DNA of 64,000 nt. It comes from Halichondria panicea. Taxonomy: Eukaryota; Porifera; Demospongiae; Suberitida; Halichondriidae. Made by a program: the position numbers and the translations under genes. The stretch covers positions 822,303-886,302 of the forward strand of contig NC_087380.1 in NCBI RefSeq assembly GCF_963675165.1, read 5' to 3'. This document shows, in pieces, positions 1-64,000 of the stretch. The notes beneath the pieces are model-generated. The model saw nothing but the letters and a program-made list of their open reading frames with translations, did not search any database and was not told the DNA's origin. Each line of letters begins with the position of its first letter. Within the stretch, counting starts at the first letter, position 1.

Positions 1-39
1 GTCTGTCTGTACTAGCTAGTATAATTATAGTAGGGAGGG

Positions 40-366
40 ATTGTAGTTGAACATCTTTCAACTGCCATAACTTGAGCACCGTTGATCCAATGTCAAAAAT
101 TTTATGATTTTCAGAAAGCTTAGAACGAGACCTTTCAAATGATGTGTTCAAATCCAAAATTTGGTTCGGGCCGTAATTTGTCATTTTTCGGCCTTGGACC
201 ATGGGCTATTATTCATGGTACGGCCATATTGGTAAATACTTTTATCTCTCAAATATGAACTTTGATGACATCATTTGAAAGGTATCTTTCTAAGCTTTCA
301 GAAAATCAGAAAATCGTTAAAATTGGATGCACAGAATTCAAGTTATGGCAGCTGAAAGAGTCCCCA
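40..366. repeat. Dispersed intronic repeat, copy 1
   Basis: This stretch lies in an intron of the OXCT1-like gene. It shares two recognisable blocks with 5634-6013 in the POLH gene: one around a 'gttgatccaatgtcaa' motif and one around 'tttgaaaggtatctttctaagctt' (given here only in part), ending 'agagtccccaaa'. Weaker relatives lie at 23830-23965 and 28285-28570. It has no coding potential. I see no clean terminal inverted repeats, so its class is unknown. Confidence 0.6.
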
Positions 367-380
367 AACCATTGATAGTA

Positions 381-711
381 CAGTAGAACCTCGATTATCC
401 GGCCCTCCATTATCCGGAACCTCGATTATCCGGCTTGGCAGTTTTCTTTTTAAATAATTCAGAAAATGGGCGTGTCCCTCAAATGCGCATGCGCGTTGTA
501 GCTGTTACCATGGAGACATGCCTGCTTATCTTCTGCGCATGCGCAGACAACCATGGGCACTGCTGTTTATCAATAAAGTGGGTGGATCAAGGCGTGGTTT
601 ATCTATAAAGTGGGTGGATCAAGGCGTGGTTTATCTATTCGATTATCCGGCATATTCACTTATCCAGCCTCCTTCTGGAACCAAGGTGTCCGGATAATCG
701 AGGTTCTACTG
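381..711. mobile_element. Non-autonomous pogo/Tigger-like DNA transposon (MITE), copy 1
   Basis: A 331-bp element begins CAGTAGAACCTCGATTATCC and ends with the inverse complement, flanked on both sides by TA (379-380 and 712-713). The terminal inverted repeats and TA duplication are typical of the Tc1/mariner-pogo superfamily. It has no transposase frame, so it is non-autonomous. Inside are a cgcatgcgc palindrome and a 27-bp tandem duplication near 570-625. A second copy in opposite orientation lies at 7286-7584. It sits in an OXCT1 intron. Confidence 0.85.
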
Positions 712-812
712 TACATGCATATTATAGCAAGTATTGTATATGCGTCTAATTTGTACTGTCCTTTCGTATTGCAATAGTGGTTTGTATGTCACCATAGTTA
801 TTGTGTGTGTAG

Positions 813-890
813 GGATCTCACAAGATAGTGTCCGAGTGTGGTCTTCCATTGACTGGCAAGAGCTGTGTGGACCTCATCATCACAGATATG

Positions 891-983
<93 letters not shown>

Positions 984-1339
984 ACACCATCACACACCCA
1001 CCCACACAGGGAGTATTTGAGGTGGACTCCACCAATGGTCTAACTCTGACTGAACTAGCCGATGGTGTTTCATTGGAAGATATCAGAGCAGCTACTGGCT
1101 CCACTTTCAAGGTTAGGGCTAGCTATAATTATACAAAATGTTAAATGTTATAAATCATAAGCCTTACAGTACCGAAGTACTCCAGCACACAAAAAGCAAA
1201 AAAGTTTAATTTGATTGTTCAGTCGTATACTTCACGTACATATCTCTGTTCACTCTAAATTATACCTATTGACAGATTGCTTCTCCCCCTCACTCTTGTG
1301 TAGGTGTCTGATGGCCTGCAGCTCATGAGACAAGTGTAG
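813..1339 (+). CDS. OXCT1: Succinyl-CoA:3-ketoacid CoA-transferase, C-terminal exons (partial)
   Basis: These are the last three coding exons of a gene that begins before the window: 813-890, 1010-1111 and 1304-1339, all joined in phase 0 with GT-AG introns. They encode about 71 residues, including KIVSECGLPLTGK, IITDMGVFEVD, GLTLTELADGVSLEDI and TGSTFKV. These align closely with the C-terminus of mitochondrial SCOT (animal OXCT1), which activates acetoacetate by CoA transfer from succinyl-CoA in ketone-body use. The catalytic glutamate lies upstream, outside the window. The stop TAG is at 1337-1339 and an AATAAA follows at 1375. The first intron here (891-1009) is almost entirely an AC microsatellite. 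The next gene is convergent. I am confident of the family because the motif order and spacing match; the exact orthologue (OXCT1 or a testis-type paralogue) cannot be separated. Confidence 0.9.
893..982. repeat. (AC)n microsatellite filling an OXCT1 intron
   Basis: About 45 uninterrupted AC units fill most of the 119-bp intron between the exons ending at 890 and starting at 1010. The repeat begins directly at the GT donor and merges into a C/A-rich tract that reaches the AG acceptor. There is little room for an ordinary branch point and pyrimidine tract. Confidence 0.95.
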
Positions 1340-1374
1340 CCCCACCCACAACAGAGTGTAGCCCCGCCTTCCAC

Positions 1375-1380
1375 AATAAA
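1375..1380 (+). terminator. Poly(A) signal AATAAA of OXCT1
   Basis: An AATAAA hexamer lies 36 bp after the OXCT1 stop codon, in a sensible place for cleavage and polyadenylation. Confidence 0.6.
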
Positions 1381-1696
1381 CTGTCCGTTTTAATGTCATT
1401 TCTTGTTATCACTACCCACTCATTTTGTATTGATAAATTTCGTGTATAAATTGAAAATGTGCCAATGAGAATGAGTGTATAGCATAAGTATGGTGTGCTG
1501 AGTATACATGCATGTGTAATAGTTCAAGTTCTCTGTACTTGAAACTTGAGCACCTGTATTGGGAGGGAAGGGGGTCAGGAAAATATCACTTACACTCAAT
1601 TTCCATAAATCTTATGTACACAGTAAAAATGGAATTGTTTTAGCACATATCAATTTGTGTAGCAAGTGAGCCACATAATAATAGCATAGTTATAAG
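1381..1696. other. Intergenic, convergent 3' ends
   Basis: About 316 bp of AT-rich DNA separate the OXCT1 poly(A) signal from the METTL4 stop codon on the opposite strand. I see no gene or clear repeat in it. Confidence 0.5.
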
Positions 1697-4000
1697 TTAA
1701 AGAGTGCTCACCTCATTTCCCCAAGAGGTCCAGCCTGGTAGCAGGTTCCTGGCAAACAATTCCAGTCTCCCCCCACCATTGGGAGCGTACCTATCCAGCA
1801 CATCTAGGAGGGAGGACACAGTGAAAGACATTACCGACAAACATTTTTTGGAGCGGGTAATTTTCGGGTCTTAAATTTTCACAAAATAATAGGCAATTTT
1901 TAGGAATTTCACGTACGTATACTATTTTCAATAGCAGTTTTTTTTAGCAGACTTGTATATTGAACAGGCAATGCATTTTCATGGCTTGGTGAAATGCACG
2001 AAAATATTAGCGAAAATATTGCCCCGAAAAAATTACCCGCTATACGGTAGCACAATACGACACATACCTCCAAGATATGGTTTCTGAGAGTGAATGCAGC
2101 TAGGGACGGCCATGAGGGAGTACTGGGTGGGGGGTAGCTTCCCTGAGGCTATTCTCCTTATCTTGGTGGGGGGTCCACTGGGGGAGTCACTCTCGTTAGC
2201 GCTTCTCAATCGACCAATCAGAAGAGACTCGTATGGTTTCTTGTGGGCGGAGTCCATGGGCCAAACCAGCTCACCCTTTGTCGTTACCTAGGAGACAGCA
2301 TCAACAGTACTAATTATTATTATTAGTCCAAGTCGTACATTGCACCAGCTATAAGAGCATGGCTAGTACACACTATAGTGAGGGAGAAAGGAGGCCGAAG
2401 ACTTACAATCAATACATTCACCGTGCAAGGATGGAGTCTGTGAATGTTTATATAAAAGCGATCCTACTGTAGAGATTACACAACGCTAGATACACACACA
2501 CTAGCCTCGTTTCCAGGCCGAGTTTCTCGGATAGTTGTTCGCCTATCCGATATAAAAGTAAAAGCAAAAACTCGGCCTGGGAACGAGGCTAGACACACAC
2601 ATGCGCATACAGCGATTTCCTAAGTAGCTGTACTCCACATGTGCACACCTTTATCCAGAGCCACTCTGCGATGTACTCAATGTCCCAGTGTGGAAACAAT
2701 ATCTCTCTGACAAACTGAGCAATGCTCCTCTTGTTAGTCACCCAGACCGCCACCACCGCCCCCTCAATCAGTAGCCCTGGTACCGGGAGATCTATCAGCT
2801 GAAGGTTACTCAACCAAGAGTATCTAAAATAGAATTAGCAGTAGAATTAGCAGTAGCGGTATTATTATAGATCGCTATAATCAATTGCATACAGGAATTG
2901 ACAACTTTTGCACGGTTTTTTTTTATTAATACATGTACTAAACTAGTTTGGAAATCGAAGAAATATTGAAACTCTCACTTTTTTCCTCGGATGGCCGATC
3001 TGTTCTCCCAGGGAGGGTCCATCACAACTAGACCGAAGGACTGCGATGGCAGTGTCGACAACTGATGCATCTTACTCACATCAGATAACAGAAATGAACT
3101 CTGACCTGGGACAGTGAACCTCACTCCTAGTGCGGACACAGTGACATCACATGATCCTTTGTTTGATATCACATGACCAAATAGTTCCACACTGTCTTCA
3201 TCACCTAAAAACAACAGAATAAATTATTTATAAACCAGCACACGAAATGGCTTTTTTAATGTTCTCACCTTTTAAAATGTAGGTGCTGGTTTCTTCTTGT
3301 GCTGTGGTCAGTGCATCGAGATTACACAGCGAGACCAGGTCAACCTCAGGAACTGTTGCTGTACATGGAAACAATAGATATACCGTACAGTGGGTTAATT
3401 TTCGAGTGTCTGCCATTTTTGCGCGTATAAAAATTTTTTTCTACATGTAGATAGCCATTTTTTTCGGACTTGTATATTGAACATATAATTATTTTTGCGG
3501 TTGAAAGGAAATAATTATTATCCCTCGACAGTTACTAGAGAGTGGTCTCACCGAGAGGTGTGGAAGATAGCTGTGGTTGAGTAACAGGGAAGTAGCCATT
3601 TTGCGTACCCAATGAGGACAGAGACAGGTGGCAACTCGACAACCATTCTGAAATCTGGAGCAGACAGATTCGATTAGGCCGTACAATTATACTCAACCTG
3701 ACTATGATGTTTCTGTAGCTCCAACTCTCCTTTGTTTAGCATCCTCTCTGTCTTTCGTTTGCGTTTCTTCTACAGAAGGAAATAAACGGACTTGAGAATA
3801 AACGATGAGGTACACCGTGACAAAGCTAAGGATACAATACCCACAACCTAACTATGCCTGTATGCAGGTGGTACTTTGACTGATGGCTTGCAGTGACCAT
3901 AAGGATCCTCTACCAGAGTGGACTGTACGGATGGTAGGTACGTAAGGAGCACTCCAGCTTTATTTTCAGCCACAACAGTACTGCCAGTGATGGACATCAT
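1697..4000 (-). CDS. METTL4: METTL4-like N6-adenine methyltransferase (MT-A70 family)
   Basis: Eight exons are read on the minus strand: 4000-3875, 3769-3698, 3654-3552, 3358-3269, 3204-2979, 2823-2649, 2287-2068 and 1803-1697. Every junction keeps phase and the model gives 372 residues. The catalytic DPPW motif appears in FGLVVMDPPWENRS (exon 5). It is followed by WVTNKRS, EWLWIK, HKKPYE and the C-terminal ELFARNLLPGWTSWGNEV block, in the order expected for METTL4. An N-terminal KKRKRKTERMLNKGEL segment matches the basic KKRKR/NQGEL stretch of animal METTL4. The family methylates adenine N6, reported for U2 snRNA (as m6Am) and debated for DNA. The protein is shorter than the human one (472 residues), mostly at the N-terminus. 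The first exon and the 3875 splice site are the least certain; exon 1 may lie further upstream. The last exon reads through a possible donor to a TAA. Confidence 0.88.
2502..2591. mobile_element. Foldback MITE of the TAGCCTCG...CGAGGCTA family
   Basis: A 90-bp element in the METTL4 intron between the exons at 2068-2287 and 2649-2823. It starts TAGCCTCGTTTCCAGGCCGA and ends with the inverse complement. The flanking 9-mers (2493-2501 and 2592-2600) are both AC-rich and differ at one base. It belongs to the same family as 43446-43503 and 62439-63501. Confidence 0.7.
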
Positions 4001-4831
4001 ACCATAGATTGAGTACTCTATCTATGATTATACATCCCCACTCAGCTAGCTAGCTCGAGCTCGAGACCAAACCAGCCCTAAACCTCATCTTCAGTGCGGC
4101 CTGGTATCGAGGCTAAAAGATCCCCTTCCTCCTACGTTTTTGACTTGTTGCAGTTCACCCATGTAGCGTGTGGGTTATAAACCGGGGCTCCGGAGCTGTA
4201 GGTGGGTGGCCGGGAAAGTAGTCTTTCATTAGATCACAGCCCTCCTGTAGTCTTTCATTAGATCACAGCCCTCGGCCTGTAGTCTTTCATTGTGATAGTC
4301 AACAGCCCCTGCTACAGTGGTAGTTTTTTTTTTTATTTTTTTATAAACATGTATTGAGTGACAGAGGCTGAGATATGGATAATGTGAAGCTATAATTATT
4401 CAGAGTTCAGACAGAGAGATTGGAGTCCGCAATGGTGAGTCCATGGAAGCAGCTAGATGGCCGTTGAAGCATAGCCATAAATTAGGTTGAAGGATGACTT
4501 CGAAGATATATAGACTTTAATAGAGCAGTCTACTACATGACACACACAAGCCATTATAAGTACTAATTTTGGTAGCAAATTCAAATATTATTTGTCAGAG
4601 CAAATTCAAATATTATTTGTCAGAGATTGGAGTCAGATACTGATGAAAAAGGGCTAGCCTTAAACTTGTCATAAATTACTTGTGTGTGGATATGTATGTA
4701 CAATTTTAATTAATACAACATCGTTTTGAGGCTGTTTTCAAGATTTAGGGGGTGGGGCTGGTTTGGTGCATTCTAATAAGAATATAACCTACCCACATGG
4801 CCAGCCAGCCAGCTAGCTAGCTGAAACAGAG
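4001..4831. promoter_or_regulatory. Head-to-head intergenic region between METTL4 and POLH
   Basis: About 830 bp separate the two divergent start codons and probably hold both promoters. Visible structures are a decayed TAGCCTCG-type foldback relic near 4053-4114, an imperfect triple repeat of 'gtagtctttcatt' (4216-4290), and a direct repeat of 'caaattcaaatattatttgt' (4580-4624). There is no TATA box or coding region I would defend. Confidence 0.45.
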
Positions 4832-6806
4832 ATGAGTACTGAAGCTAAGCACGCACGCAAGGTGATACTGCTAGTAGACATGGACTGCTTCTATGTGCAA
4901 GTAGAGAGGCGCAAGACTCCGGAGCTATGTGGGAAACCAGTCATCGTAGTGCAAGGAACAGGCTTTGGAGAGGGAGGGTAACCACTCACCCTTACCTTAT
5001 AGTTGAGCTAGCTATTATGTACCACTGATACACACATGTACACATCTACCTACCACTGTGCTTTGTCTGGTATATTCTGTACAGTATGACTTTATGTGGC
5101 TGATTGTACATTATCTGTAGAGCAATCGCTGTTAGCTACGAGGCGAGGAAATTTGGAGTGTCTCGTTCTATTCGACCGAAGGAGGCCAAGGCCAAGTGCC
5201 CAGAACTACAGCTGGCATACGTACCAGAGCGTAGGGGCAAGGCTGACCTCACCTGTTATCGACAAGCCGGGGCTGAAGTCATTCAAATACTGGCTGAATT
5301 TACAAGTATTATTGAGAGAGCTAGTATCGATGAAGCCTACCTGGACGTTACTGAGCTCGTATCCAGAAGAATAGTAGCGGGTGATTTGGAAAATTCAATA
5401 ATCACAGCCGAGAGTGTTCCAAATACACACGTGCCGGGGTTCAAAAAAGAAATTTCAGAAGAGGGGGGTGGATTTGAGGAGTGGGTACGAGAAGAGGGGT
5501 GTGGCCAGGAGCTGGTGCTGACGGTGGGAGCAATGATTGCCAATGATATTCGTAAAGCAGTGTTTGAGAGAACTGGGTTCACGTGCTCTGCTGGGATTGG
5601 ATACAATAAGGTGAGGATTTAACGAATGTAGACTACAAAGATTGTCCCAAATTGGCGATTTTATCTCTCAAATACGAGTTTTGATGACACCATGTGAAAG
5701 GTATCTTTCTAAGCTTTTGGAAAATCATAAAATTGTTGAAATTAGATCCACAGAAATCAAGTTATGGCAGCTAAAAGAGTCCCCAAACATTGATTAAGGG
5801 GGGGGGGGGGGGGAGGATTGTAGTTGAATATTTTCAACAGCTATTAACTTTAGTACCGTTGATCCAATGTCAATATTTTTTTATAGTTTTATCGCTCGAA
5901 CGTCAACGTTGATGACACCATTTGAAAGGTATTTTTCTAAGCTTTCAGAAAATCATAAAAAATTTTAATTAGATCCACGGAATCAAGTTTTGGCTGTTTA
6001 AAGAGTCCCCAATCCCCAGGAGGGTTTTCTCTTTATGATTTTCTGACAGCTTATTCTTTGCAGATGGTTGCCAAGATGTGTGCCGGGATGAACAAGCCCA
6101 ACGGTCAGACCATCCTACCTCCGTCAGTACTACCCACTGTCTTTATGACAACACCCACCGCCAAAATGTGAGTTGGACTGTGTGTGTAGAGCATAGTGTC
6201 CCTTTTGATTGAGCTTAACTGGATTACGGTACAACTGCTTTAAATGCTACCACCTTTGCAGACGCCATCTTGGAGGCAAATTGGGTGGTCAGTTGAAGAC
6301 TTTGTTTGGAGTGGAGCATATCGGAGAGTTGACTAGCGTTTCCATGACAGCATTGGAAGGAGCCTTTGGGGCAAAAACCGGGTGAGTATAGTATCCGTGC
6401 CTTTCTTCATGCCATAATTTTCATTATTGATCGTTCAATTGTCTTTAACATTAATTATGTGAGCACTATAATTATAATTATGACCTCCCAGTGCTTGGTT
6501 GTATGGCTTGTGTCGAGGTGAGGACAGTGAGCCAGTCAGAGTGAGGACACTCCCACTCTCTGTCGGCTGTGGCAAAAACTTCCCGGGGAAGAACAAGCTA
6601 ACAACTCCCAAACAGGTACTTGTACTGATATCTACTTTGGGTAGATCTTTGAGGCTTCCATATTATATTCGGCTGTTTAATGACAAATTAATGTTTAGGG
6701 CCCATAACTTAGTGTGATTTGTCCAATTTCCAATTAAACATTTTTTGGTAGTCTTCTATACTCAACCCCCCCCCCCCCACACACACACCACACACACACA
6801 CACACG

Positions 6807-6861
<55 letters not shown>

Positions 6862-8302
6862 TACAGGTAAAGTACTGGCTGACACAGCTGGCTGAGGAGG
6901 TTGCCGAGCGACTGAGTGTTGACCAGAGGGAGAACAACCGTCGAGCTAGCCTCTTGTCCGTTCATTATCACCCGATGGAGAAGAAGTCAGGACTGTCTCG
7001 CTGCTTTCCCCTGGAGAGCACAGACTGTGCCTTTATTGTGCGGAGAGCCTGGGCTACCATCAACAAGGGACAGGGGAGGACGGACAGTGAGGAGGACCAA
7101 CTCTCTTGGTGAGTCTAATGCCCATGCTGTTTTTATTTAGGAATAATTACGGCCTCGGTGATTTCTCAAAATGGGCCTGCATATTACTGTGATACCATAA
7201 ATACCTTGTGTCAAATGATCGTGATTGCATTTGGAATGCTCGAAGAAATGCAGTATACTATACTGTTGTGTTGTTGATCCTAGTACAGTAGAACCTCGAT
7301 TATCCGGACACCTTGGTTCCAGAAGCAGGCCGGATAAGTGAATATGCCGGATAATCGAATAGATAAACCACGCCTTGATCCACCCAATTTATTGATAAAC
7401 AGCAGTGCCACATGGTTGTCTGCGCATGCGCAGAAGATAAGCAGGCATGTCTCCATGGTAACAGCTGCAACGCGCATGCGCGTTTGAGGGACACGCCCAT
7501 TTTCTGATCTGATAACAAGAAAACTGCCAAGCCGGATAATCGAGGTTCCGGATAATGGAGGGCCGGATAATCGAGGTTCTACTGTAGTTGATGCTATGCT
7601 ACAGCTATAGATTGACTGATTGTACTCTGTGTGTGTGTGTTGCTCCCATGCAGGACAGGGGGACTGACCGCCGTGTATCTATCAGCCAGCAAGTTCACTG
7701 GAGGCTCTGTCACTTCAACTACTACCACCATTGACTCCATGTTCTCTAGCACTAACACATTGACACAGCAGGCCTCACCCAAAACCATAGCAACACCCGC
7801 ACTCCCTGTCACTGATACAACCATTACGCCCACTCCATCGCAGCCCTCGAAACAGAGCACCAAACCAATCAGTAGTTACTTCACTCCTGTTAGGGAACAA
7901 GCAAACTCCTCCCCTCCCGCTAAGAAACGCAAGCTAGACATGTCTACATCAACACACGAGAACTTAACAACCCCCTCGCAAATAACTGCTGACACAGACA
8001 CAGCATCTCGATTACAAACTGATTTTGATTATGATCCTACAAAAGACGCAAGTTATAATGAAGACACCTCGATTGAACACCAATTGAACTCTGAATCGAA
8101 TGACTTAAACTCTGCGTGTGATGGTTTAACCCCTGAGTTACTGACGGTGTGTGAGGTGTGTGGGCGTCGTGTGCCCGTGTGGGAGGAGCAGGAACACTCG
8201 GACTATCACTTAGCAATGAAATTACAGCGAGGGGGTGTGAAGGGGCGTGGCAGAAGAGGAGGGGGGAGGGGCACTTCCATACTGGACTTTGTAGTCAGAT
8301 GA
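4832..8302 (+). CDS. POLH: DNA polymerase eta (Y-family translesion polymerase)
   Basis: Seven exons: 4832-4977, 5121-5610, 6064-6167, 6262-6381, 6492-6615, 6867-7108 and 7654-8302. All splice phases agree and give 624 residues. The N-terminus VDMDCFYVQVERR carries the first metal-binding Asp (about D16). SYEARKFGVSRS and ERASIDEAYLDV (about D119/E120) complete the palm and fingers. CSAGIGYNK, GMNKPNGQT, LGGKLG and GCGKNFPGK follow in polymerase eta order. Exon 7 encodes the little-finger end, a disordered Ser/Thr-rich tail with a PCNA-binding-like TKPISSYF, and a UBZ zinc finger (CEVCG...HSDYH, about residues 574-602) for ubiquitinated PCNA. It ends GTSILDFVVR. The enzyme copies past UV dimers in the nucleus. 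Introns 2 and 6 hold repeats, and intron 5 an AC tract. An exon 7 fragment is duplicated at 13990-14095. Confidence 0.95.
5634..6013. repeat. Dispersed intronic repeat, copies 2 and 3
   Basis: POLH intron 2 holds two half-units of the repeat seen at 40-366: 5634-5790 and 5811-6013. They are separated by a run of about 14 G at 5799-5812. The half-units occur in swapped order relative to the first copy, which suggests a tandem or circularly permuted origin. Confidence 0.55.
6768..6860. repeat. Poly-C and (CA)n tract in POLH intron 5
   Basis: A run of C (6768-6778) merges into about 40 CA units reaching within a few bases of the acceptor of POLH exon 6 (starting 6867). The microsatellite replaces the normal pyrimidine tract. 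Confidence 0.9.
7286..7584. mobile_element. Non-autonomous pogo/Tigger-like MITE, copy 2
   Basis: A 299-bp element in POLH intron 6 with CAGTAGAACCTCGATTATCC termini and TA on both sides (7284-7285, 7585-7586). Its interior matches the 381-711 copy in reverse orientation, but lacks that copy's internal 27-bp duplication. It has no transposase frame. Confidence 0.85.
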
Positions 8303-8401
8303 CTCACTACGAACAATTATCATTGTTTTATTATCATCTCATTCTTGTGTTGTTGTCACATTCTTGTGTACATAATTATTACGCAATTCAAAGATGTGGT
8401 C

Positions 8402-8407
8402 AATAAA
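8402..8407 (+). terminator. Poly(A) signal AATAAA of POLH
   Basis: AATAAA lies 100 bp after the POLH stop codon. The convergent hydrolase gene ends only about 135 bp further on, so the two 3' untranslated regions probably abut or overlap. Confidence 0.55.
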
Positions 8408-8541
8408 GTACACACGTTGCGTATAAATTATTATCCAACGAATTGTAACAGTTACTTAATAAATTAAAGTGCAGGGCATTATACTACAAGCATGGCATAT
8501 GTATAGAGTAGCAATATCAGTACATGCATGTACAGTTATGA

Positions 8542-10080
8542 TCAGTTGTTGATTCCGTAATGCTCTCTCAGTGCATCCACGTACATCCACTCCATAGCTC
8601 TGGCAGGAGACAACAGCTTACAGTAGTGCATGCCAGCAGCGGCCTTGATGCCGTAATCACTAGGTGTGCGCATCATGACTGATTGAACCTCAATCACATC
8701 TATACCAAATGATGTCTTAGTCTTCGAGTAAGAGAGTGGGTCCCATATCCACACTGGACCAACATTATAGGGTCCCTTGTCTTCACCCATCACCATCGCA
8801 ACACCGTACTTCTCGAATCGTTTTAGGGTAGTGAAATTAGCATTCTGTATAGCCCAGTTGTAAGCTTCTTGGTTAATGTCTTTGCATATTGAGGAGCCAT
8901 CGGTCTTGTTGAAGTCAACGTTCTTATAGCCACCAGCCTCGTAGACAACTTGTCGAGACTTTAGTTTGACTCTCATTTCATTAGCAGACGTAGCAACGAA
9001 ACCGGCATCGATAAGCGTGTCTAATTCATCATATACATTCTGACTGACTGTAGTCATATTCACCACACAGAGCTTGCCGGGTGTACTGCAGCTGGTTGTG
9101 TTGAGGACGTGAGGAAGATGGACTGGATTTATCTGATACACAGGATGGAAAACATCAGTGTCGTTCACACTGCCCTCAGGCAGACCTCCCATGGTCTGTT
9201 GAGCACGCTCGCTCCAAGGAGAGCCTAGCGTGCAAGAAACAGTCTCGTCCTGATAACAAGGTGGCTTGAAATAGTAGGACCCCTCCAGTTCATACGCAGC
9301 TATGAGGGGTTTCATGAAGGTGTCTGTAGCCACAACCGCACTCGATACATACTGAAATGCAGCTGCATCTCCTAGCTTCGTAGATATAAATGCTGATACT
9401 AACAGCGCTATGTTCTTGTGCGCTTGCTCCTCGGAAATCTCAGGCTTCAAATCTCTCAGTTTTACAAGCTCTGGAGGATCTCCGGACGCAAACTGCAAGT
9501 GTGATACTCCATGTACGACAACCACAGGGAAATTATTGTTAGCACTATCTCTGTCAGTCGCATGTATTATCCTGTGGTAAAACTCTTCCATAATTCTAGT
9601 CACATGACACAGCCCGTCCAATTCACCACCGATGGTCATCGTCGGAATTGCAAAGGTTTGTTTTCGATATTTCCGTTGAAGAAACGATCCCATTAGAACT
9701 TGGCCCATAGCTCCTGAGGGGTCACTAACGAGGTAGTCCTGAAGCATTATACCACCTAACGAGTGTCCAGTGAAAAACTGTTTAGCTGTTTTATTCATTC
9801 CCTGTTCTTGCATGGACTGCAAGACTCTGCTAATCCCACCTCCGATAACGAGGGGCTCTGGAGTGTTCAGAGGGAAGTCAGGGATGCCTACCCACACGGG
9901 GAAGTGAGCTGCAGCTTGCAGGGCTTGAGCTAGTGGTGTGTAGCGCTCGGCAGGTATTTGAGCTCCTTGGATCATGACCAGAGCGATCTCCACTGGACCT
10001 GTGGTGGTGGGTTTGAGGATGACATCGTCTGCATAACAGGTTGCTCCTAGTAGTGCCAACAGGAGGAGGGCGGTAGACAT
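8542..10080 (-). CDS. Secreted alpha/beta hydrolase fold protein, intronless
   Basis: A single uninterrupted frame of 512 residues. Residues 1-18 form a signal peptide ending ATCYA. Residues 20-200 look like an alpha/beta hydrolase. A nucleophile elbow GHSLGG (Ser about 107) follows a beta-strand, with a candidate acid in GGELDGLCH (Asp about 155) and a candidate base in HGVSHLQF (His about 194). That order, Ser-Asp-His, is the lipase/esterase pattern. The C-terminal 280 residues are Cys-containing and N-glycosylation-rich, and I do not recognise them. No membrane segment follows, so the protein is probably secreted or lumenal. The substrate cannot be deduced. The absence of introns stands out beside many-intron neighbours. 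A broken copy on the same strand lies at 14108-14470. The start is the only Met that gives the signal peptide. Confidence 0.8.
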   Translation of the reverse strand: MSTALLLLALLGATCYADDVILKPTTTGPVEIALVMIQGAQIPAERYTPLAQALQAAAHFPVWVGIPDFPLNTPEPLVIGGGISRVLQSMQEQGMNKTAKQFFTGHSLGGIMLQDYLVSDPSGAMGQVLMGSFLQRKYRKQTFAIPTMTIGGELDGLCHVTRIMEEFYHRIIHATDRDSANNNFPVVVVHGVSHLQFASGDPPELVKLRDLKPEISEEQAHKNIALLVSAFISTKLGDAAAFQYVSSAVVATDTFMKPLIAAYELEGSYYFKPPCYQDETVSCTLGSPWSERAQQTMGGLPEGSVNDTDVFHPVYQINPVHLPHVLNTTSCSTPGKLCVVNMTTVSQNVYDELDTLIDAGFVATSANEMRVKLKSRQVVYEAGGYKNVDFNKTDGSSICKDINQEAYNWAIQNANFTTLKRFEKYGVAMVMGEDKGPYNVGPVWIWDPLSYSKTKTSFGIDVIEVQSVMMRTPSDYGIKAAAGMHYCKLLSPARAMEWMYVDALREHYGINN

Positions 10081-10409
10081 CTTGTCTGTATTTATATTTG
10101 ATGGTGAGAATGTAAATTAAGTTAGCTCAGCAGGTACAAGCAAATTACAAGCTAATTACAAGCTAGCTCAGCTAGATCTAGCATTGATTGAGGATCTTAC
10201 ATGCTTTGCAATGTGCTCTCTTCTTTTCTCCAAGCTGCTGTGGCTGCTTTGACCTTTGCAGTCTGATCTTATGTGATAGTTACACAATACAGCATGCCAT
10301 GTATCAGATGGCTATGAATCCACTTAGTATCTAGTACAGTATGAGCCGTGCATACACTGTTTGTGAAATAAAGAAGACTACCAACTGCAAGTTACTCTAT
10401 AGTGAAGCC
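10081..10409. promoter_or_regulatory. Intergenic region between the hydrolase and receptor gene A
   Basis: A divergent promoter region between hydrolase (-) and receptor gene A (+). It contains tandem 'attacaagcta' motifs (10145-10170) and is duplicated as 14490-14870, upstream of gene B. The position of the gene B TATA box corresponds here to the weaker 'gaaataaag' at about 10364. Confidence 0.4.
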
Positions 10410-13400
10410 ATGAGTCTTGGTGCAGCACTGTTGATGCTGATAACTACTGGAGCAATGGTCTCTGGACAGCAAAGTATGAGCACTATATACTCAATTTAGC
10501 CTGTATATATGAGCTCTACAGCATATAGATAGAAGCGTTTTTTAACAAGGATTCCAATGGTATATGAATTTCATTAAAGTATGACAAAGTTATGGAAGGT
10601 CAAACTCAACACAAAGACCTTAGATCAATTGCATGTACAGCCTCGATTTCAGGCCACGTTAAAACTAAACGCCAGCAAATAACATTTCCTAGATTATTGT
10701 GAACTTGGTGCTTCTATTTATAGGGTGGCGCTGTAATTGAAAGGAAGACGGTATAATTATAGTGTATATTGAGGGTATACTTCCGAGCATGTACGTACAT
10801 GTACCACACGGATATTTCTATCGCTGTATGCATGCGCCAAAAATTGATAGTCAACAATTAAATCCGCGAAATCCTTTCTAACGGTATTTCCGCAAAAGTT
10901 TTATACGCTTGTATAATATATACATGTACCTGCTATACAAGTATGTAGTCAGATCTGTTAATTAGCTTCAGTTGATATTCATTATGCAGTTTCCATCACT
11001 CTGGGTTCTAGCCCTGTCATCACTACTAACAATACTGAGATCCTCATCACTGACATTGGAGAGGATGCTACTGGTCTCCCTTCTCTCACCTGTAACACTG
11101 ACCTCACTACTTGCTGTAGAAGTGCTGACAACAATGGCATGGGAGCACTAGGACAGTGGACGTATCCTGATGGGAGTTTACTACTGAACAATAAGGACTC
11201 AACGACTGCTGGACAGCAGTTCTACAGGCTAAGGAATGCACCTCAGGTCATCAGACTGGCTCGTAGACAGAATGTCAACCCCATCACTCCAACCGGGTCC
11301 TACTGTTGTACTGTACCAACTACTGGAGGAGAGATGACCCTCTGTGCTAACCTAGGTGAGTGGATTGTCTGGTGGGTAAAGGAAACATGCATGCATGCAG
11401 TTTAGACATTTACTGTAGTTTAAGTTTAATTCAGATTTCTGATTTTTCCCATGTATACCGTAATTTAACAGTCCTAAAAATTCCTTTCTATCCAGTTCTG
11501 TGCTCCTCCCTCACTCCACTGATGGATGGGATGATCTCCTACTCGGACCCTACACTGGGTAGGGACACTGTGGCCACTCACATCTGTGAGGCTGGGTATG
11601 CCCTCACCACTGACCTCACTACCAGGACCTGTGGAGTGACTAGTGATGGTGTGGGTGACTGGTCTGAGTCACCTCTGGTGTGTGCAGGTATGGGACCTCC
11701 TAACACATGCAGTACCAACCATTCTCATTATCTCACAGGGAGTGCCTGTCCAGACCTCACTGATCTACAGAATGGAGTGATCAGCTACAGCACTGTATCA
11801 GATAATAGCTACAGACGAGTTACTACTGTGGCCACTCACACCTGTGACACTGGGTCTGCCCTCACCACTGACCTCACTACCAGGACGTGTAGTATGGATG
11901 GTGTCTGGTCCGGGTCACCTCTGGTGTGTGCAGGTATGGGACCTCATAACACATACAGTACCAACCATTCGCATTAGGTTGGATCTCCATTAGAAACATA
12001 TATAGAGCAGTGATTAATTCATAGACCTTTGACCGTGTCGAACTTCTTCTGTGTTTTAATTATAGTGCCGTATCAAAGGTGTTTAGTGTTATTGTTACTC
12101 ATAGCATATACCGCGGTAATATAATTATAGTTTATCTAACAGAACTCATATGGAGGTCATGAAGCCCTTATATAATTTATAGAGAATGCAACATTATATA
12201 CTATTCTTTGCAGTGGCTTGTCCAGACCTCACCATCCCAGCCAATGGAGCACCACTTGTGTACAGTGACACCACCATCCCCAGAGCTGATGGCTCCACTG
12301 CTACCTACTCTTGTGACACTGGCTACCAGATGACTGGATTGACAATGAGGACGTGTACTGTCACAGGATGGAGCACTGGAGATGACCCTGTCTGTATTGG
12401 TAAGTAGATTGATGCATGCTAACATAAGACTTGACCTAACCCTCTCCAATGGAATGATTATGCAACCACATATACTATTTCTGCTTTAATTAGCGATTTG
12501 GTATCTTTGATAGTTCAGTATCACATGCATGGTCTCATTAGTATGGTGTTTCTTAGCGCTCAGGTGCCCAGTGGGATTAACCTATCAAGAAGAATTGTCC
12601 ACTGGAGAGAGTGTGTGTGTGCCTTGTCCTGGAAACAGTTTCAGTATTGTTGAAGATAGTAGTGAATGTATATGTTTCAGTGGCTACTACAGGACAGCAT
12701 TGGAGGGACCAAATTTTCCATGTTCAAGTAAGATTCTTATTGATGATCATAATAAATTGTTCGGACAGATTGTCATTCATAATAATTATGATAGTAGTGT
12801 TCAATTAACACTACTGTATCAATTAAAGTGTATGTGAAATATTTACCAACATGACATGACATGCTTGTTCATTGATGCCGTATATAGCTCCTCCGAACAA
12901 CTGTAAGAGTTTGCAAGTAGTTGCTGAGAGGACTCGAGGTAACACAATCACTGTGCGTTGGGAGAGGCCTGGGATCACTGGGAGAGACGACTTCTACTAC
13001 AACATATTCTACTTTGAGGACAACCAGACCTTCACTCAACACAACAGGAGGCCGTATGTCAAACAAGACTCCCTGGTGGACTATTCAGTGTCTGGTCTGC
13101 AGCCACTCACCAGCTATACCATCCGAGTGATCCCTGAGAATGGAGTGAGTGATCAGGAGGAGGGAGGGCAGAGCAGGAGCTGTGAGGTCGTTGCCGTCAT
13201 GACTGGGGATACAAGTGAGTGGACTTGACTGATAGTATTCGGCAGCACTGAGCAAAAAAATGACATGAACTCAAGAAGTGGAAGCTCATAAAACTGGGGC
13301 CGTTTAATTTATAGCTCTTCGGAGGTGTTAATGGAGATTCCACTGCATGTAGATTTACTTAATTCCCTGTGCGATTGAATTGCCATATTGATATAGAAAA

Positions 13401-13865
13401 AGGTTATCTATGAATTGAATTTCTACCACCCTGCCTCAGGGTCTAACGCCCCCTCCCTGGTGATTGGTTTCTGCACTGTTGTGGTTTGGACCATGCCCAT
13501 AAGATCGTATGGGAGGATCACTGGCTATGACATCAGGTTCATTCCTCAAGGGTCTGGTTCAGATCTGACGGTGTCTAAAGGAAGAAGAGAACTTTTCCAC
13601 GCAGTTGGAGATACTGGGCTAGTCACCACTGACAACGTTATGGTGCAGGTATATAAGTTAAAGACTCTAAGATGCTCTATATAAATTGCAATTAATATTT
13701 AGGTAAGAGCAAAAACGTCAGCTGCAGAGGGGAGGTGGAGTGAGCTGGTGCCACTGGGTGAGTTTATATTGCGGAAATTTAATGTCACACAATCACATAA
13801 TTATGTATGACATTGCCACAGGTTGTAGGAATGCTGATGGTTTCACTGGCCCTCTATATGAATGA
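10410..13865 (+). CDS. Receptor gene A: secreted Ig / 3x Sushi / Eph-type Cys-rich / 2x FN3 protein
   Basis: Ten exons: 10410-10473, 10990-11355, 11496-11687, 11739-11933, 12214-12399, 12557-12727, 12888-13214, 13440-13648, 13703-13757 and 13822-13865. Phases agree throughout and give 602 residues. Exon 1 is a signal peptide. Exon 2 is an Ig-like domain (CNTD...QWTYPDG...GSYCCTV). Exons 3-5 are one Sushi/CCP domain each. Exon 6 has the Cys-rich pattern CVPCPGNSF...CICFSGYYR...PC found just before the FN3 pair of Eph receptors. Exon 7 is an FN3 domain and exons 8-9 a second one. Exon 10 adds a short tail ending PLYE and a TGA. I see no membrane segment or kinase, so the product should be secreted. 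Introns are mostly phase 1 and one is only 51 bp. Exons 1-4 are closely similar to the start of gene B. The function is unknown; it may be a soluble decoy or matrix protein. Confidence 0.82.
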
Positions 13866-13989
13866 ATCAGACTGAACAGACATACTTTACTTTAATTTGT
13901 GAACTCAGTATAATTATACTCTACCAGGAGTGCATGAATATGCTGAATGGTTTATAAAGAACCTGTGTGAAGAAGATACAGTGATACTC

Positions 13990-14095
13990 TAGACCTTTGT
14001 CTAGCACTAACACATTGACACAGCAGCAGGCCTCACCCAAAACCATATAGCAACTCCAGTACTCCCAGTCACTGATGCAACTATTACGCCCACTC
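13990..14095 (+). pseudogene. Fragment of POLH exon 7 (duplication remnant)
   Basis: About 100 bp match POLH exon 7 at 7745-7838 ('ctagcactaacacattgaca' onward), with an extra 'gca' unit and small changes. The fragment has no splice sites or continuing frame. It marks the left edge of the duplicated block that also contains the hydrolase pseudogene and gene B. Confidence 0.8.
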
Positions 14096-14107
14096 TATTT
14101 GGACACT

Positions 14108-14470
14108 TGAGCTAGTGGAGGATCTCCGGATGCAAACTGCAAGTGTGATACTCCATTTACGACAACCACAGGGAAATTATTGTTAGCACAGTTGCATGTA
14201 TTATCCTGTGGTAAAACTCTTTATTTATTCTTTGTTCTTGCATGGCCTGCAAGACTCTGCTAATCCCATGCCTACCCACACAGGGAAGTGACCTGCAGCT
14301 TGCACGACTTGAGCTAGTGGAGTGTAGCGCTCGGCAGGTATTTGAGCTCCTTCATGACCAGAGCAATCTCCACTGGACCAGTGGTGGCGAGTTTGAGGAT
14401 GACATCGTCTGCATAACAGGTTGCTCCCAGTAGTGCCAGCAGGAGTTGAGGAGGGGGGAGGTGGACATCT
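14108..14470 (-). pseudogene. Broken copy of the alpha/beta hydrolase gene
   Basis: On the minus strand this segment matches parts of 9460-10095. The stretch that encodes GAQIPAERYTPLAQ and HFPVWVG is still readable, as is the segment around the FASGDPPEL codons. The signal-peptide region is frameshifted, and the GHSLGG elbow and most of the C-terminus have been deleted. No intact protein is possible. Confidence 0.85.
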
Positions 14471-14489
14471 TGTCTGTATTTGATGGGGA

Positions 14490-14720
14490 GAATGTGTTAG
14501 CTCAGCAGGTACAAGCAAACTACATGCTAATTACAAGCAAACTACAAGCTAATTACAAGCTAGCTCAGCTAGCATTGCTTGAGGAGCTTACATGCTTTGC
14601 AATGTGCTCTCTTCTTTTCTCCAAGCCGTGTGGCTGCTGCTTTGACCTTGCAGCACTTCCTGATGGCATTTATAGCACTTCTTGTGAGCAATAGATTGCA
14701 TGGCATAACAATGGTGATCA
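14490..14720. repeat. Duplicated flank of the hydrolase / gene A intergenic region
   Basis: This segment repeats 10115-10330, including 'gttagctcagcaggtacaag', the tandem 'attacaagcta' motifs and 'tgctttgcaatgtgctctct'. It continues the duplication that produced gene B. Confidence 0.8.
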
Positions 14721-14795
14721 GATGGCTATGAATCCACTTAGTACGTGAATGAAGTGTTCATACCCATACAGACCATGTTTGGTGCAGAACTGGAG

Positions 14796-14803
14796 TATAA
14801 AAG
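14796..14803 (+). promoter_or_regulatory. TATA box candidate of receptor gene B
   Basis: The sequence tataaaag lies 73 bp before the most upstream in-frame ATG of gene B (14876). The matching stretch before gene A reads 'aaataaag', a weaker match, so the two paralogues may differ in core promoter strength. Confidence 0.4.
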
Positions 14804-14875
14804 GAAGCACTATACTACAGACTGCAACTAATCTATAAACTGGTTACTCTCTATATTATAGTGAAAGTGTGTGAT

Positions 14876-17800
14876 ATGTATGCAGCCATGATGAGTCTTG
14901 GTGCAGCACTGTTGATGCTGATAGCTACTGGAGCAATGGTCTCTGGACAGGAAAGTATGAGCACTATATACTCTATGTGTCTACAATTATATAGTATTGT
15001 GCATGGTCTTTTTAATATGTCTTTCTATGCCATTGCAAATCGTAAACACCTATAATATTATTAGCGCAAGATGCATGAGAATTATCTGCATGATACAGTT
15101 TGGTTTTATATGCAGTCTACTTGACTCTGGGATCTGATCATAGGATCACTACTGACAATACTGAGATCATCATCACCTCTATTGGAGAGGATGCTGAGGG
15201 TAGTCTTCCTTCTCTCTTCTGTCACACTGACCTCACTGCCTGCTGTAGAAGTGTTGCTGACAACGGTGGTAATGGAGGACTGGGACAGTGGACGTATCCT
15301 GATGGGAGTGTGATACTGAACAATGGGGACTCAACGACTGCTGGACAGCAGTTCTACATTAACAGGAATGGTCCTCAACTCATCAGACTGGCTCGTAGAG
15401 ATAATGTCAACCCCGTCACTCCAACTGGGTCCTACTGTTGTACTGTACCAACTACTGGAGGAAATATGACCCTCTGTGCTAACCTGGGTGAGTGGATTGT
15501 TTGGGTGCATGGGGGTAAAGGAGAACAAGCATGCACTGTTGCATTTCTCTTCTGTTGTAGTTCATTTACAATTCAATTGGCTGATTTTTCCCAACATGTA
15601 TAAATGTAATTTAACAGACTAAAAATTACTTCTATCCAGTTCTGTGCCCCTCCCTCCCATCACTGACCAATGGGATGATCTCCTACTCTGACCCAACACT
15701 GGGTGAGAACACTGTGGCCACTCACACCTGTGAGGCTGGGTATGCCCTCACCACTGACCTCAGTACCAGGACCTGTGGAGTGACTGGTTTCTGGTGGTGG
15801 TCCGAGTCAGATCTGGTGTGTGCAGGTATGGGATCTCCTAACACATACAGTACCAACCATTCTCATTATCTCACAGGGAGTGTCTGTCCAGACCTCACTG
15901 ATCTACAAAATGGAGTGATCAGCTACAGCACTGTATCAGATAATAGCTACAGACGAGTTACTACTGTGGCCACCTACACCTGTAACACTGGCTTTGAACT
16001 AATTGGTACCTCAACGAGGACGTGTAGTGTCAGTGGATGGGAGGGAACTGCACCAACTTGTACAGGTATTAAAGATTGCTACATGTATAACTATTCAATA
16101 TTACTCCTTCTAGCTGTTGACTGTGGCCCCCTCTCTGCCCCCTCCAATGGAGCAGTGGACACATCCTCTGGAACTACCTTCATGATGACTGCTACCTACA
16201 CCTGTAACACTGGATACACTCTGACTGGAGACACCACCAGAATGTGTGGGGCTGGTGGGAGCTGGACACTCATGGAGCCTACTTGTGTTGGTATGTACAT
16301 CATTATCTGGCTTCAATGGTCCCCTCAGTTGTTGACTGTGGTTCCCTGGGAGCCCCCTCATGGAATAATTGGTTTTAAAAATGGGTGTACCTACTACCAC
16401 ATTATGTAGGAAGCACTGCTATGTATGCATGTAACATTGGCTACACTCTGACTGGACACACTACTAGGATTTGTCTAGCCTCAAAACCAGGCCGATTAAA
16501 ATACGGCCTGGTCTCTATTGCATGGGTGATAGTGCACATGTGCGAATTGAGCTACCCAGAATCTGGGTAACTCGTTATACTTCAGTAAACCTTTGTAAAA
16601 ATAATTATACCGTAAACTACTAGTTTCTTTCCGTATTAATTTACTAACACTTGTCTCCCGGGTATAATTGGAACAGATTTTTATAGAGCATGCAAAGTGT
16701 CCGGAATAATAGAACAAGCAAGCAGCTGCATGCGAGTTAGCTAAGTTTAATAGATCAGGGTACGACTGAATAGTTGCACTTGCTATCTAAAACTAGCTAA
16801 TCAAAGCTATCTAACTGCAGCACTCTAAGTCTTACTTGCCGTCTATGAATGGTAACTCAACTTTTCAAGGTATTGTCCGGATATTTAGAACAAATGTAAT
16901 ATTAAAGTCCGTTGTATTAGAACAACAAAAATTGCCCAAAAGAGTGTCCGGGGTAATTAGAAGTGTCCGATAAATTAGAAGATATATGGTTTAATTTGCA
17001 ATCGTAAGCTGATTGCTATATAATTATGATTACATGGTATTCTATATTTCCCTCTATAGCTCCTAGTATCACAGCCACAGTGACCTCCAGTGGTCCTCCA
17101 ATGGCTGGTCAGAGCTACTCCCTCACATGTACTGTCACTGGAGTGGAGGCTCTGAATCCAACCATCACGTATGAGTGGACTAGGGGCGGAACATCAGTTG
17201 GTGAAAATGATCCTAAGTTAACCTTTAACCCCTTGACGCTATCAAGCTCGGGTCAGTATGTGTGTACAGTGACAGTTACCTCTGACCTTCTCACAACTAC
17301 CTTGACTGATTCTGATACCTTCGTAGTCACTATCAAGGGTAAGTCCCTACAATCAATGATAAGTGTGTATGTTCATTGCCCCCTAGTCCCTCCTCCTAGT
17401 GTGAGCCTCTCCCCTCCACCCACTGGAGTGTTCACTGGTCAGTCTGTAGAGCTCTCCTGCACCATTCTCCTGGACTCTAGTGTGGATACATCTCTCACTG
17501 TGGATGTGGAGTGGTCCAATCCATCCTTTGCTATTATAGACACCACAACCCTACAAACCCCCCCTCTCACCTACCAGACCACCACCACACTCAGTGACTT
17601 CATGGCTGGAGATACTGGCACCTATAGCTGTGCTGCTGTGGTTACTCCATCGAGAGGTTTCACCACACCCAGTGACAGTGTGTCTGCCAGTGCTGTTGTC
17701 TCTCTGAGTAAGTCCATTCCCTCTCACTATCTGTATCAGTTCATTGCTCTCCCTCCTCCAGCCCCTGTCCCCTCTGACCCTGTCATTACTGCCATTGCTG

Positions 17801-18061
17801 GAACCACTTCTCTATCATTCTCATGGACTCAGCCAGAGGGTAACATTGTTTCCCACTACGTGATTGCCGCCTCTTATGTCGGAGATTGCCCTGAAATAGG
17901 CAATGCATTTCCTGGGGTCTCAAGTCCCAATTTCCCAAACACTGCAATTGATATTCCTGGCCTGCAAGAATACAGTAACTATTCTCTGAGTGTGTTGGCT
18001 GTGAATGATGCTGGTAGCAGTGAGACCAGCACTTTAGTAGCCACCACCCTGTCCACACGTA

Positions 18062-18098
<37 letters not shown>

Positions 18099-21000
18099 TG
18101 CATGGTGACTGTGCCCGCCCCCTCACAGCTCCCGGGAGTGTACAGAACCTGATGGCCATACCCACACCCAGCACAATCACCATCCAATGGGATCGAGTCG
18201 CCTGTATTGATAAGAATAGTGAGATTATGGGGTACAGAGTGACCTTTGGACCCACCTCAACTTCAGCCAGAACGACTGAAACAGTAACTGGAACTGACAT
18301 GAGGGAGTACACAGCCTCTGGTCTCATTCCAAGAACCCAGTACACGTTCACAGTTACTCCATTCAGTGCAAGTGATGATGGAGAATCAGCTGATGTAACA
18401 AGGGAAACCACTTTACCTACTGGTAACTAATAACTGTACCATTGTACACCATTCAATCCCATCCTTCCCACTCTCCCAGAGGTGATGTTTCAGTTGGGAG
18501 GACAGTTCTACTCTAGTCACAGTGTGCTTGATCCATCCACAATCAGCATTGGCCTATTCAACTCTCTCCTCTGTGTAACCAACATCATGGCGTGCTGTCA
18601 GGGCAACCAAGGATCCGGACAATGGTACTTCCCTGATGGAACGGAGCTTATATCAACTAATTCCTTCCAACCACACTACATATCTCGAGGACCCAGTGTG
18701 GTACGGTTGAACAGAGGTGCTCTAGCCACCACACCAGCTGGAGTGTATCGCTGTGAGGTTCCAGCTAGTAGTGGAGCAGAGAGTGTGTATATTGGCCTCT
18801 ACCCTCCTGGACAAGGTGGTTGTGTGTGTCAGCTAGCTGGTGTTCACACTCTCCCCATGCACAGGTGCTCCCACCATTCCTGGGGGGATACAGTTCAATA
18901 GAGCTGCCCTCACTCTGACGTGTGTGTCTAATGGTGGTCCAGCTAGTGAGGTGATGTGGACCAGGGATGGAGCTGCTGTCTCTACTGGATACACTCTCAC
19001 ACAAACTGTCACCAACACAACCACTGCTACCTATGAGAATGTCCTGACTGCTACTACCATTGCTGATCTAACGGGAACATTCACTTGTACAGTCAGCAAC
19101 AGCAGAGGAACTGCAGAGATTATATTAAATGGTGAGTTTTATAATGATTATTGCATGTGTATATATATATACATGTACAGGAGTTCAGATCCTTGGTGAC
19201 AGCCCTCCATTCACTGTGGGTAGTACAGCCACTCTCTCTTGTGTCAGTGATTTGGATGCTACCATGATTGAATGGTTTGATGGCAGTGCTACAAGAGTGG
19301 ACATGACAACCACAGGGAGAACACTGGACTATGTACTGGACCCTGTTAGTGATGATCTCCACCAGACAACCTTCACATGTCGAGTGACTAGAGACAATGG
19401 TGTTGTAGAGCAGAGCATCACACTGTCCCTGATTGGTGAGAACCTAGCTGATATAGTGCTAGTAGAGTGACACTCTCTGTGTGAGAGTGGCCGGTACATG
19501 TAATAAGGTGTATTGTTCAAGTCCTGTATGTACGAAGTAGGTTAGCTATTTAGCAGATGATTTGCGTAATCCCTTTTCTATATAACAGACACACTGTATT
19601 GACTCATTGTCCCATGCATACAGTTCCTGATGGAGCTCTTTCCATTGTCACCTCTGTCAGTGGAACTGCTACAGCTGGAGATGTGTACTCATTGATCTGT
19701 AGTATCAGTGAGGTCACATCTGGATTGACTGGAGTACCCCAAGCTGTGTGGACAGACTCAGAGGGGAACGTGATGACAGGGAATGACATCACCGTGATAT
19801 CATCAGACGGAATGTCCACTCTCACATTTAACACTTTGAAACTCTCTGATGGTGGCACGTACACATGTACTGGTAGTCTCCAGTCTCCTCCCCTCTCCAA
19901 CCCACTCACTGTTGTGGAGAGCCGCACTGTCATAGTGACAAGTGAGTGGTTAGTATGAATGAACACATACCTACTCCTCTACTCTACAGTCCCCACTCCT
20001 GGAGTGACTCTGACCACACCTCCCTCCCCCCTCACTGCTGGTACATCACTCACACTCACCTGTATCATCACCCTGGATACCGCTGTTATTGACGTGAATG
20101 TGGTAGTGGATATTGTGTGGGAGATCTCCACCACGGATACTACTCCCATCACCACCACCTCCACTGCCAGTGGTTCTGTTGTGGACACTCTCACCATCTC
20201 TATACTGAGCACTCGCTACACTGGGGTCACTTGTAGGGCTACTGTGAGAAGACCCAATAATGATCAGTTCATTACCACCAGCTCTCAAGCTTCAGCTTCT
20301 GTAGCTATGTCAGTGGAGGGTAAGTGTTCACATGAGTGTATACATGCACTGCATGACCCCCCAAACAGCTCCCCTACCCCCTGTGGTGACCATCAGTGTG
20401 TCTGGTGATTCTGTGGCAGGCTCCTCTCTCTCTCTCCTCTGTACTGCTACGCCCCCTATCCCACTAATGACCCCGCCCACTATCTCATGGGTGGGTGTGG
20501 TCTCGTCTGATGATGTCACCGTCACCAACAGCTTGACTGTGTTAGAGTCTAACACTATGGTGACCTTTAACCCCCTGCGGACCAGTCGTGGCGGTGTGTA
20601 CATGTGTGTGGCAGGTTACAATATTCCTGCAGCTGACATATCATCCAGTGTACAGAACAGTGACTCCACCACCGTCAATGTGCAGAGTAAGTGTGTGTGT
20701 GTGTGGTGTGGTGTGGGTGTGTGCGTGTGTGTGTACGTGTGTACTGTCCTCACACTGTGTTTGCATGCAGTCTCTACTGTTGCTCCCACTCCGAGAGGTG
20801 TTCCATTTGACAGTGACTTTAACACTGGTTTGGAACTGGATCTTGTGTGCAGACTGGAATTGGATCCTGCTGTAGACAGTTCTCTCACTGTGACTAGAAC
20901 CTGGATCAAAGACAACCAACCACTTGTTCCTGATGGGGCAAGACTCACTTTCACTGATGCTATAATGAATGGAACCACTCCACCATTGTATATGACAAGC

Positions 21001-24000
21001 GTGTTGTTCAGAACTTTAAATTCAAGGCTCTCTGACTCTGGTAACTACACCTGCAGTTTCTCTATAGTTCCCAACCAACCCACATACATCACTGGAACCA
21101 CTGCCACTGTCAGCAGGGACATCATAGTGGAAGGTCAGCATGCAATATTGTCATTGTACGTAATATATTGACAATTTCTCTCCAGATTTTCCTATACAAA
21201 GAGTTATTCTTGTTGCTGATACGACTGTTGCTGCCAGCAGCTCTTACTCTCTCCAGTGTGTGGCTACCAGAGATGAAGATCTAACGTCAAATAGTTTGTT
21301 AGAAGTTGAGTGGTTTGATAACAATGGATCCCCCATCACTGGAGAGACAAGTGGTGTATCTGTGATGGGAGTGTCTAGTACGAATGACCTTTCTCTGACC
21401 TCCACTCTCATGTTCACCTCCATCATGACTGGTCAAGCTGGACTGTACACATGCAGTGTGAACCTCACTATTCCTGGAGCTGATGTGATGGACCACAACG
21501 TGAGGAGAGTGTCCGCTGTGAGGGTCATGAGTAAGTCAGTGTGTGTGTGTGTAGTCATTGATAACCTGTGCCTCTCTCCTAGTCCCCCCTCCACTCACTG
21601 TGGTAGTGAATGCTAGTCGGTCTACCACACTCTACGAGGGAACTACTGGTCTGGCCATTAACTGTGAGGTTACTAGTGATGAAACTGGAGTGGACACATT
21701 GATATCAATCAACAGAGCTCTAACTGGACCTGGTTCTGACGGGAGTAGGGCTAGTACAACCTTTCCTGAACCCAACAGCATTGCTGTAGCCATTACCCCA
21801 CTGGCTCTGGGAGATGCTGGCCTGTACACATGTACTGCATCTGTTAGAGCAGCTGATAACTCAGAGTACATTGTCACTAGCAACCCTACCACTGGAACAT
21901 TCATCCTTACTGTGGATGGCGAGTGATTCAATAGTGTTGTGTAATAATGTACACGTCATGCATGTATGCATGTGTGTACAGTCATGCAATATCATGCAGA
22001 ATGCAGAGGATTAAAATTATTTCCTGATCTATGTCCTGATCCTTATTTCCTTCCCTCTCTGCAGACCTCCCTGTCCCTGTTGTGGAGATATCACCCAGTA
22101 GTCCCCTACCAGTGCTGGCTGGGTCCTCCCTCGACCTTACCTGCTCAGTCTCAGTGGTGAACTTTCTCTCTGTAGAGCCACTCATACAGTGGACACTGTC
22201 TGACCAGTCATTATCTGGGGTACTCAATGGCCGTACCAACACACTGACCTTTGACCCCCTCCTCACAACCAACGCCACTCAGTACACATGTACTGCCATT
22301 ATCAACATACCTGCAGTGGACATCACTAGTACTGGCAGCAACTCTATAGCCCTCACAGTGGACAGTAAGCAGTGTCATAACCTCACTGTCCTTTATCCTA
22401 CCCCCCACAGTCTCCCCTCCCACTGTGAGTGTGTCCTCACCCACCCCCGTCTACCATGGCACTAGCCACACCCTCTCCTGTAACGCTGGCTATGACACTA
22501 GTGTAGTGACGACTGCTGTGACTCTGGACTACTCCTGGACTGGACCCAACCTCATAGCCTCCAATGATAGTGCTGCTCTCACACTCTCACCAGTGGACCT
22601 ACCAGCACAGAGCAGCGGAGACTACACTTGCACTGTCAGCGTTATCCCAGCAGTTTCAACATTCATCAACCCTGCCACAGACTCTGATACTTACACCCTC
22701 ACTGTACTAGGTGAGTGAGTGGGTGTTAGTGAAGGCTTTCGTATGATATGTATTAGTACTGTTAGTATAATACAGTATAGGTATATAGCAGTTAGTGATT
22801 TTAATCAATATGTTTATTCTACCTTGTTACTATTATAAACGGGTACTAATTTTAGCGAATTTGTAATTAACGCTAAATTAAGTACGAGCTAATAATAAAA
22901 CGCAATTAAAAAGTATGAATCTCATTACAAATTTGTTCTAATAACTTTGAGAGTATAGCCCTTTTTTCACTAGACAAAAATCTATGATAATATATAGTGG
23001 TACTTTACTTCCTTCCCCTCAGATGCTCCCCCTCCTGAGGTGTTGACTGGTGTGCCTGTGAGAGAGGAACGTTGTGGACAAGTGTCTTCCATCACCTGCA
23101 CTGCATCTGTCATTGATAACTTTGTAGCCACACCCACCTTCATGTGGAGGGGGCCGGGTGGAGACATTGTGGACTCTGACAACATTCTCAACTTGGCCTC
23201 TATGATGACTGGAGGAGAGTACACTTGTATGGCTTGTGTGAAAGTGCCACAAGTCAATCTCTGTACCAACTCAACCGTAACCATACAGAACACCAGTGAG
23301 TTACTTGTTAGCTTGATACATGTATACCGTAAGTGTTCCAATTATAGAACCAGCCTCGGTTAGGACGCCCTCTTTTATAACGCCCATATACTTTTTCGTA
23401 CATTGTTTCTAGAAAAATAATTATTTTTTACTGGTTCTATAATTAAAACGATTACGGTATATATACGTAGGACTATTGTTAGGGGTGTGTGGTCCCTCCT
23501 ATAGAGAGTGTTGTGTTGTTCCTGCATGCTGTTGCATTGATCCCCCCTCCTCTCATATACAGCCCCCCAGCCAGTGAGTGATGTGGTGTGTTCCTCCCTC
23601 TCTCCCTCCACTCTGAGTGTGAGCTGGTCCCCTCCAACTGACCCTGTCCTCAGTTATCAGGTGGAGGTCAAACAGTACAGTCTAGAGGGTAGTGCAGTGG
23701 ACACAGTCAGTCTCTCCACTCCATTTGACAGTGAGGACATTATTACCAATACCACTGTGGAGGGTCTAGGTGAGTACTATATGGATTACTGTATTGTGAG
23801 CACAAGCTATTATATATAATTATTGAGAGTACTAGAATCGGCTCCAAATTCAATTACTAACAGGCCATACTTCCCTTTAACGGAAAAAGTGTTTCTAAAG
23901 TCCTTCAGAAAATCGTGAAATTAATGTCCAATGTAACTAAAGTTATGGCCGTTCAAAGGGCTTAGTAGAACCGGCCCTCACTGAATTCAGGATGCAAGTA

Positions 24001-25638
24001 TAAATCTTCCTGAACAGAGTCTAATGCACTGTGTACATCATAATGTACAGTACACACTTTTCTTTGTCCGTTTATTGGGTCCATCATCCCCCCCCCATAG
24101 CTTCCTCTACACGGTACCTGGTCAGTGTTGAGGCAGTGAGTGGTGTCGGCTGTAGTGCTGTCACTGAGATAGACTGCTACACTGAGCAAACACAGCCCCC
24201 AGTGGTTACCGGGGTAACTGTGGAGAGAATTGACGGGACTGCCATGAATGTCAGCTGGACTCCACTCAACAAAGCTCAGTCCAATGGCTTCATTCAGAGT
24301 TACATAGTGACATACTCTGTTGCCACGGTAACACCCAATCGTAAGAGACAAGGCTCTCAACAAGTGACAGTACCCAGTGACAAGAGTGGCACTATCATTG
24401 GAGGACTGGACCCGGGGTCAGAGTACAGTGTCGGTGTGAGCGCTAGTGGAGCAGGGGGAACTTCAGATTGTGAGTTGTCCTGTTATATTAATTATCTCCT
24501 AATTCCCACAACCTCTCCTCCGATAGTGTCCCCCACCATCGATATCTCCCCCATACGCTCAGTGTTGTTCCAGCTCAGGCTCACCAACATCCCCAGCTGT
24601 CCTGACTGGGTGGTGAGTACTACAATATTAATGTTGCTTAATGTGCACCGTATAAGTTTTCACTATTTGGCTACAGAGCCCTCAGCAGAAATGTTCGTGG
24701 GTTCTAACATTCGCTTTTCAATGCCAGGAAACCATACCCACCAATAGCTTTGCATACTGATGCGTTGGAGTTTATCCCAGTTTTAATTTTTGCATCTTCT
24801 GTCTGCCCTCGAAAAACGCGAAATGTTACGCCTCAAGAAAATGTCCCGCTGTACTGTGCTAGACTATTTTCTTTCTACAGGACCAGGATGGGAGGATAGA
24901 AACTGTGATGAGTGCGTTTGCTACCGAGGTGGAGAGTCACTGTGGGTGTGGCTTCTCAAGCATGGTCATGACTGTCCCTCTCTTCCGCTGCTTCCCTGGG
25001 TCGGACACAGCTGCTACATTCCGAGCCACTCTAACCGATTCCAGGCTCCTTACTCCCATACAAGACTGGATACAAACCAATGGATTCATTCCCATTCAGA
25101 ATGTACTGATTGAGGTGGACAAAACATGTCAGGTGGAGATCTCGAGCCTTGCAGACACCGAGTGTAACACTATACTTGTGGGTAGTGAGTCATCAGCTGC
25201 AGTGATTGGTGGAGTGGTGGGGGTGGTCATTGTCCTTATCGTTGCTGTTACCATTGCAGTCATAGTGATTGCTGTGCTGGTGTTCAAGAGTAGGAGAGAC
25301 CGTCTACAAAATAACAAAGTGAGTTATTCGTTCTGTGTTAAAGCTCATTGCTTAATTGTCTTGACCTCCCCATGTTCCTAAAGGGTTTAGTCAGTACTGG
25401 TGAGATACAACCATACGAGATGATAGAAAGGGGTGATCATGAATATGAGGAAGTTTCCAAGTTCCAACAACCGAGTGGTGGAGAGTATGAGATATTACCA
25501 CCCCCTCCACCCCGTCCACAACGGACAGTGGATGCCGGGGATGACTTTGAGGTCACTGAGTGCATTGCCTACAACACTACCACCCATGGCCCCCCTCCCC
25601 CCAACACGACCAGTGGAGACCCACTGTATGATAACTGA
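14876..25638 (+). CDS. Receptor gene B: giant single-pass Ig / Sushi / FN3 receptor
   Basis: I can build 26 exons with consistent phases: 14876-14954, 15116-15487, 15640-15825, 15877-16065, 16114-16290, 17060-17338, 17387-17707, 17762-18058, 18129-18422, 18480-18815, 18865-19131, 19181-19435, 19624-19941, 19990-20319, 20369-20686, 20771-21133, 21186-21530, 21583-21918, 22065-22364, 22411-22710, 23023-23295, 23563-23769, 24101-24469, 24527-24612, 24881-25318 and 25384-25638. The product is about 2429 residues: signal peptide, Ig, three Sushi, two Ig, two FN3, twelve Ig, two FN3, a Cys-containing membrane-proximal domain, one membrane segment and a tyrosine-rich tail. Exons 2-22 are all flanked by phase-1 introns, the signature of exon shuffling. 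It is a cell-surface adhesion or recognition receptor by architecture; the ligand is unknown. It is a tandem paralogue of gene A, but lacks the Eph-type module. One intron uses a GC donor (after 21918). Confidence 0.82.
15640..16290 (+). other. Sushi/CCP block of gene B (exons 3-5)
   Basis: Three consecutive phase 1-1 exons each encode one Sushi domain. They show the pattern Cys, 'NG' turn, 'TYTC(N/E)TGY', 'TRTC' and a final 'W....P.C'. Exons 3 and 4 match gene A exons 3 and 4 closely, including the 51-bp intron at 15826-15876, which is nearly identical to 11688-11738. Exon 5 begins VDCGPLSAPSNGAVD and is specific to gene B. Confidence 0.8.
16326..16474 (+). pseudogene. Decayed fourth Sushi exon in gene B intron 5
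   Basis: Reading from 16326, VVDCGSLGAPHGIIGF resembles the start of exon 5. A stop codon at the end of the first half then breaks the frame. After it, AMYACNIGYTLTGHTTRIC is recognisable in another frame. The exon is cut at 16475 by a TAGCCTC-type foldback relic (16475-16515). It has no usable 3' end, so I exclude it from the mature transcript. Confidence 0.65.
16516..17059. other. Rest of gene B intron 5
   Basis: AT-rich intron sequence with scattered 'gtgtccgg' and 'ttagaa' motifs (16693, 16872, 16942, 16962). They look like the worn ends of another inverted-repeat element. A 'taccgtaaac' motif near 16608 resembles the terminus of the MITE at 23324-23460. There is no coding region. Confidence 0.35.
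21919..21924 (+). other. Non-canonical GC donor in gene B
   Basis: After exon 18 the sequence reads G|gcgagt. Using GC at 21919-21920 keeps the universal phase-1 join to exon 19 (22065). The nearest GT, at 21923-21924, would break the frame. This supports a GC-AG intron. Confidence 0.6.
23324..23460. mobile_element. 137-bp MITE with about 30-bp terminal inverted repeats
   Basis: The left end reads ataccgtaagtgttccaatt and runs on to 'atagaaccag'. The right end (23431-23460) is its near-perfect inverse, from 'ctggttctat' to 'acggtat'. It lies in gene B intron 21, flanked by TA-rich sequence. It has no coding capacity. Confidence 0.7.
23830..23965. repeat. Dispersed intronic repeat, weak copy
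   Basis: Part of gene B intron 22. It contains 'cttcagaaaatcgtgaaatt', 'aaagttatggccgttcaaag' and related words shared with the repeat at 40-366. It is too diverged to align fully by eye. Confidence 0.4.
24881..25638 (+). other. Membrane segment and signalling tail of gene B (exons 25-26)
   Basis: Exon 25 (24881-25318) encodes a membrane-proximal domain with about six Cys. It is followed by an uninterrupted hydrophobic stretch starting AAVIGGVVGVVIVLIV and the stop-transfer KSRRDR. Exon 26 (25384-25638) is the cytoplasmic tail. It has tyrosines in YEMI, YEEV, YEIL, YNTT and YDN contexts and a polyproline PPPPPPRPQR. YEEV and YEIL are ten residues apart, close to the ITAM spacing rule, and GEYEIL fits an ITIM/SH2-docking pattern. 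The polyproline run fits SH3 binding. This suggests tyrosine-kinase-coupled signalling, which is inference from motifs only. Confidence 0.7.
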
Positions 25639-25821
25639 CACTATAAATGGACTTTGTTACTAACAGTTTACTACCTCCTCATTATACTCCTAGTTTGTTC
25701 TGATTCTAATTTGCAACCTCTCATTTTGTTTATGAGCATGCGCGGAAATAACTGATGCGGTTTGGGTCGAGGCTTTATCATGTGTCATAATGACGACCTC
25801 TTCAACCTTTTAACCATTTCT

Positions 25822-25827
25822 AATAAA
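25822..25827 (+). terminator. Poly(A) signal AATAAA of gene B
   Basis: AATAAA lies 184 bp downstream of the gene B stop codon and is the first such hexamer after it. Confidence 0.5.
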
Positions 25828-26065
25828 CGCCACTACCCACGTGGTAAAAAAAAGTGCAAGACCATACATGCATGATAAACATCATCAACTATCTGCAGAT
25901 CTACTGTGTTCTATTGCCTGTGGACAAGTGTGAGTGTTTTATTAGGCTCGGGTATGCATGTATCTACCAGTAAGTAACGGATTGCAGGCTTATAGATGCT
26001 TGGCCGGCCCAGCTATAGTTGCATGTGAACACCACTAGCTATTTGTAGCTGTACATGACCATAAC
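25828..26065. other. Short intergenic region before DDX43
   Basis: About 240 bp with no gene or clear motif. It must contain the helicase promoter, unless upstream non-coding exons exist. Confidence 0.4.
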
Positions 26066-32092
<6,027 letters not shown>

Positions 32093-32474
32093 ACAATAAT
32101 TATCTCTTAATAAGAACAATTCATTTATTCAATTCTTGCACAATATTTTAATCATTAATTTGTGTATCTATTCGAAATGCAACCCATAATAATAATAATC
32201 ACAAGCTCTTGTTATTATGTAATTACTGAAGAGGGGGTGTGGTTGGTATGTAGTGCAAGCAACTGCCATCATTGAAGCAAACTATAAATAATATATTATG
32301 CAGCACAAACTAATAATTAACATACACACATAATCAGCAAAATCAAAAATAATAATTAATCAGCACAAAATCATTACAAGAATTAACATAGTTTATTACG
32401 CACATCACAATCAAACTAATCACTAATTACATGTAATACATGCACACACTCGACATCAGTTTCTGTGTGCTTTG
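32093..32474. other. Convergent 3' region of DDX43 and beta-helix copy 1
   Basis: About 380 bp of AT-rich DNA between two convergent stop codons. On the minus strand an AATAAA (32392-32397) can serve beta-helix copy 1. Parts of this region reappear at 46555-46620 and 48038-48309, next to copy 3. It is therefore the original boundary that was duplicated. Confidence 0.6.
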
Positions 32475-33876
32475 CTACACATCATCCAGAAGTGGCTCTC
32501 TATAATCAGTGGCATTATAGTATTGACGCTGCTGCGTTGCATTGCCCAACGTCACTTCCTGTGTTGTCACTTCGTTCCTTCCACTTTCTATGAGTTCATC
32601 TTCTTGTATGCTTGTATACATTTCTCGTTTCTTGGCGAGCCTCTGAAGCTTGGGTCCGACTTTCTTGGCTATGTGGAAGATTATAATACAAGCAAACTGC
32701 AGGAGAGCAATACAAACTGAGGTAGCAGTCACTGGATTGAGGGTGTCATTTTGTCGGACATCTTCCGATTGTATTTGATAAAACAAGAATGCTCCACCTA
32801 AGATGATGAGGTTAAACAGATACAATACTTCAAGCACAGATGCAAACCATTGCTTGTAGAGATAGCCAACAAAGGATGTGTAGACTAGCAGGAGTGTAGC
32901 TATAATGGTCATTACCAGTATGTTAGCATTCGGATTGGATGTTGAGGTTGTTGAGAAAACAATCAATATCACTACGCGTGAGATGAGTAGAATCCCCGTC
33001 CACATTTGATGCTGTCGCTTGTCTTTGAAAGGACCGTAAAAAGTATCAAAAAACGGCATGAATGTGTTAATCCAGCAAAGGGGTCGGTAGTCTGACTTGG
33101 CTTTTAGGAAGGGTACTAGAAGGAGAGTCAAAGTGAATGGCAACCAAAACAATAGCATAAAGAGTAGTGCCACCACCATTAAGACAATGTGTCCCCGTGT
33201 TGTTCCATATTCAACATTTCCATCCAGGGACCAAACACTGCGAATCGAACCATCAGAGCCACTAATGTCAGATGGAGTAAACACATTTGTGATAATCCTG
33301 AACAGCTTCCCATAAGATAGGAGGATGAGAGTAGACAAAACAGCAACAGAGTTTCTACCAAAGAATCGAGTGGCTTTTATGGAATACCGAGACACTAAAA
33401 TGATGAGACCAGCAATGCACCAGATGTAGACTGGAAACACGAACTGTAAACCACTTTTAGTTACTTGATCCAAATTTTGAATAAAACAAGTCTCAATACC
33501 AAAGTCCAGATTAATCCAAGCTATAGGCACAGTGATGATGTAGTAGCCAATGTTCTGTCTGCCCTGCTGTGGGAACAATATAGCATTGTTAATCCACACA
33601 ACATTTGCGTAGAATATCAGTCCATTTATGGTACCATTGGCAACTGTGAGGTTGAAGAGTGTAATCATAGCAACCAATAAAATCCCGAGGATGGCGAACA
33701 CAATCAATAGAGCAACATAACTATTGTCATGACATTGTATGCACCTATCACCTCCTAATTGCAGGCTGTAGTTGCCTTTACATCTCCCACACAGTATTCC
33801 AGCACGGTTTGAGCTGCACTGCGAATCAGGGGATGTCAAGTGAACAGATATTGCAGACCTAGTGCAGTATTCACTA

Positions 33877-36800
33877 CACTGTAAAAACAGGGTGGTGACC
33901 GTCACTACCAAATGTGGTGATGGTCACTACCTAAGCGAATCACTACATGGTGGTGATTTATGTATGTGGTGATCCTCACTACCAATCTCAGTGACGGTCA
34001 CTACCTAAGTCCTTCACCAACATAGCTCAATACCAACTGTGGTGACGGTCACTACCAAAGTCCTTCACTACATTCAACCTCCGCGATGACTCCTAGATCC
34101 TAAGTCCTTCATCACAGTGTGCATGCAGTGGTACCTCTCACTTAACTTACTGTTCCCTGTACCTTCTCCTGTGTGTGTCACAGCTCCATTAATTATTATT
34201 TTATAGATAGGCATGCAGCATGCAATGTGATACTTTTAATATTTCATGGTGAAAGTCACAAGTTGTCATTTTTACGGTCTATCCTGCTACCGTCGAAGAC
34301 CAAGTCAGAAGAATACAACGAACTATAAAATAATATTCTATATCAGTGTATGACGACTGTTTGGTCGGCTACTTACTATAATTATAATTATACGATAATG
34401 TAATGGTGTCTTTTTAATATCCACCACTGACTGTAAACTTGAAACAACATGAAGTTTTACCCAACAAACTTGCAGTACACAATTATAATATTGTTCTTGT
34501 ATAGCTACAATTGCTCCTCCCCTAACAATGATGACAAACTGGGACATAAATAATACACTATTCCCGACCACTCCCAACAGGTACAGACGTAAGCTTTGGT
34601 TGTAACTTTAAGGCAATCAGCATCAATAATAATTATGCCGTTAAATCTAAGGGAGTGACAAACTCAAGCAGATGCTTGATGGATCTAGTTTGCTGACTAA
34701 GTATAAAGGCTGCAAAGAGGCCCCATGGTGCCCTGATATCTCACTAAGCTTTTTTGCCTGAGCAGCATTCCATATTCTGCAATAAAAGAGAAGCATGAGA
34801 TTATCAATCCATAGACGTATAATGTTACTGCTAGCTTGAACAGTTACAATGGCATATCTGCATTCATATTAAGGCCAGTACACAATAATAAGATTTTACC
34901 AAACAAAATAATTAACAATTGATTCACACACGTATTTACAAATACAATTACTAGTTGAAGCGATGTATTAATTGTGTAACATCTTTGAAAAGAGGTTTCT
35001 GTACCTGGTCGATCAACACGCAACACGACTTACTGCTAACCCGTACCAGGTAGATCTAGATTTAGTGGTCTATTTTACAGAAACTGAGTCACCAAGACAT
35101 AGTCAACACGCAACCCGGCTTACTGTTAACCATAATTGCCTCAGTAAAACAGTTCATGGAATGCTTTTACTATAAGATGTTACACGACATCAACATGCTC
35201 CATATCTAAGCTACATGATTCAACACTATTCATCCACACACTACTATTCCTTATCCTTTGGTAGCAGCAATATAAGACTGCCAAATGCCTTTCCTTGTCA
35301 CTGAATTGAACTGTAATAGGAAGATCTAGTTAGCTTGCTATAGCTCCTTCCATGTCCATATCTTCACTTGCGCGCTCTTGTTTGTTGAATAGACCTATGA
35401 CCAAATAAGGGCACGTGCAATTATGCAGCTGCAGATTTGCAGCTGCACACATCAACAAAAATTATTTGCTGGAGTTTTTAAAGAAGCAGACAAGTTGAGC
35501 TTTTAGAGAATGCTTTGAGAGTTGTTTGACAAAACTGTGTAACTAGGTAAGTTCCTCAACATGCTGCACAGTTTAAATTAATATTTTATGCAGAACTGAA
35601 TTTCTCCTGAAGGACAAGCAAAGCGCAAGTAAACACTTCATTAGGGCTTAAACAAGGGAAGACCAAAGCCCATTGCCCTAAGCTTCGTTCAGTATGCACA
35701 ACACAAGTGAGTTAATTAACTATACTAGTTCAGAAGAAGTAGGGACTTCACATTGTAATTGTAATACTTCGAGCTTCCAAGCTAACCCTCTCAGGATTGT
35801 AGGGCTTACTCTACATTCCTGTACTCTCATAATAATTGTCCATCCTAAAATCGTCCATCCTCTTTTGTTAATGCAGTAAAATTTATAGAATTCGAACTAC
35901 TGATGCTTGTACGTATAAAGTAGTCTTCAATAGAAGCCGGTCTCAAATAGTAGCCTCAGTGAATTTTGAGGCTATGTGTCTCTGCACTTTCAGCCATATT
36001 AATACTGGTATCTACAGTTGCAGCTTAATTGTTAGGTTCAGTGAACTTTGAGGCTATGTGTCTCTGCACTTGGCAGCCATATTAATACTGGTACGGTTGC
36101 AGCTTAATTGTTAGGTACCGTTATATGCTTGAAGGCCGCACTCAAATAGTAGCCTCAGTGAACTTTGAGGCTATGTCTCTGCACGTGGTTGATTGGTATC
36201 TACGGTAGCAGCTAGCTAGGGTAGCAGCTTGCTTAAGTAGTGCTTTTAGAAGACTTTCTCATGGCATAGTTCGAGTAAAAATAACTAGCTGGGGCTAATA
36301 AACACCTCTCTTGAACAATGTGCTCTCTCGAATTGTAGCCTCCTTTGTCAGCAAAATGAACATTTAGTAGCCATGCGCACAGCCTCTGATCAAGCATATA
36401 CATACTAATAATATTATTATACAGATGAGCGACATAACAGTAGTTGTGTTTGTGTGTGTATGTGACTGTCTGTCTGTGTGTAGATTGCCATAGCTGTTCC
36501 AATGAACACGAAGTGCAAGTATAATGTAAAGGCTCTATAGCCATTGCATCATTCCCGAGTTATGGGTAATTTTGCTCTAATACTTGGAATGCCGTTGCAT
36601 GCAGTGTTTTGTCTTTAAGTGTCGCAGCAATCATGTCATCATTATGTCCCGCTTGGGTTGTATCATAGCAACTGGGTGGAGTTTCACTACTCCGTTGCCT
36701 TAAGGGCGCACTGATTTTGTTACAAACAGCCAAAAATAAGTTAGCAATGGGAGGACAGATGGGTAGGCTCGTTACACATGGACAAGTTAGTGCGTAGCGC

Positions 36801-38707
36801 TAGAAGTTTAGCACTGGCTATACAAGCTATAATAATATGCACACGCTTTTCGTTCATTTTCAATAGTTTTTAACTGTTTACTAGTCCTTGCAAGGTGAGT
36901 TAGCTTAGGTATATATAGCAAGCATTTTTCATTTCAGTAGATATAATTATAATTATAAAATTTATGGCAACGTTAAACCATCCTTGGCCTTGAGACTTTG
37001 CCTTCGTCCTCGGAGGTTTATTGCCATAAATAGTGGACAAGGCATCAGCACCTGCAGCGCGTTTATTTATACTGTTATTGTTGTTACACACTATTGCGTT
37101 CAGTAACTGTTGTAATTAACTTGCAGGATATGAAGTTAAAAAAAACGTGTGGAGCAACCATACTACTGGACACCTTTAAGTATAGACATAAATCAAGGTA
37201 TGTGCATGCTGCTGCCGTATTGCCACAATTTGTTGTCAGTGATTAATATGTTAGTTCTGTTAGTCCTGCTTTTGCACACAAAACAAGAGTGTAACAGTTC
37301 ATTTTGTTCCAAAAATAATTGTCTTACTTCAACCTCTCTTCGTATCACATCTTTGTACTTAGCCTATAAAGTCAGCAAAAGATTTGTAGAATTGTTGTTA
37401 CTAGGTTACTAAACACCCCCTAATCTGTATGTATATAAATTGTGCTTGATCAGAGGCCGCTCTTACAATTATAAAGGTTGAATAGTAGCATCTCAATTGC
37501 ATCTTTATTGGTAGCCTCAGTGAACTTTGACCCTCGCTGAGACATATCTGCAGTGGGAGCCATGCTTATTGATACTGCACGGTATCTATGTGCCAGTTAG
37601 CTTGGTAGCAGCTTGCTAGTGCTTTAGTTAAGAGACTGTCCCATGGCGGAGTTTGAATGTGTGCAGATGAAAGAAAATTGTACCTATATTGGCCTTATGA
37701 ATTGTAGCATTTTTTGCCAGGAAAATAAGTAACCGCGGCCTCTGATCACGCAAATAATTATGAATCTGCCACCTGTAGCACATTGACCTTAATTTTCAGT
37801 ATGATTAGCAAGTTGTTCCTCTTCAGAGTTTTAGGCAGACCCATTGTTAACATTCATTTTGAATTATTTATAGCAAGCTATTAATTGTTTTGACAAGGCT
37901 TGCAGTATAGCAGTTCTTCCAAACCTTATTGTTCTGCTCACAATAATTGATTACTGCTCTATATAGAGTAATAAGAATTTGCATAGCCTCCCTGGCTCTC
38001 CAGTGTGCTGTTCAGGTATACCACTATAGTCCGGGCCGATACTTCTTCTTGTAGACATAATTGTGCCTGCTATTTTCTGTAGCTATAATTGGCTCAGCTT
38101 CACGCATTGTTTTCATACTTCAGTATTTGTGACATCATGGATTACTTTATTTGGCTTATAATTAATTATACATAGCAGGTAATTACGAAAACTTACCAAC
38201 GAAAACGTAAACGTGGTTTACCGGTACACATGCACGTATAATTGAAGCTCAGTAGGTATGCAAAAGTTTTGTTGTTAATCATGCGATATCCCCCGGCACA
38301 TAATCTAATTTGTATAATTATACACTTCCAACCTACATAGTTGACTCTATTACAATGAAATAAACATACTTTCTCCTTCATGCATATACAGGAGGAGGGA
38401 GGAGGTTGGGATGTAAAGACAGCCAAGAACTGATGATCAACTCAGGCCATTAGACACTGTCATTTTATACTCTGTTAGGCTAGTAAGCATAATGCTTGTT
38501 ATTATTTTCTGTGCACATTTTCAGAATTTTTGTATAGTGATTTTTACTAGTTCTGGTGATGTTCACTACCTAAATGTAGTGATCGTCACTACTTAAATGT
38601 AGTGATTTGAAAAAGTGGTGAGGGTCACCAGTCGATTTGCGGTGACTATTGTGGCAGCCGTTTCACTACCTTTTGGTGGTGACGGTCACTTTCCAGTTTT
38701 TACAGTG
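33877..38707. mobile_element. 4.8-kb DNA transposon with CACTGTAAAAAC termini, family unrecognised
   Basis: The element starts CACTGTAAAAACAGGG and ends with the inverse of CACTGTAAAAACTGG. It is flanked by TA on both sides (33875-33876, 38708-38709). The intact copies show the uninterrupted target. Both ends carry many copies of a near-palindromic motif, GGTGACGGTCACTACC or variants: left about 33887-34080, right about 38550-38690. These look like subterminal transposase-binding sites. The interior (34100-38500) is AT-rich and shows no long reading frame, so the element is non-autonomous. It contains a threefold tandem unit (35941-36235) and a direct repeat around 'caacacgcaac' (35016, 35104). 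The TIR is shared with the 132-bp MITE at 45338-45469. I cannot match it to a named superfamily; the TA target is compatible with Tc1/mariner-like or ISL2EU-like elements. Confidence 0.85.
35941..36235. repeat. Tandem 80-97-bp repeat inside the 4.8-kb element
   Basis: Three units contain 'gtgaactttgaggctatgtg', 'tctctgcact' and 'ggttgcagcttaattgttag'. A fourth, diverged unit lies at about 37509-37620. The units have no coding capacity. Confidence 0.7.
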
Positions 38708-40724
38708 TAGGACAGTACTGGTACCAGTAGTATACGTCTGTTCCTTGTTCGGCAGTGTCCACTCCTACCCATACAGTTCCTTCTCTAGTGATAATGCCAG
38801 TATGGTTTTGAATCTCACAAGTTAACATCAACTGCTTACTGTATTCGTCGCAACCGCACATACTTGAAGTATTAAGCTGAAACCCCAGTGGACACTTATC
38901 GATAGTGATGTTAATGAAGATGGCCGTATGGAGAAGAGCTGCACACGGTGCTGGGGAGTACATACATGCAGCGGAGTATATGTTATTTACACTTTCTTTA
39001 ATTATGTCGTCTTGATTGCCTTGAACAAACGATTCTTCAACAGAGAGGCTTAGTTGAAGGGTCCTGTTTCTTTGGTTGGACAATACTGTGTAGGTTAGTG
39101 TCGTGCATTGCTCGTAGTCATTGATAGATTGTATATGTTGACCATCATTGATACTTCCAGCCTGCCTATCCAGTACAGTAGCAAACACAGTTCCTGTTAC
39201 TCTACTAAAGTTAAACCCCACAAGAGCTACAGAAGTCTCAAAGCTCTCCCCTGGAAATGTTATCTTGTTTAATACAAGGTACGTACTGTTTTGTGTATCG
39301 TTTACACAGAAACACACTCGAGAAGGGTTTGATGCAAGTCGAGATGTACTCGGTACTGAGTCGTCAAAATAAAAAATACTATTCTCTGAAACTGAGCATT
39401 TCTCCTCAAAGTATGATACTTTTGTTACTCCAAAAATGTCCCTTCCACCGAAACTAGCATTGTTCCCAAAGAACGTCACTCGAGTATCACCACTGGTATT
39501 GTTATAAAAGCAAGGTTCATAAAAGTTAGAGATAACGTCTTGCAAAATTCCGTTCTCCACAATAACTAGTAGCTGTGGAGGGAGAGGTGGTTCTGTAGCA
39601 ATATAGATCCCCCCACCGTACTCCAGAGCTGTATTGTTCTCAAAACGTGTAGTAGATCCTGAATCAAATATCACTTGTGATTGATACAAGGCCAGACCAC
39701 CTCCTCTTACTGCAATGTTGTTAACAAACACATTCTCTCCTGACAACTGGAAGGTACTTTGGTAGGCTAGGATTGGTGTTCCGTTGTTGTTATCGAATGT
39801 ACAGTCCTTGAAAATTGTTTCTTCTTGATTGAATACCCATATTCCAACGACTCTGTTTCGTGTGAAACAACAGTGATCTATTTCATTCCTATCTTTTCTT
39901 ATTAGCACAACTCCAACATCATTGCTATCAATCCAAGAGCTTCGCAGTGTAATGCCTGAGCGATTTGATAGAATGCCGATACTATTATCAGTTATGTTGG
40001 AATTGACAATAGTTACATTTGGTGTGTTAACAGTATATACTCCATACAAATCATTCTGAAATATCACGCTGTCCTCAATCAAAACTTTCTTTCCTGCAAT
40101 GACCCAAACTCCCATATAGGTGTGAGATATAGTCGACTTTTTGATTACTATTGAGCTGTCAGCAATCGGGTCTTGCGTGTTTTTACGCAGTACCAAGCCA
40201 CCACGATGACCAAAAAAGCTACACCATCGGAAAGTAGCTGTAAATCCTACAGAATCAGATACAGAATCAGATACAGATAGTAGAACATTCTCAAACAAAA
40301 TTTCTGCGATCAATACATTTGATGATGCGATACTAATCAAAGAATTAGTAGGGTATAATTGACCAATAACCTTCGGGCGTTGTCCCAGGTTTGGAAGTGC
40401 TGGCTGCAAGGTTATATTGTTAGTATAAATACTCAGGGTCCTATTGAGATTGTGAACTCCCTTCAGGAATATCAGAGTGATGTTGTTAATGTGGTCAGAT
40501 AAATTTCCGTGCTGAGCATAGTGGTCCAAGGTGTCGCAAGGTTGAGGACAGTCAGGTGGGCCGGCTGGGAGGGTTGGGGTGACATAGAAGGTCTCTGCCA
40601 CGCAAGGAGAGAGGAGACCAGCTGTCACTAACAGGCCGAGTAGTTGAAGCATCTTGTACATTGCTGCTTGCTGAACAACTGTACCATAGCGCGCTAGCTC
40701 ACTAAACTTTATGGCTTCTTGTAG

Positions 40725-40745
40725 AAAAACGGGCGTGGCTGTGGT
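40725..40745 (-). promoter_or_regulatory. Conserved upstream block of the beta-helix genes (copy 1)
   Basis: About 70 bp before the ATG, the minus strand reads AGCCACGCCCGTTTTTCT. It recurs before copy 2 (45276-45295) and copy 4 (56913-56932). Copies 3 and 5 have lost or altered it. It is a CACCC/GC-box-like candidate promoter element. Confidence 0.4.
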
Positions 40746-40859
40746 AGATAGATAGATAGATCAATTTTCATTTGGATAGGAATGCTGCATCCACCATAAT
40801 GGTAGGTTTTCATGCAGGTCCTATATAAAAAGAAAAGAAAAAAAATAAATAAATAAAAC

Positions 40860-41190
40860 ATAAGTATAGATATTAATTCATATATGACAGGTGTTCTCCT
40901 AGATTGTAATGTGTAGGGTTTTCAGGGAGGTTTTGAACAACTTTAAGGTGGGGCATGATTTTGAGGATAGCGGGAGACGGTTGTAGTGCAGAGCACCTGA
41001 GTATTCAAAGCTCCTTCTGTAGTGTTCAGAGTTTGGCTGGCCTAGGTGGATATTACCTGATCCACGGGTCCCAATGTTGTACAGTATCGAGTTGAGTTTA
41101 AACTTGTTCTTCAGGTAAGGAGGGGCAAGGTTCAGCAGACATCTGTGAACTAGAGTGAGCATAAACCTCTACCACCTTTCTTGGAGTGTA
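40860..41190 (-). mobile_element. 3' remnant of a non-LTR retrotransposon (LINE)
   Basis: On the minus strand an 87-residue stretch (41162-40899) has the pattern LAPPYLKNKF, then RRSFEYSGALHYNRLP, then LKLFKTSLK. This is the well-known C-terminal tail of CR1/RTE/Jockey-type reverse-transcriptase proteins (R-F-Y-S-G-A-x-x-W-N-x-L-P), here with W changed to Y. No reverse-transcriptase core is present. Low-complexity sequence at 40830-40860 may be the 3' terminus. Confidence 0.6.
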
Positions 41191-41569
41191 GTCCAGCCAA
41201 GTTGGTCCCTGAGGGGTGAGCTGCTGGTGCGTGGAGGTTTTCCCAATATCACACGCATTCCATAGTTCTGTATACGGAAATTAGCCTTCTGTGGCTAGGG
41301 TATAAATTTTGATGTACTGGCTTGCTGCACTGGATAGATCTAGGTATATGTATAGTAAGCTTTCCAGGCAGGCAAATAAAGAACAGAAGCGCTAAGCTGC
41401 TATATGCAGCAAAGGTCAAGAACCCAGAACAAGAATGTTTAATCCTATTAATTAAACGTGACCTTATTGACCCTGGCGTTCCTCTTCTGGACAAGACTCA
41501 ACACAGATATAGAGATACAAAAAATGGGCACATGATCATTGATAAAATCTACAATCCTAGAGACTGTTG

Positions 41570-42654
41570 TCATCGTTTATATTTTGATTTGGAGTGTTTC
41601 CCCAGCAACGCCATTAGTTCAGTGAACCCCGCCTCTTTAGCAATGTCCAAAGCTGTTAGGCCGTCCTGGAGGGAGGAGACAGAAGGGTTAATAGTGAAGA
41701 AGTAGGCAGTGGATATATCGGGACACTAGCAGACATAATTATGCAATGCAACAATTATGTGGATGGTATCAAAAGCATGAGAATGCATCATGCAAATAGC
41801 AACCCTTGACTTACATTGTCCCTGAGGCTGGTATCTGTGTGAGGGTGTGTGAGAAGTGACCCTACTATCTCCGTATGACCACTCTGACTAGCAAACATGA
41901 GTGCTGAGGAGCCGTCCTGCAGTCATGTGATTGTCATGTGACATGCAGGTACAGATATTGCCACACCCACCTTGTCCCGGAGGTTAACGTCGGCACCTTT
42001 CTCCAGGAACAGAGAGACCATCTCCAGAGAACCACTGCAGGCAGCCAACATCAGAGCAGTCCGTTGATTTTGACACATCAAACAGTAGTTATTAGCATTG
42101 TTCGTACGTGTACACGCTATGTAATTATAGACACTGTTTTGGAGGTGTCTATAATCAATATGGAATTTAGAAGCTCAAAGGCCAGTACTGCTTTAGTATC
42201 CCGAGCGTAACCAGGGTACTATACAATTGCCTGAGGGCTTCTAAATCATGGACACTGACAAAACAGAGTCTATAATTTATACTTGAGGCACTTTTCACTT
42301 ATCAACTAGTGTCTAAATATTATGTGGTACATGTGATTGTGTGTGTTCAACAATGGATATACCGAACTGAATGCAAAGTAGTATAATGATTATTGTGTAA
42401 TGGTTGTAGCCTCATGATCACACACTATCACCAACATCACCATCTCCCTATTTGAACTGTCTATAGTACAATCATTATTACTGCGGTACACAATGCATGC
42501 TAATAATACATTGTACTGCTAACTCGTATAGTGTTGCTAGGAGACAGGCTCACCTTGTCAGCTGCCATGTCCACCAGGTGTCCCATGATATCTCTGTGTT
42601 CACCCACTTCCACACAACAAGCAACTTCCAGCATCAGTGGAGTGTATAGCCAGC
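41570..42654 (-). pseudogene. Ankyrin-repeat gene 3' exons, cluster 1
   Basis: Four minus-strand exons of about 100 bp each: 42654-42554, about 42068-41971, 41916-41815 and 41665-41570. Each encodes one ankyrin repeat, for example TALMLAACSGSLEMVSLFLE, DGSSALMFASQSGHTEIV and DGLTALDIAKEAGFTEL. The last ends in a basic tail and TGA at 41572-41570. No first exon or start codon is visible, so this is a 3' fragment carried along with the array. Compared with cluster 2, exon 1 has a 2-bp insertion and the exon 2 acceptor CAG has become CAA, so this cluster is dead. Confidence 0.75.
42126..42274. mobile_element. Foldback MITE with TATAGACACTGTTTT ends (ankyrin intron)
   Basis: A roughly 150-bp inverted-repeat element in the first ankyrin intron of cluster 1. 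Copies in the same position lie at 52542-52680 and 57807-57957. The last has a perfect terminal match (TATAGACACTGTTT against its inverse). The shared position shows that insertion preceded the array duplications. Confidence 0.65.
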
Positions 42655-42847
42655 CTGTGTGTGTGTGTGGTGTGTGACAGTGTGGTGGAGGTATGTGTGC
42701 GTGTGTGAGGGGTACCTTCTCGTCCTGTACATAGAAGCAAAAATACATAATTATTATAAATCAGTTCTTAATTTCTCTTATGCAGCACAATCAAACTATA
42801 ATTAATATACACACGTAAATCAGTTTTCTCTACATATAATAATGTTG

Positions 42848-45239
42848 CTACACATCATCCAGAAGTGGCTCTCTATAATCAGTGATATTATAGTATTGAC
42901 GCTGCTGCTTTGCATTGTCCAACGTCACTTACAAGTCTCAATATCAAAGTCCAGATTAATCCAAGCTATAGGCACAGTGATGATGTAGTAGCCAATGTTC
43001 TTGCCCTGCTGTGGGAACAATATAGCATTGTTAATCCACACAACATTTGCGTAGATAATGAGTCCATTTATGGTACCATTGGCAACTGTGAAGTCAAAGA
43101 GTGTAATCATAGCAACCAATAAAATCCCGAGGATGGCGAACACAATCAGTAGAGCAACAGAACTATTGTCATGACATTGTATGCACCGATCACCTCCTAA
43201 TTGCAGGCTGTAGTCGTCAGCACATCTCCCACACAGTATTCCAGCACGGTTGGAGCTGCACTGTGAATCAGGGAATGTCAAGTGAACAGCTATTATACAG
43301 ACCTATTGCAGTATTCACTAGGACAGGTATACCAGTAGTATAGGTCTGCTTCATTTTTGACAGTGTCCACTCCCACCCACACAGTTCCTCCTCGGTGATA
43401 ACGCCACTGAGTATGGTTTTGAATCTCACAGGTTAGCATTCACACTAGCCTCGAGACCAGGCCGATTAAAATATGTATTTTAATCGGGCTGGTCTCGAGG
43501 CTACATTCACACATACCTGAAACCCCAGTGCAGAGATCTATTACTCTATCTCTGCCCAGTGGACACTTATCAACAGTGATGTTAATGAAGATGGTCGTAT
43601 GGAGAAGAGCTGCACACGGTGCTGGGAAGTGTGTAGCGTTGCATGCAAAAGAGTATATGTTATTTACTTTAATTATGTCGTCATGATTGTCTTGAAAAAC
43701 GATTCTTCAACAGAGAGGCTTAGTTGAAGGGTCCTGTTTCTTTGGTTGGACAATACTGTATAGGTTAGTTCCGTGGATTGTACATAGTCATCGATAGATT
43801 GTATATGCTGATTATCATTGATGCTTCCGGCCTCTCCATCCAGTACAGTAGCAAACACAGATCCTGTTACTCTGCTAAAGTTGAATCCCACAATAGCTAC
43901 GGAAATATTAAAGCTCTCTCCTGGAAACCTCGTCTCGTTTAATACAAGGTATGAACGGTTTTGACATTGTGGTGTATTGTTTACACAGAAACACACTCGA
44001 GAAGGGTTTGATGCAAGTCGAGATGTACTCGGTACTGAGTCGTCAAAATGAAAGATACTATTCTCTGAAACTGGACATTTATGATTATAGTATGATGCTT
44101 TTGTTAGTCCAAAGATGTCCCTTCCACCAAAATTAGCCCAAAGAACGTCACATTCAGAGTATCACTATTTGTGTGTTCACTGTAATAAAAACATGTGCTT
44201 GAAATTAATTCATCAAAATCTATGCTCTCCAGAGCAACTCCTAGCTGTTGAGGGAAAGTTGAATCTGTAGCAATGTAGATCCCCCCACCATACTCCCTAG
44301 CTGTACTGTTCTCAAAGCGTGTAGTCGATCGTGAATAAAATGACACTTGTGATTGATACAAGGCCAGACCACCTCCTCTTATCGCAGTGTTGTTAGAAAA
44401 CACATTCTCTCCTGACAACTGGAAGGTACTTCCGTGGGCTAGGATTGGTGTTCCATTGTTGTTATCGAATCTACAGTCTCTGAAAATTGCTAGTTGACGG
44501 ACATTCACTAACCATATTCCAAAGAATCTGTTTCGTGTGAAAGAACAGTTATCAATTATATTAAAGTGTTTTTCATTTTTATAATAATACCAAAACTCCA
44601 AAATCATTGCTATCCACTTGACAGTTTTGGAGTGTTATGCCTGAGTCATATGATACAATGCCAAAACCATTAATATGACTTATGTTGGAATTGACAATCG
44701 TCACATTTGATATACTTTGAATTAATAATGCATATACTCGTCCAACTTGTAGTGTCCTCAATCAAATAATTTTTTACTGAGTAGGCATTGACTCCTACAC
44801 TAGTGTGAGTAGATCTAGATATAATGGAATTTTTGATTGTTATTGAGCTAACATCCAGGTCTGTAACTCCTTCATAATATAGCTCTAGTGAAACATTCTC
44901 AAACAAAAGTCCTTCGATCAATGTATTTAATGCAGTTATTGTAAACAGAGACCCACCATTATTAGTGTCACATCGACCAATAATCTTCGGGCGTTGTCCC
45001 TGGTTTGGAATTGCTGGCTGCAAGATTATGAAACCAGTAAGGTAGTCACTGAGATTATGAACTCCCTCCAGGAATATTAGAGTGATGTTGCTGTGGCCAG
45101 ATAAATTCCCGTGCTTAGCATACTGTTCCAAGTCAGCTAGGGCTGGGAGGGTTGGGGTGACATGGAAGGTCTCTGCCATGCAAGGAGAGAGGAGACCAGC
45201 TGTCACTAACAGGCCGAGTAGTTGAAGCATCTTGTACAT
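42848..45239 (-). pseudogene. Beta-helix multi-membrane-pass receptor, copy 2 (pseudogene)
   Basis: It starts MYKMLQLLGLLVTAGLLSPC at 45239 and ends with the conserved YREPLLDDV stop at 42850-42848. Between these there are several frameshifts near 44130-44180, 44580 and 44750-44790. A foldback MITE is inserted at 43446-43503. A deletion of about 1 kb joins the TLDNAKQQR tail codons directly to the segment after membrane helix 3 (junction about 42930), removing most of the membrane domain. Its tail codons (DNAKQQR) match copies 4 and 5, not 1 and 3. It cannot give a full receptor. Confidence 0.85.
43446..43503. mobile_element. 58-bp perfect foldback MITE with exact 9-bp target duplication
   Basis: The element runs from TAGCCTCGAGACCAGGCCGA to its inverse complement. 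It is flanked by cattcacac on both sides (43437-43445 and 43504-43512). A 9-bp duplication is characteristic of Mutator-like (MULE) transposition. It sits inside beta-helix pseudogene copy 2. Confidence 0.85.
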
Positions 45240-45275
45240 TGCAAAACAACAGCAAGCTTAGCTTTTGGCTTCTTG

Positions 45276-45295
45276 CAGAAAAACGGGCGTGGCTG
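45276..45295 (-). promoter_or_regulatory. Conserved upstream block, copy 2
   Basis: Same CCACGCCCGTTTTTCTGCAA-type block as upstream of copies 1 and 4, about 40-55 bp before the copy 2 ATG. Confidence 0.35.
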
Positions 45296-45337
45296 GTACA
45301 CAGAAGAGGAGGGGGTGGGGGAATGGTTAAACCCCTA

Positions 45338-45469
45338 CACTGTAAAAAATGATTGAAAAAAGTGCGCGCGGTGGACACACTAAAACCGTCGCATATAGCA
45401 CGCTTTTTTGAAAAAGTGTGCTATATGCGACGGTTTTAGTGTGCTCACCGCACTTTTTTTTTTACAGTG
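45338..45469. mobile_element. 132-bp palindromic MITE with CACTGTAAAAA ends
   Basis: Flanked by TA (45336-45337, 45470-45471) and almost wholly self-complementary. Each arm contains 'cgtcgcatatagcac' or its inverse. The termini are those of the 4.8-kb element at 33877-38707, so both were probably moved by the same transposase. Confidence 0.85.
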
Positions 45470-45505
45470 TAGTCTCTCTCATCGTGTCTCAAGCCATGGA
45501 TCAGA

Positions 45506-46500
45506 ATGCAGACCCGGTACCCGATGATAACAGCAACCGCTAAAAGAGATGTGAGAGCCCTAAACCGTGCGGAACATGCTCAACAAGCCAATGATGTCAA
45601 GGACAAGTTACCCAGTGATCTGAAACGTCACGCAGATCTGGCAAGTGAAAAAGGAGCCTCATGGCTATTGGTTATACCCATAGGCACACACGGCTTCCAG
45701 TTACACAAGGGAGATTTCAGAGACGCTCTACGTCTGAGATATAACTGGCAGCTCAGCAACATCCCTAAAACATGCAACTGTGGTGCAAACTTCTCTGTAG
45801 ATCACGCTATGATTTGCCACATGGGGGGCTTCCCGACTATTCGCCACAACGAAATTCGTGACATCACAGCCTCACTGCTCACAGAAGTATGCCATAATGT
45901 CGCTACAGAGCCACCCCTCCAGCCCCTCACTGGAGAGCTCTTTTCTGCCAGATCAGTAAACACAAGCAACCATGCTCGCCCCGATTCGTGCAAGAGGCTT
46001 CTGGAACAACCACCAAGATGCATTTTTTGATGTAAGGGTTTTCTACCCTAACGCACCTAGTAACCGTTCCGGAGATGCCTACAGGAGACACGAGCAAGCA
46101 AAAAAGAGGGAATACGGACAAAGGGTCAGAGAAATCGAGCGGGGAGTCTTCACACCCTTAGTCCTCTCAACCTGGGGAGGAATGGGCAAAGAAGCAGCAA
46201 CCTTCTACAAGAGGCTCGCTGATTTGTTATCCTCGAAAAGACAAAATCCCTACCCAGCTGTAATGGGATGGCTTAGATGCAGGCTATCTTTTGCATCAAT
46301 CCGCTCTGCAATAATGTGCATTCGAGGAAGCCGCTCATCGTTACACAGACCAGTTTACATGGACAATATCAACCTTGTATCTCAGGAGGGGCGAGTCCCC
46401 CCCCTGAATATATAATTCCTCTATGAACTACTTATGATATATATTCGCTTTGTTTTTATTTTTGACTGCTACATAATTACTATCACTAAACTACTTCCTT
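45506..46500 (+). mobile_element. 3' end of a retrotransposon encoding a restriction-like endonuclease (frameshifted)
   Basis: Two overlapping plus-strand frames, 45506-46030 and 45972-46415, are the parts of one protein broken by a frameshift near 45990. The first holds a zinc-knuckle-like CNCG...HAMIC motif. The second continues with RGFWNNHQDAFFDVRV. An ARPD tripeptide-plus-one in the first frame and the D of FFDV in the second fit the (K/R)PD...D core of the nuclease found at the C-terminus of R2/CRE/NeSL-type non-LTR elements. A 3' untranslated tail runs to about 46500. The reverse-transcriptase part is absent, so the copy is truncated as well as frameshifted. Family assignment is from motif order only. 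Confidence 0.6.
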
Positions 46501-46554
46501 CTTTTCAATGTAATTTTTTCTTAGCCCCGAGATGGAGAGCTTTCACGCCCCCCC

Positions 46555-46620
46555 CCCAAAAAAGGGGGTGGGGGAAGATCTGACCGCGAAAGGAACTGAA
46601 CAACAATTATCTCTTAATTA
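46555..46620 (+). pseudogene. Remnant of the DDX43 last exon and 3' UTR
   Basis: The sequence 'ggtgggggaagatctg', through 'ggaactgaacaa', to 'ttatctcttaa' matches the end of DDX43 (32060-32110). This includes the final W-N-stop region with a changed Trp codon. It is a duplicated scrap with no upstream exon, and marks the left border of the second copy of the array block. Confidence 0.8.
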
Positions 46621-46661
46621 GAATTCTTACACGCCTGTGTAATTGCAATTCAATTCCGGAT

Positions 46662-48037
46662 GCCTTTGAGCAAAGATATAGGAAGGGAACGGTAGAAAAT
46701 TTGAAGCTATTCCGTGACACGCTTACGTCATTGGAATGCATCACTTTGCCTCTACTTTTGTTGCCTCCAAACTATGGCTAACAGAGAGAACAAATCCTTA
46801 TTAACTCTGAAAAAAGTCATTGATGACAGATGCAAGTTGACATCCCAAGAATCTGCCTCAAGTTAAATACTGAGAGGGATTCTCAAAGTCAACAAGAAAG
46901 AGAGAAGCTCAGAAACAACACTTTAATACTTAGACAATACTGCTTGTGTTCATGTCCATTAATTCTCACATTTGATACAAGCTCTGGGCTTGTATGCACA
47001 AGAACTAGATAACATAGATAGACTGATAGTACTGTAGCCATTATCAATATTCTCTGTAACATGTTCTGTACGACATTTTATTAATACCAAATTTTAATAA
47101 ATTGTCAACATTTCACAAGTCATATAAACTGCCATAATAAGCTGCATAATGAACTGCTACTGCTGCTGCTGCATGAGATAGAGCTGGTGCTATACAACTG
47201 TACAGGTCTTTTGCATGTAACAAAGTCTTTCATTTCGTTTTTTAATATGTAGCCCAAAATAGTCAATCAACTCTTCCTTCTTCAGCTTCATAAATTTCTT
47301 CCAGCATACTGATAGTACGATGAAGATCTAATAGTATGACTGTGTATGTGGGGGGGGGGGCATATGAATGAGTTAGTAAAACACTGTGGCACTGACCTGG
47401 AGCTTTCTATCCCAGTTCTGTTTCTTACCGATAATCAGGCCTTACACCTCCAGTCATATTTTCTGCAACTGACTAAAATTTAAAGCACAAAACCTGTACC
47501 AGTTGATGGACCTGACATTGATAAACACTCTCATGAAGTCAGTATAATTTTAAAAGCATGTGTGTTTCTTAAAAAGGGAGCATAAAACGTCAGATGAAAT
47601 AAGCCATACTCAACACTACAACACATTCTAAATGGTATGAATAGGCGATTTTTGCCTTTCAGTAGATCAACCTACATACATACGTACAACCAGGAAAACT
47701 TGAAGAATAGTAATATGGATGAGTACTGTTTCTTAAAAAGGGATCAAACCTTGTAAAATTGTAGTTGTTCTGTAGTAAAAAGTCTTTGTTTCTTTAGCTT
47801 TACAAACTGGCAAGATAATCTAACTCTAAATAAAGCACAACATCAGTGTAACACCATGAGAGGTCATGAGGCACTAAAGGAAGACCATAACAGACTTTTT
47901 CTGCTTTTCGCGGGCATTCTGGCAGGAAAACGCGAGTCACGGATGGTTTCATTACAAAACTGCAGAAACACATGTAAAATGATCACGTGAACCACTTCCG
48001 TTGCCAATCCTTCCCTCCTATATCTTTGCTTTTTGAG
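46662..48037. mobile_element. 1.4-kb inverted-repeat element, unclassified
   Basis: The left end, 'gcctttgagcaaagatatag' followed by 'gaagggaa', matches the inverse of the right end, where 'ttccctcc' is followed by 'tatatctttgctttttgagg' (48010-48037). The element interrupts the duplicated DDX43/copy 1 intergenic sequence, which resumes at 48038. Only short, unsupported frames lie inside, so it is non-autonomous. No clear target duplication is visible. Confidence 0.5.
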
Positions 48038-48309
48038 GACCTTAATCATTAATTTGTGTATCTGTTGAAAATGCAACCCATAATAATTAGCTCTTGTTTA
48101 TATGTAATTATCGAAGAGGGGGTGTGGTTGGTATGTAGTGCAAGCAACTGCCATCATTGAAGCAAACTATAATATTATTGCACAATCCAGCTAATAATCA
48201 ACAATCAGCACAAAAATCATACATATCCTAATCACCATACTCAAATTGCATGTAAAATTAGTATGCACACTCGGTATCACTTCTTTCGCAATGTTATATA
48301 TTATTATTG
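48038..48309. repeat. Duplicate of the DDX43/copy 1 intergenic region
   Basis: 'aatcattaatttgtgtatct' and 'gagggggtgtggttggtatg' onward match 32150-32290. This confirms that copy 3 was duplicated together with the DNA between copy 1 and DDX43. Confidence 0.85.
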
Positions 48310-51300
48310 CTACACATCATCCAGAAGTGGCTCTCTATAATCAGTGGCATTATAGTATTGACGCTGCTGCGTTGCATTGCCCAACGTCACTTCCTGTGTT
48401 GTCACTTTGTACCTTCCACTTTGTATGAGTTCCTCTTCTTGTACGCTTGTATTGTCCATTTCTTGTCTCTTCTTCTTGGCGAGCCTCTGAAGCTTGGGTC
48501 CGACTGTCTTGGATATGTGGAAGATTATAATGCAAGCAAACTGAAGGAGAGCAATACAAACTGAGGTAGCAGTCACTGGATTGAGGGTGTCGTTTTGTCG
48601 GACATCTTCCGGTTGCTTTTCATAAAACAAGAATGCTCCACCTAAGATGATGAGGTTGAACAGGTACAATACTTCCAGCACTGATGCAAACCATTGCTTG
48701 TAGAGATAGCCAACAATGGATGTGAACAATAGCAGGAGTGTAGCTATAATGGTCATTACCAGTATGTTAGCATTCGGATTGGATGTTGAGGTTGATGCGG
48801 AAATAATCAATATCACTACACGAGAGATGAGCAGAATCCCCGTCCACACTTGATGCTGTCGCTTGTCTTTGAAAGGACCGTAAAAGGTATCAAAAAACGG
48901 CGTGAATGTGTTAATCCAGCGAAGGGGTCGGTAGTCTGACTTGGCTTTTAGGAAGGGCACTAGAAGGAGAGTCAAAGTGAATGGCAACCAAAACAATAGC
49001 ATAAAGAGTAGTGCAACCACCATTAAGACAATGTGACCCGGGGTTATTCCATATTCAACATTTCCATCCAGAAACCAAACTCTGCGGATAGAACCACCAG
49101 AGCCACTAATGTCAGATGGAGTAAGCACATTTGTGATAATCCTGAACAGCTTCCCATAAGATAGCAAGATCAGAGTGGACAAAACAGCAACTGAGTTTCT
49201 ACCAAAGAATCGAGTGGCTTTTATGGAATACCGAGACACTAAAATGATGAGACCAGCAATGCACCAGATGTAGACTGGGAACACAAACTGTAAACCACTT
49301 TTAGTTACTTGATCCAAATTTTGAATAAAACAAGTCTCAATACCAAAGTCCAGATTAATCCAAGCTATAGGCACAGTGATGATGTAGTAGCCAATGTTCC
49401 GCTGTGGGAACAATATAGCATTGTTAATCCACACAACATTTGCGTAGAATATAAGTCCATTTATGGTACCATTGGCAACTGTGAAGTCAAAGATTGTAAT
49501 CATAGCAACCAATAAAATCCCGAGGATGGCGAACACAATCAACAGTGCAACAGAACTATTGTCATTGCATTGTATGCACCGATCACCTCCTAATTGCAGG
49601 CTGTAGTTACCTTTACATCTCCCACACAGTATTCCAGCACGGTTGGAGCTGCACTGTGAATCAGGGGATGTCAAGTGAACAGGTATTGCAGACCTAGTGC
49701 AGTAGTCACTAGGACAGTATTGATACAAGTAGTAAAGGTCAGTTTTATTTTTGACAGTGTCCACTCCCACCCACACAGTTCCTTCTCTAGTGATAACGCC
49801 AGTATGGTTTTGAATCTCACAAGTTAACATCAACTGCTTACTGTATTCGTCGCAACCGCACATACTTGAAGTATTATTAAGCTGAAACCCCAGTGGACAC
49901 TTATCAACAGTGATGTTAATGAAGATGGCCGTATGGAGAAGAGCTGTACACGGTGCTGGGAAGTGCGTAGCGTTGCATGCAAGAGAGTATATGTTACTTA
50001 CACTTTCTTTAATTATATCGTCTGGATTGCCTTGAACAAACGATTCTTCAACAGAGAGGCTTAGTTGAAGGGGTCTGCTTGTTTGGTTGGACAATACTGT
50101 GTAGGTTAGTGTCGTGCAGTGCTCGTAGTCATAGACAGATTGTGTACGTTGATTATCATTGATGCTTCCAGCCTGTCCATCCAGTACAGTTGCAAACACA
50201 GTTCCTGTTACTCTGCTAAAGTTGAATCCTACAAAAACTACAGAAGTCTCAAAGCTCTCCCCTGGAAACTTCATCTCGTTTAATACAAGGTATGAACGGT
50301 TTTGGCATTGTTGTGTATCGTTTTCACAGAAACACACTCGAGAAGGGTTTGATGCAAGTCGATAAGTACTCGGTACTGAGTCGTCAAAATGAAAAATACT
50401 ATTCTCTGAAACTGAGCATTTCTCCTCAAAGTATGATACTTCTGTTACTCCAAAAATATCCCTTCCACCGAAACTAGCATTGTTTCCAAAAAACGTCACT
50501 TGAGTATCACTGGCATTGTTATAAAAGCAAGGTTCATGAAAGTTAGAGATGAAGTTTTGCAAAAGTTCGATCTCCACAGTAACAACTAGTAGCTGTGGAT
50601 GGAGAGGTGGTTCTGTAGCAATATAGATCCCTCCACCGTACTCCAGAGCTGTATTGTTCTCAAAACGTGTAGTAGATCCTGAATCAAACGCCACTGTTGA
50701 TTGATACAAGGCCAGACCACCGCCTCTTACTGCAATGTTGTTAACAAACACATTCTCTCCTGACAACTGGAAGGTACTTTTGTAGGCTAGGATTGGTGTT
50801 CCGTTGTTGTTATCGAATCTACAGTCTCTGAAAAGTGTTTCTTCTTGATTGAATAACCATATTCCAACGACTCTGTTTCGTGTGAAACAACAGTGATCTA
50901 TTTCCTTCTTATCTTTCGTTATTAGCACAACTCCAACATCATTGCTATCAATCCAAGAGCTTCGCAGTGTAATGCCTGAGCCATTTGATAGAATGCCGAT
51001 ACCATTATGACTTATGTTGGAATTGACAATAGTTACATTTGATGTGTTAGCAGTAGTTACTCCATAGAACACATTCTGAAAAATCACGCTGTCCTCAATT
51101 AAAACTTTTTCTACTGCCAAGACCAAAACTCCCCTATAGGTTTGAGATATAGTCAAATTTTTGATTACTATTGAGCTGTCGGCAATCGGGTCTTGGTAGT
51201 TACCCAGTTCCAAGCCACCACCATGACCACAAAAGCTACACGATCGGATAGTAGCTACATGAATCTCAAATACATATAGTAGAACATTCTCAAACAAAAT

Positions 51301-51651
51301 TTCTGTGATCAATACATTTGATGATGTGATTAAAATCACTGTTATGTCTAATCGACCAATAATCTTCGGGCGTTGTCCCAGGTTTGGAAGTGCTGGCTGC
51401 AAGATTATAAAACTAGTATTAACAGTAAGGTAGTCGCTGAGATTGTGAACTCCCTCCAGGAATATCAGAGTGATGTTGTTGTGGCCAGATAATAAACTCT
51501 GGTTTTGAGTAAACTGGTCCAGTGTGTAACAAGGTTGAGGACAGTCAGCTGGGGCTGGGAGGGTTGGGGTGACATAGAAGGTCTCTGCCATGCAAGGAGA
51601 GAGGAGACCAGCTGTCACTAGCAGGCCGAGTAGATGAAGCATCTTGTACAT
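48310..51651 (-). CDS. Beta-helix multi-membrane-pass receptor, copy 3 (intact)
   Basis: One intronless frame. I choose the Met at 51651 (MYKMLHLLGLLV) because copies 1 and 2 start there; the frame stays open to an upstream Met at 51741. The product is about 1113 residues. It has a signal peptide to about residue 22 (SPCMAETF), a CPQPC motif near 39-43, and beta-helix-like rungs from about 70 to 400 (NVTIVNSNISHNGIGILSNG, SGITLRSSWIDSNDVG). A glycosylated linker with paired Cys follows, then GILCGRCKGNYSLQ...DRCIQC at about 675-700. About ten hydrophobic segments lie between 705 and 1035, including WINLDFGIETCF, PVYIWCIAGLI and FMLLFWLPFTL. The basic/acidic tail ends YREPLLDDV. It should be a plasma-membrane protein with a large extracellular recognition domain. 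I do not recognise a named family, and ten segments exclude a simple 7-helix GPCR. Confidence 0.85.
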   Translation of the reverse strand: MYKMLHLLGLLVTAGLLSPCMAETFYVTPTLPAPADCPQPCYTLDQFTQNQSLLSGHNNITLIFLEGVHNLSDYLTVNTSFIILQPALPNLGQRPKIIGRLDITVILITSSNVLITEILFENVLLYVFEIHVATIRSCSFCGHGGGLELGNYQDPIADSSIVIKNLTISQTYRGVLVLAVEKVLIEDSVIFQNVFYGVTTANTSNVTIVNSNISHNGIGILSNGSGITLRSSWIDSNDVGVVLITKDKKEIDHCCFTRNRVVGIWLFNQEETLFRDCRFDNNNGTPILAYKSTFQLSGENVFVNNIAVRGGGLALYQSTVAFDSGSTTRFENNTALEYGGGIYIATEPPLHPQLLVVTVEIELLQNFISNFHEPCFYNNASDTQVTFFGNNASFGGRDIFGVTEVSYFEEKCSVSENSIFHFDDSVPSTYRLASNPSRVCFCENDTQQCQNRSYLVLNEMKFPGESFETSVVFVGFNFSRVTGTVFATVLDGQAGSINDNQRTQSVYDYEHCTTLTYTVLSNQTSRPLQLSLSVEESFVQGNPDDIIKESVSNIYSLACNATHFPAPCTALLHTAIFINITVDKCPLGFQLNNTSSMCGCDEYSKQLMLTCEIQNHTGVITREGTVWVGVDTVKNKTDLYYLYQYCPSDYCTRSAIPVHLTSPDSQCSSNRAGILCGRCKGNYSLQLGGDRCIQCNDNSSVALLIVFAILGILLVAMITIFDFTVANGTINGLIFYANVVWINNAILFPQRNIGYYIITVPIAWINLDFGIETCFIQNLDQVTKSGLQFVFPVYIWCIAGLIILVSRYSIKATRFFGRNSVAVLSTLILLSYGKLFRIITNVLTPSDISGSGGSIRRVWFLDGNVEYGITPGHIVLMVVALLFMLLFWLPFTLTLLLVPFLKAKSDYRPLRWINTFTPFFDTFYGPFKDKRQHQVWTGILLISRVVILIISASTSTSNPNANILVMTIIATLLLLFTSIVGYLYKQWFASVLEVLYLFNLIILGGAFLFYEKQPEDVRQNDTLNPVTATSVCIALLQFACIIIFHISKTVGPKLQRLAKKKRQEMDNTSVQEEELIQSGRYKVTTQEVTLGNATQQRQYYNATDYREPLLDDV

Positions 51652-51943
51652 TGCTGCTTGTTGAGCAACCATAGCGACTAAGTCTAGCTCAATTAGCTTC
51701 TTGCAGAAAAGGCAGACTCGCCAGCACTTTTCGCTGTGCAACAGTGACTACTTGTGAGTCTACACGGCAGACCACCCCGGCATAATCGGTCATGTGCCGC
51801 CCTCAATTATAACCGTAAATACACAATGCACCTTATAGGAACCATTTCAGGAGTGCCTGACAAGACTCAACACAGAATGATAAAAGAGATACAAAAAATG
51901 GGCACATGATCATTGATAAAATCTACAATCCTAGAGACTGTTG

Positions 51944-53076
51944 TCATCGTTTATATTTTGATTTGGAGTGTTTCCCCAGCATGCAACGCCAGTTCAGTGA
52001 ACCCCGCCTCTTTAGCAATGTCCAGAGCTGTTAGGCCGTCCTAAGGAGGAGACAGAAGGGTTAATAGAGGAGGGGGACAGAAGGGTTAATAGTGGAGGGA
52101 GACAGAAGGGTTAATAGTGAAGAAGTATGCAGTGGATAGGGACACTAGCAGACATAATTATGCAATGCAACAATTATGGGGATATGGTATGAGAATTATA
52201 TTAATGCATCATGCAAATAGCAACCCTTAACTTACATTGTCCCTGAGACTGTGATCTGTGTGAGGGTGTGTGAGAAGTGACCCCACTATCTCTGTATGAC
52301 CACTTTGACCAGCAAACATGAGTGCCGAGGAGCCTGCAGTCATGTGATTGTCATGTGACATGCAGGTACAGATATTGCCACACCCACCTTGTCCCAGAGG
52401 TTATAACGTCGGCACCTTTCTCCAGGAACAGAGAGACCATCTCCAGAGAACCACTGCAGGCGCCAACATCAGAGCAGTCCGTTGATCCTGACACATCAAA
52501 CAAGTTATTAGCATTGTTTGTACGTGTACACGCTATGTAATTATAGACACTGTTTTGGAGGTGTCTATAATCAATATGGAATTTAGAAGCTCAAAGGCCA
52601 GTACTGCTTTAGTATCCCGAGCGTAGCCTGAGGGCTTCTAAATTATGGACACTGACAAACTGACAAAACAGAGTCTATAATTTATACTTGAGACACTTTT
52701 CACTTATCAAATCTTATCAACTAGTGTCTAAATATTATGTGGTACATGTGATTGTGTGTGTTCAACAATGGATATACCCAACTGAATGCAAAGTATAATG
52801 ATTATTGTGTAATGGTTGTAGCCTCATGATCACACACTATCACCAACATCACCATCTCCCTATTTGAACTGTCTATAGTACAATCATTATTACTGTACAC
52901 AATGCATGCTAATAATACATTGTACTGCTAACTCGTATAGTGTTGCTAGGAGACAAGCTCACCTTGTCAGCTGCCTTGTTGATGTCCCCCCTGTCCACCA
53001 GATGTCCCATGATATCTCTGTGTTCACCCACCTCCACACAACAAGCAGCTGCCAGCATCAGTGGAGCGTAGCCAGC
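51944..53076 (-). pseudogene. Ankyrin-repeat gene 3' exons, cluster 2
   Basis: Four ankyrin exons in the order of cluster 1: 53076-52966, about 52491-52392, about 52335-52237 and about 52040-51944. The first encodes AGYAPLMLAAACCVEVGEHR followed by DIMGHLVDRGDINKAADK, and is the best preserved of the three clusters. The later exons carry small indels, such as an extra 'ta' in the donor-side segment near 52404 and a truncated third exon near 52334. No 5' exon or start codon is visible. It is probably a passenger of the duplicated block. Confidence 0.7.
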
Positions 53077-53165
53077 CTGTGTGTGTGTGGTGTGTGTGGG
53101 GGTGGGGGTGTGTGGGTAGGGGTGTGTGTGTGTGAGAGTGTGTGGTGGTGTGGGCGTGTGTGTGG
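53077..53165. repeat. GT-rich low-complexity tract
   Basis: A TG/GGGTG-rich stretch lies directly beside the first ankyrin exon of cluster 2. It is matched at 58514-58565 and, shorter, at 42655-42710. Confidence 0.7.
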
Positions 53166-53388
53166 GGGGGGGAGGCTGTTATACATGTACACTTTATGCA
53201 GTGAAATAAACACACAAAAACTAACGACCACAGTCAATGATCGATTAGGCCTTGCCCAAATTATGCTCAGCCTATTAGTTTAGTCTCCAAGTCTCATGCA
53301 TGCATTGTACCTATTAGTTTTAAATTCTTACCAATTAATTAATTAGCAATTATTACCCAAAAATCACAACAAGAATTATAAACTATAA

Positions 53389-53394
53389 TTTATT
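53389..53394 (-). terminator. Poly(A) signal candidate of beta-helix copy 4
   Basis: The minus strand reads AATAAA about 130 bp beyond the copy 4 stop codon. The same sequence is conserved after copy 5 (about 58789). Confidence 0.4.
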
Positions 53395-53524
53395 ATGTAT
53401 TATTATACCTCATAAATCAGTTCTTAATTTCTCTACATTATGTTAAATTATGCAGCACAATCAAATTATAATTAACATGCACACGTAAATCATTTCTTCT
53501 CTACATACAATGTTAAATGTTTTG

Positions 53525-56500
53525 CTACACATCATCCAGAAGTGGCTCTCTATAATCAGTGGCATTATAGCATTTACGCTGCTGCTTTGCATTGTCCAAC
53601 GTCACTTCCTGTGTTGTCACTTTGTACCTTCCACTTTGTATGAGTTCCTCTTCTTGTACGCTTGTGTTGCCCATTTCTTGTCTCTTCTTCATGGCGAGCC
53701 TCTGAAGCTTGGGTCCGACTGTCTTGGCTATGTGGAAGATTATAATGCAAGCAAACTGCAGGAGAGCAATACAAACTGAGGTAGCAGTCACAGGATTGAT
53801 GGTGTCCTTTTGTCGGACACCTTCCGGTTGGGTTTGATAAAACAAGAATGCTCCACCTAAGATGATAAGGTTAATTAGATACAATACTTCCAGCACTGAT
53901 GCAAACCATTGCTTGTAGGGATAGCCAAAAATGAGTGTGTACAATAGCAGGAGTGTAGCTATAATGGTCATTACCAGTATGTTAGCATTCGGATTGGATG
54001 TCGAGGTTGATGCGGAAACAATCAATATCACTACACGGGAGATGAGCAGAATCCCCGTCCACACTTGATGCTGTCGCTTGTCTTTGAAAGGACCGTAATA
54101 AGTATCAAAAAACGGCATGAATGTGTTAATCCAGCGAAGGGGTCGGTAGTCTGACTTGGCTTTTAGGAAGGGTACTAGAAGGAGAGTCAAAGTGAATGGC
54201 AACCAAAACAATAGCATAAAGAGTAGTGCAACCACCATTAAGACAATGTGTCCCGGTGTTACTCCATATTCAACATTTCCATCCAGGGACCAAACTCTGC
54301 GAATAGAACCATCAGAGCCACTAATGTCAGATGGAGTAAGCACATTTGTGATAATCCTGAACAGCTTCCCATACGATAGCAGGATCAGAGTAGACAAAAC
54401 AGACACAGAATTTCTACCAAAGAATCGAGTAGCTTTTATGGAATACCGAGAAACTAAAATGATGAGGCCAGCAATGCACCAGATGTAGACTGGGAACACA
54501 AACTGTAAACCACTTTTAGTTAGTTGATCCAAATTTTGGCTGAAACAAGTCTCAATATCAAAGTCCAGATTAATCCAAGCTATAGGCACAGTGATGATGT
54601 AGTAGCCAATGCTCCGCTGTGGGAACAATATAGCATTGTTAATCCACACAACATTTGCGTAGAATATGAGTCCATTTATGGTACCATTGGCAACTGTGAT
54701 GTCGAACAGTGTAATCATAACAACCAATAAAATCCCGAGGATGGCGAACACAATCAACAGAGCAACAGAACTATTGTCATGACATTGTATGCATCGATCA
54801 CCTCCTAATTGCAGGCTGTAGTTGCCTTTACATCTCCCACACAGTATTCCAGCACGGTTGGAGCTGCACTGTGAATCAGGGGATGTCAAGTGAACAGGTA
54901 TTTCAGACCTAGTGCAGTAGTCACTAGAACAGTATTGATGCCAGTAGTATAGGCCTGTTTCATGTTTGGCAGTGTCCACTCCCACCCACACAGTTCCTTC
55001 TCTGGTGATGTAGCCAGTGTGGTTTTGAATCTCACAGGTTAGCTTCAACTGCTTACTGCTTTCGTCGCATTCGCACATATCTAAAGTCTTATTAAGCTGA
55101 AATCCCAGTGGACAGTTATCAACAGTGATGTTAATGAAGATGACCGTAGTGAGAAGAGCTGCACACGGTACTGAGGTATCGCTGCATTCATCAGAATGTA
55201 TGTTTTTTATACTTTCTTTAATTATATCGTCAGGATTGCCTTGAACAAATGATTCTTCAACAGAGAGCCCTAGTTGAAGGGGCCTGCTTGTTTGATTAGA
55301 CAATACTTTGTAGGTTAGCGTCGTGCATTGCTCGTAGTCATTGATAAATTTTATATGTTGACCATCACTGATATTTCCAACTTTCTTATCCAGTACAGTA
55401 GCAAACACAGATCCTGTTACTCTGCTAAAGTTAAATCCCACGAGAGCTACAGAAATCTCAAAGCTTTCCCCTGGAAACCTCGTCTCGTTTAATACAAGGT
55501 ATGCACGGTTTTGACACTGTGGTGTATTGTGTAGACAGAAACACACTCGAGAAGGGTTTGATGCAAGTCGAGAAGTACTCGGTACTGAGTTATCAAAATG
55601 AAAGATACTATCCTCTGAAACTGAACATTCATCATTGCCATATGACATTTCTGTTAGTCCGAAGATGTCCCTTCCACCAAAATCAGCATTGTTCCCAAAG
55701 AACACCACATTCGGAGTATCACCACTTGTGTGGTTATTGTTATAAAAGCAATGTTTACTTAAGGTAAATTTTAAACCTACATTCTCCAGAGGAACTAGCA
55801 GCTGTGGAGAGACAATTAAATCTGTAGCAATGTAGATCCCTCCACCATACTCCAAAGCTGTATTGTTCTCAAAACGTGTAGTCGATCCTGAATCAAATGA
55901 CACTGCTGATTGATACAAGGCCAGACCACCTCCTCTTACTGCAATGTTGTTAGAAAACACATTCTCTCCTGACAACTGGAAGATACTTCTGGAGGCTAGG
56001 ATTGGTGTTCCGCTATTGTTATTGAATGTACAGTCCTTGAAAATTATTGTTGGGTTTTGTTGACAGACATTCACTAACCACATGCATATTCTGTTTCGTG
56101 TGAAAGAACAGTTATCTATCATGATATTAAAGTGTTCTTCTATGTCTTCATTATAATATAGCACAACTCCAAAATCATTGCTATCCATCTGAGAGTTTCG
56201 GACTGTTATGCCGGAGTCCCATGATAGAATGCCGATACCATTAATACGACTTATACTGGAATTGACAATCGTCACATTTGGTATGTTTCGAAAAAATAAT
56301 GCATATGTGTCAAACTTAAATATCATACTGTCCTCAATCAAACAATTTTGTACTGATTGAACACGGACTCCTGCACTGGTCTGAGCAGAACTCGATATAA
56401 TTGAGTTTTTGATTGTTATTGAGCTGTCAACATCCAGGTCTGGAGGTACGTCACTATATAGCTGTAGTGAAACATTCTCAAACAAAAGTCCTTCGATCAA

Positions 56501-56860
56501 TGCCTTTGCTGATGCTATGATTTTCCAACCAATATCCATGTCACATTGATGACCAGTGTCCGCACGACCAATAACCTTCGGGCGTTGTCCCTGGCTTGGA
56601 AGTACTGGCTGCAAAATTATAAAACTAGTGTTAACAGTAAGGTAGTCGCTGAGAATGTGAACTCCCTCCAGGAATATCAGAGTGATGTTGTTGTAGCCAG
56701 ATAATAAACTCTGGTTTTGAGCATACTGGTCCAGGGTGTAACAAGGTTGAGGACAGTCAGCTGGGGCTGGGAGGATTGGGGTGACATGGAAGGTCTCTGC
56801 CATGCAAGGAGAGAGGAGACCAGCTGTCACTAACAAACCGAGTAGTTGAAGCATCTGCAT
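53525..56860 (-). CDS. Beta-helix multi-membrane-pass receptor, copy 4 (intact)
   Basis: An intronless frame of 1111 residues starting MQMLQLLGLLVTAGLLSPC. The architecture is that of copy 3: signal peptide, CPQPC, beta-helix rungs (NVTIVNSSISRINGIGIL, SGITVRNSQMDSNDFGVV), many NxS/T sites, the CGRCKGNYSLQ...CIQC motif, about ten membrane segments and a tail ending YREPLLDDV. By eye the membrane domain is almost identical to copy 3, while the first 330 residues differ a great deal. For example, this copy has an IIASAKALIEGLLFENVSL segment and a FKDCTFNNNSGTP rung. Its tail (TLDNAKQQRKCYN) groups it with copies 2 and 5. The missing second N-terminal residue pair (MQM for MYKM) is the only change at the start. 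Upstream it keeps the CACGCC block (56913-56932). It is likely to be functional. Confidence 0.87.
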   Translation of the reverse strand: MQMLQLLGLLVTAGLLSPCMAETFHVTPILPAPADCPQPCYTLDQYAQNQSLLSGYNNITLIFLEGVHILSDYLTVNTSFIILQPVLPSQGQRPKVIGRADTGHQCDMDIGWKIIASAKALIEGLLFENVSLQLYSDVPPDLDVDSSITIKNSIISSSAQTSAGVRVQSVQNCLIEDSMIFKFDTYALFFRNIPNVTIVNSSISRINGIGILSWDSGITVRNSQMDSNDFGVVLYYNEDIEEHFNIMIDNCSFTRNRICMWLVNVCQQNPTIIFKDCTFNNNSGTPILASRSIFQLSGENVFSNNIAVRGGGLALYQSAVSFDSGSTTRFENNTALEYGGGIYIATDLIVSPQLLVPLENVGLKFTLSKHCFYNNNHTSGDTPNVVFFGNNADFGGRDIFGLTEMSYGNDECSVSEDSIFHFDNSVPSTSRLASNPSRVCFCLHNTPQCQNRAYLVLNETRFPGESFEISVALVGFNFSRVTGSVFATVLDKKVGNISDGQHIKFINDYEQCTTLTYKVLSNQTSRPLQLGLSVEESFVQGNPDDIIKESIKNIHSDECSDTSVPCAALLTTVIFINITVDNCPLGFQLNKTLDMCECDESSKQLKLTCEIQNHTGYITREGTVWVGVDTAKHETGLYYWHQYCSSDYCTRSEIPVHLTSPDSQCSSNRAGILCGRCKGNYSLQLGGDRCIQCHDNSSVALLIVFAILGILLVVMITLFDITVANGTINGLIFYANVVWINNAILFPQRSIGYYIITVPIAWINLDFDIETCFSQNLDQLTKSGLQFVFPVYIWCIAGLIILVSRYSIKATRFFGRNSVSVLSTLILLSYGKLFRIITNVLTPSDISGSDGSIRRVWSLDGNVEYGVTPGHIVLMVVALLFMLLFWLPFTLTLLLVPFLKAKSDYRPLRWINTFMPFFDTYYGPFKDKRQHQVWTGILLISRVVILIVSASTSTSNPNANILVMTIIATLLLLYTLIFGYPYKQWFASVLEVLYLINLIILGGAFLFYQTQPEGVRQKDTINPVTATSVCIALLQFACIIIFHIAKTVGPKLQRLAMKKRQEMGNTSVQEEELIQSGRYKVTTQEVTLDNAKQQRKCYNATDYREPLLDDV

Positions 56861-56912
56861 TGCTGCGAAACAACCGCGCGCAAGCTTAATATAGCTCTTG
56901 GCTTCTTCTTGC

Positions 56913-56932
56913 AGAAAAACAGGCGTGGCTGG
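56913..56932 (-). promoter_or_regulatory. Conserved upstream block, copy 4
   Basis: Reads AGCCACGCCTGTTTTTCTGC on the minus strand, about 55-70 bp before the copy 4 ATG. It matches the blocks upstream of copies 1 and 2. Confidence 0.4.
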
Positions 56933-57272
56933 TACGCGCGCGCAGTCATGCAGTCATGCAGATGACCGCATCCGATCATCGACTCTTTCTTTGTTACCTC
57001 CAACCAACCACAACAGTACTAACATTTTAGTGTTGGATACTAATCCTAAACAGAAACCTTTGACCTTGACTATATCCTCTTCTGGCATATATACATGTAT
57101 AATATAGCGGCCCCCCAGAGACTGGAGCATGGAATCAAGGCAATACAAAAACTCGGTCACACCTCAATCCGTGAATACACTTAAAATGGATGCACTCAAC
57201 ACAGAATGATAAAAGAGATACAAAAAATGGGCACATGATCATTGATAAAATCTACAATCCTAGAGACTGTTG

Positions 57273-58513
57273 TTATCGTTTATATTTTGATTTGGAGTGT
57301 TTCCCCAGCAACGCCATTAAGTTCAGTGAACCCCGCCTCTTTAGCAATGTCCAGAGCTGTTAGGCCGTCCTAGGAGGAGACAGAAGGGTTAATAGTGGAG
57401 GGAGACAGAAGTAGGCAGTGGATAGAGACACTAGCACTAGACATATGCAACAATTATGGGGATGGTATTAGAATGCATCATGCAAATAGCAACCCTTGAC
57501 TTACATTATCCCTGAGGCTGGTATCTGTGTGAGGGTGTGTGAGAAGTGACCCCACTATCTCTGTATGACTACTCTGGACTAGCAAACATGAGTGCTGAGG
57601 AGCCGTCTTACAGTCATGTGATTGTCATGTGACATGCTGGTACAGATATTGCCACACCCACCTTATCCCGGAGGTTAACGTCGGCACCTTTCTCAAGGAA
57701 CAGAGAGACCATCTCCAGAGAACCACTGCAGGCAGCCAACATCAGAGCAGTCCGTTGATCCTGACACATCAAACAAGTTATTAGCATTGTTCGTACGCTA
57801 TGTAATTATAGACACTGTTTTGGAGGTGTCTATAATCAATATGGAATTTAGAAGCTCAAAGGCCAGTACTGCTTTAGTCAGTATCCCGAGCATAGCCAGG
57901 GTACTATACAAGTGCCTGAGGGCTTCTAAATCATGGACACTGACGAAACAGTGTCTATAATTTATACTTGAGGCACTTTTCACTTATCAAATCTTATCAA
58001 CTAGTGTCTAAATATTACGTGGTACATGTGCTTGTGTGTGTTCAACAATGGATATACCGAACTGAATGCAAAGTATAATCATTATTGTGTAATGGTTGTA
58101 GCCTCACTATCACATACTATCACCAACATCACCATCTCCCTATTTGAACTGTCTATAGTACAGTCATTAATTTATTACTGTACACAATGCATGCTAATAA
58201 TACATTGTACTGCTAACTGGTATAGTGTTGCTAGGAGACAGGTTCACCTTGTCAGCTGCCTTGTTGATGTCCGGGCCCCCCTGTCCACCAGATGTCCCAT
58301 GATGTCTCTGGGCCCCCTCCCCACACAGGTGCTGATACAGCTGGGCTTTTAGCATAATTATACCCGTAAATTGTTAGGTGCTTTTCATCAATAAGAATAG
58401 AGTCATTCAGATGAATACATAATAACTAGCAGCAGTTGTATATATGCCGTGTACCTGTGTTCACCCACCTCCACACAACAAGCAGCTGCCAGCATCAGTG
58501 GAGTGTAGCCAGC
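57273..58513 (-). pseudogene. Ankyrin-repeat gene 3' exons, cluster 3
   Basis: Same four exons: 58513-58249, about 57762-57663, about 57613-57509 and about 57370-57273. The first exon is split by a roughly 150-bp insertion (58309-58457) into CCVEVGEHR and MGHLVDRG-type parts. The stop codon of the last exon is TAA, not TGA. With an interrupted first exon and no 5' end, it is a non-functional fragment. Confidence 0.7.
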
Positions 58514-58924
58514 CTGTGTGTGTGTGGTGTGTGTGTGTGGTGTGGGCGTGTGTGTGTGTGGGGGGAGGCTGTTATACATGTACACCGGCTTTATGCAGTG
58601 AAATACCTGGCCTTAAAACACACAAAAGTAACCACCACAGTCAATGATCGATTAGGCCTTGCCCAAATTATGCTCAAAATTTTGCCTATTAATTTAGTCC
58701 CCAAGTCTCATGCATTGTACCTATTAGTTTTAATTAATTAATTAGCAATTATTACCCAAAAATCATCGACAAGAATTATAAACTATAATTTATTATGTAT
58801 TATTATACCTCATAAATCAGTTCTTAATTTCTCTACATTATGTTAAATTATGCAGCACAATCAAATTATAAATAACATACACACGTAAATCATTTCTTCT
58901 CTACATACAATGTTAAATGCTTTG

Positions 58925-61900
58925 CTACACATCATCCAGAAGTGGCTCTCTATAATCAGTGGCATTATAGGAATTACGCTGCTGCTTTGCATTGTCCAAC
59001 GTCACTTCCTGTGTTGTCACTTTGTACCTTGCACCTTCTTTGCCTGCATCTTCTTTTACACCTGTAATAATGTCTACTTCTGTTTTCTTCTTCTTGGCGA
59101 GCCTCTGAAGCTTGGGTCCGACCTTCTTGGCTATGTGGAAGATTATAATACAAGCAAACTGCAGGAGAGCAATACAAACTGAGGTAGCAGTCACAGGATT
59201 GATGGTGTCATTTTGTCGGACATCTTCCGGTTGGGTTTGATAAAACAAGAATGCTCCACCTAAGATGATGAGGTTGAACAGGTACAATACTTCCAGCACA
59301 GACGCAAACCATTGCTTGTAGAGATAGCCAACAATGGATGTGTACAATAGCAAGAGTGTGGCTATAATGGTCATTACCAGTATGTTAGCATTCGGATTTG
59401 ATGTTGAGGTTGATGCGGAAACAATCAATATCACTACACGGGAGATAAGCAGAATCCCCGTCCACACTTGATGCTGTTTCTTGTCTTTGAAAGGACCATA
59501 AAAGGTATCAAAAAACGGCTTGAATGTGTTAATCCAGCGAAGGGGTCGGTAGTCTGACTTGGCTTTTAGGAAGGATACTAGAAGGAGAGTCAAAGTGAAT
59601 GGCAACCAAAACAATAGCATAAAGAGTAGTGCAACCACCATTAAGACAATGTGTCCGGGTGTTATTCCATATTCAACATTTCCATCCAGGGACCAAACTC
59701 TGCGAATAGAACCATCAGAGCCAGAAATGTTAGATGGAGTAAACACATTTGTGATAATCCTGAACAGTTTCCCATAAGATAGCAGGATCAGAGTAGATAA
59801 AACAGCAACTGAGTTTCTACCAAAGAATCGAGTAGCTTTTATGGAATACCGAGAAACTAAAATGATGAGACCAGCAATGCACCAGATGTAGACTGGAAAC
59901 ACAAACTGTAAACCACTTTTAGTTAGTTGATCCAAATTTTGGCTGAAACAAGTCTCAATACCAAAGTCCAGATTAATCCAAGCTATAGGTACAGTGATGA
60001 TGTAGTAGCCAATGTTCCGCTGTGGGAACAATATAGCATTGTTAATCCACACAACATTTGCGTAGAATATGAGTCCATTTATGGTACCATTGGCAACTGT
60101 GAAGTCAAAGAATGTAATCATAGCAACCAATAAAATCCCGAGGATGGCGAACACAATCAACAGAGCAACAGAGCTATTGTCATGACATTGTATGCACCGA
60201 TCACCTCCTAATTGCAGGCTGTAGTTGCCTTTACATCTCCCACACAAATTCCAGCATGGTTCGAGCTGCACTGTGAATCAGGGGATGCCAAGTGAACAGG
60301 TATTGCAGACCTACTGCAGTAGTCACTAGGACAGTACTGATACAAGTAGTAAAGGTCAGTTTCATTTTTAGTGTCAATTCCCACCCACACAGTTCCTTCT
60401 CTGGTGATGTAGCCGGTGTGGTTTTGAATCTCACAAGTTAACTTCAACTGCTTACTGCTTTCGTCGCAACCGCACATACTTGAAGTATTAAGCTGAAACC
60501 CCAGTGGACAGTTATCAACAGTGATGTTAATGAAGATGGCCGTAGTGAGAAGAGCTGTACATGGTAGTGAGTTGTTGTTGCACATAGGGGAGTATATGTT
60601 ACTTACACTTTCTTTAATTATATCGTCTTGATTGCCTTGAACAAACGATTCTTCAACGGAGAGGCTTAGTTGAAGGGGTCTGCTTGTTTGGTTGGACAAT
60701 ACTGTGTAGGTTAGTTCTGTGCATTGTAAATAATCATTGATAGATTGTATATGTTGATTATCATTGATACTTCCAGTATTCTCATCCAGTACAGTAGCAA
60801 ACACAGGTCCTGTTACTCTACTAAAGTTGAATCCTACAAGAACTACGGAAATATTAAAGCTCTCTCCAGGAAACCTCATCTCGTTTAATACAAGGTATGA
60901 ACGGTTTTGACACTGTTGTGTATTGTGTACACAGAAACACACTCGAGAAGGATCTGATGCAAGTCGCGATGTACTCGGTACTGATTCATCAAAATGAAAC
61001 CATTTATCCTCTGAAACTGACCAATCATCCTCGTATGATACTTCTGTTAGTCCGAAGATGTCCCTTCCACCGAAATTAGCATTGTTCCCAAAGAAATGCA
61101 CTTGAATATTATCATTTTCATACTCTTTATAAAAGCAAGTTGGGAATAGGGGAAAGGAAATCAATTGCTTACAGGATATATCATTTTCCAAGGCAACTAC
61201 TAGTTGTGGAAGGAGAGGTGAATTTGTAGCAATGTAGATTCCCCCACCATACTCTATAGCTGTTTGTTCTCAAAGCGTGTAGTAGATCCTGAATCAAATG
61301 TCACAGTTGATTGATACAAGGCCAGACCACCTCCTCTTATTGCAATGTTGTTAGAAAACACATTCTTTCCAGACAACTGGAAGGTACTTTGGTGGGCTAT
61401 AATTGGTGTTCCGTTGTTGTTATCAAATGTACAGTCTCTGAAAATTATTTTTGAGATACTTAATAAGCATATTCCAAAGAATCTGTTTTGTGTGAAGGAC
61501 ACTTCAATCATTTGTGCATCACGCGGACTAGTTAGCATAACTCCAAAATCAGTATTATCAATTGAACAATTTTGGAGTGTTATGTTTGAGCCATATGCTA
61601 CAATGCCGAAACCATTAATATAGCTTATGTTGGAATTGACAATCGTCACATTTGGTACAACAATAATCGTTAATGCATACTTGTCCAACTTAAATATCAC
61701 ACTGTCCTCAATCAAGAGATCTGTTGCTGTGAAAGTGAATCCTACACGGATGGGAGCAAGTATAGAATTTTTAGCGTGAGATATAGTCGAGTTTTTGATT
61801 GTTACTGAGATTTTAACATCTTTCGATAATGATAATGCAACAAAAGGAACTAAGTACAAGCCACACCGTCGAATAACAAGTTTATAATCACGATTCCAGT

Positions 61901-62329
61901 TTATATATAGGTAAACATCAACCAACAAAAGTCCTTCGATCAATATTATTATTTGATGCACTGATATTTATAATTTAAATGTTGACTAATAACCTTCGGT
62001 GGTTGTCCCTGGTTTGGAAGTGCTGGCTGCAAGATTATGAGGTTAGTTTCAACAGACAGCTTGTTGCTGAGATCGTGAACTCCCTCCAGGAATATCAGAG
62101 TGATGTTGTTGTGGCCAGATAATAAACTCTGGTTTTGAGTAAACTGGTCCAGGGTGTAACAAGGTTGAGGACAGTCAGCTGGGGCAGGGAGGGTTGGGGT
62201 GACATAGAAGGTCTCTGCCATGCAAGGAGAGAGGAGACCAACTGTCACTAGCAGGCCGAGTAGATGAAGCATCTTGTATGTGGGGCCGGGGGTGAGGAGG
62301 AAGGTCCTACCGCATATCCATGTGCGCAC
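58925..62329 (-). pseudogene. Beta-helix multi-membrane-pass receptor, copy 5 (frameshifted)
   Basis: Four overlapping frame pieces cover the whole family protein: 62329-61949 (signal peptide, CPQPC), 61961-61254 (beta-helix rungs), 61191-60208 (ectodomain to the SDYCSRSAIP linker) and 60271-58925 (membrane domain and tail). The breaks are a junction near 61955, a 1-bp loss near 61262 ('gctgtttgttc' for 'gctgtattgttc') and a 2-bp loss near 60246 in the CGRC region ('acacaaattcc' for 'acacagtattcc'). The usual start ATG is ACA; other Met codons remain. The tail has an insertion (TGVKEDAGKEGARYKV) but keeps YREPLLDDV. The pseudogene is young, since each lesion is small. Sequencing or assembly error is a possible alternative for one or two of the indels. 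Confidence 0.8.
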
Positions 62330-62438
62330 GAATCACTACAAGTTCAGTGCATTGATGTCATTTGTTATGCGTAGCCAGTCTGCTGTTGCACAGTTGAGTT
62401 GTGAAACCACATAGCTGCACCGCTAGCTTTGACAAATC

Positions 62439-63501
62439 TAGCCTCGATCCCAGGCCGAGTTTTCGCTTTTACAACGGTTAGGCCAACAACTAGGCCTGGT
62501 ACTAGTTGTTTGCGCATGCGTCAAATTTTCATTGTATTTGTGGTCGGCAAAAATATTTATAGTCGAAATTTGTACACAGAAAATGCACAGAGTGAGTACA
62601 CAAAAGATTCACATAGAGAGCTGCTTCACAAGGGCCTGGGGAGTTGCCAGTTGTGCTGCAGCACGATTACAGTGACCCAGGGCAACTTCAGGCTGATTGA
62701 ATGCCTTCAAATTACGTTTCAAAAAGATTTAGCAGGCTGCTGGACTTTTCTGATTCTAGGCCCCAACTCGTAACTCTTGAGAAAACATAGATTCTCTTGA
62801 TGCCTCTGAGCTACCCAGCAACGCTCGAACGAGCAGGTCATACTTCAGTCCTGTAAGCATAGGACAATAATTATCAAAGACGGTTAAACCCTTACCTTAA
62901 ACTGTCCAGTCTCGTCCGTTAGTATAGCCAAGAGGAGCACTGTTGGGATAGCTGGATATTAGCCATTGCTCCTGTACAGAGAAGTAGACATTCTAAACAC
63001 GTGTAGATCTATATTAAATTTCTCGTATTAAACAGGTTATAGTGTCATTGTCGACGAGCTGATGATGGCAGCACCAAGTTCTCTAGCTCACACTCTTCAC
63101 TTGATCCACCATATTAATGATGAAACTATAGTCTACCTAGCTTGATCTTGCCAAACATGAACAAGATTTGATAGCACAGGGCCCACACAAAAATGTCTGA
63201 CCTTAACAAGCTTGACAAAGCTTTATACCTCTTCCCTTGTTGTTCAGTCTTCAGAATAATGTTTTCTAAGCTTCAGAGAAGAGAGAAGCTTCAGCTAGCT
63301 AAGAGCCATTCCAATAATGATAAAACGGGAACTGACTTCTAGTACACGATAGTACACGAATATAAATGTCACGAAAGTGAACGAGAATATCCATTTGTCA
63401 GAATCTGACAAACGACTGACGCATGCGCAGACAACTAGTACCAGGCCTAGTTGTTTGCCTAACCGTTATAAAAGCGAAAACTCGGCCTGGGATCGAGGCT
63501 A
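62439..63501. mobile_element. 1.06-kb Mutator-like foldback element
   Basis: Long inverted repeats: 62439-62525 begins TAGCCTCGATCCCAGGCCGA, and 63412-63501 is its inverse. They include 'aacaactaggcctggtacta' and 'gcgcatgcgtca' motifs. The flanking 9-mers tgacaaatc (62430-62438) and tggcaaatc (63502-63510) differ by one base, a probable 9-bp target duplication. The interior has no transposase frame. It is the longest member of the family that includes 2502-2591 and 43446-43503. Confidence 0.8.
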
Positions 63502-63510
63502 TGGCAAATC

Positions 63511-64000
63511 TAATATGTGGTTTCACACATCCCTCCTCTAACCACTAACCACTTATCAATGCAAACATAAGCTCATGCGGTAAATTAAAGGCTGGTGGCT
63601 TGCAAGACTATAGATCAACCGGAGTCGTGAATCAGCCGCCCTGGGACTTTTCTAGGCCGGCTGATTCATGAGACTAGATAACCGCATGTGCACGAATCAC
63701 TACTAGCATTGGTGCATAGATACAATATCTATGATTGATGTCACGATTTGATTTTATGTTGAAAATGAGTTCGAGACAAAAGTGAATTAAACTTAATGTG
63801 GAAAACTTAATGTGGAAAAACAAAGGCAGACATGTAAAACCGAATGTCCATTCGCAAAAGTTTAGTTCTGAGTTATGGAGCGCCATAGAGGACAAAATTC
63901 ATGTCTAAGAATTCATTGTACATCATAATTTGATGACAACTCTTCACCATTTACAGGTTGTAGTTCTGGCTCTATGCAGACGTCACTACAGATTTCAGTG
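63511..64000. other. Unassigned right end
   Basis: No gene that I can support. 'gtgcacgaatcactac' (63690) and following words resemble 62317-62355, the sequence just before copy 5, so the array's upstream flank may be partly repeated here. A short inverted repeat 'gaatcagccg'/'cggctgattc' lies at 63631-63668. Confidence 0.35.

Follow-up and report, generated by a model that had tools for sequence, protein, structure and literature searches.

A Tandem Gene Array in the Sponge Halichondria panicea Joins a Beta-Helix Ectodomain to a Conserved Multi-Pass Membrane Module: Candidate Recognition Receptors

Results

Five Copies in a Tandem Array

The window, the whole stretch of 64,000 nucleotides analyzed here from the demosponge Halichondria panicea, holds five copies of one gene, all on the minus strand and spanning positions 32475–62275, which bears out the tandem array described in an earlier note on this DNA. 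The states that the note assigned to the copies also hold: two are intact, one is split by an inserted element, and two are broken in frame. The intact genes are copy 3 (48310..51747, minus strand), an open frame of 1145 codons, and copy 4 (53525..56953, minus strand), an open frame of 1142 codons with its first ATG at 56860. Copy 2 (approximately 42851..45257, minus strand) has several frame breaks and a partly deleted membrane region, with about 0.94 kb missing and the rest spread over several frames. Copy 5 (58925..62275, minus strand) is distributed over at least three frames.

Copy 1 consists of two separate open parts, a frame of 686 codons for the part with the signal peptide and the ectodomain (38700..40760, minus strand) and a frame of 482 codons for the hinge and the membrane part with the tail (32475..33923, minus strand). 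The transposon proposed to divide them corresponds to a 4.8-kb insert (33877..38707, no strand assigned) with inverted-repeat ends of 39 bp (87%) and a TA at either side; the alignment of copy 1 with copy 4 breaks off and restarts at adjoining bases around it. Copy 1 at 32468–33876 is 92.8% identical to copy 4 at the DNA level, and the final codons of the 482-codon frame (33877–33923) lie within the element. Because no frame in the insert exceeds 108 codons, it is probably a non-autonomous element.

The array continues past the window on the same contig (C4), where two further copies are open, one of 1135 codons at C4:888493 and one of 1142 codons at C4:895256. The second of these encodes a protein 100% identical to that of copy 4, and the DNA around the two is 98.6% identical over 4.3 kb; the 14 mismatches and 45 gap positions in this alignment indicate a recent duplicate of copy 4 rather than one place counted twice. 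A stretch upstream of copy 4 (57150..57500, minus strand) has matches nearly confined to the array, with seven of eight falling within it (C4:863798-899140) and the eighth, a weak one, on C13. Sushi, Ig, and fn3 domains are encoded nearby, as fits an animal.

Beta-Helix Ectodomain

The intact copies encode a signal peptide, an ectodomain of approximately 670 residues, a Cys-rich stretch, a CGRC...CIQC motif, and the hydrophobic segments, in this order. The signal peptide, the motif, and a conserved tail (YREPLL), all noted earlier, are visible in the translations. In copy 4 (protein P0001), the CGRC...CIQC module adjoining the membrane is encoded at 54782..54841 (minus strand; residues 705–724), where a weak DUF7630 match is found, and it is followed by the membrane module at 53726..54766 (minus strand; residues 730–1076) with ten hydropathy peaks and, in the translation, by the C-terminal YREPLL motif at 53537..53554 (minus strand). 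A motif of the YREPLL form occurs in 27 of 32 paralogue frames. The predicted N-glycosylation of the ectodomain is in line with its sequon content, which in all 32 distinct paralogue frames is above that of composition shuffles (20.0 versus 10.7 on average).

The beta-helix that had been proposed for the ectodomain was recovered both by profile search and by structure prediction. Pfam Beta_helix (PF13229) is matched over its cut-off of 25.9 bits in both intact copies (E 8.7e-15 and 5.2e-18), with 55.1 bits in P0001, over residues 176–320, and 65.6 bits in P0002; NosD exceeds its Pfam cut-off in copy 3 only. Among paralogues elsewhere in the genome, Beta_helix is also matched in L034 and L037 and, under the cut-off, in L033; it has no Pfam match at E<=0.1 in L030 and L031 and none in L041. 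AlphaFold, with the five window sequences aligned, models mature residues 1–324, the first half of the ectodomain, as a parallel beta-solenoid (55826..56797, minus strand, P0001 residues 53–376 in copy 4). The pLDDT is 66–92 in 25 of the first 31 ten-residue blocks and 40–61 in the remaining six; from the same five sequences, nothing usable was obtained beyond mature residue 324.

A Foldseek search with the ectodomain model returned beta-helix proteins; of the 20 PDB chains with E<=0.001, 19 are named as glycan-acting enzymes or phage tailspikes. Query TM-scores are 0.18–0.28, low because half of the model is disordered. By Pfam and by the model, the array proteins have the ectodomain fold of the right-handed beta-helix superfamily (PF13229; glycan-acting lyases and hydrolases, phage tailspikes), and they differ from its members in the fused multi-pass membrane module and in sequence, with identities of 8%–15% to the 20 best structures.

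Since polysaccharide lyases, hydrolases, and epimerases are the nearest folds, the proteins might be membrane-anchored enzymes that cleave glycans, or uptake receptors for polysaccharide feeding. We give this little credence: at such identities the likeness is one of fold only, the rungs are the least conserved part of the protein, unlike an active site, and the short-ectodomain subfamilies lack a beta-helix match.

Membrane Module and Topology

Ten hydropathy peaks, averaged over 32 paralogues, agree with the approximately ten hydrophobic segments first described. As a count of membrane helices, ten fares less well, and the charge distribution suggests nine crossings and one re-entrant segment. 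A net positive charge in the loops 835–845, 929–963, and 1010–1019 and in the tail from 1077 suggests that these are cytosolic, and the neutral or acidic loops 870–902 and 1040–1054 are read as outside; together with an ectodomain on the outside, these assignments give nine crossings. The segment around VPIAWINLDF would be the re-entrant or amphipathic one. Sequons do not decide the topology: loops assigned to the outside contain them (near 781 in about 9 of 32 members, at 873–882 in about 11 of 32), but so do loops assigned to the cytosol (847 in 11 of 32, 935 in 4 of 32) and the tail. The AlphaFold model of the membrane domain, built on the shallow alignment of the five window sequences, is unusable (pLDDT 37.5, pTM 0.23).

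The exclusion of a seven-helix GPCR stands, given ten peaks over 32 paralogues and nine inferred crossings, and neither 24 members nor L039–L043 match a 7tm family of Pfam at E<=1. One published account (PMC4302439) describes a sponge repertoire of adhesion GPCRs with large ectodomains, which resemble the array proteins in combining a large variable ectodomain, a constant multi-pass module, and lineage-specific multiplication. Unlike these receptors, the array proteins have ten hydrophobic segments instead of seven and lack a 7tm match by Pfam.

Searches for Relatives of the Membrane Module

The membrane module has no credible match in Pfam, NCBIfam, or PDB sequences; it remains unnamed, as first proposed, and no characterized transporter or channel was found to match it by sequence. 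Over 24 members, Pfam at E<=1 returned nothing beyond the weak DUF7630 match except nine families, each hitting no more than two members and taken as chance. The membrane modules of ten distant members, part of them searched at E<=0.1, gave no Pfam match, NCBIfam gave nothing credible, and two profiles found no relative of the module among PDB sequences. Also taken as chance were a bacterial permease chain (0.59, PDB), RNA polymerase zinc subunits aligned to the Cys module in the PDB profile search, a sterol carrier protein (0.91), Babuvirus_MP (0.12), and IcmV (NCBIfam, 0.0088; 16.1 bits versus a cut-off of 100). Scans of prokaryotic and viral contigs, their reach limited by the short peptide patterns used, yielded 46 and 47 pattern-matching stretches, none encoding a relative of the module by tblastn. 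A literature search, with most subscription journals outside its coverage, found no paper describing the family by title or abstract. The module, above all that of a subfamily with short ectodomains, may resemble uncharacterized proteins found in corals, anemones, and amphioxus and multi-pass proteins of certain protists.

Parts of the array proteins resemble two known families to differing degrees. DUF7630 (PF24633) has in common with them the CGxC...CxxC stretch adjoining the membrane; the window copies score 14.0 and 13.7 bits, below the 27-bit Pfam cut-off, and the model comprises 45 residues, with the membrane module outside its reach. The short repeat of the chlamydial polymorphic membrane proteins (Pmp; PF02415, TIGR01376) is over the cut-off in L034 (1.5e-14) and L041 (1.6e-5) and only marginally so in copy 4, with 15.7 bits against an NCBIfam cut-off of 15; copies 3 and 4 are under the Pfam cut-off. 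In contrast to the autotransporter barrel of the Pmp proteins, the C-terminal part of the array proteins consists of about ten hydrophobic segments of helix length, and the intergenic setting of the array is of eukaryote type.

Another possibility is a ligand- or force-gated ion channel, in which the module would form the pore as in TRP- or FLC-type proteins and the beta-helix would act as a gate handle. The number of hydrophobic segments, the re-entrant-looking segment, and conserved polar residues inside the membrane module would all accord with a channel, and the layout is similar to that of fungal TRP/FLC proteins with large ectodomains. However, PF06011 (TRP) matches 0 of 24 members at E<=1, and the module has no sequence relative in the PDB. 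In the genome, PF06011 finds one weak place (E 0.22, C9:6209311) and no family locus, in a scan without a positive control, as 0 of 14 control genomes match. The module may be very distantly related to PF06011, but we regard a channel as unlikely.

Family Size and Architectures

The family is much larger than the five copies in the window, with approximately 309 membrane-module loci in the sponge's own genome. The figure is approximate because a gene split by an insertion or deletion can count twice, and it is more likely low because unscored candidates are missing from it. With copy 4 as the query, 52 matches were obtained from the best 40 of 593 candidates. A 27-base pattern for A-W-[LI]-N-L-[DE]-x-G-[IV] gave 61 exact matches (0 for the reversed pattern), and membrane-module queries from distant members gave 99 (best 99 of 425 candidates) and 91 (best 89 of 419), followed by 90 (best 86 of 478) and 90 (best 90 of 328). 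The DUF7630 profile gave 147 matches from the best 150 of 349 candidates, 9 of the 147 reaching the cut-off; because 2 of 14 control genomes also match below the cut-off, its weak matches alone prove little. Merging by place and strand, with gaps of less than 1500 bases, resulted in 358 loci, 309 resting on a protein query or the pattern and 49 on DUF7630 alone. Copy 4, the pattern, and the first two distant-member queries account for 178 of the 309; the other 131 come only from the last two queries.

In all five loci picked from the DUF7630 matches, the membrane module is present (profile E 2.7e-114 to 5.8e-36; the best of ten shuffled control sequences has E 0.26), and five from the last two distant-member queries all match profile A5 (4.9e-24 to 9.4e-43). 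Ectodomain and module share a single frame in four of the former, with L036 split over two, and in all five of the latter. More broadly, 32 distinct frames of 900 codons or more encode both together; the sequence of L022 is spread over two frames, and that of L024 is truncated. Among the 32 frames, those of L006, L010, L012, and L017 have no clear signal peptide and that of L031 has a weak one; the end of the locus interrupts one frame of L023. Some of these frames are therefore incomplete or are preceded by an exon that escaped detection.

Of the 309 loci, 224 are clustered (gaps of less than 30 kb), and 150 of 175 neighbors lie on the same strand. Three kinds of ectodomain are joined to the membrane module, namely, beta-helix, Pmp-repeat-rich, and short Cys-rich. 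Longer proteins rich in Pmp-type repeats are encoded on C6, C11, and C14 (L034, L035, and L038). The short subfamily, with many members on C5, C8, and C10, has frames of about 550–690 codons and a small Cys-rich ectodomain; at E<=1, Pfam matches nothing in three such members (L039, L040, and L043) and gives only a chance match in L042.

Divergence and Selection

Within the window family, the membrane module has dN/dS ratios of 0.17–0.38 (dN 0.025–0.081), compared to 0.55–1.74 (dN 0.14–0.57) in the rungs (residues 111–280); in the tail, some ratios reach 3.9 on few sites. In Fisher tests, purifying selection is significant in 21 of 21 pairs for the module and in 2 of 21 for the rungs. In the rungs, pN is greater than pS in 8 of 21 pairs (smallest p 0.19), and in the tail it is so in 14 of 21 (smallest p 0.16), none of them significantly. 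In other clusters, the ratio is 0.20–0.55 for the module and 0.31–0.83 for the rungs, most being significantly below 1 and two comparisons being saturated. Positive selection as the driver of divergence is unsupported, with a significant amino-acid excess in no region or pair of the window family or the other clusters. Strand positions taken to face outward vary no more than those facing inward (0.37 versus 0.34), and diversification targeted to the surface is therefore not favored.

Some paralogue pairs look like mosaics. L011 and L014 are 75%–87% identical in the leader, 12%–45% over residues 121–400, and 75%–100% in the module. Between copies 4 and 3, dS is 0.116 in the module and 0.422 in the rungs; the lower module value would be consistent with gene conversion in the module or with rung exchange, and misalignment of the rungs adds to the difference.

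Self/non-self recognition or adhesion, with the rungs binding identical or related proteins on other conspecific cells, would also be consistent with rungs that vary on an invariant module, with the arrangement in tandem arrays, and with the presence of both recent duplicates and broken copies. The absence of a significant amino-acid excess in the single genome analyzed and the sheer number of loci, with some 309 over many contigs exceeding the need of a few allorecognition loci, make this quite improbable.

Discussion

In outline, the earlier interpretation stands: the family has no name, multiplies in tandem, and combines a beta-helix ectodomain with a multi-pass domain; the approximately ten helices of that interpretation are more likely nine crossings and a re-entrant segment. 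The sequences indicate that the genes have been multiplied and lost in tandem, and a recognition repertoire has this layout: an elongated ectodomain that varies, a multi-pass module that stays constant, and multiplication in tandem. We consider the chances evenly balanced that the family is a very large set of cell-surface recognition receptors. This reading draws on the beta-helix found by Pfam and AlphaFold, with glycan-acting enzymes or tailspikes as 19 of its 20 PDB neighbors; on the sequon excess in every one of the 32 ectodomains; on the disparity in purifying selection between module and rungs; on rungs that diverge between a near-constant leader and module, as in L011 and L014; on the number, clustering, and shared orientation of the loci; and on the use of one module with different ectodomains. 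Against it would count the lack of a significant amino-acid excess anywhere, the outward strands that vary no more than the inward ones, and the low Foldseek TM-scores. Very similar evidence would be expected if the proteins were transporters or channels or served in adhesion.

If the proteins are recognition receptors, a simple model can be proposed. The beta-helix rungs would provide an elongated surface that binds a polysaccharide or glycan on microbes or on neighboring cells. Ligand binding would shift the Cys hinge and the conserved segment that follows, AWLNLDFGIETCF, which is read as re-entrant, and the membrane module would relay this shift to a conserved basic cytosolic loop, PFFDAYxGPxKxKxxYWxG. 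The tail motif may recruit a partner or sort the protein. New specificities would arise by duplication and subsequent fast change or exchange of the rungs between the constant leader and the constant membrane module.

A more far-reaching proposal, which we put forward tentatively and hold to be somewhat doubtful, is that the family forms a receptor class of its own. Its nine-pass signaling module, unlike GPCRs and known channels, would be a common chassis for interchangeable ectodomains of the beta-helix, Pmp-type repeat, and short Cys-rich kinds, and the family would be among the largest recognition repertoires of an early animal, missed by surveys for named domains. In the main reading, the family would belong with the known large, lineage-expanded families of surface receptors.

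The methods of a sponge immune survey (PMC8242945) list TIR, NACHT, GPS/7TM, C-type lectin, and SRCR domains, and none of these listed domains is found in the array family. If its members are receptors, some three hundred loci in a genome of 131 Mb serve a repertoire that would escape surveys based on domains. The animal would then possess an additional means of distinguishing microbes, food, and kin, with the membrane module as a new signaling chassis.

Genes and repeats surrounding the array

The array of beta-helix, multi-pass membrane proteins is adjoined by what is likely a second surface-protein locus (window 10962-25381, plus strand), in which sushi, immunoglobulin, and fibronectin III domains are encoded by pieces of at least one long gene. 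In the three frames scanned there against Pfam, matches were obtained to sushi (3.7e-25), Ig_3 (5.5e-15), and fn3 (3e-12), and the gene fragments terminate in a hydrophobic segment. Exons of a translesion DNA polymerase occupy 5104-8302 (plus strand), where the frame 5107-5622 matched IMS (PF00817) at 1.1e-25, and a single open frame of 524 codons at 8542-10116 (minus strand), the start of which resembles a signal peptide, yielded an alpha/beta hydrolase match in Pfam at 1.8e-9.

A compound tandem repeat with 23-bp units of the CATACAAGCCTAYAAGCTAGTAY type is located at 30598-30905; similar units of 11 bp form short arrays at 10135 and 14510. Two stretches with long inverted-repeat ends, at 29770-30451 (109 nt at 97%) and 62439-63501 (85 nt at 96%), resemble short inverted-repeat elements. 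The latter lies directly upstream of copy 5, a broken array member (58925-62275, minus strand). Adjoining copy 2, also broken (about 42851-45257, minus strand), a pair of overlapping frames of 185 and 151 codons (45473-46415, plus strand) reads like a retroelement fragment; these frames had no match in Pfam at E<=0.01.

Family clusters and C-terminal tails

In the window's own genome, the family is most densely clustered at C5:1435723-1572510 (27 loci) and C10:4835636-4942135 (16 loci), and both of these clusters are of the short-ectodomain type. C-terminal tail motifs differ by subfamily. In longer members on contigs C6, C11, and C14 that are rich in Pmp-type repeats (L034, L035, and L038), the tail is proline-rich, with PPSY or PPYTDGA, whereas in short members with a small Cys-rich ectodomain (L039, L040, L042, and L043), it carries a P[HD]R[LV]xxPxxY motif. 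These subfamily-specific motifs may represent sites for partner binding.
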